Source of the DNA: Punctularia strigosozonata HHB-11173 SS5
Lineage: Eukaryota > Basidiomycota > Agaricomycetes > Corticiales > Punctulariaceae
Assembly: GCF_000264995.1 (NCBI RefSeq)
Contig: NW_006767439.1
Location: 1,326,818-1,390,817 of the forward strand
DNA length: 64,000 bases
Reading direction: 5' to 3'
A program made the position numbers and the translations under genes. Shown piece by piece: positions 1 to 64,000 of this stretch; position 1 is the stretch's first letter, and each line of letters starts with the position of its first letter. The notes beneath the pieces were generated by a model. It did not search any database, was not told the origin of the DNA, and saw only the letters and a program-made list of their open reading frames with translations.

Positions 1-3000
1 CGTGATATCCTCGAATGGTAAAGCTTTCAGTATTTTAACATCCGGAGGCAAAGACGGCTTACATTCCAGCTTAAATGAAGCCTTGCTTGATGAGTCCCTC
101 CGTAATTTCAGACGCCCTTCGTCTACGTCAATCACAGCTCCGTAATGCGTTAGGAAATCGTTTCCTATGATGATCTTCGTAGTACTCGCCGGGTTAACAT
201 AGAATTTGGCCGGATATTGGATTATGTGGCCTGCTAGATCAGTGAGCGCGATGTTGAGGGTGACAAAGGAGGTGATGAATGAATTGCCTCCTATGCCATT
301 CACTCTGATAGTCGAGCATGTCTGTAATCGAGTCGAAGGCGAATGTATCTTCAGAAATTCTTGGTCAATCATGCTAATTGACGAACCTGAGTCGATGCAT
401 CCCTTGAATACCCTGGATGTATCCTGTCCTTCAATAGAGATTAGTACGAAGGCTGGTGTCTTGTCTTCGTAAGTAATGTCCATTGGATCCGAAGCGACAG
501 TCATTTTTGCGTCCTGTGAATTCTCCAAAGCCATCTGGTCAGCCTGAATTCCATTTTCGGAGTGTTCTGGACGTTCACTGCCCTTTGTGGCTGCGTCTGA
601 TGCAATGCGAGCCTTGTTAGGTCTTCGTGAACGAGTAAGCTTGTAAATTGGATTGTTTGAGGACTGCTGGATGCGTGACGATTTTCGAGTGACCGGTTCA
701 GCTTGTAGAACTTCTACACAGTCTGCAAGGTTAGAGGTAGCATAGTGCTCGCTTTCCTCGGAATCGTACTGATTGTACACACCAACGGTGATATTATTCG
801 AAGCTGTTTGAGTTGAACCATCCTCCGTATTGGTTGTAGTGACGTTCGCTCGGGCGGGATAGTTGCGACCTTGGTTATTGTTCCTATAGTTATTATTTTG
901 AGGTCGCTGGTTTCCACTGTATCTGTCATTTCGTCGGAATGCGTTAGGATTTCGATTATCGTTACGAGGGCGATAATCTCTATTCTGACCTTGATCCTGT
1001 CGTGTATTCGTTCCTCTTGACGCTTGTACAGGTGTCGAATTCCTGCTATCCTGTCCCTGACTTCGGTTTTGAGTGTTCTGAGATGACGGCGTGAAAGATC
1101 TGTCGTTAGGATTGGAATTCGACGGTGTATTCGACTGGTACCCCCCTCTGTAAAAGGGTCTCGGTCCCCGAGACTGATTCGTATTTCTTTCAGCATCGGT
1201 GCGTGGCTTGTAGGGACGCAAATGACCATATTGAGCGATCAGACCGGGTTCTGCATCGATAACTAAACGCTTCCATTCAGTAATTGTCAAGTTCTTATTA
1301 AGAACTTGCCCGGTAGCCGTCTTGATGAGGGTTTGCATCGATTGAGGGATGCCGAGCATCATATCACTAATTAATCGTTGATCGTCAGCTCGTTCTCCCA
1401 GTACATACCGTTGTAATGATCGTCGGTCTGTATAGTATTCGGCGAAGCTTTCGTTGCGATACCACATGCGCTGCCGCAGCTCTTCCTCCTTGTGAGTCTC
1501 GAAGTTCGCTTTCCGGTATTCTGCACGAAGTGCGTCTTGCCAGTCTTGCCAGGTAACCAAGCGGCTGCGTTCAGCGTAAGATAGTGTAGTGAGCCACTTA
1601 CTAGCGTCTCCCTTAAGCAACAGAGCTATTATTCGGAGCAGAGCATCATCGTCAGCTCGAGCCAGATCCTTAATTGTACTTACTTGCTCGATCCATCGGT
1701 CAATGTCTTCGTCTTTCCCTCCAAATTTGGGGAAATCATTAGGCTTGAGCTTGACGCGGCCATCGTCCAGACCAGTAATAAACGAAGCAGATGTCGGCAT
1801 ATTAGTTGCTGGAGTAACAAGAGCTTGTCCTCGCGGCGTGCTAGTCAAATACGGCGTGAATGGCATGAAGCTCGGTGTCGCGGAGTTCGGCTGTCGTGCC
1901 GGCTCGTCGGCACCGCTTCGCCGAGTCGTCGGCTGTGACAGCGGCGCTGATTCCGTGTTGCCGATGGTGTCGGCACGGTGTGCCGGCTGATTCCCTAAGT
2001 TGGAGAATACTACGTGCGGTGAACTTCTATGCTGCTCCTCTTCTTCGCGCTGCGTTCTTTGTGTATCCGTCGGTACTGGCGGTTGACTGTGCTGTACTGT
2101 GCTGCTCTGGCTTTGTCTCTCAGTTTGGGAGGCTCGGATCTCGTCGATATCCTCGACTCTCGCGCAATTCTGCTGCAGATCTGCGAGAGCGTCTTTTACC
2201 TCCGACATTTCTTGACTGAGATGAGTCAGGCTTTCTCCGATGAAGCCGTTCATTTCAGCTTGATCGGCCCATCTTAGTGTTGCTTGGTCGGAGTCTTGGT
2301 CTCTCATGTCGCTCTGATGGTGTACTAACTGAGTCAATTGGTCAAGGTGAGTCGAAATTGTTGGAAGGATGCGAGTACAATCGCAGTGACAGTGCGTCTC
2401 GTTAACGCCGTAATATGTTCGCCCTATAGGATCCTCTACTTCCGCTATTGTAGAGTCATCGGACGATGGTGTTTCGACGCGATGTATGTGCGGATCGCGT
2501 TGGGACTCTGATACATTCGAAATATTGCTTGCTCGGTGTATTGGTACGTCCTCTTGTGTTCTATGGGTATCCTGATGTTGCTGAATAGTCGTTAGGATCC
2601 TGCTAGCGTCCTCGCGCGCTTCGATCGTCGTGAGGATGTGTCGATCTTGTCGAATTCGCAGTTCCTCGAGTTTTTCTCGTATGTCTCTCATTTCTTTTTC
2701 GTGTGCCTCTGGTGCTGAGTGGTATATCGTCGTAGGTCTTGCCGGCTTCTTCAAAAGCTTTCCTACATCCTCAGTAAGTGAATCGATCTTCTTGCTCATT
2801 GTTTCCACCGCTGATTCGATCTTTTGATTCTTTTCGAAGATATCTACTATAATATTCCTTAGGATCATTGAGAATGCGTGATTCGAATCGCGTGAGTTGT
2901 CGGGATGTAAGAGTCGTTCCATCTCACGTCTTGGTACCCTCAGATACGAGTAATCCGGCGATGGTGGAGCTGTATCAGGCCGTTGAAGGGGCGGCAGACC

Positions 3001-3162
3001 CGGAGGTCTCAAAGGAGGATCGGTCAGGGGCACAGTTCTATCCAGAGGCGTGCCAGAAATATGTGTTTGCTGTGATTGCGGCGCATCGTCCTCGCGATCT
3101 CGCGGCTCAGGTATGTCGAAGGATGTAAATCCGCGCTCAGAGCGGTTCTCAGTGTTTGACAT
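1..3162 (-). CDS. Gag-protease polyprotein of the Ty3/gypsy element (partial)
   Basis: The minus-strand ATG at 3162 opens a frame that stays open to position 1, about 1,050 codons. It starts with a proline-rich stretch, then a coiled-coil-like region and a retrotransposon capsid domain (around 1560-1380, with the tryptophan-rich WQDWQDAL motif and RMWYR). A long Asn/Arg/Gln-rich basic linker follows (about 1230-830). The aspartic protease active site DSGSS is at about 393-379. I see no CCHC zinc knuckle between capsid and protease; the basic linker may bind RNA instead. Polymerase and integrase regions would follow to the left of the window. Confidence 0.8.
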   Translation of the reverse strand, partial: MSNTENRSERGFTSFDIPEPRDREDDAPQSQQTHISGTPLDRTVPLTDPPLRPPGLPPLQRPDTAPPSPDYSYLRVPRREMERLLHPDNSRDSNHAFSMILRNIIVDIFEKNQKIESAVETMSKKIDSLTEDVGKLLKKPARPTTIYHSAPEAHEKEMRDIREKLEELRIRQDRHILTTIEAREDASRILTTIQQHQDTHRTQEDVPIHRASNISNVSESQRDPHIHRVETPSSDDSTIAEVEDPIGRTYYGVNETHCHCDCTRILPTISTHLDQLTQLVHHQSDMRDQDSDQATLRWADQAEMNGFIGESLTHLSQEMSEVKDALADLQQNCARVEDIDEIRASQTERQSQSSTVQHSQPPVPTDTQRTQREEEEQHRSSPHVVFSNLGNQPAHRADTIGNTESAPLSQPTTRRSGADEPARQPNSATPSFMPFTPYLTSTPRGQALVTPATNMPTSASFITGLDDGRVKLKPNDFPKFGGKDEDIDRWIEQVSTIKDLARADDDALLRIIALLLKGDASKWLTTLSYAERSRLVTWQDWQDALRAEYRKANFETHKEEELRQRMWYRNESFAEYYTDRRSLQRYVLGERADDQRLISDMMLGIPQSMQTLIKTATGQVLNKNLTITEWKRLVIDAEPGLIAQYGHLRPYKPRTDAERNTNQSRGPRPFYRGGYQSNTPSNSNPNDRSFTPSSQNTQNRSQGQDSRNSTPVQASRGTNTRQDQGQNRDYRPRNDNRNPNAFRRNDRYSGNQRPQNNNYRNNNQGRNYPARANVTTTNTEDGSTQTASNNITVGVYNQYDSEESEHYATSNLADCVEVLQAEPVTRKSSRIQQSSNNPIYKLTRSRRPNKARIASDAATKGSERPEHSENGIQADQMALENSQDAKMTVASDPMDITYEDKTPAFVLISIEGQDTSRVFKGCIDSGSSISMIDQEFLKIHSPSTRLQTCSTIRVNGIGGNSFITSFVTLNIALTDLAGHIIQYPAKFYVNPASTTKIIIGNDFLTHYGAVIDVDEGRLKLRRDSSSKASFKLECKPSLPPDVKILKALPFEDIT

Positions 3163-3287
3163 GTCGTATTGCTGATATTCAAAAGATGTTTTGATGTCTT
3201 CGGATCGAATCTCCCTCGGGACAGTTCGATGATGTGTTGCGCAAGTAAGTTTGAGTCCCGATCGACTGAACCAAGGTGGTCACCAAG

Positions 3288-3647
3288 TGTAACGGTAGCA
3301 GTAGATAGATAGATATCTAATCTAATGGATTACCGATAAGATAATCTTAAGGTTCTTGATCAGTCGGCGAGGCCTTTAGTTCGAGTAAGACGGTAGTTAA
3401 TTCAGTAAGTATTCAATCTATCTATAGATGCTTCATACAACGAAGCATGCAATAGATTCAATCGATTACTATCTAAGATATACACGGGAGCTCCGAGAGC
3501 TCGAGAGGCGCGCTAAGTGCCTATCTTATACTTGCGAGTATGAGTCAGGTGAGTCAGCGTATGCAGATGCGACGCTATCCTACGATAAGCTACGCTATTC
3601 GGGTGCGTTCTACACGATTCTACTTACTTCTACTCAGGTCTGTTACA
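3288..3647 (-). repeat. 5' long terminal repeat of the Ty3/gypsy element
   Basis: This 360 bp block starts TGTAAC and ends GTTACA on the plus strand, so its ends are inverted TGTTACA/TGTAACG-type termini with the canonical TG...CA. It directly abuts a TTGGTGACC-type sequence that would be the tRNA primer-binding site on the minus strand. It is AT-richer than the flanks and has many GATA/TATC-like short motifs. The partner LTR is outside the window, so the boundaries rest on the terminal inverted repeat and the adjacent primer site only. Confidence 0.7.
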
Positions 3648-4269
3648 CGGTACAAGGAGACTCCGCGCTTCGCGAGGGGCATCGACAGAAACCCTGGCCA
3701 TCGGCATTTCTCGTCATTCGAGGCCGACGGATCCAGCTGTGATGAAGAGCTTCCATATTCTCTGCCCTGATTCACCCGTACATATGGCCCGCCCGCCAGG
3801 AAGGTCTCTTTGCGAAGTAGGGGTTCCCCTGTCTCACTGCGATCACGAGCAAGCGATGATTGGGGTTCTCGTTGTGCTACCATCTCCGACTTGCGATTTG
3901 CTTGCGGAGGTCTCGGGCTTCGCGTGAGTTCCTCCATCCACCTCTTCGCCGTACGGCATCGCACCTTCTGCACTGCCGCAATAATGGAGATCGGGCGGCT
4001 CCACCTTAACACAGGCGCATCCGGCAGCATTTGAAGAGCGACCCGCGCAGAGTCGGTCCGATTCAGACGTTGACGCGCGCAAGGGCATTTATGCCCTTCG
4101 CGCGTTCCTGGGATATGCGAACGCGGTTGCTGCCAATAACCTTTTTAGCTTGATTGCATCGTCTCCCGACGTCTGCCGTGACTTCGGCTCCTGGACATCA
4201 AGCTGCACGTATGGGACGATGGGAATGCGGTCATTCCATACCGGACGGAAGACAGGGGCAGGTGCGCTT
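3648..4269. other. Intergenic stretch between LTR and lectin duplication; no gene seen
   Basis: No reading frame here looks coding. The only structure I see is a short palindrome at about 4073-4104, whose two arms read AAGGGCAT and ATGCCCTT and are flanked by CG-rich matching bases. It could form a hairpin but sits next to no recognised gene. Confidence 0.5.
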
Positions 4270-4871
4270 TGCATTCGATATTGGTAGTGCCGACATTTCC
4301 GCGTCAGTCGGAAGTTGGAAGAACGAGGTCTCCCTCCGGACTCACTATGGCCCTCGCCTTTCGTAGGAAAGACTCTGTGAACAGTATTCTCATTTCGTGG
4401 GGCTCTATTTGGCCAGAACATACATCAGAGACGTGTGCAACATAGTTCGTAGACTCTAGCGGAATTTCTGTGGTTTACCTTGCTGCGCCACATCCCACAC
4501 CCTCGCACGAGCTCACCACGTGACCCCCGTTCCCGAGACTCGTTCTCCTTTCTGTCGCATCCGACTCGGGACCTCCGCCAAGTCCTAATAGCCTTGTATC
4601 ACATTCTCCGCACCCATCTGGCAAAATCACCGTGATCGTACATAACGATGACCTCAGGCCCCACATTCTGCGACATCCGCCTCGAGCCTTCCAAAGACCC
4701 AGAGCGCTACGAGAGCGTCCTGCATGGTCCGAGATCGAGTTCATACGGAGACCGGATCATCTGATGCCCCCTGATCTTCAGCGCGCAGCTGCATTTCCCT
4801 ACGCCGTCAGAACAGGCCGTTGGCGGTGGAGACGCCAGCAGCCCCTTGAACTACTCACGGCGTTCGAATGG

Positions 4872-4879
4872 TATATAAG
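4872..4879 (+). promoter_or_regulatory. TATA box of left lectin gene
   Basis: TATATAAG lies about 96 bp upstream of the ATG at 4968. The duplicate gene has TATATAAAG at the matching place (8094), so the site is retained in both copies. Confidence 0.6.
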
Positions 4880-4967
4880 GCATGAGGAATCATCCTTGGT
4901 GACCCCGTCGCTCTGGTGAAACTTCATCAAGTCGCTTCAGTTTCTCCCCGCGCTCTTCTTAGCAACG

Positions 4968-6446
4968 ATGTCGATGCGCACGGTTCTCGCGTTCCTCTCG
5001 GCCCTCCCGCTCCTCTCCCAGGCCAGTCCGGCTCTTCGCCGTGCCGACTCGGTCTTGATTCACCCTGACGGGTTCGTTTTCCTATTCTGCTCGTGTCTTT
5101 TCAGGATAACTGACCGATTTGCAGGGATACTTCTAAAGTACGGCGCGAAACGACCCGGGTTGTTTGGCATTCCCCATGCTTATTGGATGTGACAGTGCTT
5201 GGGCGTCAGCGGCCCCAACAATGACGCTCCGACAGAGATCTTGGACTGTCACAACTTGCGACTAGGGCAGTACGTCCGGTGGGAAATCGCTGAAGGCGAC
5301 AACCTCTCCGTCCAGCTCGCCGGCACGAACCTCTGCTTGGACGCTGGAACCAGTTAGTGAAATCTCGCGTGGTTCAGTAAAAATGAAGCATGCTCATTCT
5401 CGCCCAAGACCCTCACAATAACGGTCCCGCCAAGGTTTATCAATGCTACCCCGGGCTGATTCAGCAGCAGTATGTTACAGCCCTTCGCATCTTTCATACT
5501 CGGCTGACTCCAATTCGTAGCTGGTACTACACTGGTGAATTTCCAATGCGTAAATTTTTAGAGCAAGACGTTCCTCATGTTCTTCCACAGCCGATGAGCG
5601 CATTGCCATCACCGGAGGCAATCAGTGCCTCGACCAGACCAACGGCAACGGCGCCCCGCAGACTTATAAAGTACGCTCACTTTAAATCGTCACTTGATAT
5701 CCCGCTGAGCTCGTCCACCACTGCAGTGCACGACCGGCAACACCAACCAGATTTGGAGCGTATCTGATGCCGGTCCGGGCCCGACCACCACCCTCTCGTC
5801 GACCACCTCCAGCACGCCCACGACCACGACGACGTCCCCGACATCGACGTCGACGTTCACTGCCCCGAGCAACGGAACGCAGCTCTACTTCAACGGCAAC
5901 ACGCAGCAGTGTCTCTCCGTCACCAATGGCTATGCCGCTAAAGGAACTACAGTAGCTCTGTACGTCTCCCTTTGCTTCCGCTCCAGCTTACCTCTACCCT
6001 CTCGCTCACGCAATCCCCAATAGCGTCTCTTGCTTCGGCGCCACCGACCCGGCCATCGGCTTCCAGCTCTGGACGCTCACCCGCAACGCGCAGACCCAGA
6101 TCGTACTCACCCTTCCCCAACACGGGAAAACTTACTGCCTCACCTACAGCAAGCAGCAGAACGGTGGCACGGCGTACATCTCGCCTTGCGATTCGAACAA
6201 CCCACATCAGACATTCTGGTACACGGAGGACAACCACGTATCGCTCTATAACGGCAACCAATGCCTCGACGTTGTCTCGGGTTCCGGGCCTAGGTCGCAG
6301 AAGCCGTACGGTACCTTGCAGGATGTGCAGACGTGGGCTTGCTCCGGCACGGACAAGCAACAGGTGTGTTGTCTCTCTTCCGGAATGGCACAATGATCGC
6401 TGATTTGACCCGTACGCAGATCTGGACGAGCTCGATCGGTCTCTGA
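4968..6446 (+). CDS. Secreted protein with two ricin-B-type beta-trefoil lectin domains, left copy
   Basis: Nine exons (4968-5071, 5125-5137, 5196-5352, 5409-5469, 5521-5534, 5591-5670, 5727-5959, 6024-6363, 6420-6446) give 342 residues. An N-terminal signal peptide (MSMRTVLAFLSALPLLSQAS) is followed by a first trefoil region with repeated CLD motifs (LCLDAGT, QCLDQTN) and NQIW. A threonine/serine-rich linker comes next, then a second trefoil with QCLSV, FQLW, QTFW, QCLDV and QQIW. These QxW repeats and paired CLD motifs are typical of ricin-B/CBM13 folds, which bind galactose- or xylan-type sugars. No catalytic domain is present, so it is probably an extracellular carbohydrate-binding protein. 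The exon structure matches its duplicate exactly apart from one codon in the linker exon. An alternative start is the ATG two codons later. Confidence 0.85.
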
Positions 6447-7504
6447 TTTAACCTTCTACGCTTTGGATGTTTGCATTCGTGCCATGGACTGTTCGCCTCG
6501 TTCTGACTCCGGACATGAATCGGACATTCGATGTTTCAGCTACAACAATGTTTACCGCGCCTTGTAATGTTTTGCCAAAACCTTGCCATCCTGTACTGTA
6601 TCCTTTCGTTCGCAACACAAATAACCATCGTTTTTGCCGCAGCGTTCGATATGTTTCTAACTTACTGATTTCTATTCACTACCTTCAGATGACAATGCGA
6701 TGGCGGATGACGCACTACGCATGAAGGGGGAAAGACTGAACGACTTCCGCAGCGAGCGCTTCTTGAATCCAACCCGTGCGGCAAACATGCTTAAAAGCTT
6801 CGATGTCGATGCACTCGAGATCAAGGATCCCGACAACGAGTGTTCGAAGTAGCGAAGACGCAGACTCAGACGGCGCGTCCCGACCCCGACCTACTTACTT
6901 ACCTCCCTCGGCCCCGTCTGGCATCGCGGCTGCGTGCGCCAACAACACTATGCAACAGCAACGGCTCACAGATACTTCGTGCATGACCTTCAGCTCGACG
7001 TTCTCGAGCTGATTTCATCCATTGCCTTGTTTCTGGGTGACGATTCCTGAATGCGGGGACATGAAGACCAGGTCATCCGGCATCCAATGAACCGTTCGCT
7101 GCCTCTCGAGGAACTCTGCCTGAAGGCAGAGCGCTAGCATGCGAAGGCCCGGTGCTGCCTAAATGCATGCACCAGATGAGGGTGATGCAATTCCTGACAT
7201 ACTTAGCAAAAGCTGGAGTTCGAGGAGGGTAGATTCAGCGCCTCGGTGAATTAGACGAAGCCACGTTGGAGAAGGTGCGCAGCAATACGCATATGTACGA
7301 TCTTCTTAATGAAGATATACGCACTACTGTCATACAGTTCTCGAATATCCTCCAGGAAAGGGACCGCGATCCAGCTTCGAATCTGGAAAATAGGCTTCAG
7401 GTTACGTGACCCATGTGGAAAGATTTCCTCCATTACGACGTCAGCCCGCAGCCGAGGGCCCGCGACCAGCACTTCTTGTCGGTAACAAGGTCTTGCTGCT
7501 CTTC
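6447..7504 (+). pseudogene. Spacer between lectin copies with a possible gene relic
   Basis: After the 3' flank of the left lectin gene, the plus strand has two stretches that read like protein without forming a gene. One lies at about 6690-6852 and contains DFRSERFLNPTRAANML, ending in a stop. The other is at about 7230-7420 and contains TLEKVRSNTHMYDLLNEDI, also ending in a stop. No start, splice sites or join links them convincingly. I do not recognise the parent family. It may be the remains of a host gene cut by the duplication, or chance. Confidence 0.3.
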
Positions 7505-8093
7505 GCATTCGATATTGGAGGTGGTGACATCTCCCCGCGAGTCGGAAGAATGAGGTCTCCTCGATGGACTCCCTAGGCCCCTCGCGCTTTCAAGAAGGAG
7601 AAAACTCTTTCATCTCACCTCATTGGCTCTGTTTGGCCTGAACATACATCAGAGACGTGTGCACCGTAGTTCGTAGACTCTAGCGGAACTTGTCTGTATT
7701 TTACCTTTTCAAATTCCACCCGTGCTGCGCCACATCACAGCCTCCGGACGAGATCACCACGTGGGGCTCCCCGTCCCCGACCGCGAGACGTTCTCCTTTT
7801 TGTCGCAAACTTCGGGGTATGTGGGCCGTTCCTACACCCTTAATCCACCACCACCACCATCCGGCAAGCAACCGTGATTGAACATAACGATGACCTCAGG
7901 CCCCGCGTTCTGCGGCATCCTCCCAAGGACCGAGAGCGTTACGAGAGCGTCCCGAGGCCGAGTTCATAAGGAGACCGGATCATCTGATGCCTCCTGATCT
8001 TTAGCGCGCAGCTGCATTTCGCTACGCGGTCAGAACAGACCGTCCGCGATGCAGAAGCCTTCGTCCCTTGAACTTCCGAGGGCGTTCATATGA

Positions 8094-8102
8094 TATATAA
8101 AG
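8094..8102 (+). promoter_or_regulatory. TATA box of right lectin gene
   Basis: TATATAAAG lies about 97 bp upstream of the ATG at 8191, matching the site at 4872 in the left copy. Confidence 0.6.
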
Positions 8103-8190
8103 CAGGGGACGTCGTGTTTGGTGCTAGCTCGTCGTTCTGGTGAACCTCATCAAGTCGATTATCTCTCTCCCCGCGCTCTTCTTAGCAACG

Positions 8191-9671
8191 ATGTTGATGC
8201 GCACGGTCCTGGCGTTCCTCTCGGTCCTCCCCCTCCTCTCCCAAGCCAGCCCGGCTCTTCGCCGTGCCGACGCGGTGTTGATTCACCCCAACGGGTTCGT
8301 GTTCCTGTTCAGCTCGTGCTCTGTCAGTAGAACTAATTAACCAATCCGCAGAGATACTACCAAGGTGCCTCACGAGTTATCTGATAAATCCCTATACTTA
8401 TTGGCTTTATAGTGCTTGGGTGTCACCGGCCCCCAAAACGACGCTCCGACGGAGATCTTGGACTGCCTCAACTTGCGCATTGGGCAGTACGTCCGGTGGG
8501 AAATCGCTGAAGGCGACAACCTCTCCGTTCAGCTCGCCGGCACGAATTTCTGCTTGGACGCCGGAACCAGTAAGTCAATATTGCATGGTCAATGATGATG
8601 AAGCATGCTAAATCTGGCATCCAGATCCCCACAACAACGGTCCCGCTAAAGTTTACCAATGCTTCCCTGGTCTGACCCAGCAACAGTATGTTGAAACCGT
8701 TTGCGTCTCTCCTTATACTCAACTGACTTGCATTTTTACAGCTGGTACTATACTGGTGAGAATCCCATTGAGCGCATTTCGTTCAGCTGGACGAATCTGA
8801 CAACACGGCATAGCTGATGAGCGCATTGCCATCACTGGCGGCAACCAATGCCTCGACCAGACCAACGGCAACGGCGCCCCGCAAACTTATCAAGTACGCT
8901 CACTTTAAATCGTTACTTGATATCCCGCTGACCTCGTCCACTACTGCAGTGCACGACCGGCAACACGAACCAGGTCTGGGGCGTGTCAGATGCTGGCCCA
9001 GGCCCCACCACCACTCTCTCGTCGACGACATCCACTACGCCCACGAGCACAACGACGTCCCCGACATCGACGGCAACGTTTTTCTACGCCCCGAGCAACG
9101 GCACCCAGCTCAACTTCAACGGCAACACGCGACAATGCCTATCGGTCACCAACGGCTACGCTGCCACCGGAACCGCGGTAGCTCTGTACGTAACCCCTCT
9201 TCAAGTTTCATTGAACAGATCGCTGACGCGAATTTTTGGCATCTGTAGCGTCACTTGCTTCGGCGCCACCGACCCGGCCATCGGCTTCCAGCTCTGGACG
9301 CTCACCCGCAACGCGCCGACCCAGATCGTGCTCACCCTCCCTCAACACGGGACTAGCTACTGCCTGACCTATGGCACGCAGCAGAACGGCGGCGGCGCCT
9401 TCGTCTCCCCTTGCGAGTCCAATAATGCGCAGCAGACATTCTGGTACACGGAGGACAACCACGTCTCGCTCTACAACGGCGACCAGTGCCTCGACGTCGT
9501 GGCGGGATCCCAGCCGACGTCGCAAAAACCGTACGGCACGCTGCAGAACGTGCAGACGTGGGCGTGCTCCGGCACGGACAAGCAACAGGTGTGTTCTCTC
9601 TCTTTTGGAATCGCAGGATCGTCGCTGATTTGACGCGTATGCAGATCTGGACGAGCTCGATCGCTCTCTGA
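8191..9671 (+). CDS. Secreted protein with two ricin-B-type beta-trefoil lectin domains, right copy
   Basis: Nine exons (8191-8294, 8352-8364, 8413-8569, 8625-8685, 8742-8755, 8814-8893, 8950-9185, 9249-9588, 9645-9671) give 343 residues. The layout is that of its neighbour at 4968: signal peptide (MLMRTVLAFLSVLPLLSQAS), first trefoil, Thr/Ser linker, second trefoil ending QQIWTSSIAL. All splice sites are conserved with the left copy, including a 13-nt and a 14-nt exon. Differences are mostly conservative substitutions plus one extra linker codon. Both copies look functional. The expected role is sugar binding outside the cell, for example on cell-wall glycans; the ligand cannot be told from sequence. 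I see no frameshift or missing QxW motif. Confidence 0.85.
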
Positions 9672-9956
9672 TTCGAGCTTCTACGCTTTGGATAATTGCA
9701 TTCGTGCCATGGACTTTTCTGTCTTCGGACATGGATCGGACATTCGATGTTTTAGCCCACAACAATGTTTACCGCACCTTGTAATCCTTTGCCTCGACAC
9801 GAGCCTTGCCGTCCTGTATTGTATTCTTCCGTTCGCAACACAAATAATCATCGCTTTTGCCGCAACGTTCGGTATGTTTCTACATTGCTGGGTAATGTAT
9901 CCACTACCTTCAGATGACAATGCGATGGGGGATGACTTACCCTCTTTGACGGTGAA

Positions 9957-10078
9957 TAGAGACGTTCTGTTCCAATAATTATCGGAAAACCCAATACTTC
10001 CCACCCGCAAACTCCCTAGGTCCCGGCCCGAATCTCAATACCGAATCTCAATGATTATTGGGAAACAGAACGTCTCTA
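9957..10078. mobile_element. Small MITE-like palindrome with TA ends
   Basis: A 122 bp segment begins with TAGAGACGTTCTGTT and ends with its exact reverse complement. A further imperfect inverted match follows inside (CCAATAATTAT against ATTATTGGG). The outermost TA pairs could be the TA target duplication of a Tc1/mariner-type non-autonomous element. It encodes nothing. It lies between the end of the lectin duplication and the first F-box gene. Confidence 0.55.
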
Positions 10079-10322
10079 ATGCGTTTCTGGATGAAGGGAT
10101 ATCGATGGTCGCCATGGGAGCGAGAGCCTCGTGCTATGCGGAGCTCTTATAATCTACGCATCGCTGCTGCAACATGGATCCTCGATATCGATATCCCATT
10201 GAGCGAGGCTATTGACTACCCTCGTCATGTACCACGTTCGGCTGTTCCGCTACCAGGACCTCGTCGGCAATCTACCTACCTACCTACCACAGCTACAAAA
10301 GTCGCAGAGCCCGGACACGAAG

Positions 10323-12348
10323 ATGGAAGATCGATAGTAAGGACAACCTCCTTCTCGAGCTCCGTCCGCATCTGGTCTGACTGCCACTGTTCGTCTTCAG
10401 CGTGCCACATTGCTCGCACTGTTTATGCCCTACGAGTGATTACAGAGACCTTCACGATACATTCTCCGGGGAACGCAAAGAACGGTTGCGGGAAATCGAA
10501 GAATGTGTGGCGCAGATATGCGCTTCTTCTCTCCCCATCCCTGGTCTCGACCATTGCCCGTCATGTCTATGCCTCCCTGCTGGTGAAGGACTGGGTGCGG
10601 AGGAGTATCGCACGGAACAAAGCGAACGCATTTCGTCTCTGAGGCAGCAGCTCGAGCACATGCGCACGGAACTCCTAACCCTGCGCGCGAAACACAATGC
10701 ATCTCTGCCCATCAACGGTTTGCCTATCGAAATTTTGGGATATATCTTCACTTTGCCGCGCCTTCAACTGGAAACAGACTCGATAACTGTTCTGCAAGAC
10801 ACCAGCACAGATCCTTGGCCGGATGCAGAATGGCCGCTTATCTTGACACGAGTCTGCGGATTGTGGCGTACCGTTGCATTGAGTCTCCCTGTTCTTTGGA
10901 CTTTCCTGAGGCTTCCGGATACACCGACGCAGGCATTGAGCCTCTACGAACGTTTCCCCTACCAACCTCTTCGCGTACTGTACGACGACACTGACAGCGA
11001 CGCAGCCGCGCTTCAGTATACAGACAATCTTCGTCGGATTGTCTCTAACAACTCCTATCGAATCGTCGAGCTACGGATCAAGGCCACAGAATACGTCGAT
11101 GATATCGTGTTGAGTACCATAGAGGCCTTTAACCACGTTGCCCCAGCTCTCCGAACGCTCGAGATTCGCCCGGAGCTGCATGTGGATCAAGATGACCTTC
11201 GCGATACGCTCGATTGGCTGCTCTGCAAGCTGGACGCCACCGCATTGAACTCGTTGACATTGGTCTATCCCTTAGCGCCGTCCACCTGGGAAACTGAACT
11301 CCGGTTCTCCCGTTCCCTGCGCCATCTGGCCATCGACTACATCCAACCTCATGCCGTCTTTCCGAAACCTAACTTGCCGGACATATTGAACGTTCTCGAG
11401 TTTCTTACCTCGTTGGAGGAACTGGTATTGGTCAATTGCTTGGGATGTCTTGGCGAGGAAGAGGACGACCCGCAGGAACCAGTCACGATGCCTGCCCTCC
11501 GCGAGCTCAAAGTGTCGGGTTGCACCTGCGGCTGCATCAGGATCATGGAAAACGTACGACCCGCGCAGCAACTCGCGTACCTGGTGGTGAACTGCCGCAG
11601 ACTATGTCAAGGGGATCCTGTGGAGTTGTGGCGGCTTGTAGAAGAGAGAACTCCTGCGCATCCAACAGTGGAGCTGGTGTTCTGGGAGGTTCATCCCCGA
11701 TTGGATATCATGCGTGGTGAAGCAGGTGCATATCCAGAGCGTCACGACTCCCACGCTGTGAGCGTCAGCTTAGCGTCATCGATGCAACTCCTCGAGGAGG
11801 AAATATTTGGCGTCTTCAAGAACGTGGCGGCCGTGCTCTCGGGTCCTGTGACAAAATTGCACTTCGGTGGAGAATTCTTGGCCTTGTGGGAGGACCCTCT
11901 CAGTATGGACTTGCGACAGGCGCTTGAGAGGTGGCCCTTTGTGCGTACGGTGGTCTTAACGCACACGAGCGCAACCAGGACGTTCTTTACCGCCATTTAC
12001 AGTTGGAGACAGGACGGGTCGTTGGAGGATCGATCGAGATGGATTCTCCCGAATCTGACTTCGGTGCATATCAAGGACGCCGACCACGCGGCTTCTAGCC
12101 GATGGTTCCATCTATGTCTCGACGAATTGGAGATGCGGTCGGACTTGCGAACGGAGGAGGGCGAGCCCGTGTTCCGGACGCTCACGCTCGACGCGTGTAG
12201 CGGCATTTCAGACCTGGAACTTGACGAGTTGAGAAGTGCGATTACGGAGGTAGTGACGCTGAACTGGGACGGTGCTTCTGACAGCGTCAGTTATATGAGC
12301 ACGGACGAAGACGGATCCCACAGCGCCAGCTCCATGAGTACTGACTAA
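10323..12348 (+). CDS. F-box protein with N-terminal double CxxCxC motif (paralogue 1)
   Basis: A 14-nt first exon (10323-10336, MEDR + 2 nt), a 64 bp intron and exon 2 (10401-12348) give 653 residues. Near the N-terminus are HCSHCLCP (about residues 8-15) and HCPSCLCL (about 56-63), separated by a charged helical stretch. A basic helix leads to the F-box core LPIEILGYIF (about 112-121). A conserved segment with the VCGLWRTVALSLPVLWTFL motif follows, then a long LRR-like C-terminal region. F-box proteins of this kind act as substrate receptors of SCF ubiquitin ligases through Skp1; the substrate is unknown. The C-terminus ends in an acidic Ser-rich tail with the repeat MSTD. The first exon was chosen because five paralogues share the same tiny exon and phase-2 intron. 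Confidence 0.85.
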
Positions 12349-12455
12349 CCATTTCTTGCTACATGAATATAGCAACAATGTATGATAGCGTCCTTCATAC
12401 CAATCGCTCGTCGCCGAGTCTTGTCTCTATGTCTCACGATTTCATGCGTCGATTT

Positions 12456-13056
12456 TCAGTTCGGCTTTCGCGCGTATGTTACACGGTTGACCAGACCGAT
12501 GGGAATATCGTACATCTCGGGGACCGCAGCCCGTTCCGGGTTCGCGTCGTCAAATGCATACGCGAAGTAGGGGTCTGGAGTGGCTCCGGGAAGGAACTGG
12601 GCACGAGCATCTGTAAAAAACGTTAGATGCAGCGGCAGAACAGGGAAACGGGGGGCGTACCCGTTATCGTACTGACATCGGAGAACTGAGGTGTCCCCGC
12701 GAGCGCAAGGGCAAGGTATACGGCATAGGTAAAGAGAACGAGAACCATGGACCAGGCGGGGAGCAGAAGTGCCCACTCTCTGCGAATGAATCGATCATCA
12801 TTCCCCGCTCGCAGTCCCGGGTGATGGGAACGTACCTGGATGGATACCACTCAATACCCAGCCAGATTAACCACTCATCAGGAAGGAACGCCCAGAGCAG
12901 GAACAGAATATAAAGCAGATAGGTCGAAGTCCATGCGACGAAGCCATAGAACTCCTGTGCGCGAGACCGGTCTTCGGGTGACGGCTCAGGAGGGAAAGGG
13001 GCCAACGGCGAGGTCGGCGACGTTGGTGATGTTGGTCCCGAGGTCGCTCCAGCCAT
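12456..13056 (-). CDS. GPI19: PIG-P/GPI19, subunit of GPI N-acetylglucosaminyltransferase
   Basis: Three minus-strand exons (13056-12836, 12779-12661, 12610-12456) give 164 residues. After a Pro/Ser-rich N-terminus the family core appears: EFYGFVAWTSTYLLYILFLLW as the first membrane segment, then FLPDEWLIWLGIEWYPSREW, and a second membrane segment with WSMVLVLFTYAVYLAL. The C-terminal part has DPYFAYAFDDANP and DIPIGLVNRVTY, also typical of PIG-P. The complex transfers GlcNAc to phosphatidylinositol at the ER membrane, the first step of GPI-anchor synthesis. The gene shares a 169 bp divergent promoter with the cyclo-ligase gene at 13226. It looks intact. Confidence 0.9.
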
Positions 13057-13225
13057 CGCGAAGGAGCGAAGTGGAGTTAGTGTACGCTAAGTTGTGTGCT
13101 CGACGTTGATGGACATGGTTAGGAGAAAGCTCGCACTTTGCAGACTCCCATCGCTTGCCTCTCACCCTCGTCCCGGTCCTTGGCTTGTCACTCTCATCTC
13201 GACTCGACATCTCGACAGGACGGGG
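13057..13225. promoter_or_regulatory. Divergent promoter between GPI19 and FAU1 homologues
   Basis: Only 169 bp separate the start codons of the two outward-facing housekeeping genes, so 5' UTRs and promoters must be packed here. I see no clear TATA box. Confidence 0.5.
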
Positions 13226-14311
13226 ATGGCGGCGATCGTCAGTAGCAAGAAAGCTCTTCGAAAATCAATAACGGCTGCTCTCCGTTCACTGCCCGGCCAT
13301 GAAATCCAGTGCCAATGTACGCGATCTTTTCATGTCGAAGCCCGTATGAATTATCCTGACTTCTTTCCTTTTTTTTCTGTCCTAGCGCAAGCCATCACGC
13401 AAAGGCTCCTATCTGCACCGTTCTTTCAGCGTAGCCATGGCTTAAGCTGCTATCTCAGCATGCCGACGGGCGAAGTCGACACCGCGGAGATCGTCTCGAG
13501 TGTACTACGCTCCGGTAAGCTCCCCTTCATTATCACATGTTGCACGCACTGAGTGAAGGAAGGGAAGACGCTCTTCGTGCCTAAGATTGACAAGAGTGTC
13601 GACGGGAAGATGGATTTCCTCCGCGTGTACGACGTAGAAGATGCCAATACGCTCCCGACTGGAGTATGGGGCATCAGGGAACCTCCATATGAATGGCAAG
13701 ATAGACCTCGAGCCAGTGGTGCGTTATCACTTCATTCGCGCCGCATTTCGGTGCCTCGGTCGCTCATGTGTATTCGGTAAGCAGCCCTGGACGAAGATGG
13801 AGCCGGTCTCGATCTCATAGTCTTACCAGGTACGCGTGATCCATGAGATTCCTTTCATAGGATTACTAACCGGCTCTAAAGGTGTTGCATTCGACGAGTC
13901 GAGATCGCGTTTAGGCCACGGAAAAGGATATTACGACAGGTTCATATCTGCGTGTACGGCGCACGCTCTCAAGCGCGATCGGCAGAGGCCGCTTCTTGGT
14001 TAGTCCCGCTTTGCGCATAGTTCCTTGATGAGGCTCAAGGGTCCATCTTATTCTGTGCAGTGGCCCTCGCGCTTCGCGAACAAGTTCTCCCGGCCGCATC
14101 GGTCCCGATGGCGGAACATGACTGGAAGGTGGACATGATTGTCCACCCGGATGGGATTATCGGCGATGAGGCTGCTGCAGAGCCCAGTCGTGGAAGAGAT
14201 GGTGGAGGCGGCGATGATTCGATTGGCCGAGGAGGATCGTTAGCGGACGCTGCGACGATTGCCGTGGACTCAGTCCTACTCCATTCACGAAAAAGACTAA
14301 ATGAACAGTAA
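13226..14311 (+). CDS. FAU1: 5-formyltetrahydrofolate cyclo-ligase (MTHFS)
   Basis: Six exons (13226-13316, 13386-13514, 13563-13718, 13785-13829, 13882-13998, 14061-14311) give 262 residues. Family marks are KKALRKSI near the start, SCYLSMPTGEVDT, LFVPKIDK, the GVWGIREP motif, LDLIVLPGVAFD, the nucleotide-binding LGHGKGYYDRF, and PMAEHDWKVDMIV near the end. The enzyme converts 5-formyl-THF to 5,10-methenyl-THF with ATP, salvaging the stored folate form. The protein continues about 45 residues past the usual end (after HPDGIIG) in a Gly/Asp-rich tail. That could be real or could hide an unrecognised last intron. Confidence 0.88.
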
Positions 14312-14475
14312 AAGTCTTCCTTCGAGAGTAAGAGGCGTGCGATGGCGAATGTAAGGTGGCCAGGTTGAGCAGCGTTGTTCGCGTCTCGAAGTCTTCCTCT
14401 TCCCGAACCATCATGTACCCGCACACCCTTGGCTCTGCACTTCGCAATATCCTGCATCTATATACATAGGCCAAC

Positions 14476-16245
14476 ATGGCGGATCGCATGTTGTCGCTCA
14501 ACATCCCGACCACGACGCTTGCTAAACTTCTCAAAGCCGGCTACGAGTCTGCAAATGACCTGCAGGGCGCAACGCCGGAAGGGCTCGCAAAGGGTGCATG
14601 CCCATATCAAGGTTCCCGCTGAATTCTGTACTGACGACGTGCCTGTCCTCGCGGACTACAGATCTACGTATATCCGTGGAGGAATCAACCCACATCCTTG
14701 CGCGCGCCAACCGTGCCCGGGAGCCGCCTGCGAGCACGCCGGCATCTGCAACGCCTGGCCCTTCAATCGCGTTCTCGCTTCCTCTGACGCAGTCGGTTGC
14801 AGAGCTTACTGCCACGGCAAACACGCAAGGCGATCTCAAGTACTCGACTGGATGCCCGCCTGTCGATCGTCTATTGGGAGGAGGTCTGGTGCGCGGTGGC
14901 GTCGTGGAGGTCTCGGGACCTCCAGGGAGCATGAAGGAACATGTATCGATGGGCGCGATGAAGGGCTTTGTGGAACGCGGAGACGGTGTTATCATTGTTG
15001 GTGAGTACCTGTTCGTCGACCTTGCCGTACTTCCACGAAGCCAGGCGTGTTCTTGTCTACGGGTGTGCGCACCGGACGTCTGCGATCGAGATGACATACC
15101 CAACGGAGCCGATCCTTGGCGTTTGGCGCGTTTTCCCGCCATTCGACGTATCACACGCATATCATACTGATACGTCCACCCGCAGACACGCAAAACATGC
15201 TTTCGCCGTCAACCGTCATGACTTCGCTGATCGGTACGCCGCTTCGGCGCGTCAATCGGACTCTTCTAACGTTTCTCTGGTCTCTTTGGTCAAGTTAGAT
15301 GCCCATATACCCGCAGAGTCAAGAAGCCTCGTTCGATATACGCGTATGCATACACTCATGGACCTTCTCATCTTCATGAGCAACTTGTCAACGGAAATCA
15401 CTGAGCACCCTGAGGTGAGCCGTAACCTCCGACACCCGGTTGCTCTAGGAGACTAACGGCATGCGTAGGTGGGGTTATTGGTCTTGAACTCGCTTTCTTT
15501 TCCCTTTGCATCGCCGGCCTACACATCGCTCCCCCCGTCTTCCAAGAACAGCATATGTGACCGAATCAAACAGACTTTGTCGAAAATCTGCGCTACCAGG
15601 AAGTTGACGGTACGCATACCCCCACTTCAATGTTGCCTTTGTTTCCCCTATTTCGAGTCATTTCATGATAACTGAGCATATATGCAGGTTCTTATCACGA
15701 CGCAGATGGCCACGAAGCTCATCAACGCGGACGGATCTGCGGGAACCTTTGACACTGGGACCCGGGCCATCATGTTCCCCGCCCTCAGTGAGTTTGACTC
15801 CTTTCTTCTAGATTTCGCCAATCAACGCTGATTGTGGGCCTAGATAGCGCGTACCTTCCGTCTAAGCGTACACATCGGATTGTGATTGTTCCACATTCGC
15901 GAACGGAGGGGTAGGTCCTGTCACCGTCAAGGTTTCGACATCTAACCTCGGTTCTTTAGCGTCTTACGGCTTTTGTCCTCGCCAGCTCATAGTCATGATC
16001 GGGCAGGCGCAGCCACCGGATCTTGCACGGAAGAAAGATACGAAATTGTGGGCGCTCATCTTTTTGTTGCCGGTTGGACGATTTTACTTACATATGGGCT
16101 TGCATTTTCTTTAGATACATGGACACCTGGTATCACCCGACAGCTAGAGCCAAGCATGGCTACGTACCAGGATAGGAAACTCAACGGTCGCTACCGCAGA
16201 TCGATCCTTAGTATGGCCCGTAGTATGTATGCCTTATATTGCTAA
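14476..16245 (+). CDS. RAD51/RecA-family recombinase paralogue (RAD51C-like), eroded Walker motifs
   Basis: Exons 14476-14593, 14662-15000, 15186-15233, 15317-15414, 15469-15609, 15688-15787, 15844-15910 and 15960-16245 join in frame for about 398 residues. The N-terminal helix-hairpin-helix-like part (TTTLAKLLKAGYESANDLQG) is followed by YSTGCPPVDRLLGGGLVRGG, the usual RAD51-paralogue lead into the P-loop. The P-loop reads GPPGSMKE rather than GxxxxGK[ST]. The Walker B strand reads VGLLVLNSLSF, with Asn in place of Asp. Downstream VLITTQMATKL matches the L2-flanking Q-motif of RAD51C. Role: homologous recombination repair, probably structural rather than ATP-hydrolysing (inference). The C-terminus after LLSSPAHSH is uncertain because a GT-AG pair there could remove 50-60 bp. 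Confidence 0.7.
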
Positions 16246-16463
16246 ATCCTTCCTGCTGTCCTCTGTATCATGCCAGTCCATCAACGTGCTGCAGGTCGTC
16301 GTGTAATACAATCCTGTCTGTTCATCCTGCGTGAAAATCGTACACGTCTAGTCATTGCGGAGGTGCCCTGTCGTGGGAAGTGATTGCGCGTCGCCAGAGG
16401 TCGTCAGGCGTAACGCACGTTGACCTCTTTCTCCCTCCTCCATGACCTCGTAAATTTATGACA

Positions 16464-18441
16464 ATGTCCAGAGTTATCGCGGACAGGCTTTTTTCCAGGT
16501 AGCGATTGTATTTGTTCAATCCATGTTCAGCTGTTTGATTTGACCTTCGATGTTGTCTTTAGCGAGCCATGCTGTCTGTCATGCTTCTGCCCTCCTAGCG
16601 ACCTTGAAGACCTTCTCGTAAAGCTATCGGAAGAACGTAAAGGGAGACTGCAGGAAATGCAGCGTTGCATGACCCAGATATTGGATGAACTGACTGGAGA
16701 TCGCGCCCCGGAAGACGGTTCCCCTCCCATATCCCGTTCTGGCCACTGCCCATCATGTTCCTGCCCCTCACTAGCAGTTGGCGACGACGACGCCGATGGT
16801 AGATCGGACAACTCTGTTCAAGCACCAGGGCGCAAGCAACTTGCTTTGAATCAGCTTGAGGAAATCCGCAAGCGCATGCTGGCTCTACGCGCGGAACACA
16901 ATGCGTCCCTGCCCATCCACGTCCTCCCGGTTGAGATATTGGTTATGATCTTCATCTCACCCCTGACGGATTGGTTCCTGGGATGTCAGGATCAGAAATG
17001 GTCGCAAACCTTGGTGCAGGTTTGCAGCCGATGGCGACGGGTGGCATTGGAGACACCGGCTCTGTGGACGTTTTTGACGCTCCCGAACACGCCGGCAGGA
17101 GCGATAGGTCTCTTCGAACGTTTCAATGAACATCCTCTGCGTCTCTTTTGGGATGATTTCGGCAGGCCCACTGTTCAATCACAAGCACTACTCCCTCGGA
17201 TAATTTCGAAACATTCACTCCGCATTGTCGAACTGCGGATCTCTAATCACCGCCGCGAGGGACTCAAGACGGCATTGAACTCGATTGCTGCTTTCAGTCT
17301 CGATGCTCCAGCCCTCCGAGTTCTCGAGATTCGTCCTCATATGACGTCGTGTGAAGGGCGCCTAAAAGACCTCGACGAACATCTGTGCAAATTGAACGCA
17401 CCCGCACTGGAATCTTTGACCTTGACCTTCCCCCTCTCCAAATTGCTCTGGGAATCCTGTATCTTGCATTCCCCTTCGCTGCGACATCTATCTGTTGGCT
17501 ACGATGGGTACTCTGGAGTATATTCAACCCCCCGGTTACCAAACGTCTTAGATGTCCTCAGACATCTCCCCTCACTGGAACGGTTACGTTTACATGCCGT
17601 TGCTGACGGGGAACAAGGCGCTGGCGAAGTGCCGGTCGTGATGAACGCTCTTCAAGAGCTCGATCTCTCGGGGACCGTCCGCTACTGCGTGAATATTCTC
17701 AAGAACCTGAAATTTACGACGCTCTCGTACCTAAGGATCATTGGACGAATAGACGAAGGCGAGGACGTTGGCGAGATGTGGCAGCTCGTCGACGGACTGT
17801 TTCCTGCACAGCCCATGCTTCATCTGGACTTGATTGATGACGAGCCCCACTTCAACATTAAGTGCGGCCAAACGTGGATCGACGACGATGGTCCTTATCC
17901 CCTCACCATTATGTTCGAAGCGGAGAGTCCATCGGACATTCTTGACGCCTTTGTCAAGCTAGTCCCTCGATTTTCGAGGTCGATCACCACACTTTCCTTT
18001 TCTGGATGGTATCCTGAATCGTGGAACGAGGAGATAGACCTACGAAGAACTCTCGCGGGGTGGAGTTCAGTTCAAACCGTATTCATCCGCTACACTCCGG
18101 CCACCATGTCGTTTTCACAAGCCATAAGGACGTCAGACCAGTCTCGTGATGACCGTCCCAGTTGGATCCTTCCGAACCTCACGTCTTTGACGATTGAGAT
18201 TGAAGACGGAGAGTACGACGGCGAAGGAATACGATGGTTCGATCTCTGTCGAGAGGAGTTGGAGCTGCGATGTCGCTCCGGAGTTAGAGACGATAATCCC
18301 AACCCTGCATTCAAGTCGATCACTTTCATCCATTGCACAGAGGTGTCGGAGAAGGACCTCGATCATCTGAGAATGGTTGTGCCAGAGGTGAAAACGTTTC
18401 CAACTGCGAGCGAATCGGTGAATAGCATCGGATTTTGTTGA
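16464..18441 (+). CDS. F-box protein with N-terminal double CxxCxC motif (paralogue 2)
   Basis: Exon 1 (16464-16498, MSRVIADRLFS + 2 nt), a 64 bp intron and exon 2 (16563-18441) give 637 residues. CCLSCFCPPSD and HCPSCSCPS flank a charged helix. Then come LRAEHNASLPIHVLPVEILVMIF (F-box core LPVEILVMIF), VCSRWRRVALETPALWTFLTL and LRR-like repeats to the end. Gene structure and motif order match the paralogues at 10323 and 19146. A substrate-receptor role in SCF ubiquitin ligases is expected from the F-box. It lies head to tail with paralogue 3 and shows no break. Confidence 0.85.
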
Positions 18442-19145
18442 GCGATGTCGGCAGCGCGAGGCAAATACAAGTCCTGTGAGGGATCTAGCGAAGTCGCGTT
18501 TGTTGGCAATCGAAGTTGAGGCTCGATCCTTGAAATACAAGTATACACTGTGCAAACTTGCTCAACGCTACCGTGGAAAGTAGACACGGACTTTGATTCG
18601 ATCCGGAGCCCCGAAATCCGGGAGAGCAACTTCCAGGTTGGCACGAAATAGAGCGCGAAGCACTCTGTAGGGTTAACGTTCGTGGTTGTTGCAATCTAAG
18701 TGCAGTGGCCGAGCTGGGGAGTGTTCGGCCAGCATCGACGTCAACTCTAGCATCGCCGAAATAATGAGTCGGGGACTCCATAGCACACTACCGGTACGGC
18801 CAGTTCGAATATCGTATAACATATGTACAGTGGTTTGGGCAGCGACGTCTCGTTCAATTTTTGGATGTCGTCCGACCGGGATGCGAGGCAGCGCCAGCAG
18901 CTACCCCACCGTCCTTCACCACCCCGAGATCGTGCGGGTCGCCACTGGGAATTTTCTGCCTGAATAGTGGCTTCACGTAGTCACTCCATCCCGTTGTCGT
19001 ATTTCACGATGCTGCTGCCGTGAATCAGAGCGGGTGCCGTGGGAACACAATCACCCCGGCACCGGATCCTCGCCGATTGTTTTTCGATCATCCACCGACA
19101 TCCTCCTTACCCTGTTCTCTGGTGCATAGCAAGCTCAACTTTGCA
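18442..19145. other. Intergenic stretch between F-box paralogues 2 and 3
   Basis: About 700 bp between the stop of one F-box gene and the start of the next. No convincing coding frame or repeat seen; it must hold the terminator of the first and the promoter of the second. Confidence 0.4.
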
Positions 19146-21161
19146 ATGAAAGCCATGACTATGTGAGGATCCTGCTGATCCACCCAGGGTTCATCGGTCT
19201 GATGATGTATACGATCCTCGATTAGACGAAGACATGCCCATGCCGGTTGCCACTCGTGCTCTTGTCTACCAGAAGACTTGGAATATGTAGTCGCCGTCTT
19301 ATCGGACGACGACAGACGCGAGATGAAAGCCCTTCAACTTTGCCTCACTCAAATAAGCGAAGAGGCTGCTGCTCTCCGCACAGGGACTGGGCATTGTCCG
19401 TCGTGTTTCTGTCCATCGGAGTCTTCCAAAACAGTCATCGATGGCAGTAGTACCCTCCAAGGCCATATCTCAGAGGAAGATAAAGCTAGGAGCTTGCATC
19501 ACACGCTGACGCAGGTGCATACAATCCGTCACGAAATGTTCTTGCTCCGTGTGGCGCACAATGCGTCGCGTCCCGTCAATCGCGTTCCAGTCGAGGTGCT
19601 AGCCGAAATATTCCTCCGCAACCTGCCGCCCCAGTGCGAACACTTTGGACGAGACGGGGATAGGGTTCCTGACTCCGAGTACGTGTCGGCATTGACGCAG
19701 GTTTGCAGCTTCTGGCGCCAAGTTGCGCTAGGTACTCCGGCTCTATGCTCCATCCTGCCAATCTCAGATAAGCCCGAGCTCGCGATTACGATGGCCGAGC
19801 AGCATCCTACCAAGCCCTTGCGTATATTCTTCTCGAACAAGGGTTATGTCAATCTCCCGAATGCTTCGGCGGTACTCGTAAGAGTGATTTCGAGACATGC
19901 TGCCCGAATTTCCGGACTCTGGACCATCTCAAGTTACAGGCTTCTTGCGACCGCACTGGGTGCACTCCCGGATACTCTGCCCGCTATGAAGAGCATGAGA
20001 GTCGATTTGCAACAGATGTTCCGTGGCGATAGGGATACATTGACCACGATTCACTCTCGCCTCCTCAGACTACGAACACCGATGCTCGAGCATCTGCACA
20101 TATCCCCCATCTCATCCTCTATTCTATGGGCGACCCAGCTCATACGCTCTCCTGGCCTGCGCCACCTGTTTATTTTGCTGGAAGAACCTACGGACATCGC
20201 TCGATCGCATTCTCTCGCGAACATTCTAGACGTACTCGGAAACCTCACGTCGCTGGAGAGCCTTCAGATACGACGTTGGCTGGCGCCGAGCGATCCGCCG
20301 ACGCTCCTCCCCAACAAGGCGTGTCTTCCTCGTCTGCGCGAGCTCAAACTCGTCGGGTCCTGTAACGGATGCATCAATATCCTCGGAAACTTGGAGCTCT
20401 CGTGGCCGCTTTCGTCGCTGTCCTTGTCCTGCGACGACACGGACGAGGGCGATATTCGCGCAGAGGAAGTGTTCCATGCGCTCGAGTCCCATGACGAGCT
20501 TCCGCCGGAGGTGACGCTGGAGCTTTGGGCGGAGGATTGCTACATAGAGGTGCATTATGGCCGGCCGGTCCGGCGAGGCGACTCGTACCGCCGTCCGATC
20601 TCACTCGTCTTCCCGGCCGAGAACGAGGACGACCATGTGCTTGCGATCGCCGAGCACGTCGTACCGCATATCATTCGCTCGGGCACGACGGCGCTGGCGC
20701 TAGAGGGGAGCTACCCTCAATATTGGGATCGGCATCTGGACCTGCGGGGGATGTTCGAGCGGTGGTCGACGATACGCGAGGTCTGCGTCACGTACATAGA
20801 GCCCACCATCTCGTTCTTGAGGGCGATCCAAACCGCGGAGAGAGACGGGCACGATAGGTCTCGTTGGATCCTTCCCAACCTTGCTTCGTTGGAAGTGTCA
20901 CAGGCGAGTGACGAAGACCGGATCGACCCCTCCGCGGAGCACCCGTGGTTTGGCGTGCTCCTGGCCGAAATGGAGTTGCGGTGCCAGGCGAAGGCGGAGG
21001 ACGGGGTGCCCGTGTTCCGGTCGCTGACCTTCAGGTGGTGTGACGACATCCCGAAAGGCGGATTGGATGCACTGAGAAAGATGGTGCCGAGGATCCGGGT
21101 GACGGACGATGTGGCCGCGCCTCTGCAGTTGGAGGAACAATCAGTCAATGTTTTGTTCTAG
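19146..21161 (+). CDS. F-box protein with N-terminal double CxxCxC motif (paralogue 3)
   Basis: Exon 1 (19146-19162, MKAMT + 2 nt), a 63 bp intron and exon 2 (19226-21161) give 650 residues. GCHSCSCLPEDLE is the first cysteine motif and HCPSCFCPSES the second. The F-box region is NRVPVEVLAEIFL, followed by VCSFWRQVALGTPALCSIL and an LRR-like C-terminal part containing SLTFRWCDDIP. Without the short first exon and its intron the first cysteine motif would lie outside the reading frame; the same arrangement in the paralogues supports the model. Probably an SCF substrate receptor. Confidence 0.83.
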
Positions 21162-23481
21162 TCGAGTCCGGTGGATCGGATATGTCGTCGTACATATCAT
21201 GGTTTGCAGCGCAATCTACACGGCTTCGCAGGAACCTTCGATTTAAGAATATATGTCAGAACCATCTATATCGCATTACAAGGTGTAAGTACGTGTGGTA
21301 GAGCAGGTCATATGCGGGTTCGTTTCCGCGGCCGGTGTTCACATTGAGTGGGGTGCTCACTGGTATTGCCGATTCATAACCTCACACCGGTTTTCCATGT
21401 TGTAGGGCGGGAAACCCAAGAAAGTATGAAAACCCCTTAAGTTCGTGGTGAAGTTCCACGACCTTGACGCCGACATGCTGAAGACGGTTCACCAATATCA
21501 GTAACAAAAAAACAGTGACGACTCGGACTCGAACCAGGACTTGGATGCTGACGACGCAGACGTGGACAACGACAACGACGACACTGCCTGGGACGATGGT
21601 CTTTCAACTCCAGGCGCGTCCTCATTGCGCGAGGCAACACTTGAGACAGACGAGGATGTCAACGTTGCAGCACCTCTTATTCACGATATATTGTCTCTCG
21701 AGCCAATTGCTGGCGGCTCGCACATGATCGTGAACCATTCTACACGTAGCTCTGCAAGGATAGCTCGTTAGAACCTGAAGGAAGTCGACTAGGACCGGAT
21801 TTGAGTCGGTCTATGTGATGCATCATTCTTTACATTAGTTACATTGTTTACACTAGTAAATAAAGCCTCCTGTCAGCCTCGTGTTACTTACACCTGTAAA
21901 TATCTCTCGAAGCTTTTTTCACATTGCCCTAGTAACCGGCAGCAGCGAGATCTGTTACATACACCTGATACGCGCGGCGATCATCATCACTGCTTCTGAG
22001 AGCCAAAGATGACTGGTGGGAATGTATACACACGACTCCATCGTCCGCGTCATAGACTCGGAGCAAAGGGTACATTCAAAACCGATATCGTATCGTTGTG
22101 TACACAGGCAGAGCGAGGATGGCGTAAATAGCAGTGGAGCGGGTCAATGCGGGCGTCATCCCCGCATCCGCGTCCCGGATAGTGAAGACCTTTCTCCTTC
22201 GCGTGGGGTTCTCTTCTCTTGCAGGGTCATAAGTACAAGAGGCTGGAGGGAGCGTGCAGGCAAACGTGAAAGAAACAAGCGTATATCGAAGAGACATTGA
22301 ACTTCTCACGCTGCGGAGCCAATGGGAATCGTCCGTTGCATCGTCATCGTCATCGACTGCGCGCCGCTTACGCCCGGGTTCGTTACGAGACGCTACGTAT
22401 GACACCGAGAAGGGGGAGCGCACAAAAAGGCGAAGCTGACTGCGCAAGTCGAGGGATGGAGACGCTCGATGACACGATGTTCCTTCCAGCCCCATCCCGC
22501 CTCTCGCGCGCCGTTCATGTTATCTTCAAGGCGGCCGATGGCGGTACACGTACCAAGTAATCGCAACGCCAAACCCGTTCGACAGCTTTTGCTGCGGCCA
22601 ACCGACCTGGGCCCGTAGTAGATTACTGTACGTGTGTCCTTGGCAATGGACGGCGCCGGCCAAGACGAAGTTTGGACTCCACTGCGTGGGGGGGAATATG
22701 TTGAGGGTTTGAGAGTCCTGCCTGCGCGCCTTGGTATCCTCCCAAGGCTGGAGGGGGAGGTGAAAGTCTATCGGCGGTTATCGCACGCGCCCCAAGCCCT
22801 TCTTCCTTCGCTCGTATCTCCGTTCTCACAAGGACCCGACTTCGATCGCGACGAGATAGTCGCCAAGTTTGTTACTTACCGACAAGATGGGTGAGATTGC
22901 ACGGAACGTAAACGCAATGAAAAGGAAGGCGCCCTGCTGCGGCGCCGCGCGCGCCGAAGCCGGAACAACGTCCCCCTCTCGAGTCCTCTCTGCCGTGCCC
23001 TGCCTCTGCGTCGAACCATTTGCCCAACATTTCCAGTTTTTTGGCTCCTGAACCTGATTAGCTTTCCGTCGCGTCTGCGCACCGGCTCCCTTCCCTCCCT
23101 TTCTCTCCCACCCGCGAATCTCCGGGCCCACACGTAAGTTATGCGCAGGCTGCGAGGCTAAGATTAGGCGACGGCCAAGGATAGGCGGTGCAGATTGAAC
23201 GCAGGCCAAGGGCGTCTCCCATTTCTGGCGACTGGCGGGGGCCATTCAATACCTCGAGGTGGTGTCGCTGCTGCGGACCCACCGCGAAGCCAAGAAGGGG
23301 GCGTCCAAGAACCCGCTACGTTGCTCTGGGGTTCGTCCGACGGCCGGCGGGGTGCCCATATATATATACGCACATCTCCTCCCCCTCCTCCCCGTTTCTG
23401 TGCTACGTTACTCCCTCTCGTCCTCGTCCACTCACGCAATCGAACAACTTCTCTGATCACTTCGCCCAGCCTTAAGCAACG
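21162..23481. other. Long gene-poor stretch with one acidic coding-like fragment
   Basis: No gene can be supported here. At about 21500-21771 the plus strand has an acidic frame (alternating Asp/Asn/Thr, then PLIHDILSLEPIAGG) that ends in a stop; it may be the last exon of a decayed gene or transposase, but I recognise no family. Around 21830-21900 the short motif TTACA.TAGTTACA recurs. Other frames here look non-coding. Confidence 0.35.
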
Positions 23482-24499
23482 ATGACGACGCCGACGACGA
23501 TCTTCCTCACCCCGCCCACCCCCGCGCCGCTCGAACCCACCGACCGGTCCTACTTCCGCGCACGCTCGTCCTCCTCCTCCTCGTCCTCCTCCGCCTTCTC
23601 CATCTTCTCCGCCGCGTCCTCCAGAGCCTCATCGACCTCGACCGCGCTCACCTCCCGCGCCTCCGACTGCGGCTCGGACGAAGACAGCAGCAGCAGCAGC
23701 AGCAAATACGTTCCCGTCCACCGGCGCACCTCCTCGTCCTCCTCCACCGCCTCGTCGCTCTCTTCAAAACGGCCCTTCTCAAGCCAGAACCACAGCCAGC
23801 TGCTCTCTCCCACCTCCCCCGCACGCGGGCGATCCTCGGGCGGTACGCATCCGTCTCCTGACCCCCCCCCCTCCCTCCGCAATATCCCCGTACTTACCCC
23901 ATCCCCCCCCCTTTCTTCTTCTTCCAGGCCCCAAGTCCGACCCGCCGCGCGCTCCCTCGCCCGATCCGAAACCGCTCACCCCGCGCACCCTCCTCACGCG
24001 CCTCACCCAAGCCCAGCCCACCCACCCACGCTCGCACAAGAACGCGCACGTGTACACGATCGCGGCCCTGCTCGCGCTGTCCGCCTCGCCGCTCGCGCAC
24101 CTCGGCGCCCCGCGCGTCGCCGCCCTCCGCGCCTCCTTCCCGGGCATCACCCGCAGCCGGCAGGACAAGAAGATCGAGCGCGCGCGGGTGTTCAGAGAGC
24201 GTGCGCGGGAGAAGCAGCTCGAGTCCGCGTCCGCGTCTTCGTCCACGTCGTCGGTGTCTGGAAGCGGGCGAGGCGCGAGAGCGAGGAAGGCGGAGAGCGA
24301 GACGACGACGCCTCCGGCAGTGAAGGAAACGAAGATACCTATACCTACGATGACCCAGCCCGCGCCCGGCCCCGAACAGCAGCGACAACACCAACCGCAG
24401 CGGAAGCAGCCCGAGGCGCCCAAGCCCACGTACGATCCGTGGTCGGACGCCGATCGACGGGTCACACTCGGCGTGTTCACCGGCGACGGACGTTGGTGA
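23482..24499 (+). CDS. Ser-rich, largely disordered protein of unknown function
   Basis: Two exons (23482-23842 and 23928-24499) give 310 residues. The first third is dominated by serine runs and a few Thr/Pro motifs (MTTPTTIFLTPPTPAPLEP at the start). The middle has a short, possibly ordered segment (HVYTIAALLALSASPLAHLG, then SRQDKKIERARVFRERAREK). The end is Pro/Gln-rich and closes with YDPWSDADRRVTLGVFTGDG. The ordered middle segment is hydrophobic enough for a short membrane or packing helix. Two large frames on the opposite strand come from the same GC-rich repeats. I do not recognise a domain. Confidence 0.6.
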
Positions 24500-25801
24500 A
24501 TCGTTCTCCTTCCCCTCCCGCCGCCGCCCGACACACCCCACCCCCACCCCCACCCCCTATCCTCTCTCCTCGCCTTCGTGGAGACGAGGCAACGTTTGTT
24601 AATGTGTACGAACGAGACGACGGACTCGGGCATATCCTTTTTTGTCTCTCTCTCTCTCTTCTTTATCAAGAATCTCTTAGACGCCGACGACTTGTCTGAA
24701 ATACGAATGTAACGATTCTCTCTGTTTGGCGTGTGTTGTATGCGCCGTGTATTTACATCAGTCAAAAATCTCCATTAATTGAATCCATCGAGGTGTCAAC
24801 CTATCCTATGTATCCAGAATGTATGCGGCGTGTGTGGTGCGGCAACCGGTTGTTCCGCGTCTGGGACCGCGCCGGAATCATACTTTCCTACCTACCTACC
24901 ACCAAGGACGGTCCGACTTGAAGTTCCAACGTTCAACAACTCCCAACCTCATACACGCGACGACGTTATCTATGGAGTGTGCGTATTTATAGCCCAATAT
25001 CTCCCATATATATATATATATATATATATACCTCGCTAATTCTTCTTATCTTGCGCAGTCTCCCGACACACCGACACACCCACGCCCGTTTCCACCGTTT
25101 TTTCTCGGCTTTACCCCCCACTTTTGATAGAAGAAGAGGTGGTGTGCGGGAACGCATAAGTTACGTACCCGAGATGTTCGCTCGACCCATGACGACGGTT
25201 CAACAAACTGGGGGAGCCTTCTTCCAACACGGAAGCGCCTCCACCTGGTCAAGTGAGCATATATTGTCGAGGGATCGAGAATCAGTACGAACCTGGATAG
25301 AACAAGACATGTTAGCGTCAGAATTGTGGCATGTGTCTCTGCAACGACGGCACGCACCTCGTTGAGCGGCCATTTTGTATCGGGAGTGGTCTTGAAGATG
25401 CGGAGATCGTGAGCGTACAGGCGGAATGTGCAGGTGGCTTGCAAGTTTATGTCATAGGGTCTCACGGTACCAGACACTTCCGCCACGCGCCGTCGTGTTC
25501 GCCCGCGGGAGCAGCGGCAAGGCCGTCTCCAATATCTCATCCCGTATGTAAGTCCTCGATCTCGCCCTGGAATGCCTGCAAAATAGTACGCCGAAACCAC
25601 CATGTGTTCCACAGGGGCACCGGTCTTCCGTATTGCACCTTTATGCACCTTTCGCAATCCCAAATGACCAATGTCACCTCCAGAGGCAGCTCGCATGGGG
25701 CTCGAGTGATCGAAATGCCGCGCTATGCTGTACGCCTTCTCTCGTGCCTTGAGAGCATGGTATTGCGATGGATAATCGGAATACTGCATACAACGGGCAG
25801 C
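24500..25801. other. Intergenic stretch with TA microsatellite and an unassigned minus-strand frame
   Basis: A (TA)n run lies at about 25006-25030. On the minus strand a 247-codon frame (25789-25046) contains a protein-like segment, RPYDINLQATCTFRLYAHDL, then a good donor site. The frame changes look poor on both sides and no family is recognised, so I do not call it a gene. Confidence 0.35.
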
Positions 25802-27175
25802 TTACATGACGCTGCGCTTTGTATGAGAACGGTGACGACGATCCGTGGCCACTGCTTTTGGAACAGCCCTTCTGAGTTTGTCCAAGTCCTGCTCCGAAAT
25901 GCCCTCCCAACGGATGAACGTGACCGATCTGAACACGGGTTCGCCATCTTCGCCCTTGAAGCTACAGCGCATCTCTAGCTCTTTGCGGCAATCATCAAAC
26001 CAAGAGTATCCCTCGGACATCATCTCCGGGACAGTACAGGCAGCTTGCCAGGATCAATGAATCCAACACGGGCAGTTGTTGGAGAACGTTCAGGATATAA
26101 ACCGGGTTCCGGGACAATCCGATCGTAACGGCCGTAATCAAGGGAGAGTTGGCGCAGTGACTTGGAGTACAGGACTCCCGATTTCCAAACAGAAAGCGCC
26201 CCGGGATAGGCCAAGGTCAGAGACTCCAGTAACGGGGTGTGTAGTTTACAGAGAAAACGGTCGAGTGCTTCGCAGATTTCATCACGCCCGCCACGATAAT
26301 CACTCAAACGAATCTCAAGCGTTGTAAGGGCTGGAGCGTCGTCGTTAAAGGCGGCTATGGCAATCAGAAGGCGGTTTATTTATCCTTGTTGACTCTCATA
26401 CGAATTTCTGCGAGGTGAAAGGAGTGGTCGGAGACGATTCGAGATAGTGTTGCTGTATTGAGATTTGGATCGCGGTTGTAGGTCTCGAAAAGCACACGGA
26501 GCGGGTAGTTCGCAAAGCGCTCGAATAGAGCCACTGCTTGTGGAGGCGTATCTGGAAGCTTCAGAAAGGTCCAAAGAGTCGGCGTATCCAACGCTACAGC
26601 GCGCCAGAAAGCGCAAACACGCGTGAATGCCAAGGCCCATTTCCCATCGGAAACGTCATTGCGAACATGTCGAAAGACCGAGTTCTCCCCGGCAGGCGAA
26701 TCAAAGGGCGAGGCGAAGATACGAACCAAAACTTCAATTGGTAGATTGTTGATAGGGACGGATATGTTATGTTCTGTGCGAAGGACAACAAGTTCCGTGC
26801 GCGTGTCTCTGAGCTGTTGCCAAAGAACCTGACCAGCTTGAATTCGATCGTTTGCAGCCTTATCCAAGCCCGATCCGCTACCGATTGTAAAGCACAGACA
26901 TGGCGTGCAATGTTCGGAATCGGCGATGGTGGCAGAATTGTGTGTGGCGCAATCGACGGATATTTCATCGCGCTTTTGGGCCATACGTCGTCCAGCTCCC
27001 TGTAGCAGCTCTCTCCGTTCTCATGAGAGCTTTTGATTGGGATCTTCATGATCGCCTGGAAGACATAGGCAGCGCGAGCAATGTGGCGAGCTGAAGACGA
27101 TGGCAGAAGTGCAGGTCAGATGAAACAGATATTAGAGAAAAGAGACGTTGACAGCACTGACTATAGATTTCCCAT
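25802..27175 (-). pseudogene. Decayed F-box paralogue of the double-CxxCxC family
   Basis: The minus strand keeps the family gene structure: a 14-nt first exon (27175-27162, MGNL + 2 nt), a 71 bp intron ending CTTCAG at 27091, then HCSRCLCLPGD and HCTPCLCF. The F-box NNLPIEVLVRIF and VCAFWRAVALDTPTLWTFL follow. The frame is interrupted by a stop soon after the first cysteine motif and again after RMRVNKDK (about 26376). Later pieces (26307-26020 and 26023-25802) carry the LRR-like and C-terminal parts, with a large internal deletion between them. Intron sequence and motifs are closest to paralogue 1 at 10323, which is probably its nearest relative. Confidence 0.8.
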
Positions 27176-28437
27176 CCTTATACATGCACACTCAGAGTTC
27201 GTATCGACTTATGGGCCGGTGGATGGTGAAAGAAAATGTCGGGAATGTTGTGTTGGCGGGGAGTAGCAGATTATGTAAGTCGACGCCTTGCACCGCACGC
27301 GTCGTCTGCGTCTTCGCTACTTGAACCCGAACACTCATGGTCGTGATCTTGCCTACCTACCCTGATCTCGAGTGCATCGACATCGAAACTTACAAGCGTG
27401 TGGGCGCATGGATTGGATGCGAGAAGCGCTCACTACGGGAGTCGTTTGATCTTTCCCCCTTCATGCTGGGCTTCGACGTGGCATGCGAATTATCCGGATG
27501 TTCTTACCGGTCGTTGGTTTGGATTGCGATGGTGTGGTACACGGCCGGGTCTCTTTTTGTCGCTCCGAGCTCCGAGGGTTCCGTGGTGACCGCATCTACC
27601 GCAGAGTCTGAAATACCTGATTTACCGTTTCCAGTGTCTGACAGCCAGCTTCTCCGCCGTGAGTACGATAACCAGTATGTCCTGGTCTTTGATCTCGATG
27701 TGCCTACGACATGCTCCTCTACAACTCTCGCTATCTCGAATTAGTACCGCGCCCATGCTTTGAGCGACTGGAATGCCGGAGTGGTATGAGTTACCATCGG
27801 CCTTGACAGCGGTCCAGCACAAGGACAAAATCCAAATTGTTCTGATTCGCAGCCAGCTCACGTCGTATTCAAGGTCGAGAGACAAATATTCGTTTCTCTC
27901 CGCCACGGTCACCTAGACTCAGTAGAGTTTGGTCTCCGCCTTCTCTCCGAACCTTGGGCCATCCATACGAGCAGTGCCTCACCAGGGTGATTTACTCTCT
28001 CATGTTTGAGTATATCCTGTAGGGTTTTCACACTCATTATTAACGTTTAGATCATTTCCATCCTTATCGTACCGGCGATAATCGTACCGAATTACTTCCA
28101 ATTCAATGTATCGAGGTTCGCAGCGCGATACGTCTGCATTTGTCAAACCTTGCACGCCTTCCTCGTGTTCGTCCTGCCCACGAAGCCTCTCAAAATCCGA
28201 AACCCTGCGCTTGGCCTGTGACCACTGCGCGGAACCTTTCCTCCAGGACCAGATAAGCTTGGTCAGCCCTTTGCATCTGCCGCGCCACGATGTTATTAAT
28301 ATCCCGAACGCGTTTCAGAGCCTCGATATGAAGGAAGCTCCACCCATATATGCTCGTATTCTGTGCGACGAGCTGATAAGCCGCCGTTCTCGTTCGAGTG
28401 CTCGAGCTCATTGTCCACACTGTTTGTCCCTGTCGCG
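27176..28437. other. Intergenic stretch upstream of the permease; no gene supported
   Basis: A 135-codon plus-strand frame (27337-27744) and others nearby show no recognisable domain or consistent splice sites. The 3' end must contain the permease promoter. Confidence 0.4.
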
Positions 28438-30825
28438 ATGGACGAGAAGGTCAAAGCTGTTCATACCGTTATCGTGCCCGTCGGCGCCCCTTCAGGGAAA
28501 GATGACGGTCGCTCCTTGGCGTCTACAGATCTTGACGCGGAGCTCCTGGCTGCGCTCGGATATAAGCAACAATTCAGACGCGCGTTCCGACCAATCGAGC
28601 TGTTTGGAGTGGTCTTCTCCCTCATTTGTATCGTCCCCGGCCTATCGTATGTGGACCCTTTACATTCGACGCCCTGCGTCTAACGAGATCCCTAGCTCTG
28701 TCCTCGTATATTCACTTCCCAATGGCGGTCCAGTTGCGATGGTCTGGGGCGTGAGAGACCTTCGTCGGTTTTCGCACGTTAAGAGATGCACTGATTGACG
28801 ATGGCCCGTTTCGTAGTGGGTCGTGGTATCGGGGTTCAGCGTCTGCGTCACCTTGGCGTTGGCGGAACTCGCCTCTGCAGCACCCACCTCCGGGGGCCTG
28901 TACTACTGGACGCACAGATTCGCTAGCCCGAGATGGAGGAATCTGCTAGCGTGGCTCGTCGGATGTGAGTGCATGCTGATATACCAATGCTCACGAATCT
29001 CACGTTTATCTGTTTTGCCGCTTTAGACGCGAATACTTTAGCGTACATCACCATGATGTCGGCTGGAAACTGGGCTCTCGCGTTGATGGTTAGCGCTGCG
29101 GTGAGCATTGGCACCGACATGGCATGGAACCCAACGACCGCACAGCTATAGTACGGGCCTTGCCTCATTACATACGCGCTCGAACTCTACTTATTGATGA
29201 CTAACCTCACAGCGGGGTGTCATGCGCTCTCATAATATCCGAAGCGACTATGAGCAGCGTTGCCACGAAAGTCATTGCCCGTGCGCAATGGGTATACATC
29301 ACGTTCAATATCTTGTAAGCCGGGCTTTACTCTCCGTGAGAAGGTATAGCTGACACGCACTGGCATTTCTTAGGTTGTTCCTCGCGGTGATCATCGCTTT
29401 GCCCATAAGCACCCCGAGAGAACTCATCAACAGGCCGGCATACGTTTTTGGACACTTCGAGAATTGTAGCTCCTTCCATCGTATCATATCTACGTCGTCT
29501 GACCCGTCTGTCGTGCAGCGAGCGGTTGGCGAGACGGTGTGGCTTTTCTGCTCAGCTTTCTGTCTCCGCTGTTTGCGACAGGTATGTCGCCTTATATCCA
29601 TTTCTCTTTCAAGCGTGACGAACGAACGATCCGTCAGGTGGATACGATGCACCCATACACGTGTCTGAAGAGGCTTCCAATGCTAACGTCATGGTCCCGC
29701 GTGCTATGGTGATAGCCATCTGCATGGCAAGTATCATCGGATGGGGTAAGGATATTTATTATTGCTGCGACAGCGAAAATCTTCAGCTCAATTCTGCTTT
29801 GCATGATAGCTACCGTCATCGCACTCGTGTTCTGCATGGGTACGGATATCGCTGGGATTGTGGGCAGTCCTATTGGACAACCCATGGCTGTGGTGAGTCG
29901 GCATGTGTGAGAAGTCGATCGATCGCCGATCTAGCGATAGATCATGTTCAACAGTTTCGGCAAGAAAGGCGTGTTGGCGGTTTGGTCGATCCTTGCCATA
30001 ACTTTGTCAGTCGCGGATCGTTCCCAATACCTGCGCTTCGCTGACAGACTGCAAGTTATATGGCTGCTACGAGTCTCGTGAGCGCTCATCCAGCATATGT
30101 GGGCCAATCTAGAACTGACTCTTGACTTGAAGTTGACTGTAGCTTCGAGGCAGTGCTTCGCTTTCGCTCGGGATGGCGCTCTTCCTGTGTCCGGGCTCTT
30201 GTACAGGATCAATCCCTTTACGCACACGCCCGTCAACTGCGTGTGGTTCGTCTGCGCCATCGCCATGCTCGTCAGTCTTTTAGCGTTCGCTGGTAGCGCT
30301 GCGATATCTGCGCTTTTTACGATGGCCATCGCGTCGCTCTACATCACGTATATCATCCCGATCGCGACCAGATTCGTGTTCAAGAACGACTTCAAACCCG
30401 GCCCGTTCTCTCTCGGACGACTCGTACGTAGACGTCAACCTCGTTTACTCGCACTTGCCGCTTATGCATCCTGCGCCGTCGAACAGAGCTTTCCTATAGC
30501 CGCGACATCGGTTTTGTGGATGTTGTTTGTGGTCGTCATGCTGCTGTTCCCAACCTCGCCGAATCCGAGCGCAGCAACCATGAACTATGCTGTGGTTGTT
30601 ACAGGTGGCGTACTGGCGTTGTCGACAATGTATTTCTACCTTCCGGTGTATGGGGGCAGATACTGGTTCACTGGGCCGAAGCGAAACATTGACTTCGACG
30701 AAGGGACGCAATCAGGCGCGCTCTGCGAAGACAAGCTTACAACGTCAACGATGACCAATGTACGCTTGATCCTTCCTGATAATGTTGCCAGGTTCTCTCA
30801 TCCACAGCTGCAGACGAGGACATAG
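28438..30825 (+). CDS. APC-family amino acid/GABA/choline-type permease
   Basis: The ATG at 28438 opens MDEKVKAVHTV; about ten introns are needed. Spliced segments give the standard order of the fungal amino acid/choline transporter family: AALGYKQQFRRAFRPIELFG before the first membrane helix, ELASAAPTSGGLYYWTHRF, FLSPLFATGGYDAPIHVSEE, NANVMVPRAMVIAICMASII, SRQCFAFARDGALPVSG, then HTPVNCVW and the last helices (SVLWMLFVVVMLLFP, TGGVLALSTMYFYLPVYGG). About twelve membrane segments are expected. Family members import GABA, choline or related amines at the plasma or vacuolar membrane; the substrate cannot be assigned here. Every splice I tested keeps the frame, so the gene looks intact. Confidence 0.85.
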
Positions 30826-31699
30826 CGACTCCGAGTAATCTCTACGCCCGCGTTCAAAGGTTCCGGACGGGTTGTAGTCGTCAGGGGCTTGATGCTGTAA
30901 TCACACACTTCTTTATTCAAGCCGTGTGTCATCACTGCAAAGGCGATAACTATGCAATCCCGGGATTATGCTCAAGCTGGTGGTGGGCATGCCCATGTGC
31001 CCTCGCGGCAGCTTTGTGGTCGCCGACAGCCTTAGAGCCACCTTTTCATGTCACACAGCTCTCCGATTCGCCTGCCGCCGCCCGCGAAGCAAGAGGGATC
31101 TGAGTTCGGACATGCCGCCCCGTCATGGCCTCGCCAATACGCCTCCTCCTCGCTCGATATCGTCGCACCAAAAGCTGTCAAATCGCCTGCGCTCGGACGC
31201 CCCTTCTCTACGGATAGAAGGAACTTCGATGTGCGACGACGCGGTCATTCTTTTCCCCTGAACACCCTAATTATTCGCCCCCCCCCCCGGCTGTATGTAG
31301 TTGTCGGATGGATGTTATGATGTCGCCTCCCAATCGACCACTCTATCCGTGGCGCATGATACATAAGGGGCACTGCCGTCGACGAGAACGGGCAACCGAT
31401 GCAAATATACACGGGCGTACGGTACGTGCCGCACCTTGGAAGATCTGGGTATGGAAACACGGCGGCCACTGAGTCGCGTGAACGGTCTCTGGGGCGCCTT
31501 TCAAACCGTTGACAATTTCCAAGACAATAATCATCGCTGTATGGATGATGTCTCGTGGGTGACGACCAGTTCATGCGCTTCTAGCCGGTGGACGCGAATC
31601 GACAGCATCAACTACCATTGATTCGTCAGGGAGGTCCATGCACGACGAAAGCGGATACGCACCTCGAAAACGATCCCCATCCCGACACACCACGCTGGC
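30826..31699. other. Intergenic stretch; no gene seen
   Basis: A run of ten C lies near 31281-31290. No frame here looks coding. Confidence 0.4.
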
Positions 31700-32370
31700 C
31701 TAATCGACCTCTGCGTCCCATATCTTCACGTTGTCATCACCCCCTGAGACGAGGTGCTTGCCATCGGGCGAGAACGCGACGGAGAGAACCCCCATAAGAG
31801 CACCGTGAGCTTGCCAAGGCCCCGCCACAGTCTGTCCCGTCTGCGCGTCCCATTATCCGGATCCTGCCGTCGTAGAAGCCGGAGACGACGTACCTGCCAT
31901 CCGGCGAGAATGCCACGGAGGTAACCTCGTTTTCGTGCCCTTGCAATGGCCCCAGCACCGTCTGTCCTGTCTGAGCGTCCCAGATCCGGATCGTCATGTC
32001 GTTAGGAGCCCGAGACGATGTGCGCGCCATCGAGGGAATATGCGACTGACCACAAACGGACCTATCGTGGCCTCGCAGCGGGTCCCCGACTGGCTGCTGG
32101 CCTGTCTCGGTCGTCCCAGAGTTGAATCGTGCCATCGCTGGATCCAGAGGCGATGTTGCTTCCCATCCGGTGAAAAAAGCGACGCTCCGAATCCAGTCAG
32201 AGTGCACCCCGTAAAAGGCTCGCCGATGGGCTGAGAATGCGACACACCGGCAAACGTATGCCCCTCTGAGCGGCTGCCCGATCTGCTGTCCTGTCTCCCA
32301 GTGGAGACAGGGCAGCAGATCGGGCAGCAGTGCGACTGTGGGACGTGGAGACTTAAGGCTGGGGTAAGTC
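31700..32370 (-). pseudogene. Broken WD40-repeat array, partly inverted
   Basis: The minus strand contains about four to six WD40 units in changing frames, such as GHENEVTSVAFSPDGRYVVSG, SVAFSPDGKHLVSGGDDN and TIRIWDAQTGQTVLGPLQG, ending in a stop near 31700. From about 32304 the orientation flips: the plus strand reads AVRLWDVET and TGQQIG. High similarity between units is typical of fungal NACHT-WD40 (NLR-like) genes, but no NACHT or effector domain is visible. This is probably a rearranged fragment of such a gene. Confidence 0.7.
32276..32325. repeat. 50 bp hairpin at the WD40 inversion point
   Basis: Two 23-nt arms (32276-32298 and 32303-32325) are reverse complements with one mismatch, around a four-base loop CAGT. 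Both arms encode the WD40 motif TGQQIG, on opposite strands, so the hairpin marks a head-to-head junction of two repeat units. Confidence 0.8.
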
Positions 32371-32771
32371 GAGATTGGTGGGCCGACGATCCCCGACGTC
32401 ATCGTCGCGTCTCGCGGAAGTCCGCTCCGCGCCGGCTCAAGGTAACCTCCCACTTCCGCGCACACGAACGCAAACGCCTCTGCTATCCTCGCGCGACAAT
32501 GTTTCCCTGTGTGTGTTTGCGCTCCGATCTTTGACGCGACTGCGCGCGCGACACCGGCAGTCGCCCCCGGAGGTCCAGAGTAAAAGCAAAACATCGGCGT
32601 TACATACGAATATGGTTATCAAGACAGGAACTCGCGATATGGCTACAGAAACCACGCAGCACGAATGAGTTCTTCCGCGTTCGTCGTTAGCCGTCGATAG
32701 CTATACGCAGAGTTTATCTCACGAGGGCCAAAGTGTTCCATCCCAATGTGCAAGCCAAAAATAATAATACC
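32371..32771. other. Short gene-free stretch
   Basis: Contains the 3' flank of the aldehyde dehydrogenase gene. No coding frame recognised. Confidence 0.4.
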
Positions 32772-35312
32772 TCATACTCTCAGTTTACCGTTCCTCCTCG
32801 CCACTAACACTGCGACTGCCAGGGCCAGTGAGAACAGCGTCCATTTCCATGTCGACACCGAGCTCGAGCTTGCCTTTGCGCTCGAGTACGCGTCGCGTCT
32901 AGGCAGTTTCGTCGGGAACATGCGCGCGAGCGCCCGTTCCTTCTTTGCCTGGCGTAAAGGAAAGAGATCGGTCAGCACGAAGGGTGAGAGCGAATGAGGG
33001 CATCGATGGCGCACCGTGTACGGCGGGAATCGGAAGTTGAGGATCATGTCGATCCTGCAAAGGAGCCCGGCACAGTCAGTCTACCATGGCGCCAGAGAGG
33101 ACCTAGCGCATGGAGTCCTTACCAGCCAGGAGAGTCGATGCTTGCGCGGAGATGCGTGAACATGTCGAAGGTGAATTTGCCCGTGTGGTAGCCAGTGCCG
33201 CTCGGTCCAATACCACCGAATGGCAAGCCTTCCGCTATATACGCGAGAGATACAGTCAGTTGACGTTCAGAAAGATCAGAAGACCGCAGGGAACGAACCT
33301 CCGATATGGATGATGAGCTCGTTGGCGCATGCTGCACCTGACTGCGTACTGTCAAACACTGTGTGACAAGGCGGACCGGATCAGTGATGTCCTCTTATGC
33401 ATCCAGCCATATGAGCGCACCCTTCTTCTTGGTCTTAGCATCGTTGGAGAACACATAGAGCGCCAGCGGATGGTCTCTGGGATTATTTGTCAGTTTGTTC
33501 AAAAAGTAGGCATAAAGCCAGGGACTGTAGGATCGAACCCGCTGTTCACGAAAGCGATGGCCTCATCCAAGTCCTTGACAGGAACGATCGGAAGGAGTGG
33601 CCCGAATATCTCGCTGAAGGACAAGTGGATATGTCAGCGTCGCCTGGATCACCAGCAACCTATGCGTTACTCACTCGGACATGAGCGAGTCGGACGTAGG
33701 CACATTTTTCACGACAGTCGGTGCGATGTACCTGTCGCCCTCGTTCGTGTCGCCACCGAGCACGACTTGTCCCTGGGTGCCGTCGAGGAGCTTCTTGATC
33801 CGATTGAAATGATTTCCGGAAACGATACGAGAGAAGGAGTCGGATTTGGCGGGTCCTTCAGGATAGAAATCCTTATATCTATTGGACGAGTAGAATCAGA
33901 CGAAACGGAATGCGGCGAGAGAGGTCAGTTGACCGTCACGCACGTATCCTCGAGCGCCTTGACGAGCGTATCCTGGAACTCGCGCGGGACGAGGACGTAG
34001 TCTGGCGCGACGCACGTCTGGAAAGGCGCGAATGATGTAGAGTGATGAACATCCTACTTCACACGAAAAACAGAGGTAGAGAAAACGCACCTGACCAGCG
34101 TTGGCCACTTTTCCCCATAACAGCCTTCGCGCGGTCATCTTGAGGTCGCAGTTGGGATCAACGAAAACGGGCGACTTTCCACCCAGCTTTCCGTGATATT
34201 ACGGAACGGTGTCAGTAGGTAGGGCGCAGGACAGGTATTTCATGGACGAATACCTCGAGCGAAACGGGCGTGAGACGTTCCGCCGCAGCTTTAGCCACGA
34301 TCTTCGCTACCCTGCTGTTACCGGTGTACAGGATGTGGTCCCACTTCAGTTCAAGAAGCTAAGAACGATGCTGTCGTCAATCATGGCATAGAGATGAGAG
34401 TAGGAGACAAAGGAAGTTTACACGGGTCGTCTCGGGGATGGCACCGTTCACAACGGCGTACAGGTCCGGATCCAGATATCTGAGACGAGGCATCGGTAGT
34501 ACACGAGAGCAAGGATCGATCTCAAAGGCGACGTAAGAAACACCTACTTTGGGAACAAATCAGCCATCAGCTGCGAGCAGGTCGGCGTGAGCTCGGATGG
34601 TTTGACGACGCATGCGTTTCCTGCTGCAATTGCGCCGATCTAACATGGTGAACATATCTTTCGTTATCTGACGTCCGTGCGGCGCACGAAGGGATTGCGT
34701 ACGAGTGGCCCGATGGTGAGGAAATATGGGTAGTTGAACGGAGCGATGATCAGAACAACGCCCTTTGCCTGGAAAACCCATGCCCCCCGCCACATGTTCC
34801 TGTTGAGCGATCATTTCGGAAGTAACGCAAGTGTCCATGCTTCACCTCCTTACGGATGACGGGTTTCATAGCGAAAAAGTTGATATTGAACGGCGGTTTT
34901 TCCGGCGCGGCCCATTTAGGGACGTCTTTGATCGTCTTGACAGCTTCGTTGATCAGGGGAGCGACCTCCAGGCTATTCGTGAGAGTCAATGTACGTCAAA
35001 CCCCGACGACGGTCATGCGGGAAAACGCACAAGTTGGTCTCCAGTTTTGGACGACCGAGATCCTTCGCCAAGGCCTCCTCAAACGCCGATTGGTTCTCCT
35101 TGAGCATGTATGCGAGCTGCAGAAGCTGATCTTGGCGTTTTCCGAGAGACTTCAGGGTGCCGGTTTTGAAACCCGCGTGGAGGCGGGCGTGAATCTGCAG
35201 AGTGGTCGCAGATATCAATTCGACGTATTCACGTGAGCCAACAACAAGCGGGTCGTCTCACCCTATCAATCTCCTCAATGGGAGTGAAGGCGAGCGTAGA
35301 TGAAGACGCCAT
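32772..35312 (-). CDS. Class-3 fatty aldehyde dehydrogenase with C-terminal membrane anchor
   Basis: Many minus-strand exons run from the ATG at 35312 ([17 protein letters not shown]) to a stop at 32772. Spliced segments follow the ALDH3 order: [89 protein letters not shown] with the catalytic glutamate, [13 protein letters not shown] with the catalytic cysteine, [13 protein letters not shown], and [17 protein letters not shown]. After the catalytic domain a hydrophobic segment, [15 protein letters not shown], followed by Arg-rich residues forms a tail anchor, as in yeast Hfd1 and human ALDH3A2. It oxidises long-chain aldehydes to fatty acids at ER or lipid-droplet membranes. Key residues are present and the frame is continuous across the introns I tested. 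Confidence 0.87.
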
Positions 35313-35809
35313 GATAATCCTGCTGTAATCCTACGTTGCGAGCGTCGCTAGGCGATACGAAGACTTTAGAGTGGTTCCTTCCTTTTCAGAGCAAGTTCAG
35401 ACATCGCAGACATGTGTACTGACGGAGCCCGTACTGATCAACCCCCTCGGCTCGCTTGTCTATTGAACTTCGAATAGGTTCCGGACGACTCGTAGGATCC
35501 TGACGGAGAAGTGGGTACTGAGTACGTCCGCAGGAACGAGTAGTCGCTCGATGGTGGGGACCCGTAGCTGTGAAACCGTCTTTCAGCACAACCGCGGATT
35601 GGGATTGGTGCGCGTTGGGGGTGAGCGTCGCGTATGTACTTGGTGAGTGTGGGGTAACACGGGATAGATATAAGTAGCTGCGCAAAGCGCGTTATTTTGC
35701 CGGCCGGTCATCTGTGCTGCCGGTGGCGGTGCGTGCGAGCCATATCCCAGAATGAAACAGGGCCACCTTGGACCTCTTCGTATCGCCCGCTGGAGTACAC
35801 GGTAGTGCA
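35313..35809. other. Divergent intergenic region between ALDH and F-box gene
   Basis: About 500 bp between two outward-facing start codons; it should contain both promoters. No motif stands out. Confidence 0.4.
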
Positions 35810-37967
35810 ATGCCGCGATCCTTGACAATGTAAGCAGTAAAATCTTGTCCCATGGAAGTGCTCGCACTGTCACTGAAAGCATGCGGTTTCAGCCATCCTC
35901 ATTGCCACTCCTGTGCCTGTTCTCCGGACGATTTCGCATCTTTGCTTGCAACGCTCTCAGAAGGAAACGCTCGCCGCGTCGAGGAGCTTCAAGAGAGCAT
36001 CACCGAACGCTGTGATATGGCTGTTGCTGAGGGTTATGCAAGTCGCGATCAGAGCAGCATCGACCGCCATCAGTGCCATTGCCAGTTGTGCCACTGCTAT
36101 CAGGACCCGGACGAGAGTGCCTCTACGCCCCGCTCTCAGATCACTATTTACCATGATCAATATCTGGAGTTACTGAATCGGCTGCGCCAGGCTCGCGAAG
36201 AGATGTTCGCACTGCGCGTTGATCACAATGCATCAGTTCCCGTCCATCGCCTTCCTATTGAGCTGCTCCAAGCGATCTTCGTCCTGTCCTACGACCCTCC
36301 TACGCCTTTCTTCGAACCTCCGGATACGTATAACCACGTGGTGCCGGACGTCCACTGGCCCATCGTTCTTGCCCAAGTGTGCGGCAGGTGGCGGCAGGTG
36401 GCTCTGGACATCCCGTCTCTCTGGACGAGCTTGACGGTCTCCACATTCCCGACGCTCTCTCTCGCTCTCGCGGAAAGATACTCCAAGGAACATCTGCGCC
36501 TCTTCTACGCCGCAACTGACGGTGCTGGGAGTGGCCCTCTGAACGTGATGACCACGATCATCGCAAACGATCGCGCGCGTATCCTCGAGCTCGGGATATA
36601 CCGGACAGGAAGTGCTCATATATGGGGATGGACACGGTGATTGATTAGTTTCAAGAATCAGCTCCTGCCTTGGAGCGGCTCGATATCGACACATCGGGAG
36701 TGTCGCTGAACGAGAATGGCGAACGAGTCTGCGAATTCGAATCACGTCTCGCCAAAATTTGCGCCCCCGCGCTTCGAGACTTGAGGATGCAGTGTCTGAT
36801 CTTTCCATCAATGTTCGATTCTCAGCTGCTCCGCTCTCCTAATATTCGCTTCCTATTCCTCGTAAACATCCCAATCATACGTCAACAACCCAGAGCCTCC
36901 TCCTCCGACATCCTCGACATCCTCGACCACTTGCCGTGCTTGGAGACATTGCATCTTTCCAACTGTCTGATGCACGAACCCGGAGGAGTGGCATCCCGAG
37001 CAAAGCCAAATCTGCGCTCCCTACGCGAATTCGAAATATGGGGGAATTGCTGCGACTGCATGAACATACTCGGAAACGTCGTGCTTGCGCAGCACCTCAG
37101 GCGGTTTTCATTTAGCTGCGGCGCCTACCAGTGCCCCAGATGCGTTGAACTCGTACCGGAACTTTGGAAGGTCGCCGAAACAACCTGCGATGTGCCACGA
37201 GAGTTGCTCCTCCAGGTGGATTGGTCGGACTGCTGTCAGGTCGTCGTTCGTGGTCGTGACCTCCCTCGGAAAGATCCGTATCTCCACCCCTCCGCTTTGC
37301 AGTTTCAAGGTCAAGTCGACGACGACATATGGGCTATCTTTGGTCGGCTCCAGAACGTCATCCCTCCTGCTAGAGTCATAGCGATCGCATTCTTGGGTGC
37401 TCGTCCTTGGTCACATCCGGATGTCGCCTTGAGAGACGCATTGGGACGTTGGAGCTCTGTATCAGATATCTCGGTCACTCACCGCGGGGCTACGATGGCC
37501 GTCCTGAAAGCACTGCGTACCGACGATGCATCCCAGCTCGACCGCTCCCGAATGATCCTCCCAGACCTGACATCGATGACTGTTAGCGACATCACCACGT
37601 GGGAGAACCTGCGATGGTCAAGTAGCGACATCAGGAAAAACCGGATTTGATAAAAGCCTCCTAAAACATACTAAAACGTGCTCATTTAGTGGCTTTAGAG
37701 GGTTTCGGTACCCAATAAGCAACTCTTTCGATACTCCGATTTTTCCTGATGGACATCTCGTGGTTTGAACTCTGTCGAAACGAGATAGTGCGGCGATGTA
37801 AGGTCAAAAGGGAGGACGGCGAGCCCAATTTTAAGACGCTCTGCTTCAAGAGGTGCGATGGGATTACGAATGAAGGGCTAGCTGTGTTGGCAAGGTCGGT
37901 TAAGGACCTTCAAGTGAAGGGAGGGGGAGGTTACTTTTCGGATTCAGACGACGACGAGTATATGTGA
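35810..37967 (+). pseudogene. F-box paralogue 4 (double CxxCxC family), broken and split by a MITE
   Basis: Exon 1 (35810-35829, MPRSLT + 2 nt) and a 63 bp intron lead to HPHCHSCACSPDDF and HCQLCHC. The F-box HRLPIELLQAIFV, VCGRWRQVALDIPSLWTSLTV and the LRR-like part follow. The frame is lost near 36620-36645, where a one-base shift precedes an in-frame TAG (the intact relative has DMFQG here). Coding similarity resumes through 37623. A 117 bp MITE (37632-37748) then interrupts codons SDI|SW. The end, with WFELCRNEIVRRC and DDDEYM, is intact after it. A 12-nt GT-AG pair at the first break is too short to be an intron. Nearest relative: the convergent gene at 40128. Confidence 0.82.
37632..37748. 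mobile_element. hAT-like MITE inside F-box paralogue 4
   Basis: The 117 bp insert starts CAGGAAAAACCGGAT and ends with ATCGGTTTTTCCTG-type sequence (CCGATTTTTCCTG), giving terminal inverted repeats of about 14 bp with one mismatch. Flanks AGCGACAT and ATGGACAT match at six of eight positions, consistent with an aged 8-bp target duplication as in hAT elements. Removing the insert and one flank restores the family reading frame (SDISW). It encodes nothing and is AT-rich relative to the gene. Confidence 0.78.
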
Positions 37968-38117
37968 AAGTACCCGCGTGCATATAGCTCATCGAGGAAA
38001 ACGATAGGAATTTGCACGTATTACTGGCCCAAGATGTATGAGAAACAAGATGTACATTGGCGATGATGCGACGGATCTGCGGAAGTAATCAGAAACGGTA
38101 ATTGAACAAACAGATCT

Positions 38118-40128
38118 TCACATATATTCGTCTTCCGGGTCACAGACATACTCTCCCCCATGTGCGACATGCAAGCAGGGTACAATCTTCTCTAGCGCAG
38201 CCAGTGCTTCCTGCGAGATACCGGCACACCTCTGGATGCTGAGAAATCTGAACGTCGGCTCGCTATCCTCTCCCTTCGCGCGACGACGCCTCTCTACCTC
38301 GTCGTGGCAGATGTCGAGCCACGACCCATCAACACTTTGATGAGACGAATTCCAAACGTCGCATATGGTCAACGCACTTAGGCTCGGAAGAACCCAGTTC
38401 AACCGATCGAGTTCGGGCATGGATGATTCCGGGGCCCGGAAAGCTTGTAGCAATGAAATAGCTGCCCCGCGACAATGGACTGATATATTCCTTATAGATG
38501 TCCAGCGGCGAAGAACATCTCTGAAGCTTGAGTGTGGATGCGACCAAGGGCGAACCCCCCATAACGTCAACTTCGTGATCCTTCCACTTGGTAGAACCGG
38601 CCCCAGATGACAGACCGTGTTCCATACGTCGTACTCCGTTTGGTCTTGCATCTCAATATAGAATGGATCGCGGATTTTGGTAACAAGAGCGTCGTGGCGG
38701 CAGCGGATTACGAGCTGGTACGAGTTCGCCCAGTCTATCTCCATTTCCAGTTCCCCCGGCAGATCGCAGCCATTTTCCGCAAGCTGCCACAGCTCGGCGG
38801 CAAGCTCGGGACATCTTGGGCACCGACTAGACGTGCAGCTCAGGGCGAGCCGTGTCAAGGGTTGTGCAAGCGTCAGGTTCCTAAAAATGTTGGTGCATCC
38901 GCAGCAACTATCCCGTATTTCGAGTTCGCGGAGGCACCACATATTCGGCTGCCTCCGTGATATCACTCCACCCATTTCGTGTTCCAGGCAGTGTGCGAGC
39001 TGCAAGACCTGTAAGGACGGTATGTGTTCCAAAGCGATCAGGATCTCGTGAAGAGTGGGCTTCGGGATCCGATGCACCGTATGGATGTGCTCGATGGACA
39101 GATGGGATAGCGCGGAAGAGCGTATGAGCTTAGATTTCCATACCGTGGGCGACGCGAGGCAGCGCAGTTTCAAGTTGCTAAGGGCTGGAGCGTGAATGTT
39201 CGATAGGCGCGTTTCAATTCTGACGAGTTCGTCGCGACTATGGAGTGCCAGCCCCCCTGCTGTATCTACGACCAGCCGTTGTAGGAGGGGGGCATATCCT
39301 TGGAACATGTCCAGGATGACATCCATGCTGATGTGGGAGTGTCCCATGAGGTAGATACCGAGCTCGACGATCCGAGCACGATCTTTGGCGATAATCGCGG
39401 ACAGCGTTCTGAGTGACTCGTCCCCAAAGAGGTCGAACCCGTAGTGAAAGATACGTAGGGGTTCTTCTGGAAAGATTTCTGAGATGTGAAATGCGAGCGT
39501 CGGGAATGCCCAGACTTCCAAACTGGTCCAGAGGGTGGAGGTGTTCAAGGCCACTTGCCGCCAGATGCCGCAAACCTGCGCCAGCGCGGACGGCCAGTGA
39601 AACTGGGGACGGTGATCGGCTCCTTGCCACGAAACAATGGAGGACGATGTGGGAGAGTCGTGGGACAGGATGAAGATGGCCTGAAGCAGCTCAAATGGGA
39701 GACGGCTGACTGGCCTTGATGCGTTGTGTTCAATACGAACAGAGAACATATCTTGGCGACTCTGATGAAGGGGCGTCAGAAGCTCGTGTAAGTGTTTCAT
39801 GCAATCGGATGTTCGCTTCTTGACAGGTGATAGGTCCGCGCCCATGACCAGAGGGCACGAGCATGATCTGCAGTGGTCAGGAGATGCAACGACATCCACC
39901 AGGGCGATAAACTCGCTGCCGACTTGCTCTATCTGAGCCTGAAGGCCTTCAACATAGCAAGCACGCTCTTCTGTGAGTGCCGCGAGAAAGGTGTCGAAAT
40001 CCCCTGGAGGGCAAGAACAAGAAAAGCAATGAGGATGGCTGTGGACGATTGAGTGTTTATCCTTGAGCGCTGCACCTGAGTGAACATACAACTTACATTG
40101 TAAACATATCCCAATCCTCACTGTGCAT
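38118..40128 (-). CDS. F-box protein with N-terminal double CxxCxC motif (paralogue 5)
   Basis: On the minus strand a 32-nt first exon (40128-40097, MHSEDWDMFT + 2 nt), a 58 bp intron (40096-40039) and exon 2 (40038-38118) give 650 residues. HPHCFSCSCPPGDFD and HCRSCSCPL flank a helical stretch. F-box core RLPFELLQAIF, VCGIWRQVALNTSTLWTSLEV and LRR-like repeats follow, and the protein ends in DPEDEYM. An intron-free reading from an upstream ATG at 40220 is possible, but the short-exon model matches the paralogues and has good splice sites. It is convergent with the broken copy at 35810, its closest relative, with 150 bp between the stops. Probable SCF substrate receptor. Confidence 0.83.
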
Positions 40129-40550
40129 CGTTGGCAAGCAAAAGACGCCAAATGTCGTAGGTCAACGCGATGAAGAAAGGACCAGCGCCCATCGTCGTCG
40201 GGCGCATCAGCGAGTCCCATCGTCGAGAGCGTTTCCCACGTCCTTGATCGAGGTTATCAAAACAAGTACAAACTCGGACTTAACCTCTTCCATCATCCCA
40301 TGCTGCATGCAGTCCGAAGCGTCGAAGATGCGCACTGAGTCAAGAAGCCACACCATACGCTCGCATGACCTCGGTCTTATCAGGGAGTCTCAACTGTTCA
40401 GCTACGCGAACATCCCTTATCGCAAGCATGATCTAGGATAATGGGTCATTGCCATGGATTCAACTTGCTATCCGACTCTGATACTCGATACTCCTCAGAT
40501 TTACGCAGGACGAGAAAAACCGCCAACTCGGTGCACTGGTGCGAGAGAAT
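40129..40550. other. Divergent intergenic region between F-box paralogue 5 and GH20 gene
   Basis: About 420 bp between outward-facing starts. No motif stands out. Confidence 0.4.
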
Positions 40551-42689
40551 ATGGAAAGAAGATACCTCTTCATCTCTCTGGTCCTTCAGGTTCTTGGTTC
40601 AGTAGTGGCCCAGATACCGTCCGTGATGAACTATACGAAAGACTCGCCATCTGCGTTCTTCCGGATCACACCCCATACAAGAGTAGTTGTGGATGGGAAA
40701 CGGTCTAATTCGGGAACTCCAACTCTGGAGGACTTCGCTCGGACGTTCCTAAACGATTTGGCGGACGTTGTCGGTTTTCGCTTGCCATACGCTGTCCTCG
40801 ATCGAGACGCGGCCAACTCAAGCCAGCCATCCATTCTTCTTACCATCGATACTAGCATCAACCTCACCTACAATAACGGCCGTTCCAGCTCCGAAGGGTA
40901 CCAACTCAACGTGAACTCGAATGAAGTCATTATATGCGGCTCCGGAGCAATCGGCACTTGGTGGGGCTCTAGAACCTTCCTTCAAATGATATCTGTGAAG
41001 ACCCTTGAAGGCGGCCAACTCTCCCATCTTGTTTCCGTTGGGAGCGGCCTCGACGTCCCCGGCTGGGAGGTGCGGGGCTTCATGCTCGACGCTGGCCGTC
41101 ACTGGTTTGAAACCTCCTTCCTGAGTAAGCCTTTCCATCAGCAATGAGCACATCGTTGAGTCTAACCCTTCCCTCACACTGTCCCAGCCGACCTTTGCAT
41201 CTACGCCTCATTCTTCAAGATCAACGAGTTCCACATCCACGCCTCTGACAACCTCTGGAACCCGGCGTTTCTGTACAGCCCCGGGGACGCTTGGAAGGAG
41301 GTGTACGCCGGATTCCGCTTCCAACCCGAAAATGGATCACCAGTCTCTGGGATCGTACCGAGCTCGAAACGCAACGAAACCTGGACGCGCGAAGAGTTTA
41401 CGGCAGTGCAAACCACCTGTGCTGAACATGGCGTCACTATCATTCCCGAGATCGATACCCCGGGGCACTCGCTGGTCATCACGCAGTGGAAGCCGGACCT
41501 GATGATTCAGGGTACCCCGGACAATTTGAATCTCTCCTACCCTGATACGATTCCGACCATCAAATCCCTCTGGGATGAGTTTCTGCCCTGGTTCTCTGCC
41601 AGCGAAGTCTCGATCGGCGCCGACGAGTACGACGCGTCCCTCGCTGACGACTACATCAACTTCGTCGACGACATGTCCTCCTACATCCATGCACAGAGCG
41701 GCAAGCGCATTCGCGTCTGGGGCACGAACGAGCCCAGCAAGATCGGTCTGTCGGTCTCCACGAACATCACGATCCAGCACTGGGATTTCCCGGGTGACGA
41801 CATCCCGGTCGCGCTCATGGACCGAGGGTACGACGTGATCAACTCCGAGCAGACGTTCCTCTACCTCGATGGGAAGACGTCGGACGGCGGCCAGTTCCCG
41901 CAGGAGCTGAACCAGACGTTGATGTGGACGGGTGCGCCTGGCGGTGGCGGCTGGGCGCCGAACGTGTTCTCCGCCACGAACGCAGGCAACAATACCACGC
42001 CGGGCAACCCACGTCTTCGGGGCGCGATCATGGCGCTCTGGAACGACTGGGGCAACAACGCGACGACGCAGCTGGAGATATACTACCAACTCGCTAGGAG
42101 CTTGGCCGTTTTTGGGGAGAAGACGTGGGCAGGTTCAGGCATTCGAAGCACGGAGCTGACTCAGGACGAGTTCGACAGCATCTATCCGATCCTCAATTCA
42201 GTGGCCCCCGGGCAGAACCTGAACCGCGTCGTGGTCCCGAAGCACGGCAACGTCGTCTATTCGTATAATCTATACCAACCACACGAATCCCTCTCCGAGC
42301 TGCCTCTGAACACGTCGGTGGCGTCCGTGGGGCCGCCGTACAACCTCACCTTCCGCGTGAAGCCCACGTCACAGGACGGCATCCTGTTCTCTGGAATAGA
42401 CTCACTCCTCCGAGTTGGCAACCTCACGTTCGAGGCGCTCGGGCAACGTTACAGCCTCCGCTATACGCTGCCTCTCCACAAGTGGACAACCGTGACGATA
42501 CGTGCTACGAGGGAGTACACCTACGCGGTGATCGACGGAAACGAGGATGGAAAGCTGTGGTGGACGACGCTGATGGACATATGGGGGGAGTACTTGGCAG
42601 TGGGGAACATGTCGTTTGCTGCTCCTGCGCAGATCATCGGGCCTAGTTTCCAAGGAACAATCGATCTTGTGGACTTGACGCTGGGATGA
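40551..42689 (+). CDS. Secreted GH20 beta-N-acetylhexosaminidase-like enzyme
   Basis: Two exons (40551-41124 and 41188-42689) give 691 residues. A signal peptide (MERRYLFISLVLQVLGSVVA) is followed by a GH20 N-terminal domain (IIGSGAIG-like VIICGSGAIGTWWGSRTFLQ). The catalytic barrel contains GWEVRGFMLDAGRHWF, FKINEFHIHASDN, IPEIDTPGHS, VSIGADEYD with the Asp-Glu pair used in substrate-assisted catalysis, IRVWGTNEPS, and IMALWNDWGNN. A C-terminal region (YNLTFRVKP..., VTIRATREYTYAVIDG) resembles a concanavalin-like sugar-binding module. It likely removes terminal GlcNAc or GalNAc from glycans outside the cell. The active-site context (GADEYD) differs from the usual GGDEV, so the exact specificity is open. 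Confidence 0.85.
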
Positions 42690-43021
42690 TACATAGAATA
42701 CATGCCACGGAGGCTTCCTGTTGGTCTTCCTCGGGCAACTGAGCGTCATACAATTGTGGTACTACACAGCCTATACAAGCGCCCGGCGTGCCAGATCCTT
42801 CTGTTGGTCTTGCTAATGTTCTGTCTACGCCGCGGCCAATACCTCCTTGATCCGATACTCCCAGTATCTGTGAAGGCATGCAGATCAGCAAGTTTGTGGT
42901 ATAGAACATATCGTGAAAGGACTGACTTCTTGCGAATCGTGTCGTATTCGTCGCCCAAGGATTTGTAATGCTGTATTTACGATCAGTCAGGGTGGTTCAA
43001 AACGGAAAACAACGAAACAGT
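42690..43021. other. Intergenic stretch between convergent GH20 and RAM2 genes
   Basis: A 332 bp tail-to-tail interval that must hold both terminators. Nothing else seen. Confidence 0.4.
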
Positions 43022-44120
43022 TTATCTCACAGCAGCAGCACGCTTCACGTTGTCCTCCCCACCCTCTTGTTCCAGCGTATCGGCCAAAAACTCGATGGCA
43101 GCCGGGCAAGGTAGTTGCGCCCCAGCCTGCGGTCTGGGATCATCCAGATCAATAACTTCGTCGTAGTCGGCTGAAGAACGTGCGACGGTGTACGGCTCGA
43201 CGAAGATCCGCACGCAATCATATGAGGTGTTCGTGTGGTCGAGGACGCCGCGAAGGTAGTTCCATGCGGACGCGTTGTTCGGGGCGAGTCCGATCGCGTC
43301 TTTGACGTATCTGATTTCCAGAGTCAAGATAAGTTACGTGATGAAGTTGAGGTACACGCACCGGAGTTCGCGCTGTAGAACTGCCTCTCTGTCTTCGTCG
43401 CCCGTTCGCGCGCCAGACTGAAACACGAGGAAGAACCGATGGTGCCAGGCGGAGTTGTTCCGGATATCGTCCCTCAACATTCCTTCCACCCATTCCATCT
43501 CCCCCGCCCATAACGCGTCCTCGTTGAAGTGTGCGAGGAGCCACTGGCGATACGACCACGTGTGATAGTTCTTCGCATCATCGTCGAGGCAGCGCGCGAT
43601 GAACCCAAGCTCCGACTTAGCGTTATCGACTGATGACGTCGGGGAGGACGAGCGAAGTGCGGTGAGGAGAAGTCGACGATGGTGCCAAACTTGATACGTC
43701 TTCGGGAATCGGAGCGCGATCTCGTCCATGAGCTTCAGCTCATCGTCGAGAGGTGATTTGAGCGAGATCAGCGTCTTGTACCGGTACTGCCTGGCATATC
43801 AATTGAGTTGATCTGAGACAAAATTAGCTGCAGGAATGCGCACCATGCCGAGTAGTGTGCGGGATTGAGGTTGATGATGTGCTCCGTCAGTTCGAGCACA
43901 CGAGGGCTCATCTGGCCAGCTCGTACGATTCCGCGAAAGTAGTCCGTCGCGTCTCTGTCTAGTCCGCGTATCAGCATCTGCTTCGGCAGCTCCTCCCTTC
44001 AGATTGGCACGTACATTCATCGGCGTAGAAGATCGGCGCAAGGGGTGTTACATCTTCATACTGCGCAATGGGTGTCACGTCGGACCACTCCTCTCTTTCG
44101 GAGTACAGCTCTCTCGACAT
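43022..44120 (-). CDS. RAM2: Protein farnesyl/geranylgeranyl-transferase type I, alpha subunit
   Basis: The minus-strand ATG at 44120 opens MSRELYSEREEWSDVTPIAQ. After the first intron comes YRDATDYFRGIVRAGQMSPR, then the alpha-alpha hairpin repeats of the family: NPAHYSAWC, KTYQVWHHRRLLL, NYHTWSYRQWLL, NSAWHHRFFLV and NASAWNYLRGVL. These PPTA repeats, each with a central Trp and basic residue, define the alpha subunit shared by farnesyltransferase and geranylgeranyltransferase I. It pairs with a beta subunit to prenylate CaaX proteins such as Ras and fungal mating pheromones. The last exon ends in an Ala-rich tail. Introns are short and splice sites regular; no break seen. Confidence 0.9.
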
Positions 44121-45295
44121 ATTGTCCAGAGAAATAGTCGTTCGAGATCAACAGATCCAGGCCTGAATCCGGATCGAGGTGAAGAGGAAGCTGGAGCCTG
44201 CGGTGAGACAGGACAATAGCCTCTGAACAGGCCTACGGCTGTACCGGCGCTCGTTCGGCATGTTCGGCTGTCTTCAAGCTTTAGGTGGGCCCGAGCCAGC
44301 ATCCTACCTCCTACCGTGCGTCACGAGCCAATCCCGATACTCCGTTTCATGGCCTTTCAACTGCGCATGATACAAGGCGATCGTTTTGAGATCGTATACA
44401 CCGCCTCGTCTTCAATCTATCTCGCATATCTACATGCAATCGCACACATAGGCTAACTGTTCATCGCTGGAGAAGAATCGGACGTCACTTCGCCTCCTTC
44501 GATATCCATCTGCATCGACCAACTCGGGCCGTAAATGCACTGCCCCATGTGGCCTGGCGCGAATCTCGTCCAATTGTGCACTCATCAATCACGTCCCCGC
44601 ACCTTTGCTACAGAGGACTGTTATAGACGAACAGGCCGCTATCGAGCTTCCCAGACAAGGGCAGTTGCCCAATGAGCCTCGCCGAAGTACCCGGCACTGG
44701 GCAGATATAGTTACTCGCGCCAAGGAAGGGAGACGACTTGAGCGGCGAAGGGTGTCTCGCTCATCTTCTTATCGCAAATCCGCGCACAAGCCAACCACAC
44801 GAATCGGCTTCTTGAGCTCAGATTAAAGGTGCCTTGAGCTGGATTGACTGGTATCGAGGATCATATATAATAATTGACTCCGCGAGCGTCGTTCTTGTCT
44901 CCAGCAGAACCTTCATTGCAGAGCGGGCGCACACCTCTGGGCTATGCCTCCATTCATTACGCAAACACATCCAGAACTTCAATCCGATTTCCTCGATCAT
45001 TATGCTGTCAGAAGTCTCCACGCATATACAATTCATCGCGATTCTGACAGGACGAGCTACGCGACTGCACCAATGTATCAGGAAACAAAGCGCGCCTAGC
45101 GGCACGCAGACATCGATTTCGGGCCACGTAATGCCTGATATGGTTCGATTTCTGTCAAGAAGGTAAGGATCAATCGTGCTCCCAGCTCCAATCGCTTTTG
45201 ACGTCCGGGATGGGAAGAGACGCGTACTAATACTAGACGGAACAGCGCAACATGGATGTCCCGCATCTCTCCACCCTCGGATGTACCAGGTAGTC
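44121..45295. other. Intergenic stretch; no gene supported
   Basis: About 1.2 kb between RAM2 and the first small secreted protein gene. A 213-codon minus-strand frame (45459-44818) overlaps the start of that gene and has no recognisable domain. Promoters of both flanking genes must lie here. Confidence 0.4.
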
Positions 45296-46213
45296 ATGAA
45301 GTTCGCCACGGTCCTCCTCGCGCTCGCGCTCAGCTTTGGCCATGCCGCTGCCGTCGACGCGGGCGAACTGCGTACGTACCATTGCTCCATCCCCCCTCCC
45401 TGCTTCTGACTCAGTACTTTGTCTCGTGCAGCCACCAAGCGCCAAGCTTCGCCTTCCACCTACTTCACCGCCATCCGCGCGCTCAACCTCGACCTCAACA
45501 ACGCCCTGCTTGGCTACGTTGGTGCGGTGCTCAACCAGTACGGCCAGTACGGGATCACATGGGAGGCCATCGACGCGCTGCATGTTACTCTCCCGTCTAA
45601 TGCCACGTCCGTGCCGTTCGACATTGCTATGACGGTGCGTGGTTACCACTACCCTCAACTTCCTCCTCAATCTCAAAATACGGTGCGTTTGCTTAGGGCG
45701 CCTTCCCGACCCTCGGCGGCGCCGTCGGTCAATCCTCCGCCTCCAACGACCTCAACACCGGCTCCTACAACTATGCTTACTTGGCCGGAATTGGCGCCGT
45801 TCCCGCAGGGTCCGCTGTTGTCGATCAGCGCAGCTCTATCAACGCCACGGAAGGGCTCCTATCCTCAATCGAGAGCGCGTTGTGGACCGTCGACGCCAGC
45901 ACCGGCAATCTCACCGCGCATTGGGTCAATAGCAACGGCGGTGCGTCCTTCTGTGCCTTCGCACAACTTCCAGCATTGTCGTTCTTTCGGCTGATGTAAA
46001 CGCACCTCTCAAAGCGACACCCGTGACGCAGATCGTCTACTATCGCCGCGACAACGTCCTCTGCTTCACTGGAGATCCCGCAACCTTTGGAAGCGTATTT
46101 GGAGACTCTCCGCGTGTTGTAAGTGCACCGCATACTACAACTGTGCCATTATCACTCAACTTGTTGTCACGCATCAGCTGTTACAAGCTGTCCAGATCCC
46201 GACTGTCGTCTGA
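45296..46213 (+). CDS. Small secreted protein, Kex2-type family, member 1
   Basis: Five exons (45296-45371, 45432-45634, 45697-45940, 46015-46118, 46178-46213) encode about 220 residues. A signal peptide (MKFATVLLALALSFGHAAA) is followed by a short pro-region and LPTKRQAS, a Lys-Arg site for Kex2. The mature part has IRALNLDLNNALLGYVG, QYGITWEAIDAL, GSYNYAYLAG, ALWTVDAST, VTQIVYYRRDN and FGSVFGDSPRV, and ends LLQAVQIPTVV. These blocks recur in the two neighbours at 47493 and 50240. It has almost no cysteine, unlike many effector-like secreted proteins. The function is unknown; export and Kex2 processing are inferred. It lacks the NAERL motif present in the pro-regions of the other two. Confidence 0.75.
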
Positions 46214-47492
46214 GTATCGTCGGGAGATTGGACTGGTAGTAGACATGTAATTCCCTCGCTCCTAAACGCCATTCTTTTGCATGCCACCCAGATCGTCTAT
46301 CGTACATGTAGTAGGCAATCTTCGAGATAATACCCTTGGACGTAGTGTGGCTGTACGGGCGTTGATTGCACGCAACAATCGCACCGGATCCGGAGCAGCC
46401 TCAGTCTGGTTGGCTCTGACTACGACACGGTCCACTGCGCAATCTGCTTCAGTCGCTTATACGTAGCGCTGTTGCGAACAAGTCGAACTGAGCCGAACTT
46501 CTAGTCGGGAAAAAGAACATCAATTCAATTCAGTGGCACTGTAGGCACGCGCCGACGAACGGGTCGAATTGAGGAAAAACCGGGAATGGTATGCTCGACA
46601 TCTTTCGATATCTGCATACATCCTTATTCAGTACCATATCAGCTTACTTCGGTGATGGATCGTCGTAGGACTGTACTGGTTCGATCTGTACTACGGGAAG
46701 CTCGACGACGAATTTTCATCTCGTTTCACGATGGCGACTGCGGATGCTGCTCTCCCAAACGATGTACCGTCTTGAATCACGGCCGAAAAATATGCTTTGC
46801 GATACTCATCTCCAAGCGGTATTCATAAAGCTGCTGTAATCCTGGATAGGAGGAATATCGGTACCAAACTTGCCTCCTGTGCGTCTTCGAGCTCCTCGGT
46901 ACGCCTCGTTGTACTTCACGATGACAGCATTGATTGATCAGCGGTACAAGCCTACGGTTACTCTACTCATTCAGTTGCGCTCTATTCCCGGAACCTGAAA
47001 TAACACTGGTCTCCCCAACGAAGATGCACGAGAGCAGAATGTCCTCGTTGCGAGCAAGAAGACGATCGGACATGGTCACACGTCAATGCCCGTGTGTTTC
47101 CTGCTCTTGCCGATTCACGTCTGGAGATTGCGCATCTAAAGCCGGAGGCGCGCTGGCGGCGGGTAGCGGGCGCCCACCTCTAGGTTGCGGTGCTGTTATT
47201 GCGAACGTTCGTTTCAAGGAGAGGCCTGAATTGCATACGCACGTACGCAATCATCTGGTCTAGAATGCGAAGCGAAGATGCGAGCATGTATGGCACCAAA
47301 GGAAACCTGTTCGCAGTTTTCCGAAGACGCAATCCCCCATTCTCTGGCGATGCACTATCCAGACGGAGACGAGTCCGTCAGTGCAAGGACGGCCATCCCC
47401 GTTCTTCGCCAGTGGAGGAAAAGTACTAATACCGGACCGTTCATGAGGCTCAGAGACGTCGTGCCCCAACGAAACGCACACACTCGGTCGCA
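46214..47492. other. Intergenic stretch between two secreted protein genes
   Basis: About 1.3 kb with no coding frame I would defend. Near 46480-46560 there is some CAATTCAATT-type repetition and a GAGGAAAAACCGGG sequence resembling the MITE end at 37632, but I cannot find a second end. Confidence 0.4.
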
Positions 47493-48542
47493 ATGAAGTT
47501 CGCCCCGGTCCTCCTCGCACTCGCGCTCGGCCTTGGCCTCGCCAACGCCGCAGACACGGACACCGTCGCGTCTTCCTCCAAGCCCGAGTTCAATCCGCCG
47601 CGCGCGCTCCTCCACCCAGACCCTGCCCTCGCGGCTCGTGCCTCCCTCCCGAACACCAACGCGGAGCGTCTCGCGCGGGGCCTGCCGCTCAAGAAGCCCC
47701 GCCGGGCGTCGCCCACCCTCCGTAAGTCTTTTCTTGTCGCCTCTTCGCGTCGCGAAGTCAAAGCCTGACCTGCCGTTTGCTTTCGCAGAGGCAAAACGCC
47801 AGGCGCCCTCCGGCTCGCCGTTGACGTACAAGAGCGCGATCCGCGTCATCGACACTGGCAACGGCAATGTCGCGCTCGGCTACATTGGGTCGACGACCAA
47901 TGTGTTCGGGGAGTACGGTATCACCCCCGACGCCGCCAACGCCCTCGCCGTCACGCCCCCAGTCGGCAGCTCGGGGCCGTCCGCCATCGCGATCCCCGTA
48001 CGTCCTTTAACGTTCCCTCGCCTGTGTGCAGTTCGCTTACCTCCGCGCAGGGCTCCTTCCCCTTCCTCGGCGGTGTTCTCGGCTACGGCTCCACCTCGCC
48101 CGACTTCGCACTCGGTTCGTACAACTACGCCTACCTCGGCGGCGTGCACGCCGGGTCCAGCAACCAAACGAACTCGGTCAGCGCGGCGACCGGGTACCCG
48201 ACCTTAGGCCAGAGCGCGATCTGGACGTACGACACCGGCAGCGGCCTGCTCGCGGCGCACTGGACCAATACTGACGGCAGTGCGTGACATGACGCTACCC
48301 GCTTTCCCGCCGCCCCTCTGACACCCATCTTTCGTCGCAGGCACGCCCGCGACGCAGATCGTCTACTACATGCCCGACAATGTTATTGCCCTGACGGGCG
48401 ATTCGAGCGCCTTCGGCGATATCTTCGGCGACTCTTCTCGCATCGTGAGTCCCTTCCCCATCCTCGTCCGGCATGCATCGCCTAACGCATCTTTTCGGTT
48501 GCACAGACCCTCCAAGTCGTTCAGATCCCTACGAGCCTTTAG
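47493..48542 (+). CDS. Small secreted protein, Kex2-type family, member 2
   Basis: Five exons (47493-47721, 47790-47997, 48051-48279, 48341-48444, 48507-48542) encode about 268 residues. The signal peptide MKFAPVLLALALGLGLANA is nearly the same as in member 1. The pro-region is longer and contains TNAERLARGLPLKKPRR, then LQAKRQAPS with a Lys-Arg site. The mature part shares VALGYIGSTTNVFGEYGIT, GSYNYAYLGG, SAIWTYDTGSG, ATQIVYYMPDN, FGDIFGDSSRI and the ending LQVVQIPTSL. Intron positions match member 1. The function is unknown; conserved aromatic and Gly/Tyr motifs suggest a beta-rich fold. Confidence 0.78.
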
Positions 48543-49115
48543 ATCTCCGCCATCAACGTCCGGACGCAACTCGACGGGCCGATGGTTGGACACAAAAGGA
48601 CGTTTTTCACATTCATTCTTCATACTTCCCATCTCAGCGCAGAAAGCGGCAGAATCTCACGCCTCCCGTTCCCTGCGCCCGTTCCACCCTTCCTTCTCCT
48701 TCCTATTGATCGCGCACTCCTTAGAACGTCTCACGGCTTGGTTCGCGCATGCATGTATCGTCCCTGCGTTCTTTGCGTAACGAGCGCAGCATGCTACTAT
48801 ATCTGGCTGTGATAGAACGTGTTGCATGGATTATGCAAAACGTTGTCCTGATCGTAATTCCCGAGAGATGGACAGAGCGGGGAGATGTCAATGGGTGGTC
48901 GAAGCATGATCTGGCACTGCATGCAAGCCCATGTACCATGGGCTCAACTTTCAGCCTTGATCTCGGCTTGTGCACAGCGAAATCACTCCTAGAAAGTGAT
49001 GATCTCTTTCGTGACACTCGCAACAGCGGTTGCAGAAAGAGAGCAGCGTGTTCGACTGATCGTGAGCGTGAGCGAACAGCAATCCGGGTAACAATTGACA
49101 CTCTAGAGGTCATCG
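48543..49115. other. Convergent intergenic region between family members 2 and 3
   Basis: About 570 bp tail to tail. No further gene or repeat recognised. Confidence 0.4.
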
Positions 49116-50240
49116 TCAACTCTCGACGAGCTGCAGTGCCTATGGCAGAACAGAATGGCGTCAGTCGAGTTCGGGCAAGAAAGTCACAGGAAATCAGGAA
49201 AAGGTAAACTCACCACGCGGGGCGACGTGCCGATGGCGTCTACGAAAGCGGCTACGTCTCCCGTGAACGCAATCGCGTTATCTTCCGCCTCGTACACAAT
49301 CTCCGTTGCGGGTGCACCTGTGGGTGTGGTGACGTCAGCTCACCGTCCGCAATCCGAAACGGAAGGGAATGAAGGAACGGAGTGAAGAAAGACGAAGGAG
49401 CGGGTACGCACTTCCGTCTGTATTCGTCCATTGGGCAGAGAACAGACACGTATCGAGGTCGTACGTCCAGATGGCGCTTTCTGAATACCTGAGGTAACCG
49501 GTCCTGACCGTGAACGAGCTTAGCTCAGCGACCGCCGGCGTGCTGGAAGATGTGTCGTCGACGACGCCGTTCAGGTATGCGTAATTGTACGAGCCGACCG
49601 CAAGATCGTCGTCCGTGCTGCTGTAACCGACCGTCGCACCTAGATACGGGTACGTGCCCTGTGACTGCGAGAAAAACACAGAATGAGATCGGTTGTGGGT
49701 CAAGATGGAGGGAGACGGAGGAGGACGTACGGGGGTAGAGATTTCGAAGGGCTGAGTGGGGTCTGCGGTGGTGAATGAGACTAAAAGCGCGTCCTCGACG
49801 TCGGCCACGATACCGTACTCTCCCCATTCGTTCAACGTGCCGCCGACGTAGCCGAGTACGGAACCCGCGTCGTCGAGGTTCAGAACGCGAAGGGCGCCCG
49901 AGTATGTCACCGGTATGCTCGACGGCGTGGCTCGCTTCGGGACTGGCCCTAGAAATGCCAACAAAATGACAAAAAGGCCAGCATGTTAGGAGCAGCGAGA
50001 TGAAGGCAGGGAAAACCAACCATTAGATGACGACGTGCGCCAGCGAGGTTTCTTGAGAGGGAGTCCGAGGCGGAGACGCTCGGCGTTGTTGCAAGGAAGC
50101 GGATCTGGTAGCTGCAGGGGGGACTTCGGTAGCTCCGGCGCGAGTCCACGGCGGGCGGAGTCAGACGAACGCGTCGGCGCGAGAGCACGCGCGAATGCGG
50201 GTACAAACAGCATGACTGAAAGAGCGGCGAGAAGATGCAT
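49116..50240 (-). CDS. Small secreted protein, Kex2-type family, member 3
   Basis: The minus-strand ATG at 50240 opens a signal peptide (MHLLAALSVMLFVPAFARA). Exon 1 ends at 50021 after NNAERLRLGLPLKKPRW, the same motif as in member 2. Exon 2 starts at 49948 with GPVPKRATPS, a Lys-Arg site. The mature part carries LRVLNLDDAGSVLGYVG, EWGEYGIVADVEDAL, VGSYNYAYLNG, SAIWTYDLDT, ATEIVYEAEDN and GTSPRV, and a last exon encoding ALQLVES. Intron positions match members 1 and 2. The product is probably exported and cut by Kex2; what the mature protein does is unknown. It is convergent with member 2. Confidence 0.75.
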
Positions 50241-51119
50241 GGTGCGACTGCGGGATGCATGTAGGAAATCTGGCGGGTAATCTTAGATTATGATAGAAGT
50301 TGCGTGAATGGACGTGTTTGAGGGACAGCTAAGATCGACCCATGGTGGTGAAACCGTCGGTCGGTCGATGAAGCAGATGGTAAGGGTGTTTCTTCATGAA
50401 GTGAGTTCATGGCGCGGTATGTTTCACCGGGCACATATGGAGGGCTTGTATGGTCATGCTGGCGCCGGACGGTGAAGTGAAGGTCGAAAGCTTCCGCCCG
50501 GCACAGTAGGTGGGACCATACAGCGGGACATTATGTGTGAAAACGGTGGCCAACGTGAATGTCTTTGACGATCCCCTAACGACAAAACAAGCGTTGCTAT
50601 TTCACAGCGTTATCGGTGGTTCGGTCGATCCCGCGAATTAGCCCGAACACTGTCTCTGACCCACTAGCCAGCACGCAAGGTCTCACCATCTTGTCCGTGT
50701 AGAGAGATTGCAACATGTTTGCTTACCGAAGTGCATAAACCTCGAAGCTCGGTATTCGTACATGTACAGTCAAATGCCGCGCCAGTCCGGATCAAGATGA
50801 ATTAGACGCAGTTCGCGACGATCTCGACGGAAATGCCGGATAAGTCGGTTTAACAAGACGGCGCACTCTACCCCGACGTTAAACATTATATCGATCCGCT
50901 GTTGGCCAGAAGTAGCCGCGAAGCCAGAAAGCTTGGATTACACAATGATCCTAACTTGCCCCGTTCGCCATCGTTGCACCTACCGGGTTCATATACAGTA
51001 ACATTTCACCTGTATCAGGCCAGGTGCGCCACCTTCCGACCCTCCTTACAAGACTACGAATGCACCGGAGACCATGTTTGTTCTCCGATCTCTACCGTGT
51101 CATCATCCTCCATGATAGC
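50241..51119. other. Intergenic stretch between secreted protein 3 and the CHAT gene
   Basis: About 880 bp without a supported gene. It contains the promoter of the minus-strand gene ending upstream and the terminator of the CHAT gene. Confidence 0.4.
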
Positions 51120-54100
51120 TCAGATTCCGAGATGAATATAAGGCGCCCATCGACTCGGCTCAGGGTGCACGAGTCTGAGCTTCAGGACTGCCTCGTCAAG
51201 GGCATATGCGATGTCGTCGGGATTGAGGTACTCCGCATCGCGGCTAAAGAGGTCCTCGTACACGGATTTGGCGATGAGCGGCCCATCCACGTCCTCCATT
51301 GACCTAGGTCAGAGGCATGTGAGCGAGATGCAAGACAGAGCACTATCCTTGATGCTGACCAGAGCGTAGCGATCACAGTCTTGAATCCGGCAAACAGCAA
51401 AGTTGCGGCAAGGTGGACGACTTGGTCCGGCTGATCCTGTGATGTGCTCGTTATATGGTGCTTATTAGACTCGGATCGTGAACTTACCTTGTCTCCTTTC
51501 GCGGTTTCGCAGGCGCTCAGAAACGCCATGAACGCACACGAAAGAGGTGTTTGCATCAACCTTTCTATTGTGAGCGTCTCGTCTTGCATCACGAATCCGC
51601 TTTTCAGAGCATTCTCCGGATCCTGGTAGGCATGGCACGCAAGGTGCAAGATTGTCGCCTTAGGTAAGTTCTTCAGTAGCCTTTCAGCAGTGATCCCGTT
51701 TTCATGTTTCCCGAGAGTGCAATTAGCAGGGATGACGGGTATCTCCATGCCTGCGGGTAGGATTTCGCTGACAATAGAGACTTCCTCGCGACTAAAGAGG
51801 AGGTCATGCCACTGCGATGTGTTTGGCTGGGGAACCGCAGCCAGTAAAGCAAGTATATCGCTCTTCTTCGGTGGCTCACAAGCTTCTCTGGCACTGATCA
51901 GATATCCCAGGGTTGGCGTATATGAGGATACGATGTAATTCGTGGCCCAATCGCCGTCGGCACCTGCAGCATGGATCGGAAGATGCACGAAGTTTCCGGT
52001 GGGACACCACCATACACGAGGGCGGCCTCGACCGGTAGCAGGCTATTCAAGGAAGAGGTCAGTAACGAGATTAGAAGCGGGAAAATAGAGCGTGCCTTCA
52101 GTTGCAACGAGTTGAAAACTGGGAGAACCACATCGAACCACAAGCGACGTAGAATCTCCTCAGATCTGGTATGCTTCAACTTGTGGGGGCTTGCTACTTT
52201 CAACATCTTGAGGCGATACCTTAGTGCTGTTCTAGTCTGTGTCATTTCTGAATTCCATGTAGCACTCGATTCCACAAGCCACGCCTGCGTAACCTGCTTG
52301 AGAGGTATGCCCATAACATCGCCAGAGGAGTTGATGACTACCGCATGACAGCCTAGCGCGCTGGAAACAAGTACAACGACCGGTCCTTCCTTCGCCGCTG
52401 TAGCCAGTTTCGCATATTCATCGGGAAGAAGAAAGCGTTCCATTCCGGGATATCTGCGTATCGTCTCCAGGAGTGCGTTGAACTGTTCGCTTTGCTTCCT
52501 CCTCCGCGTGACCTCCGATTCCACCGCTCGTGGGTCCTTTGCCGCAGGATCGGTGCGTTCTAGCTGTCTGGCGAGAAGCAGCAGCTGACTGCGATTCTTC
52601 TCCGGTACGGCATCGAATGGCGAGCGGAGGCGTAAGGTATGAGTCCAAAATATCGCGCGCCCTTGCTCGAGGATTTCAAGGGCCATTTCGGGCATCGATA
52701 TATTCAGGGCATGGGATGCACCTGTGACTGCTACGCTCTGCCCAATTCCGAGGGACACGAGCCTGGATCGCAGATGAAGTCCCAAGAACGCCACACGGGG
52801 AAGCAGCCTAACCACACTGCCGTATATGTGCAGAAGCTGCAACTGAGTATCCTGATCAGCCGCAAAGATATCCTTATGATGAGCTTGAATTAGGTTAAGA
52901 ATCTCTGTTGCACCTTGAATGCGCGATCGTATATCCCTGTGGTTATCCGACAAGGCATCATGGAGGTATGACAGGGTCATGGAGAAGCTTCGGTACGTAG
53001 TACCATGTTCGACGTACACCTTGGCGGCGGTGATGAGAGACTTATAACGGCCTCGCCGTCCTGAAGGCGCAGCATCCAGCATGATTTGCGTGTACCTCAG
53101 TGCGTGAGTCGCATCATCTGGGTCCCGGGTATGGAAGAATCTGCTTCGGTGGCTGTCAACGATTATGCGCAGACATTCCGATCCAGATCCCCTTTGCGAC
53201 ACCGTGCATATTATTGGCGTGAGTGTCTCGATAGCTTTATTGATATCTGAGATGTCGTTGGTTCCATTTCCGCGCAGAAGCAGGGCTTGAGCCATACATT
53301 GCACTGCGTCGGTTGCCGTTAAGTGATTGGAGTCGGGAAGGACAATGTCCAGGACACTCTGCGCAAGAGTCACGGCTTGGTCTAGATCCGACGTCTCCTG
53401 AGTTCTCTCGTATCTTGTGCATAGATACGAAGCTTTAGCTAGTGCGACTTGAGGATAACTTGCATAGGTTGGCGATATAAGAGTCATGGCGCGATCAATG
53501 CAATCGATGGTTTCGTTCAAGTCTTCGATATTGCCCACCTCGGAAAAACTGAACATGAGATTTTCCGCCAAGTTCAGTGCGATATTTTCACCAATGCGAT
53601 AGTTTTGCGGTACAAGAGATGCCTGACGAGAGACATAGATCGCTTCGTCAAGAAAATCTAGATCGCCATTCCAGGCATACTGTTGGCGCAGTGTCGTAGA
53701 GAGACTGCTTAGAGCCGACCAGTATCCGATGGATGTGCGCGGTGAAAATCTCAAAACCTCCCTGCGTAGCTTGATCGGCTCTTGAAAATCATTTCCATCC
53801 GTAGGATACAGCTCTTGACGCAGAGAAAGCAAGTCTGCTAGCGAGTCTGAAAATAATATGGAGGAATATGTCGGAACACTGTAAGGAGAGTGAACTTCCA
53901 AAGCACGCCGTCCCATTCCAATAGCTTGATCGAGATCCTCTCTGGAGCTGTGATAATTCAATCTCTTCCTGAGCAAGAATAGCATATCATGGACGATCTT
54001 TGGCATGTCAACGTGTTTTTCCGGGCAGTGATTTAGGGCTTCCGTTTTGATACCAAGAGCTTTCTCGAGAACATTTGGATCGTGTACAGTCTGGAACTTT

Positions 54101-55023
54101 CGGACCAGGTAAATGCCTAGGTATCGAAGATGCCTATGTTTTGTGTGAGACTGGGAGGGCAGAAGCTCCGTGAGTGCGTGAGTTTGCTGGAGGATAGCGT
54201 CGTCAAGAAGTGCCGCAGATCCTGTGATCTCAAATAAACGAAGCAGAACCCATCCGAGGCCACGAAGCGCAGTTGCCTTCAAAGGATGAGAATTGGGGCA
54301 TATTGGAATGATTCCACGATAAAACGACTCTGCCATTGTCACTTCTTCGTGTTCGGAGGTATAATCCGCATGAGACATCAATATGCTGGCAGACAATATC
54401 GCCACTGTGGGGCATACAAGTCTCTTGCCGCTGCAAAGTACACAAGCGTCTTGAGCGTACTTCACTGCATAATTGAGATCATCGATATGGTTCCTATAGA
54501 GATAGCGTTCCTGATATATCTGTGCCAAGTGAACGAGAATATGAATTCTTCTTGCATCTACACCGAAGCATGATGGAAGCTGTTTGATGGGAGGGTAGAC
54601 AAGAGGAGACAAGTGGTGAAGGTGATCATCTTCTGCAAGAAGAGCCGTGTAAGTCTGGATGGATTGATCGGCGGCATCGAGGTCGCTTTTCTGACAGAAT
54701 TCCTCGTGCAGATGTAAGGCCTTTGCGAAGTCGCCTGTGGGTTCCGGCGGTGGAACTAATATTCATGAGTGTACAGAGAGATCATCCGAAGAAATGCAAT
54801 AACAGATATACCTGCAACGCATTCGCAGATGCGTGGGGAGCATCTGGCAGATAACAATTCGCTTTGTATGCAGACAAACTTCCTGAATTCCGGCATCTGA
54901 ACTACGGATGCTATATCCAATGAACGGTTAGGTGAGCATATAGAAATGCGCGGAGATAGAGGACATACAATCAGAAAGATCATTTTTAACGGAGCCAATG
55001 TATTCCCTGTTGGACTCGGACAT
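51120..55023 (-). CDS. TPR-CHAT protein (caspase-like peptidase domain)
   Basis: The minus strand holds a long N-terminal region of TPR-like repeats (54612-52700; units such as RIHILVHLAQIYQERYL and LDQAIGMGRRALEVHS). A CHAT domain follows: GPVVVLVSSALGCHAVVIN, WWCPTGNFVHLPIHAAG, HLACHAYQDPENALKSGF with the catalytic His, FLSACETAKGDK with the catalytic Cys, VVHLAATLLFAGFKTVIATLW, and the end RWAPYIHLGI. Total length is about 1,000 residues or more. CHAT domains are caspase/separase-fold cysteine peptidases, often tied to immunity and cell death; fungal substrates are unknown. A small first exon (MSESNREYIGSV, ATG at 55023) is a guess; the 5' exons are uncertain, while the rest is well supported. 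Confidence 0.82.
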
Positions 55024-56197
55024 CCTGAAGACAACGGGGGCAGCAACAGGTATCATCTGATGTCTCGCGACGACATATATATGCAGTTCTGGTAATAACA
55101 GCGTACGACTGCGGAGAAGATGTTGGTCCTCTTGCGCATTCGCACGAGATCAGCTATGCAGCAACGTTACATCAATAGAGCCCACATCTAAGTATATCGA
55201 TTGAATCATGTATTTCTGCACGTCAGTCATAGGGCCGGCGGCAACCACGGCTGCTCCTGGCTACGTCTGAACTACGTCAAGTGCAGCACAGGAGGACTAT
55301 GAATTGCGCAGGCAATGCGGGTAGTCTTGGTAACGCAACTCCAATTTCATTCTGTACAGCCTTGGGGAAGCATTATTCGGATACTGCAATGTCTGCGAGC
55401 TATTCATTTGACACCTCGTCTACGCTGTGCGAGTGATAGAGCCTTAAAGAGGATCTTCCATCTCACGAGGCCGCGTTATGACTCACGATTCACCTCCATG
55501 GGCGCACATAAACCGCAACTGGGTCGTGCGTAACTCTGTATACGTACGAGCTTCATCATGATCAAGTTGAGCCTCAAGTCACGAATTATTCCGAAGGCGG
55601 GAAGGTGGTCACTTCGAATCCGGCTGTCCATCAAGGTTTCAGAACCCTGTTCAAGAGATGTAGATCATGTATTTCTGCACGTCAGTCATAGGGCCGCCGG
55701 CAAGCTGCTCCTGGTCACTTCGGATCCGGCTGTCCATCAAGGTTTCAGGACCCTGTTCAAGAGATGTAGATGCGGATGAGACGGATATCTTATAGGACCC
55801 TAATCACTATTTCTGATAAACCGATCTCGCCAAGTGTTGCGAGGCTAAGTTTGGGATGTTATAGTTAGAGCTCGGCGGATCGATGAAGGTCACGCACTAC
55901 CTGCAATTCCAGATGCGGTGAGCAATTGTGGTATCTACACGATGCATTGCAGTGGATGGATTGGCGGGGAAATTGCCTTTCGGTAAGTGAGGCTCGAGAG
56001 GGAGGTATCGGTGCAGAATCCGTCCATGCTCACGGTCAAATATTACCAAAGGCGGAAATGTTTGGGACAAAATTCCAGCCCATGACGCATGGTCTTGACG
56101 CCCCAATCCAACGTGCGCTTCACGACTTCCGTCTTCTCCTTTATCCTCGGTGCCTGGCTCCCCGCAACTTCGTTGCTCACTGTTGACGGCCTTCACT
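55024..56197. other. Intergenic stretch with shuffled short repeats
   Basis: No gene is supported. Two kinds of direct repeat occur here (see the repeat entry at 55205). The 3' end must hold the promoter of the carrier gene. Confidence 0.4.
55205..55772. repeat. Interleaved direct repeats
   Basis: One unit of about 51-57 bp, starting ATCATGTATTTCTGCACG, occurs at 55205-55261 and 55663-55713. A second unit of about 62 bp, starting GTCACTTCG.ATCCGGC, occurs at 55604-55665 and 55711-55772, on both sides of the second copy of the first unit. Copies differ by only a few bases, so the duplications are fairly recent. Confidence 0.75.
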
Positions 56198-58366
56198 ATG
56201 GCGAAGTCGCCTTTAGATACTCCTATTGGGCCCCTTCTACTCGTCGTATTCGAGGTTCGTTGACGACTCCGCGTTCACTGGGCTTTATCGGATTGACCGC
56301 CAAGCCATAGTCTATCCTCGAAGTTTTCCTACTGTGCCTTGCGGGATACATACTAGCACGGAAAGGGATACTTGACAAGAAGACGCAAAAGGTGAGATTT
56401 CCTCTCGCTTCCCCTCTGCTATGTCGTGCTGATGTCGAACGCAGCAATTTAATAGGGTGAACGTGTCTATCTTCACCCCTTCGCTGCTCTTCTCGAAAGT
56501 CGCATTCTTCCTTACCCCTGGTGAGCATGACAAGCTCTGTCTTATACTAAACGCTAATATCGCGCTACGAAGCAAAAATGAAGGAGCTATGGATCGTGCC
56601 GTTCTTCTTCTTCATCACGACTGGCGTATCCATGGTAGTCGCATACGTATTGAGCAAATTGTTTAGGCTGAAGCGCTCGCAAAGGTGCGTTGCTGAGTCT
56701 TCTTGCGCTGAGGTTGGTCTGATCGTCCATATAGGAGCTTCGCCATGGCAGCGTCCATGTTCATGAACTCAAATTCCCTCCCTATCGCACTGATGCAATC
56801 CCTTATCACCACCGTCAAGAGCCTCAAATGGGGCGATGATGATAACAAGAGCGCGATGATCGGTCGTGCCCTCACCTACTTGGTGCTTCACAGTACGCTT
56901 GGCATGGTGGTACGTCCGTCGTTAACTCATCGAAATTTCCTCCTCACAATCCATTGCATCAGCTACGCTGGAGCTATGGTGTTCGCCTCCTCGCTCAAGC
57001 AGATCCCGAGACGAATCCTCAAGTCGCCGGCCCAGGCCCTGATCAGACGAGCCCACTCCTCGAGCGCGAAGAACTTGCCTTCCCACCTGCGCCCGCTGAG
57101 GAACAGCTGCACCATCATCGCCATCTATACACCGACTCTGAATCGACCCAGACGGCCTCGGGTTCTTCCACCCCTTATCGAGACCCGCACGCGGAAGATC
57201 AACTGCGCCGCGCTGCTGAAGAGGCCGGCCTGCCTCGCTCGTGGGGCACCCCTGGCATCAAACCGCCGGCGATCCTTGTGCGCGCTCCGACAGGCGAGGG
57301 CCTCCTCCGTCCAGGCATGGACAGGAAAGGCACGGGCGTGTTCTACTCCTTCCCGAACTCGCCTTCGCACATGGCTCGCGAGTTCGCCGAGTCGGATGAC
57401 ACCCTGCCGCCGTTCGTGCTGGATTCGGACGAAGATCACGACGACGAATTTCCTGCACCTGGCGTGGGTCGACGGGAGATCACGGCGCCGGCGACGTCCC
57501 GGATGCATTCGTTCAGACGCAGGGCGTGGCGAAGGGTGAAGGGATTCTGGACGGCGTTCAACGATTTCATGACGGTCCCGCTTTGGGCCGCGCTGCTGTC
57601 GCTCATCGTGGCGCTCATACAGCCTCTCCAGCACGCGCTCGACGATCATTTCCCACCCGTCAAGAATGCGCTTAGCGCCGCGGGCAACTGCTCGATTCCG
57701 GTCACGCTCATTGTGCTCGGCGCGTACTTCTACAATCCGCCTGAGCCCGGCGCGGCCGAGCAGCCGCCGGTCGTGGATGCGCGCAAAACGAAGCGTAGCT
57801 CGATGGCGAGCATCGCGAGCGTGGTGGGGAGTGTGAAGGGCATGTTGAAGATGGGGAGCTTGAGAGGCAAGGAGAGAAGGGACGGCAGTCCGCAAAGCTT
57901 ATTGGCGGGGGCGAAGAAGGGGGAGAAGGTGCCAGGGGAGACGAAGACGGTGTTCGTGGCAGTGGTGAGCCGGATGGTCGTCACTCCGTTGCTTCTGTTG
58001 CCCGGCATGGCGTTGTCGGCCAAGTTCGATTGGCATCAGGTCCTCGAGGAGTGAGTCGATTAGTCCAACTCTCGGGACGCTGCAACGGGAAGCTGATCGA
58101 CATCTAAAATTTTGCAGTCCTGTGTTCGTTGTGTCGAATGTTCTCCTCATCGCATCGCCACCCGCGTTGACGCTGGCCCAGGTGAGTCCATCTTGCGGTT
58201 GCCTCCCATCGCTGTTCGCTGAGAACGTGAATAGATCACTCAAGCTGCCTCCGGCGACTCGTTCGAGCGCCTCATCAGCCGCACGGTGTTCTGGTCGTAC
58301 TGCGTCGTCACTCCTCCCGCGACCATCATCTTCGTCGTCATCGGCCTGCTCCTCTCGAAATTATGA
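56198..58366 (+). CDS. Auxin efflux carrier (AEC/PIN-like) family transporter
   Basis: Exon 1 (56198-56254) encodes MAKSPLDTPIGPLLLVVFE; exon 2 from 56311 continues SILEVFLLCLAGYILARKGI. Then follow DKKTQKQFNRVNVSIFTPSL, FFITTGVSMVVAYVLSKLF and the MFMNSNSLPIALMQSL motif typical of the family. A long hydrophilic loop of about 230 residues (rich in Ser, Arg, Asp) separates the two membrane halves. The second half has VPLWAALLSLIVALIQPLQ, GNCSIPVTLIVLGAYFYNP, VSRMVVTPLLLLPG, SNVLLIASPPALTLAQITQA and a last helix ending LLLSKL. Fungal members sit mainly in the ER and are related to yeast Ecm3; the substrate is not established. The gene looks intact. Confidence 0.86.
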
Positions 58367-58775
58367 TTTCCAGCTTTTCCTATACACGGACTCTCCTCTA
58401 GACCCACAGTGCCTCCTCCCTCTCTTGTCCTGGTCTGCAATACCCTAATGGTGTTTTCTGTCACATAACGCGCCAGTGTGTATACTCACTCCTCATGCAT
58501 ATGCTAGACTCTGTAGTTGTAGTAACACGCTCTAAATTCGTAGATATTGAGACGGTGTATAAGTAGTGGAAGGCGATTTGGTCGTGGCCGATATCGCCGG
58601 AACGCCAGGGGATTCCATCGCGAAACACGTGCCCCATTGATTTCGCGACCGGACCCCTGGGCGGGAGCATCTGGCAACCGCCCGACGACGTTGACGTTGA
58701 TCCTTGTCAATGTGACTGAGCATATCTTTTCTCCTCCTTGTGCGTTGAAATCATATTCTGCATCATAAAACGACT
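58367..58775. other. Intergenic stretch; no gene seen
   Basis: About 400 bp with the terminator of the carrier gene and the promoter of the next. Nothing else noted. Confidence 0.4.
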
Positions 58776-60145
58776 ATGGTGAAATCACTCGAAGAATATC
58801 CGGACGAGCTCCTGGACCGCATAATCGCCCTCGCGATGGCGTACGATACGGTGCCGGGCGATCCATTCGTCTTCACAACATCGTCCGCGAAAGTCGCCAC
58901 CGACGAAACAAGGCGGAATATCCGGTTGGTTAATCACAGGTGGAACGTACGTAGCAGGCTCAGCGCTGGAGTTCGCCTCGTTGATAGCTGACGATGTTGT
59001 CTTAGGCAATCGCGAAACCATACATGTATCGTGACATCCATTTCGGATGGAGGCCGAGGGTGGATGAATATGAGACTCAGAATAGCGATCTCAAGCGGTT
59101 TCGCCGTTTGTGCGAGTTCGTGTCATCCAATGGTCCAGACAGGCTCACCAAAACTCACACACTGGCCGTATTCTGTCCCGCGGAACACCCGCGAACCACA
59201 GCAGAAATGGGAGCCCTCCTGTGCCATTTACTCTCGCATGTGACCTTGCATCACTTCGCGGGGACCTTCGACCACTCTATCCCCTGGTTCCCTTACCTTC
59301 GCCGCTCGAGCGCACACACCCTGACGCATCTCGATCTGGAGATACACCCCTTCATCATCAGATCATCCTGGGTCGACCACCTGAACAGCATGGTCAACCT
59401 CAAATTTCTCAGGCTGTCCGAGCAACGCCGCAGCTGGGTCTCCTTTCACCAGGACCTGGACGAGATGTTCAGCTCTGACGACCTGCCGAACCTATCGCTT
59501 CCCCGCTTGACGTCGTTACAACTATTCGCGCATTACCCGCGGGCGGATATGATGGGTCTCGAGGGAGATCGCATCCCATTTCTGCTTGCGAAGACGGCAG
59601 AGCTACCCGCCCTGACCGATCTGCGCTTACAAGGAGATTTCTTAGACCTCGGCGAAGAGTCCGTCATACCTTTCGTGGCTGCATTCGGTTCCCAACTCCG
59701 TACTCTATACGTTCAGCTACCTCGTGGGGGTCAGCTTCGTTATATCGACCTTGCAGGGGCACTGCCGCAGCTTACGCACCTCAGTTTGATACATACCGTT
59801 CCAGAGGCGAGGTCATCGTTCCAAGCTACGCATCACATAACATTCTATGCCATTCCTGTCGTTCATCCGACACTCCAGACACTCACTGTCAGCGGCCTCG
59901 GACTTGGACAGCCCCTCCTCCGCCTAGTTGACCCTGCCTCCCTCCCCAAACTTGGATATATCAAACTCGATGGTGTATCATGGAACCTCCCACAGATACC
60001 TATCATCTCCTCTGCTGTCGGCGGTTATGAAACCGGTGTTCTTCAGGATATTGGTGCAGCTGTCGAGCTGGAATCAAAGGGCATTCCTCTTCTTGACGAG
60101 AACGGAACGGCCTTCGGTGGGTTGACAAATCATAGGACCATATAA
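58776..60145 (+). CDS. F-box/LRR-like protein of a different type
   Basis: Two exons (58776-58946 and 59006-60145) give 436 residues. The N-terminus EEYPDELLDRIIALAM fits a divergent F-box, followed after about 30 residues by RRNIRLVNHRWNAIAKPYMYRD, the usual continuation in fungal F-box-like proteins. The rest is a set of leucine-rich stretches (HTLTHLDLEIHPF, LPRLTSLQLFAHYPR, LPALTDLRLQGDF, LPQLTHLSLIH, LGYIKLDGVSW). It lacks the CxxCxC motifs and the WDxPSLWT-like segment of the six-member family, so it is a separate lineage. Expected role: SCF substrate adaptor. The intron has good GT and AG sites. Confidence 0.72.
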
Positions 60146-61087
60146 GGCCTCCCCCATTTACGTTTTTCCGCTTCCTTGACTTCGCTTACGTCTCATGGGG
60201 GTCCACATGCGATGGCATCCTTCTACTTGTATGCAACGTGCACGGGTACGGAATACCCAATACTATCGCTGCGGCAGTTATGAATGGACTTGATCATTTG
60301 ATCATTGTCCGCGCGATGGCGTATCGGACAGATACTGGCGGTCCATTGATCTGCTGATCCACGTCTAGGAAGGCGAATGTTGACAAAACGTCCGACTTTA
60401 GCTCGCAAGCGTACTAGTGCGGTGGTGACCAGAACCTGGTCTGAACGACGAGTACGCCCGTACGACACAAGCGTTTTCCCTGCTTCCGATATTGATCGTC
60501 AGGTCTGTCACCCTTTAGAAAGATTCCGTCGACCATTTAATCAGTCTGCTCCTTCCGGTTCGCCGCGGTCCGTACGGTTCGGCCCTGATACGGAAGGAGG
60601 TGCTCCGACTCCTGCTCACTGAGCCTAGCTTCATCGCTCCGTATTCAGACCTTACTCAAGCAAGGTCATGTGCGTACGATTTCATGGGCGGCATTCACGC
60701 CACGCATGTCATGCGGCAACCTATTGCCATACATTATGCGTCTTCCTTCCCGATGTTTCTCCTTCGCTCACTTGTGCTCGCCAGTACGTATGTCATGCTC
60801 CGCTCATTGCATTGGACCAGAACAAGGTCTGGGATACCGGATTCCGGGATCCAGAGGATCACTGGCTCGTCGATGACGCCTTTCCGGTGTTGAAGGAATG
60901 CACCGTCCTCCGGAATTCATCACCTGACGGACCACGTAGCACCTCTTATTGCAAGGTGAGCCTAGGTCGGATACTGTTAACTACTCCTTCATTCACGCGA
61001 TATTGCTCCAGCAGCGGTTCTCGGAACCGTAACCACCATGGCATAAAGACCAATGGTATGAGTTCATGTTCTCCGCTATCAGGCGCC
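60146..61087. other. Intergenic stretch with one coding-like fragment
   Basis: Around 60815-60955 the plus strand reads a protein-like stretch (NKVWDTGFRDPEDHWLVDDA) that ends at a good GT donor, but no acceptable neighbouring exons were found. It may be a relic. The remainder shows nothing. Confidence 0.35.
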
Positions 61088-62768
61088 ATGCGTCTATCTA
61101 TTCTTGCCTGCCTGTCCGTTGTCCGGGGCGCTTTGGCTGCTGAATGGGTGCGTTATTTTATGTGGCTTACGGAGCGCCTACATATTTACATTTGAAGTCT
61201 AGCCGTTCGACATCACCACAATCACCGCCACGGATGGCTCCATAACAGCGAGATTTGTCTCGCTCGGAGCTACTATGACTGAACTCTGGGTGAACGACAA
61301 GTTCGGAAAGCAAAGAGACGTCATCTTGGGATACGACGACAACGTAAGTCCTGCCACAAACCACGATGAATTTCATTCTGAACCTGTGATGCCAGTCTCA
61401 GCTTCTGTATGATCCTGCACATCCGGTCTTCAACCCCGTTGTTGGGAGGTACGATGACGTTCTCGGTACATTGATCGCGCTCAAATCTCCTCAGATACGC
61501 CAACCGCATCAAGAACGGTACGTCGATTCAAATGGATTGTTTCGCATCGTGATGTCGCTCAGAACAGTTCTACCCTGATAACAGGAACGTTCTCGATGCC
61601 CATCACGAAAGACGCACAGCCGGACGAGCCAGGAGTTTATCACATTACGACGAATGATCATGATGGTACGTACATTGGCGTTTTACCGCGTCAACCCAGC
61701 GCTTACAGGCGATCAGGTGCGGACACCTTGCACGGTGGGATATACGGGTGGGATCGACGAACCTGGACAATTGTCGAGAAAACCAGTAGCAGCGTGACAT
61801 ACATTCATTACGACCAAGGGGATGAAGGATTTCCAGGTATTGTCATCACAACGGTATGCGACTTCTTTGTATCCTCAGCACCACATCTATGCGACTGACG
61901 AGTTTCATGTCAGGCTACGCACTCCGTGCATAACGGCGGGAGACTTCAGACAACTGTGCATGCTAACGCAAGCGAGCTTACACCCATCATGACGACGCAG
62001 CACGTCTACTGGTGACTGTTCAGTGAAGGGGTTTTTCCGAGGCTTCGCTCACGCGGTTGGTATATAGGAACCTCGATGCATTCCAGGGCAGTGAAGACAT
62101 ACTCGACCACACTTTGCATGTCGACGGCTCGAAGGTCGTCGCCGTCGACAGCAACGCTATTCCGACAGGATCATTTATCAACGTGACTGGCTCTCCCTTC
62201 GACTTTAGAACGACGCAGAAGATAGGAGCGAGGTGGAATGAGACGATCAATCTCTGTGGCGAAGGTGAGTTTGTGGATGTTGTTGGTCTTACGTCCAAAG
62301 TCGAGCACCGATGGCCATGGTTAGGATGTCAGGGATACGACAGCTGTTGGATATACGATCATGCGGAGGATCAGAAAGCAGGGGTGACACTATCAAGTGA
62401 CGTCTCCGGAATAAGGTGGGCAGTAGTATCTCTCGTCCGGTGCATCATTTTGTTGAACTGGGTCTTCCGTGTTAGACTCGATATCACGACAAATCAGCCT
62501 GCTGTTCAAGTTTATACGGCATACTGGTTTGACACTCCGCGAAAAGTAGTACATGGTGGCCCTTCGCTAAATTACACTAGCTGGTCCGCGGTAGCAATCG
62601 AGCAAGAAGGATATATCGACGCAATCAACACCCCGGAGTGGAATGTAGATCAAATCTGTGAGTATTCGAATTAAGCGAACTCCGGCTCTGATAACTTATG
62701 CACTACCAGATGGACCAGGCAAGGATTTTGAGTGGAGCGCAACGTATAAGTTCTCAACATTCACTTGA
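61088..62768 (+). CDS. Secreted aldose 1-epimerase (mutarotase)
   Basis: The ATG at 61088 starts a signal peptide (MRLSILACLSVVRGALAA). Spliced exons follow the GalM order: SITARFVSLGATMTELWVND, VILGYDDN, NPVVGRYANRIKNGTF, DTLHGGIYGWDRRTWT, TTQHVYWNLDAF with the catalytic His region, DHTLHVDGSKVVAVDSNAIP, TGSFINVTGSPFDFRT, QGYDSCWIYD, VQVYTAYWFD, and SAVAIEQEGYIDAINTPEW with the catalytic Glu. The protein ends WSATYKFSTFT. The enzyme interconverts alpha and beta anomers of sugars. Export suggests it works on sugars released outside the cell, which would fit the nearby GH20 and lectin genes; that link is inference. The frame is intact across the introns tested. Confidence 0.88.
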
Positions 62769-62856
62769 AGTTATTACGTAGATATTGCACACCTGTGTTT
62801 CCATGTGTTTTGATTGTAGCCTACAGGTATGGACCAGCCCAACGTCAACTGAGCGT

Positions 62857-64000
62857 CTACAACCGGTGCACTTTGAGAGGTAGCTGAACGCCTTCGCTTT
62901 CTCTCCCTCGTATCTTCGGCTTCACCGTGTTGCCACCAAGATGATAGAAGTCAAGGGGCATTCCAGCATCTTCGAAACGGAACCGCAGCAGCATGACGCT
63001 GACAACAATCTGTGCGCCTGGGTTAGCATACTGTGCACGACATCCACAGGAACACAGACTTGAAGTTCCGTCAGTGCTAGGTAGAGCAGTCAGTATGAAC
63101 GTCGGTAAATCAAAAGATAATGTACTCACCGAAAATTCGACCCAGGCAGACTTTTGGTCTACGAATGCCGAAGTTCCGCCAGTATCAATATTGAATTCGT
63201 AAGGACGCTCATGCGACGCACCCATCGCCGAAGGTCAAGGTGTGGTCCTGAGCCCTGATTGAAAGTGCGCCTTCAGGCAAGCCATTGGGCTCGACCCAGC
63301 GTTCAGGACGGAATACTTGAGCATCGTCTCCCCATAGCTGAGGATCCACATTGATACCATCTCGGACTGGGATATTGATAGCCTGTCCTGCCTTGACATG
63401 AACATGAGTCAAATCGGTGCCCAAAATGGGGTACTGCAACGGAATCACGTCGTCTTGCTCAGCCTGCAGATGGTCAGATATGGAGTTACACTCGATAGGG
63501 AGCCCTAAAATCCCCACAACGCGACTTATCACCATCAAAACGGCCTTCAGCCGCAGCGTCTCACGCGTACAGGCCTCAAGGTACGGCAGCGTGTTCGGAT
63601 TGGACAGATCTTGAAAGTTAGGCTGTCTACCGTTCCTGCGTTCGAAATCGAGCAATTCCTGACGTAGTTTGTCTTGAATGCGAGGCTGACGAGCCAGCTC
63701 AAGGAGCATTTCCTACGGAAGCAAATCAGTCAGCGAAGCATTTCCCATATCGACTTGACACGCACTGATATCATATTAGCCACCGTTTCTGAGCCTGCAA
63801 AGAGTATTCCGATGATCTTGTAGGCTTTTCGTGAGGATACGGGTGAACACTATAGACGCTGCTCGTGTACCTGCGCAATGGCTTCGGGACCCGTCAACCC
63901 GGCTTGGGGACCTCCTCTACTTTGCCCATCTGCGGAAGATCCGCATGAGATCGTATTGCTATGACGAAGGCGTGGAGGCGAACCGAGGAGTTTGAGGATC
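62857..64000 (-). CDS. Cytochrome P450, 3' part (5' end outside the window)
   Basis: Minus-strand exons show the I-helix ILFAGSETVANMIS (about 63830-63770), EMLLELARQPRIQDKLRQEL, the K-helix LEACTRETLRLK with ExxR, GQAINIPVRDG, VFRPERWVEPNG and the heme-binding loop split by an intron as FGDG|PKVCLGRIFALTELQ. The C-terminus IVVSVMLLRFRFED ends at 62857. Introns of 50-60 bp separate these parts and each splice keeps frame. The protein is a fungal microsomal-type heme monooxygenase; the substrate is unknown. The N-terminal membrane anchor and about half of the protein lie beyond 64000. It is convergent with the epimerase gene, 88 bp away. Confidence 0.85.

Follow-up and report, generated by a model that had tools for sequence, protein, structure and literature searches.

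Organisation of the gene cluster

What does a paired cysteine motif do in front of the F-box of six clustered genes, and is it peculiar to them? The question is raised by a locus of Punctularia strigosozonata HHB-11173 SS5 (GCF_000264995.1, NW_006767439.1:1,326,818-1,390,817, forward strand), a stretch of 64,000 nt referred to here as the window; all copy coordinates are window positions, position 1 being its first letter. Six copies, labelled A to F, were located at the starts given by a first-pass annotation (10323, 16464, 19146, 27175, 35810 and 40128):

Copy A, 10323..12348, + strand: F-box/LRR gene; exon 1 10323-10336, intron 10337-10400, exon 2 10401-12348; motifs PHCSHCLC and DHCPSCLC; open frame, 653 aa
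Copy B, 16464..18441, + strand: exon 1 16464-16498, intron 16499-16562, exon 2 16563-18441; motifs PCCLSCFC and GHCPSCSC; open frame, 637 aa
Copy C, 19146..21161, + strand: exon 1 19146-19162, intron 19163-19225, exon 2 19226-21161; motifs AGCHSCSC and GHCPSCFC; open frame, 650 aa
Copy D, 25802..27175 (far end approximate), - strand: exon 1 27175-27162, intron 27161-27091; motifs PHCSRCLC and EHCTPCLC; decayed, with homology scattered over several pieces
Copy E, 35810..37964, + strand: exon 1 35810-35829, intron 35830-35892; motifs PHCHSCAC and CHCQLCHC; decayed, with a stop after codon 255 and fragmentary homology thereafter
Last homology piece of copy E, 37749-37964 (G000:C7:1364566-1364781)
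Copy F, 38118..40128, - strand: exon 1 40128-40097, intron 40096-40039, exon 2 40038-38118; motifs PHCFSCSC and DHCRSCSC; open frame, 650 aa

The cluster has probably been shaped by birth and death, copies D and E being in decay. The three cysteines of the C-x2-C-x-C motif are intact in all 12 instances, as originally described; the cysteine spacing thus stands, but the fuller usual form is (P)H-C-x2-C-x-C, with a histidine preceding the first cysteine in 10 of the 12. An N-terminal alignment of all copies but D has 20 invariant columns; these include the six motif cysteines, at whose codons both TGC and TGT are used. The decayed copies do keep their cysteines, as had been pointed out, but this carries no weight: at columns invariant in A, B, C and F, copy E keeps 7/7 cysteines and 32/37 other residues (86%), whilst copy D, compared downstream of its first frame break, keeps 4/4 and 29/36 (81%). 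With other conserved residues persisting nearly as well in D and E, the survival of cysteines in these copies is uninformative, and constraint inferred from it was rejected.

Domain composition

By their similarity to F-box and LRR proteins, the members of this family are probably FBXL-type F-box proteins. A Pfam scan of seven pieces of the six copies placed copy E above the PF12937 cut-off of 24.3 bits (25.4 bits) and copies B (22.4), D (22.8), C (16.2) and F (14.2) below it, with no match in copy A; the scan used exon 2 pieces, motif 1 of copy D lay outside its piece, and the HMMER filters discard most weak matches. In the genome search copy B reaches 25.4 bits for the F-box, and the relatives L068, L071, L076 and L079 also exceed the cut-off. 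LRR profiles score below cut-off in the Pfam scan. The predicted structure of copy B has an LRR fold after the F-box, composed of alternating strands and helices with pLDDT block means of 65-92 over residues 201-430. Foldseek returned 10 matches to this model at E up to 0.001, all of them LRR proteins by title, with TM-scores of 0.16-0.41; five are SKP1-bound F-box/LRR entries (D3 twice, FBXL2, TIR1 and Dia2), and the other five are LRR proteins other than F-box proteins.

The view that the front end is not a named domain was upheld, there being no convincing Pfam match to the N-termini of the six copies at E up to 10, only a chance-level match to a DUF in copy E (E = 0.13). Membership of a named zinc-binding family, a profile hit to which would have made the motif a known one, was not borne out by the same scan, in which no zf-CXXC, Zn2Cys6, RING or Rad50 hook match appeared at E up to 10. 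Among the papers listed for such a motif or for fungal F-box families, nothing on it was found, and none was listed for F-box with CxxCxC.

The motif among other F-box genes

The first-pass annotation described a six-copy family; a family private to these genes is not supported by the rest of the genome. This has at least 121 F-box-like matches, and the motif occurs in 17 of the 55 F-box relatives that were read. Eight of these loci, on three contigs, have the paired form, which beyond the cluster is found in L030 (contig C2) and L044 (contig C15); the other nine have a single motif, L071 being so classed as its second pattern match precedes the likely start methionine. A fixed rule sorted the 55 relatives from 29 other F-box loci. 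The strict pattern, [HYC]C-x2-C-x-C within the 480 nt before the F-box, was found in 16/55 relatives as opposed to 0/55 on the antisense strand, and in 0/29 of the other F-box loci (one antisense). In all 16 strict-pattern loci, the nearest motif lies 165-201 nt (55-67 residues) upstream of the F-box. The loose pattern, C-x2-C-x-C, was present in 19/55 relatives in sense and 2/55 in antisense orientation, with 0/29 and 3/29 respectively in the other F-box loci; it is by this pattern, with its background, that L030 counts as a motif locus.

Searched as DNA, PHC-x-[ST]-C-x-C has 14 sites in the genome, compared to four for the reversed pattern, and 10 of the 14 stand just before an F-box relative. 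Omitting the proline leaves little excess, with 46 sites genome-wide and 38 for the control. No F-box was found in the 301 nt read for the sites on contigs C9 and C3. The remaining sites away from known F-box genes are C12:54375 and C7:1291298. A comparison of the N-terminal alignment with GTDB genomes and IMG/VR gave 10 and 4 pattern matches respectively, none a confirmed relative; little was to be expected from these collections, since they hold prokaryotes and viruses.

The intact motif is absent from L025, L039 and L040 despite their open frames, so it is dispensable for the fold, and partial forms are seen in relatives with broken frames (C-x2-C in L042, C-x-C in L027). Such losses would suit a purely structural role, in which the cysteines pack within the arm in the absence of metal and the pattern is no more than the divergence usual in a large family of F-box genes. 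This seems doubtful given that the cysteines persist at a pN of 0.36-0.52 (full alignment) and a pS of 0.65-0.83, at which synonymous sites are saturated (15 pairs among A, B, C, E, F and L030, two ranges each). Because of this saturation, the cluster is also not recently copied.

In the tree, the six paired rows group at 88/91, which is under the tool's starred level, and hhalign aligns both units of the paired genes and those of the single-motif genes with one another. The pair probably arose once, via the gain of a second motif-helix unit. A bolder, and unlikely, proposal is that a large fungal F-box family has long carried a metal-binding module without a name, (P)H-C-x2-C-x-C on a helical arm with 55-67 residues between it and the F-box, and that duplication of this module switched the arm from being bridged in trans, as a dimer, to being bridged in cis, altering SCF assembly or giving a metal or redox response.

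A predicted short first exon before the motif

All six copies have the gene structure first proposed for them, a 14-35 nt first exon followed by a 58-71 nt phase 2 intron. As read from the sequence, exon 1 of copies A to F is 14, 35, 17, 14, 20 and 32 nt long, and the first introns, each in phase 2, are 64, 64, 63, 71, 63 and 58 nt; the donor of copy D is GTCAGT, and copy C has two candidate acceptors, giving an intron of 63 or 69 nt. Unspliced read-through from exon 1 meets a stop in every copy. Copies E and F, L030 and L036 also offer an ATG in frame with motif 1 and ahead of it that needs no splicing; none was found in copies A, B, C and D.

A gene model finder was applied to the 17 genes, seeking an ATG, short exon, donor, intron and acceptor with the frame open into motif 1, using a donor pattern composed after these genes had been inspected. 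The phase 2 micro-exon model was returned for 8/8 paired loci (A to F, L030 and L044) and 1/9 single-motif loci (L036), the chance rate being around 0.5% per resampled upstream sequence. Single-motif L068 fits this model too, but under a looser rule, and for L084, also single, the finder returned a phase 1 model.

A candidate metal-binding arm

Copies B and F were modelled with AlphaFold; the two models rest on the same six copies and have low confidence at the N-terminus, with 10-residue pLDDT means at the two motifs of 39 and 44 in B, and 53 and 53-57 in F. In each, motif 2 is modelled as a tight loop joining two long helices, of 22-28 and 29-38 residues, with lone bridge residues at the motif 2 histidine and the residue after the last cysteine (61/68 in B, 55/62 in F).

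Taking sequence and models together, we see roughly an even chance that these proteins are FBXL-type SCF substrate receptors in which a helical arm preceding the F-box carries a metal-binding Cys/His knuckle. The F-box would bind SKP1 and the LRRs would hold a substrate, which the SCF ligase would then ubiquitinate. The paired arm would run from motif 1 through a short helix and helix 1 to a linker bearing motif 2, then helix 2 and the F-box. Each (P)H-C-x2-C-x-C forms a tight loop in which one histidine and three cysteines could serve as ligands, four at most, and most likely binds a metal ion, probably zinc, that would cap or join the arm helices; single-motif relatives would carry one cap. 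Metal binding by the paired element, as the first-pass annotation suggested, is a reasonable guess, and the arm might have some role, if any, in dimerisation or sensing. The accompanying suggestion of a substrate module is not indicated; it is usually the LRR that binds substrate in FBXL proteins, according to passages of PMC7729025.

A possible, if unlikely, variant is that the motif sits at the tip of a coil and, through a shared metal, clamps two chains in the single form or two helices of one chain in the paired form, in the manner of a zinc hook, resulting in an SCF dimer. The modelled position of motif 2 between two long helices is consistent with this, as is the helix preceding the F-box in L071, L082, L084, L047 and copy A, which is heptad-like beyond shuffled sequences (0-9 of 2000 as good). 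However, copies B, C, E and F show little heptad signal, 57-295 of 2000 shuffles matching helix 2, and a PDB sequence search with the N-terminus gave only chance-level matches, Rad50 having E = 1.1.

It is rather improbable that the motif is instead a redox or metal sensor, a change in cysteine state (disulfide formation, or loss of metal or Fe-S) toggling the receptor in the way that FBXL5 is switched by iron and oxygen. That protein is the closest functional parallel to a cysteine-rich N-terminal module on an FBXL scaffold, but the Pfam scan found no hemerythrin-like domain in the six copies up to E = 10. An early hint of co-occurrence had suggested that cysteines of the LRR might complete the ligand set of the motif, and was overturned: an aligned LRR cysteine is kept in 17/20 relatives, whether or not they have the N-terminal motif, and hence looks like part of the LRR core rather than a partner site.

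Several cysteines lie near the likely N-terminus, and the proline of the motif is only 1-2 residues after an in-frame methionine in L071, L076 and L098, as might be expected if S-acylation anchored the receptor to a membrane. This we regard as very unlikely: lipidation requires neither the C-x2-C-x-C spacing nor the histidine, and the second motif of the paired genes is internal.

The candidate knuckle would matter for annotation as well as function. Such families tend to be annotated from the F-box alone. If a Cys/His module lies upstream at a near-fixed distance, SCF receptors are predicted to depend on metal and perhaps to pair. The module could also guide annotators to first exons of 11-35 nt, which gene finders are likely to miss, and, being testable on a short recombinant arm, offers a concrete handle on an F-box family.

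Comparison with known systems

The SCF FBXL proteins FBXL2, TIR1, D3 and Dia2 share with the cluster the order of an F-box followed by LRRs; the cluster differs in adding the N-terminal Cys/His arm, and in an F-box score mostly below cut-off. The Rad50 zinc hook likewise has a cysteine motif in the turn between two long helices, a likeness suggested by low-confidence models; however, the hook is C-x2-C alone, at the tip of a very long coil, and the cluster has no Rad50 family match. Cdc4/Fbw7 has a helical segment, the D domain, directly before the F-box, which serves dimerisation, but these are WD40 receptors and are not known to have such a cysteine motif. FBXL5 resembles the cluster as an FBXL protein whose F-box is preceded by a metal-binding region, provided that the cluster arm does bind metal. 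In FBXL5, which is under [2Fe2S] control according to the title of a reference in PMC7729025, this region is a hemerythrin-like domain, described in the abstract of PMC12379171 as sensing iron, whereas that of the cluster is a short Cys/His loop.

Gene structure of the six F-box copies

The window covers positions 1326818-1390817 of contig C7 in a genome of 33.6 Mb in 32 contigs, probably fungal to judge from genes and introns. All six copies of the F-box family proposed in the first-pass annotation are present at the starts claimed for them:

Copy A: start 10323, + strand, frame open throughout
Copy B: start 16464, + strand, frame open throughout
Copy C: start 19146, + strand, frame open throughout
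Copy D: start 27175, - strand, broken
Copy E: start 35810, + strand, broken
Copy F: start 40128, - strand, frame open throughout

The proteins of A, B, C and F are 637-653 aa long. Each of the six copies has, as had been claimed, a first exon of 14-35 nt and a phase-2 intron of 58-71 nt, and unspliced reading of exon 1 runs into a stop in every one. The C-x2-C-x-C spacing is likewise intact in all twelve motifs preceding the F-boxes, two per copy; a histidine precedes the first cysteine in ten, the exceptions being C in motif 1 of copy B and G in motif 1 of copy C.

Several other genes share the window. Two tandem ricin-type beta-trefoil lectin-like genes lie at 5942-6447 and 8932-9768, the latter matching PF00652 and the former judged solely from similar antisense translations. 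A WD40 fragment, possibly a decayed larger protein, adjoins the F-box cluster (31737-32615, - strand). At 51182-54762 (- strand) two overlapping frames encode a TPR match, weak and under cut-off, and a CHAT domain; they may belong to a single gene interrupted by an intron or a frame break.

The short first exon was modelled with a finder requiring an ATG and a donor, then about 50-80 nt of intron closed by a [CT]AG acceptor no more than 20 nt from motif 1, and an open frame. It was run on 17 motif-bearing genes against Markov-resampled upstream sequences, the donor pattern having been drawn up after these genes were seen. A phase-2 model was returned for all eight paired loci (A-F, L030 and L044), against 0.5% per resampled upstream, and for one of nine single-motif loci, L036; of the other eight, L029 is the closest to L036 and gave no model. 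L084 gave a phase 1 model, and L068 a phase-2 model under a looser rule only. Copies A, B, C and D lack an unspliced in-frame ATG upstream of motif 1; because E, F, L030 and L036 possess one, their splicing is argued from shared position and phase.

Distribution and ancestry of the motif

Searches of the same genome gave at least 72 matches for copy B and at least 63 for copy F, these being matches rather than genes. DNA 5' of 55 F-box loci taken as relatives from such searches was compared with that of 29 other F-box loci. The strict pattern, [HYC]C-x2-C-x-C, sought in all three frames over the 480 nt preceding the F-box, was found in 16/55 relatives (0/55 antisense) and 0/29 other loci (1/29 antisense), the pattern itself fixing the spacing, hence its constancy is partly built in. 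In all 16 the nearest motif lay 165-201 nt upstream of the F-box L-P-x-E. Loose C-x2-C-x-C matched 19/55 relatives (2/55 antisense) and 0/29 other loci (3/29 antisense); it added L030, at 165 nt, which was accepted as motif-bearing; L080 (130 nt) and L091 (388 nt), also added, were not accepted. Searched as DNA, PHC-x-[ST]-C-x-C has 14 genome sites versus 4 for the reversed pattern, ten of the 14 being immediately 5' of an F-box relative. Since the pattern minus P shows little excess (46 versus 38 control in total), the signal lies in PHC and its location before F-boxes. The six copies stand, but the motif is not confined to them: it also occurs in eleven further F-box loci.

Paired motifs occur in A-F, L030 (contig C2) and the decayed L044/L032 (contig C15); single motifs in L029, L036, L068, L071, L076, L079, L082, L084 and L098. 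Broken motifs persist in L027, as C-x-C, and in L042, as C-x2-C; none is intact in L025, L039 or L040. F-box relatives also form a second cluster, on contig C19 (368114-441062), where at least three carry a single PHCxSCxC motif (L068, L071 and L076), two of them directly after an in-frame Met. Another group (contig C1, 712224-770271, with L029 at 615479) shows graded states, the motif being intact in L029 and L036, partly kept in L042 (broken frame) and not intact in L039 and L040 (open frames), and so offers a natural series for motif decay.

A tree of 31 rows spans the F-box to the end, without L044, L082, L084 and L098 and with E and L042 as short pieces. In it the six rows that have paired motifs (A, B, C, E, F and L030) group at 88/91, under the tool's starred level. 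They adjoin L024, L025 and L027, none with an intact motif; A+B (100/99) and E+F (100/98) are sister pairs. Over the full alignment of these six, the 15 pairs have pN of 0.36-0.52 and saturated synonymous sites (pS 0.65-0.83), hence the copies are old. Twenty columns are invariant in five aligned N-termini, including all six motif cysteines. With hhalign, motif 1 and its following helix match motif 2 and its helix, and single-motif units match both, the units being short and the score driven by the motif. The P at -2 and the L036 micro-exon point to motif 1 as possibly the older, F-box distance and BLAST alignments to motif 2, and either may be the older of the pair.

Structural models and possible function

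Pfam detected F-box-like and LRR profiles, mostly under cut-off, and gave no convincing match over the motifs, in keeping with the suggestion that the paired element is no named domain. The N-terminus matched no solved-structure sequence beyond chance, and the literature consulted on such a motif and on fungal F-box families did not name it; fungal proteomes were outside this scope, and the motif may be known to annotators. A cysteine in the LRRs (e.g. L023 at GSCNGCIN), likely part of the LRR core, is present in 17/20 aligned relatives, whether they carry the N-terminal motif or not.

AlphaFold modelled copy B from a six-row alignment at a mean pLDDT of 66, placing helices at 11-20, 23-44 and 87-115 ahead of the F-box region and LRR. 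A second model, with a mean pLDDT of 65, covers 229 residues from the N-terminus of copy F and has helices at 11-20, 23-50 and 70-107. Because lone bridge residues flank motif 2 in both (61/68 in B, 55/62 in F), it is read as a predicted tight loop holding its three cysteines, albeit with low local confidence and overlapping alignments. This loop, with the H-C-x2-C-x-C pattern and its conservation, suggests that the motif may bind metal. Rival readings are that the motif bridges a dimer, has a sensing role or is lipidated at its cysteines, or that these pack without metal.

Gene structure, as read from sequence, and the motif, its location and its spread in this genome are established. The best-supported interpretation is an FBXL-type SCF receptor in which a helical arm preceding the F-box carries a putative Cys/His knuckle that would bind metal; the F-box would, as follows from the family, bind SKP1. 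Foldseek, queried with the copy B model, returned ten matches at E <=0.001, all of low TM-score: five other LRR proteins and five F-box/LRR entries, namely D3 (twice), FBXL2, TIR1 and Dia2.
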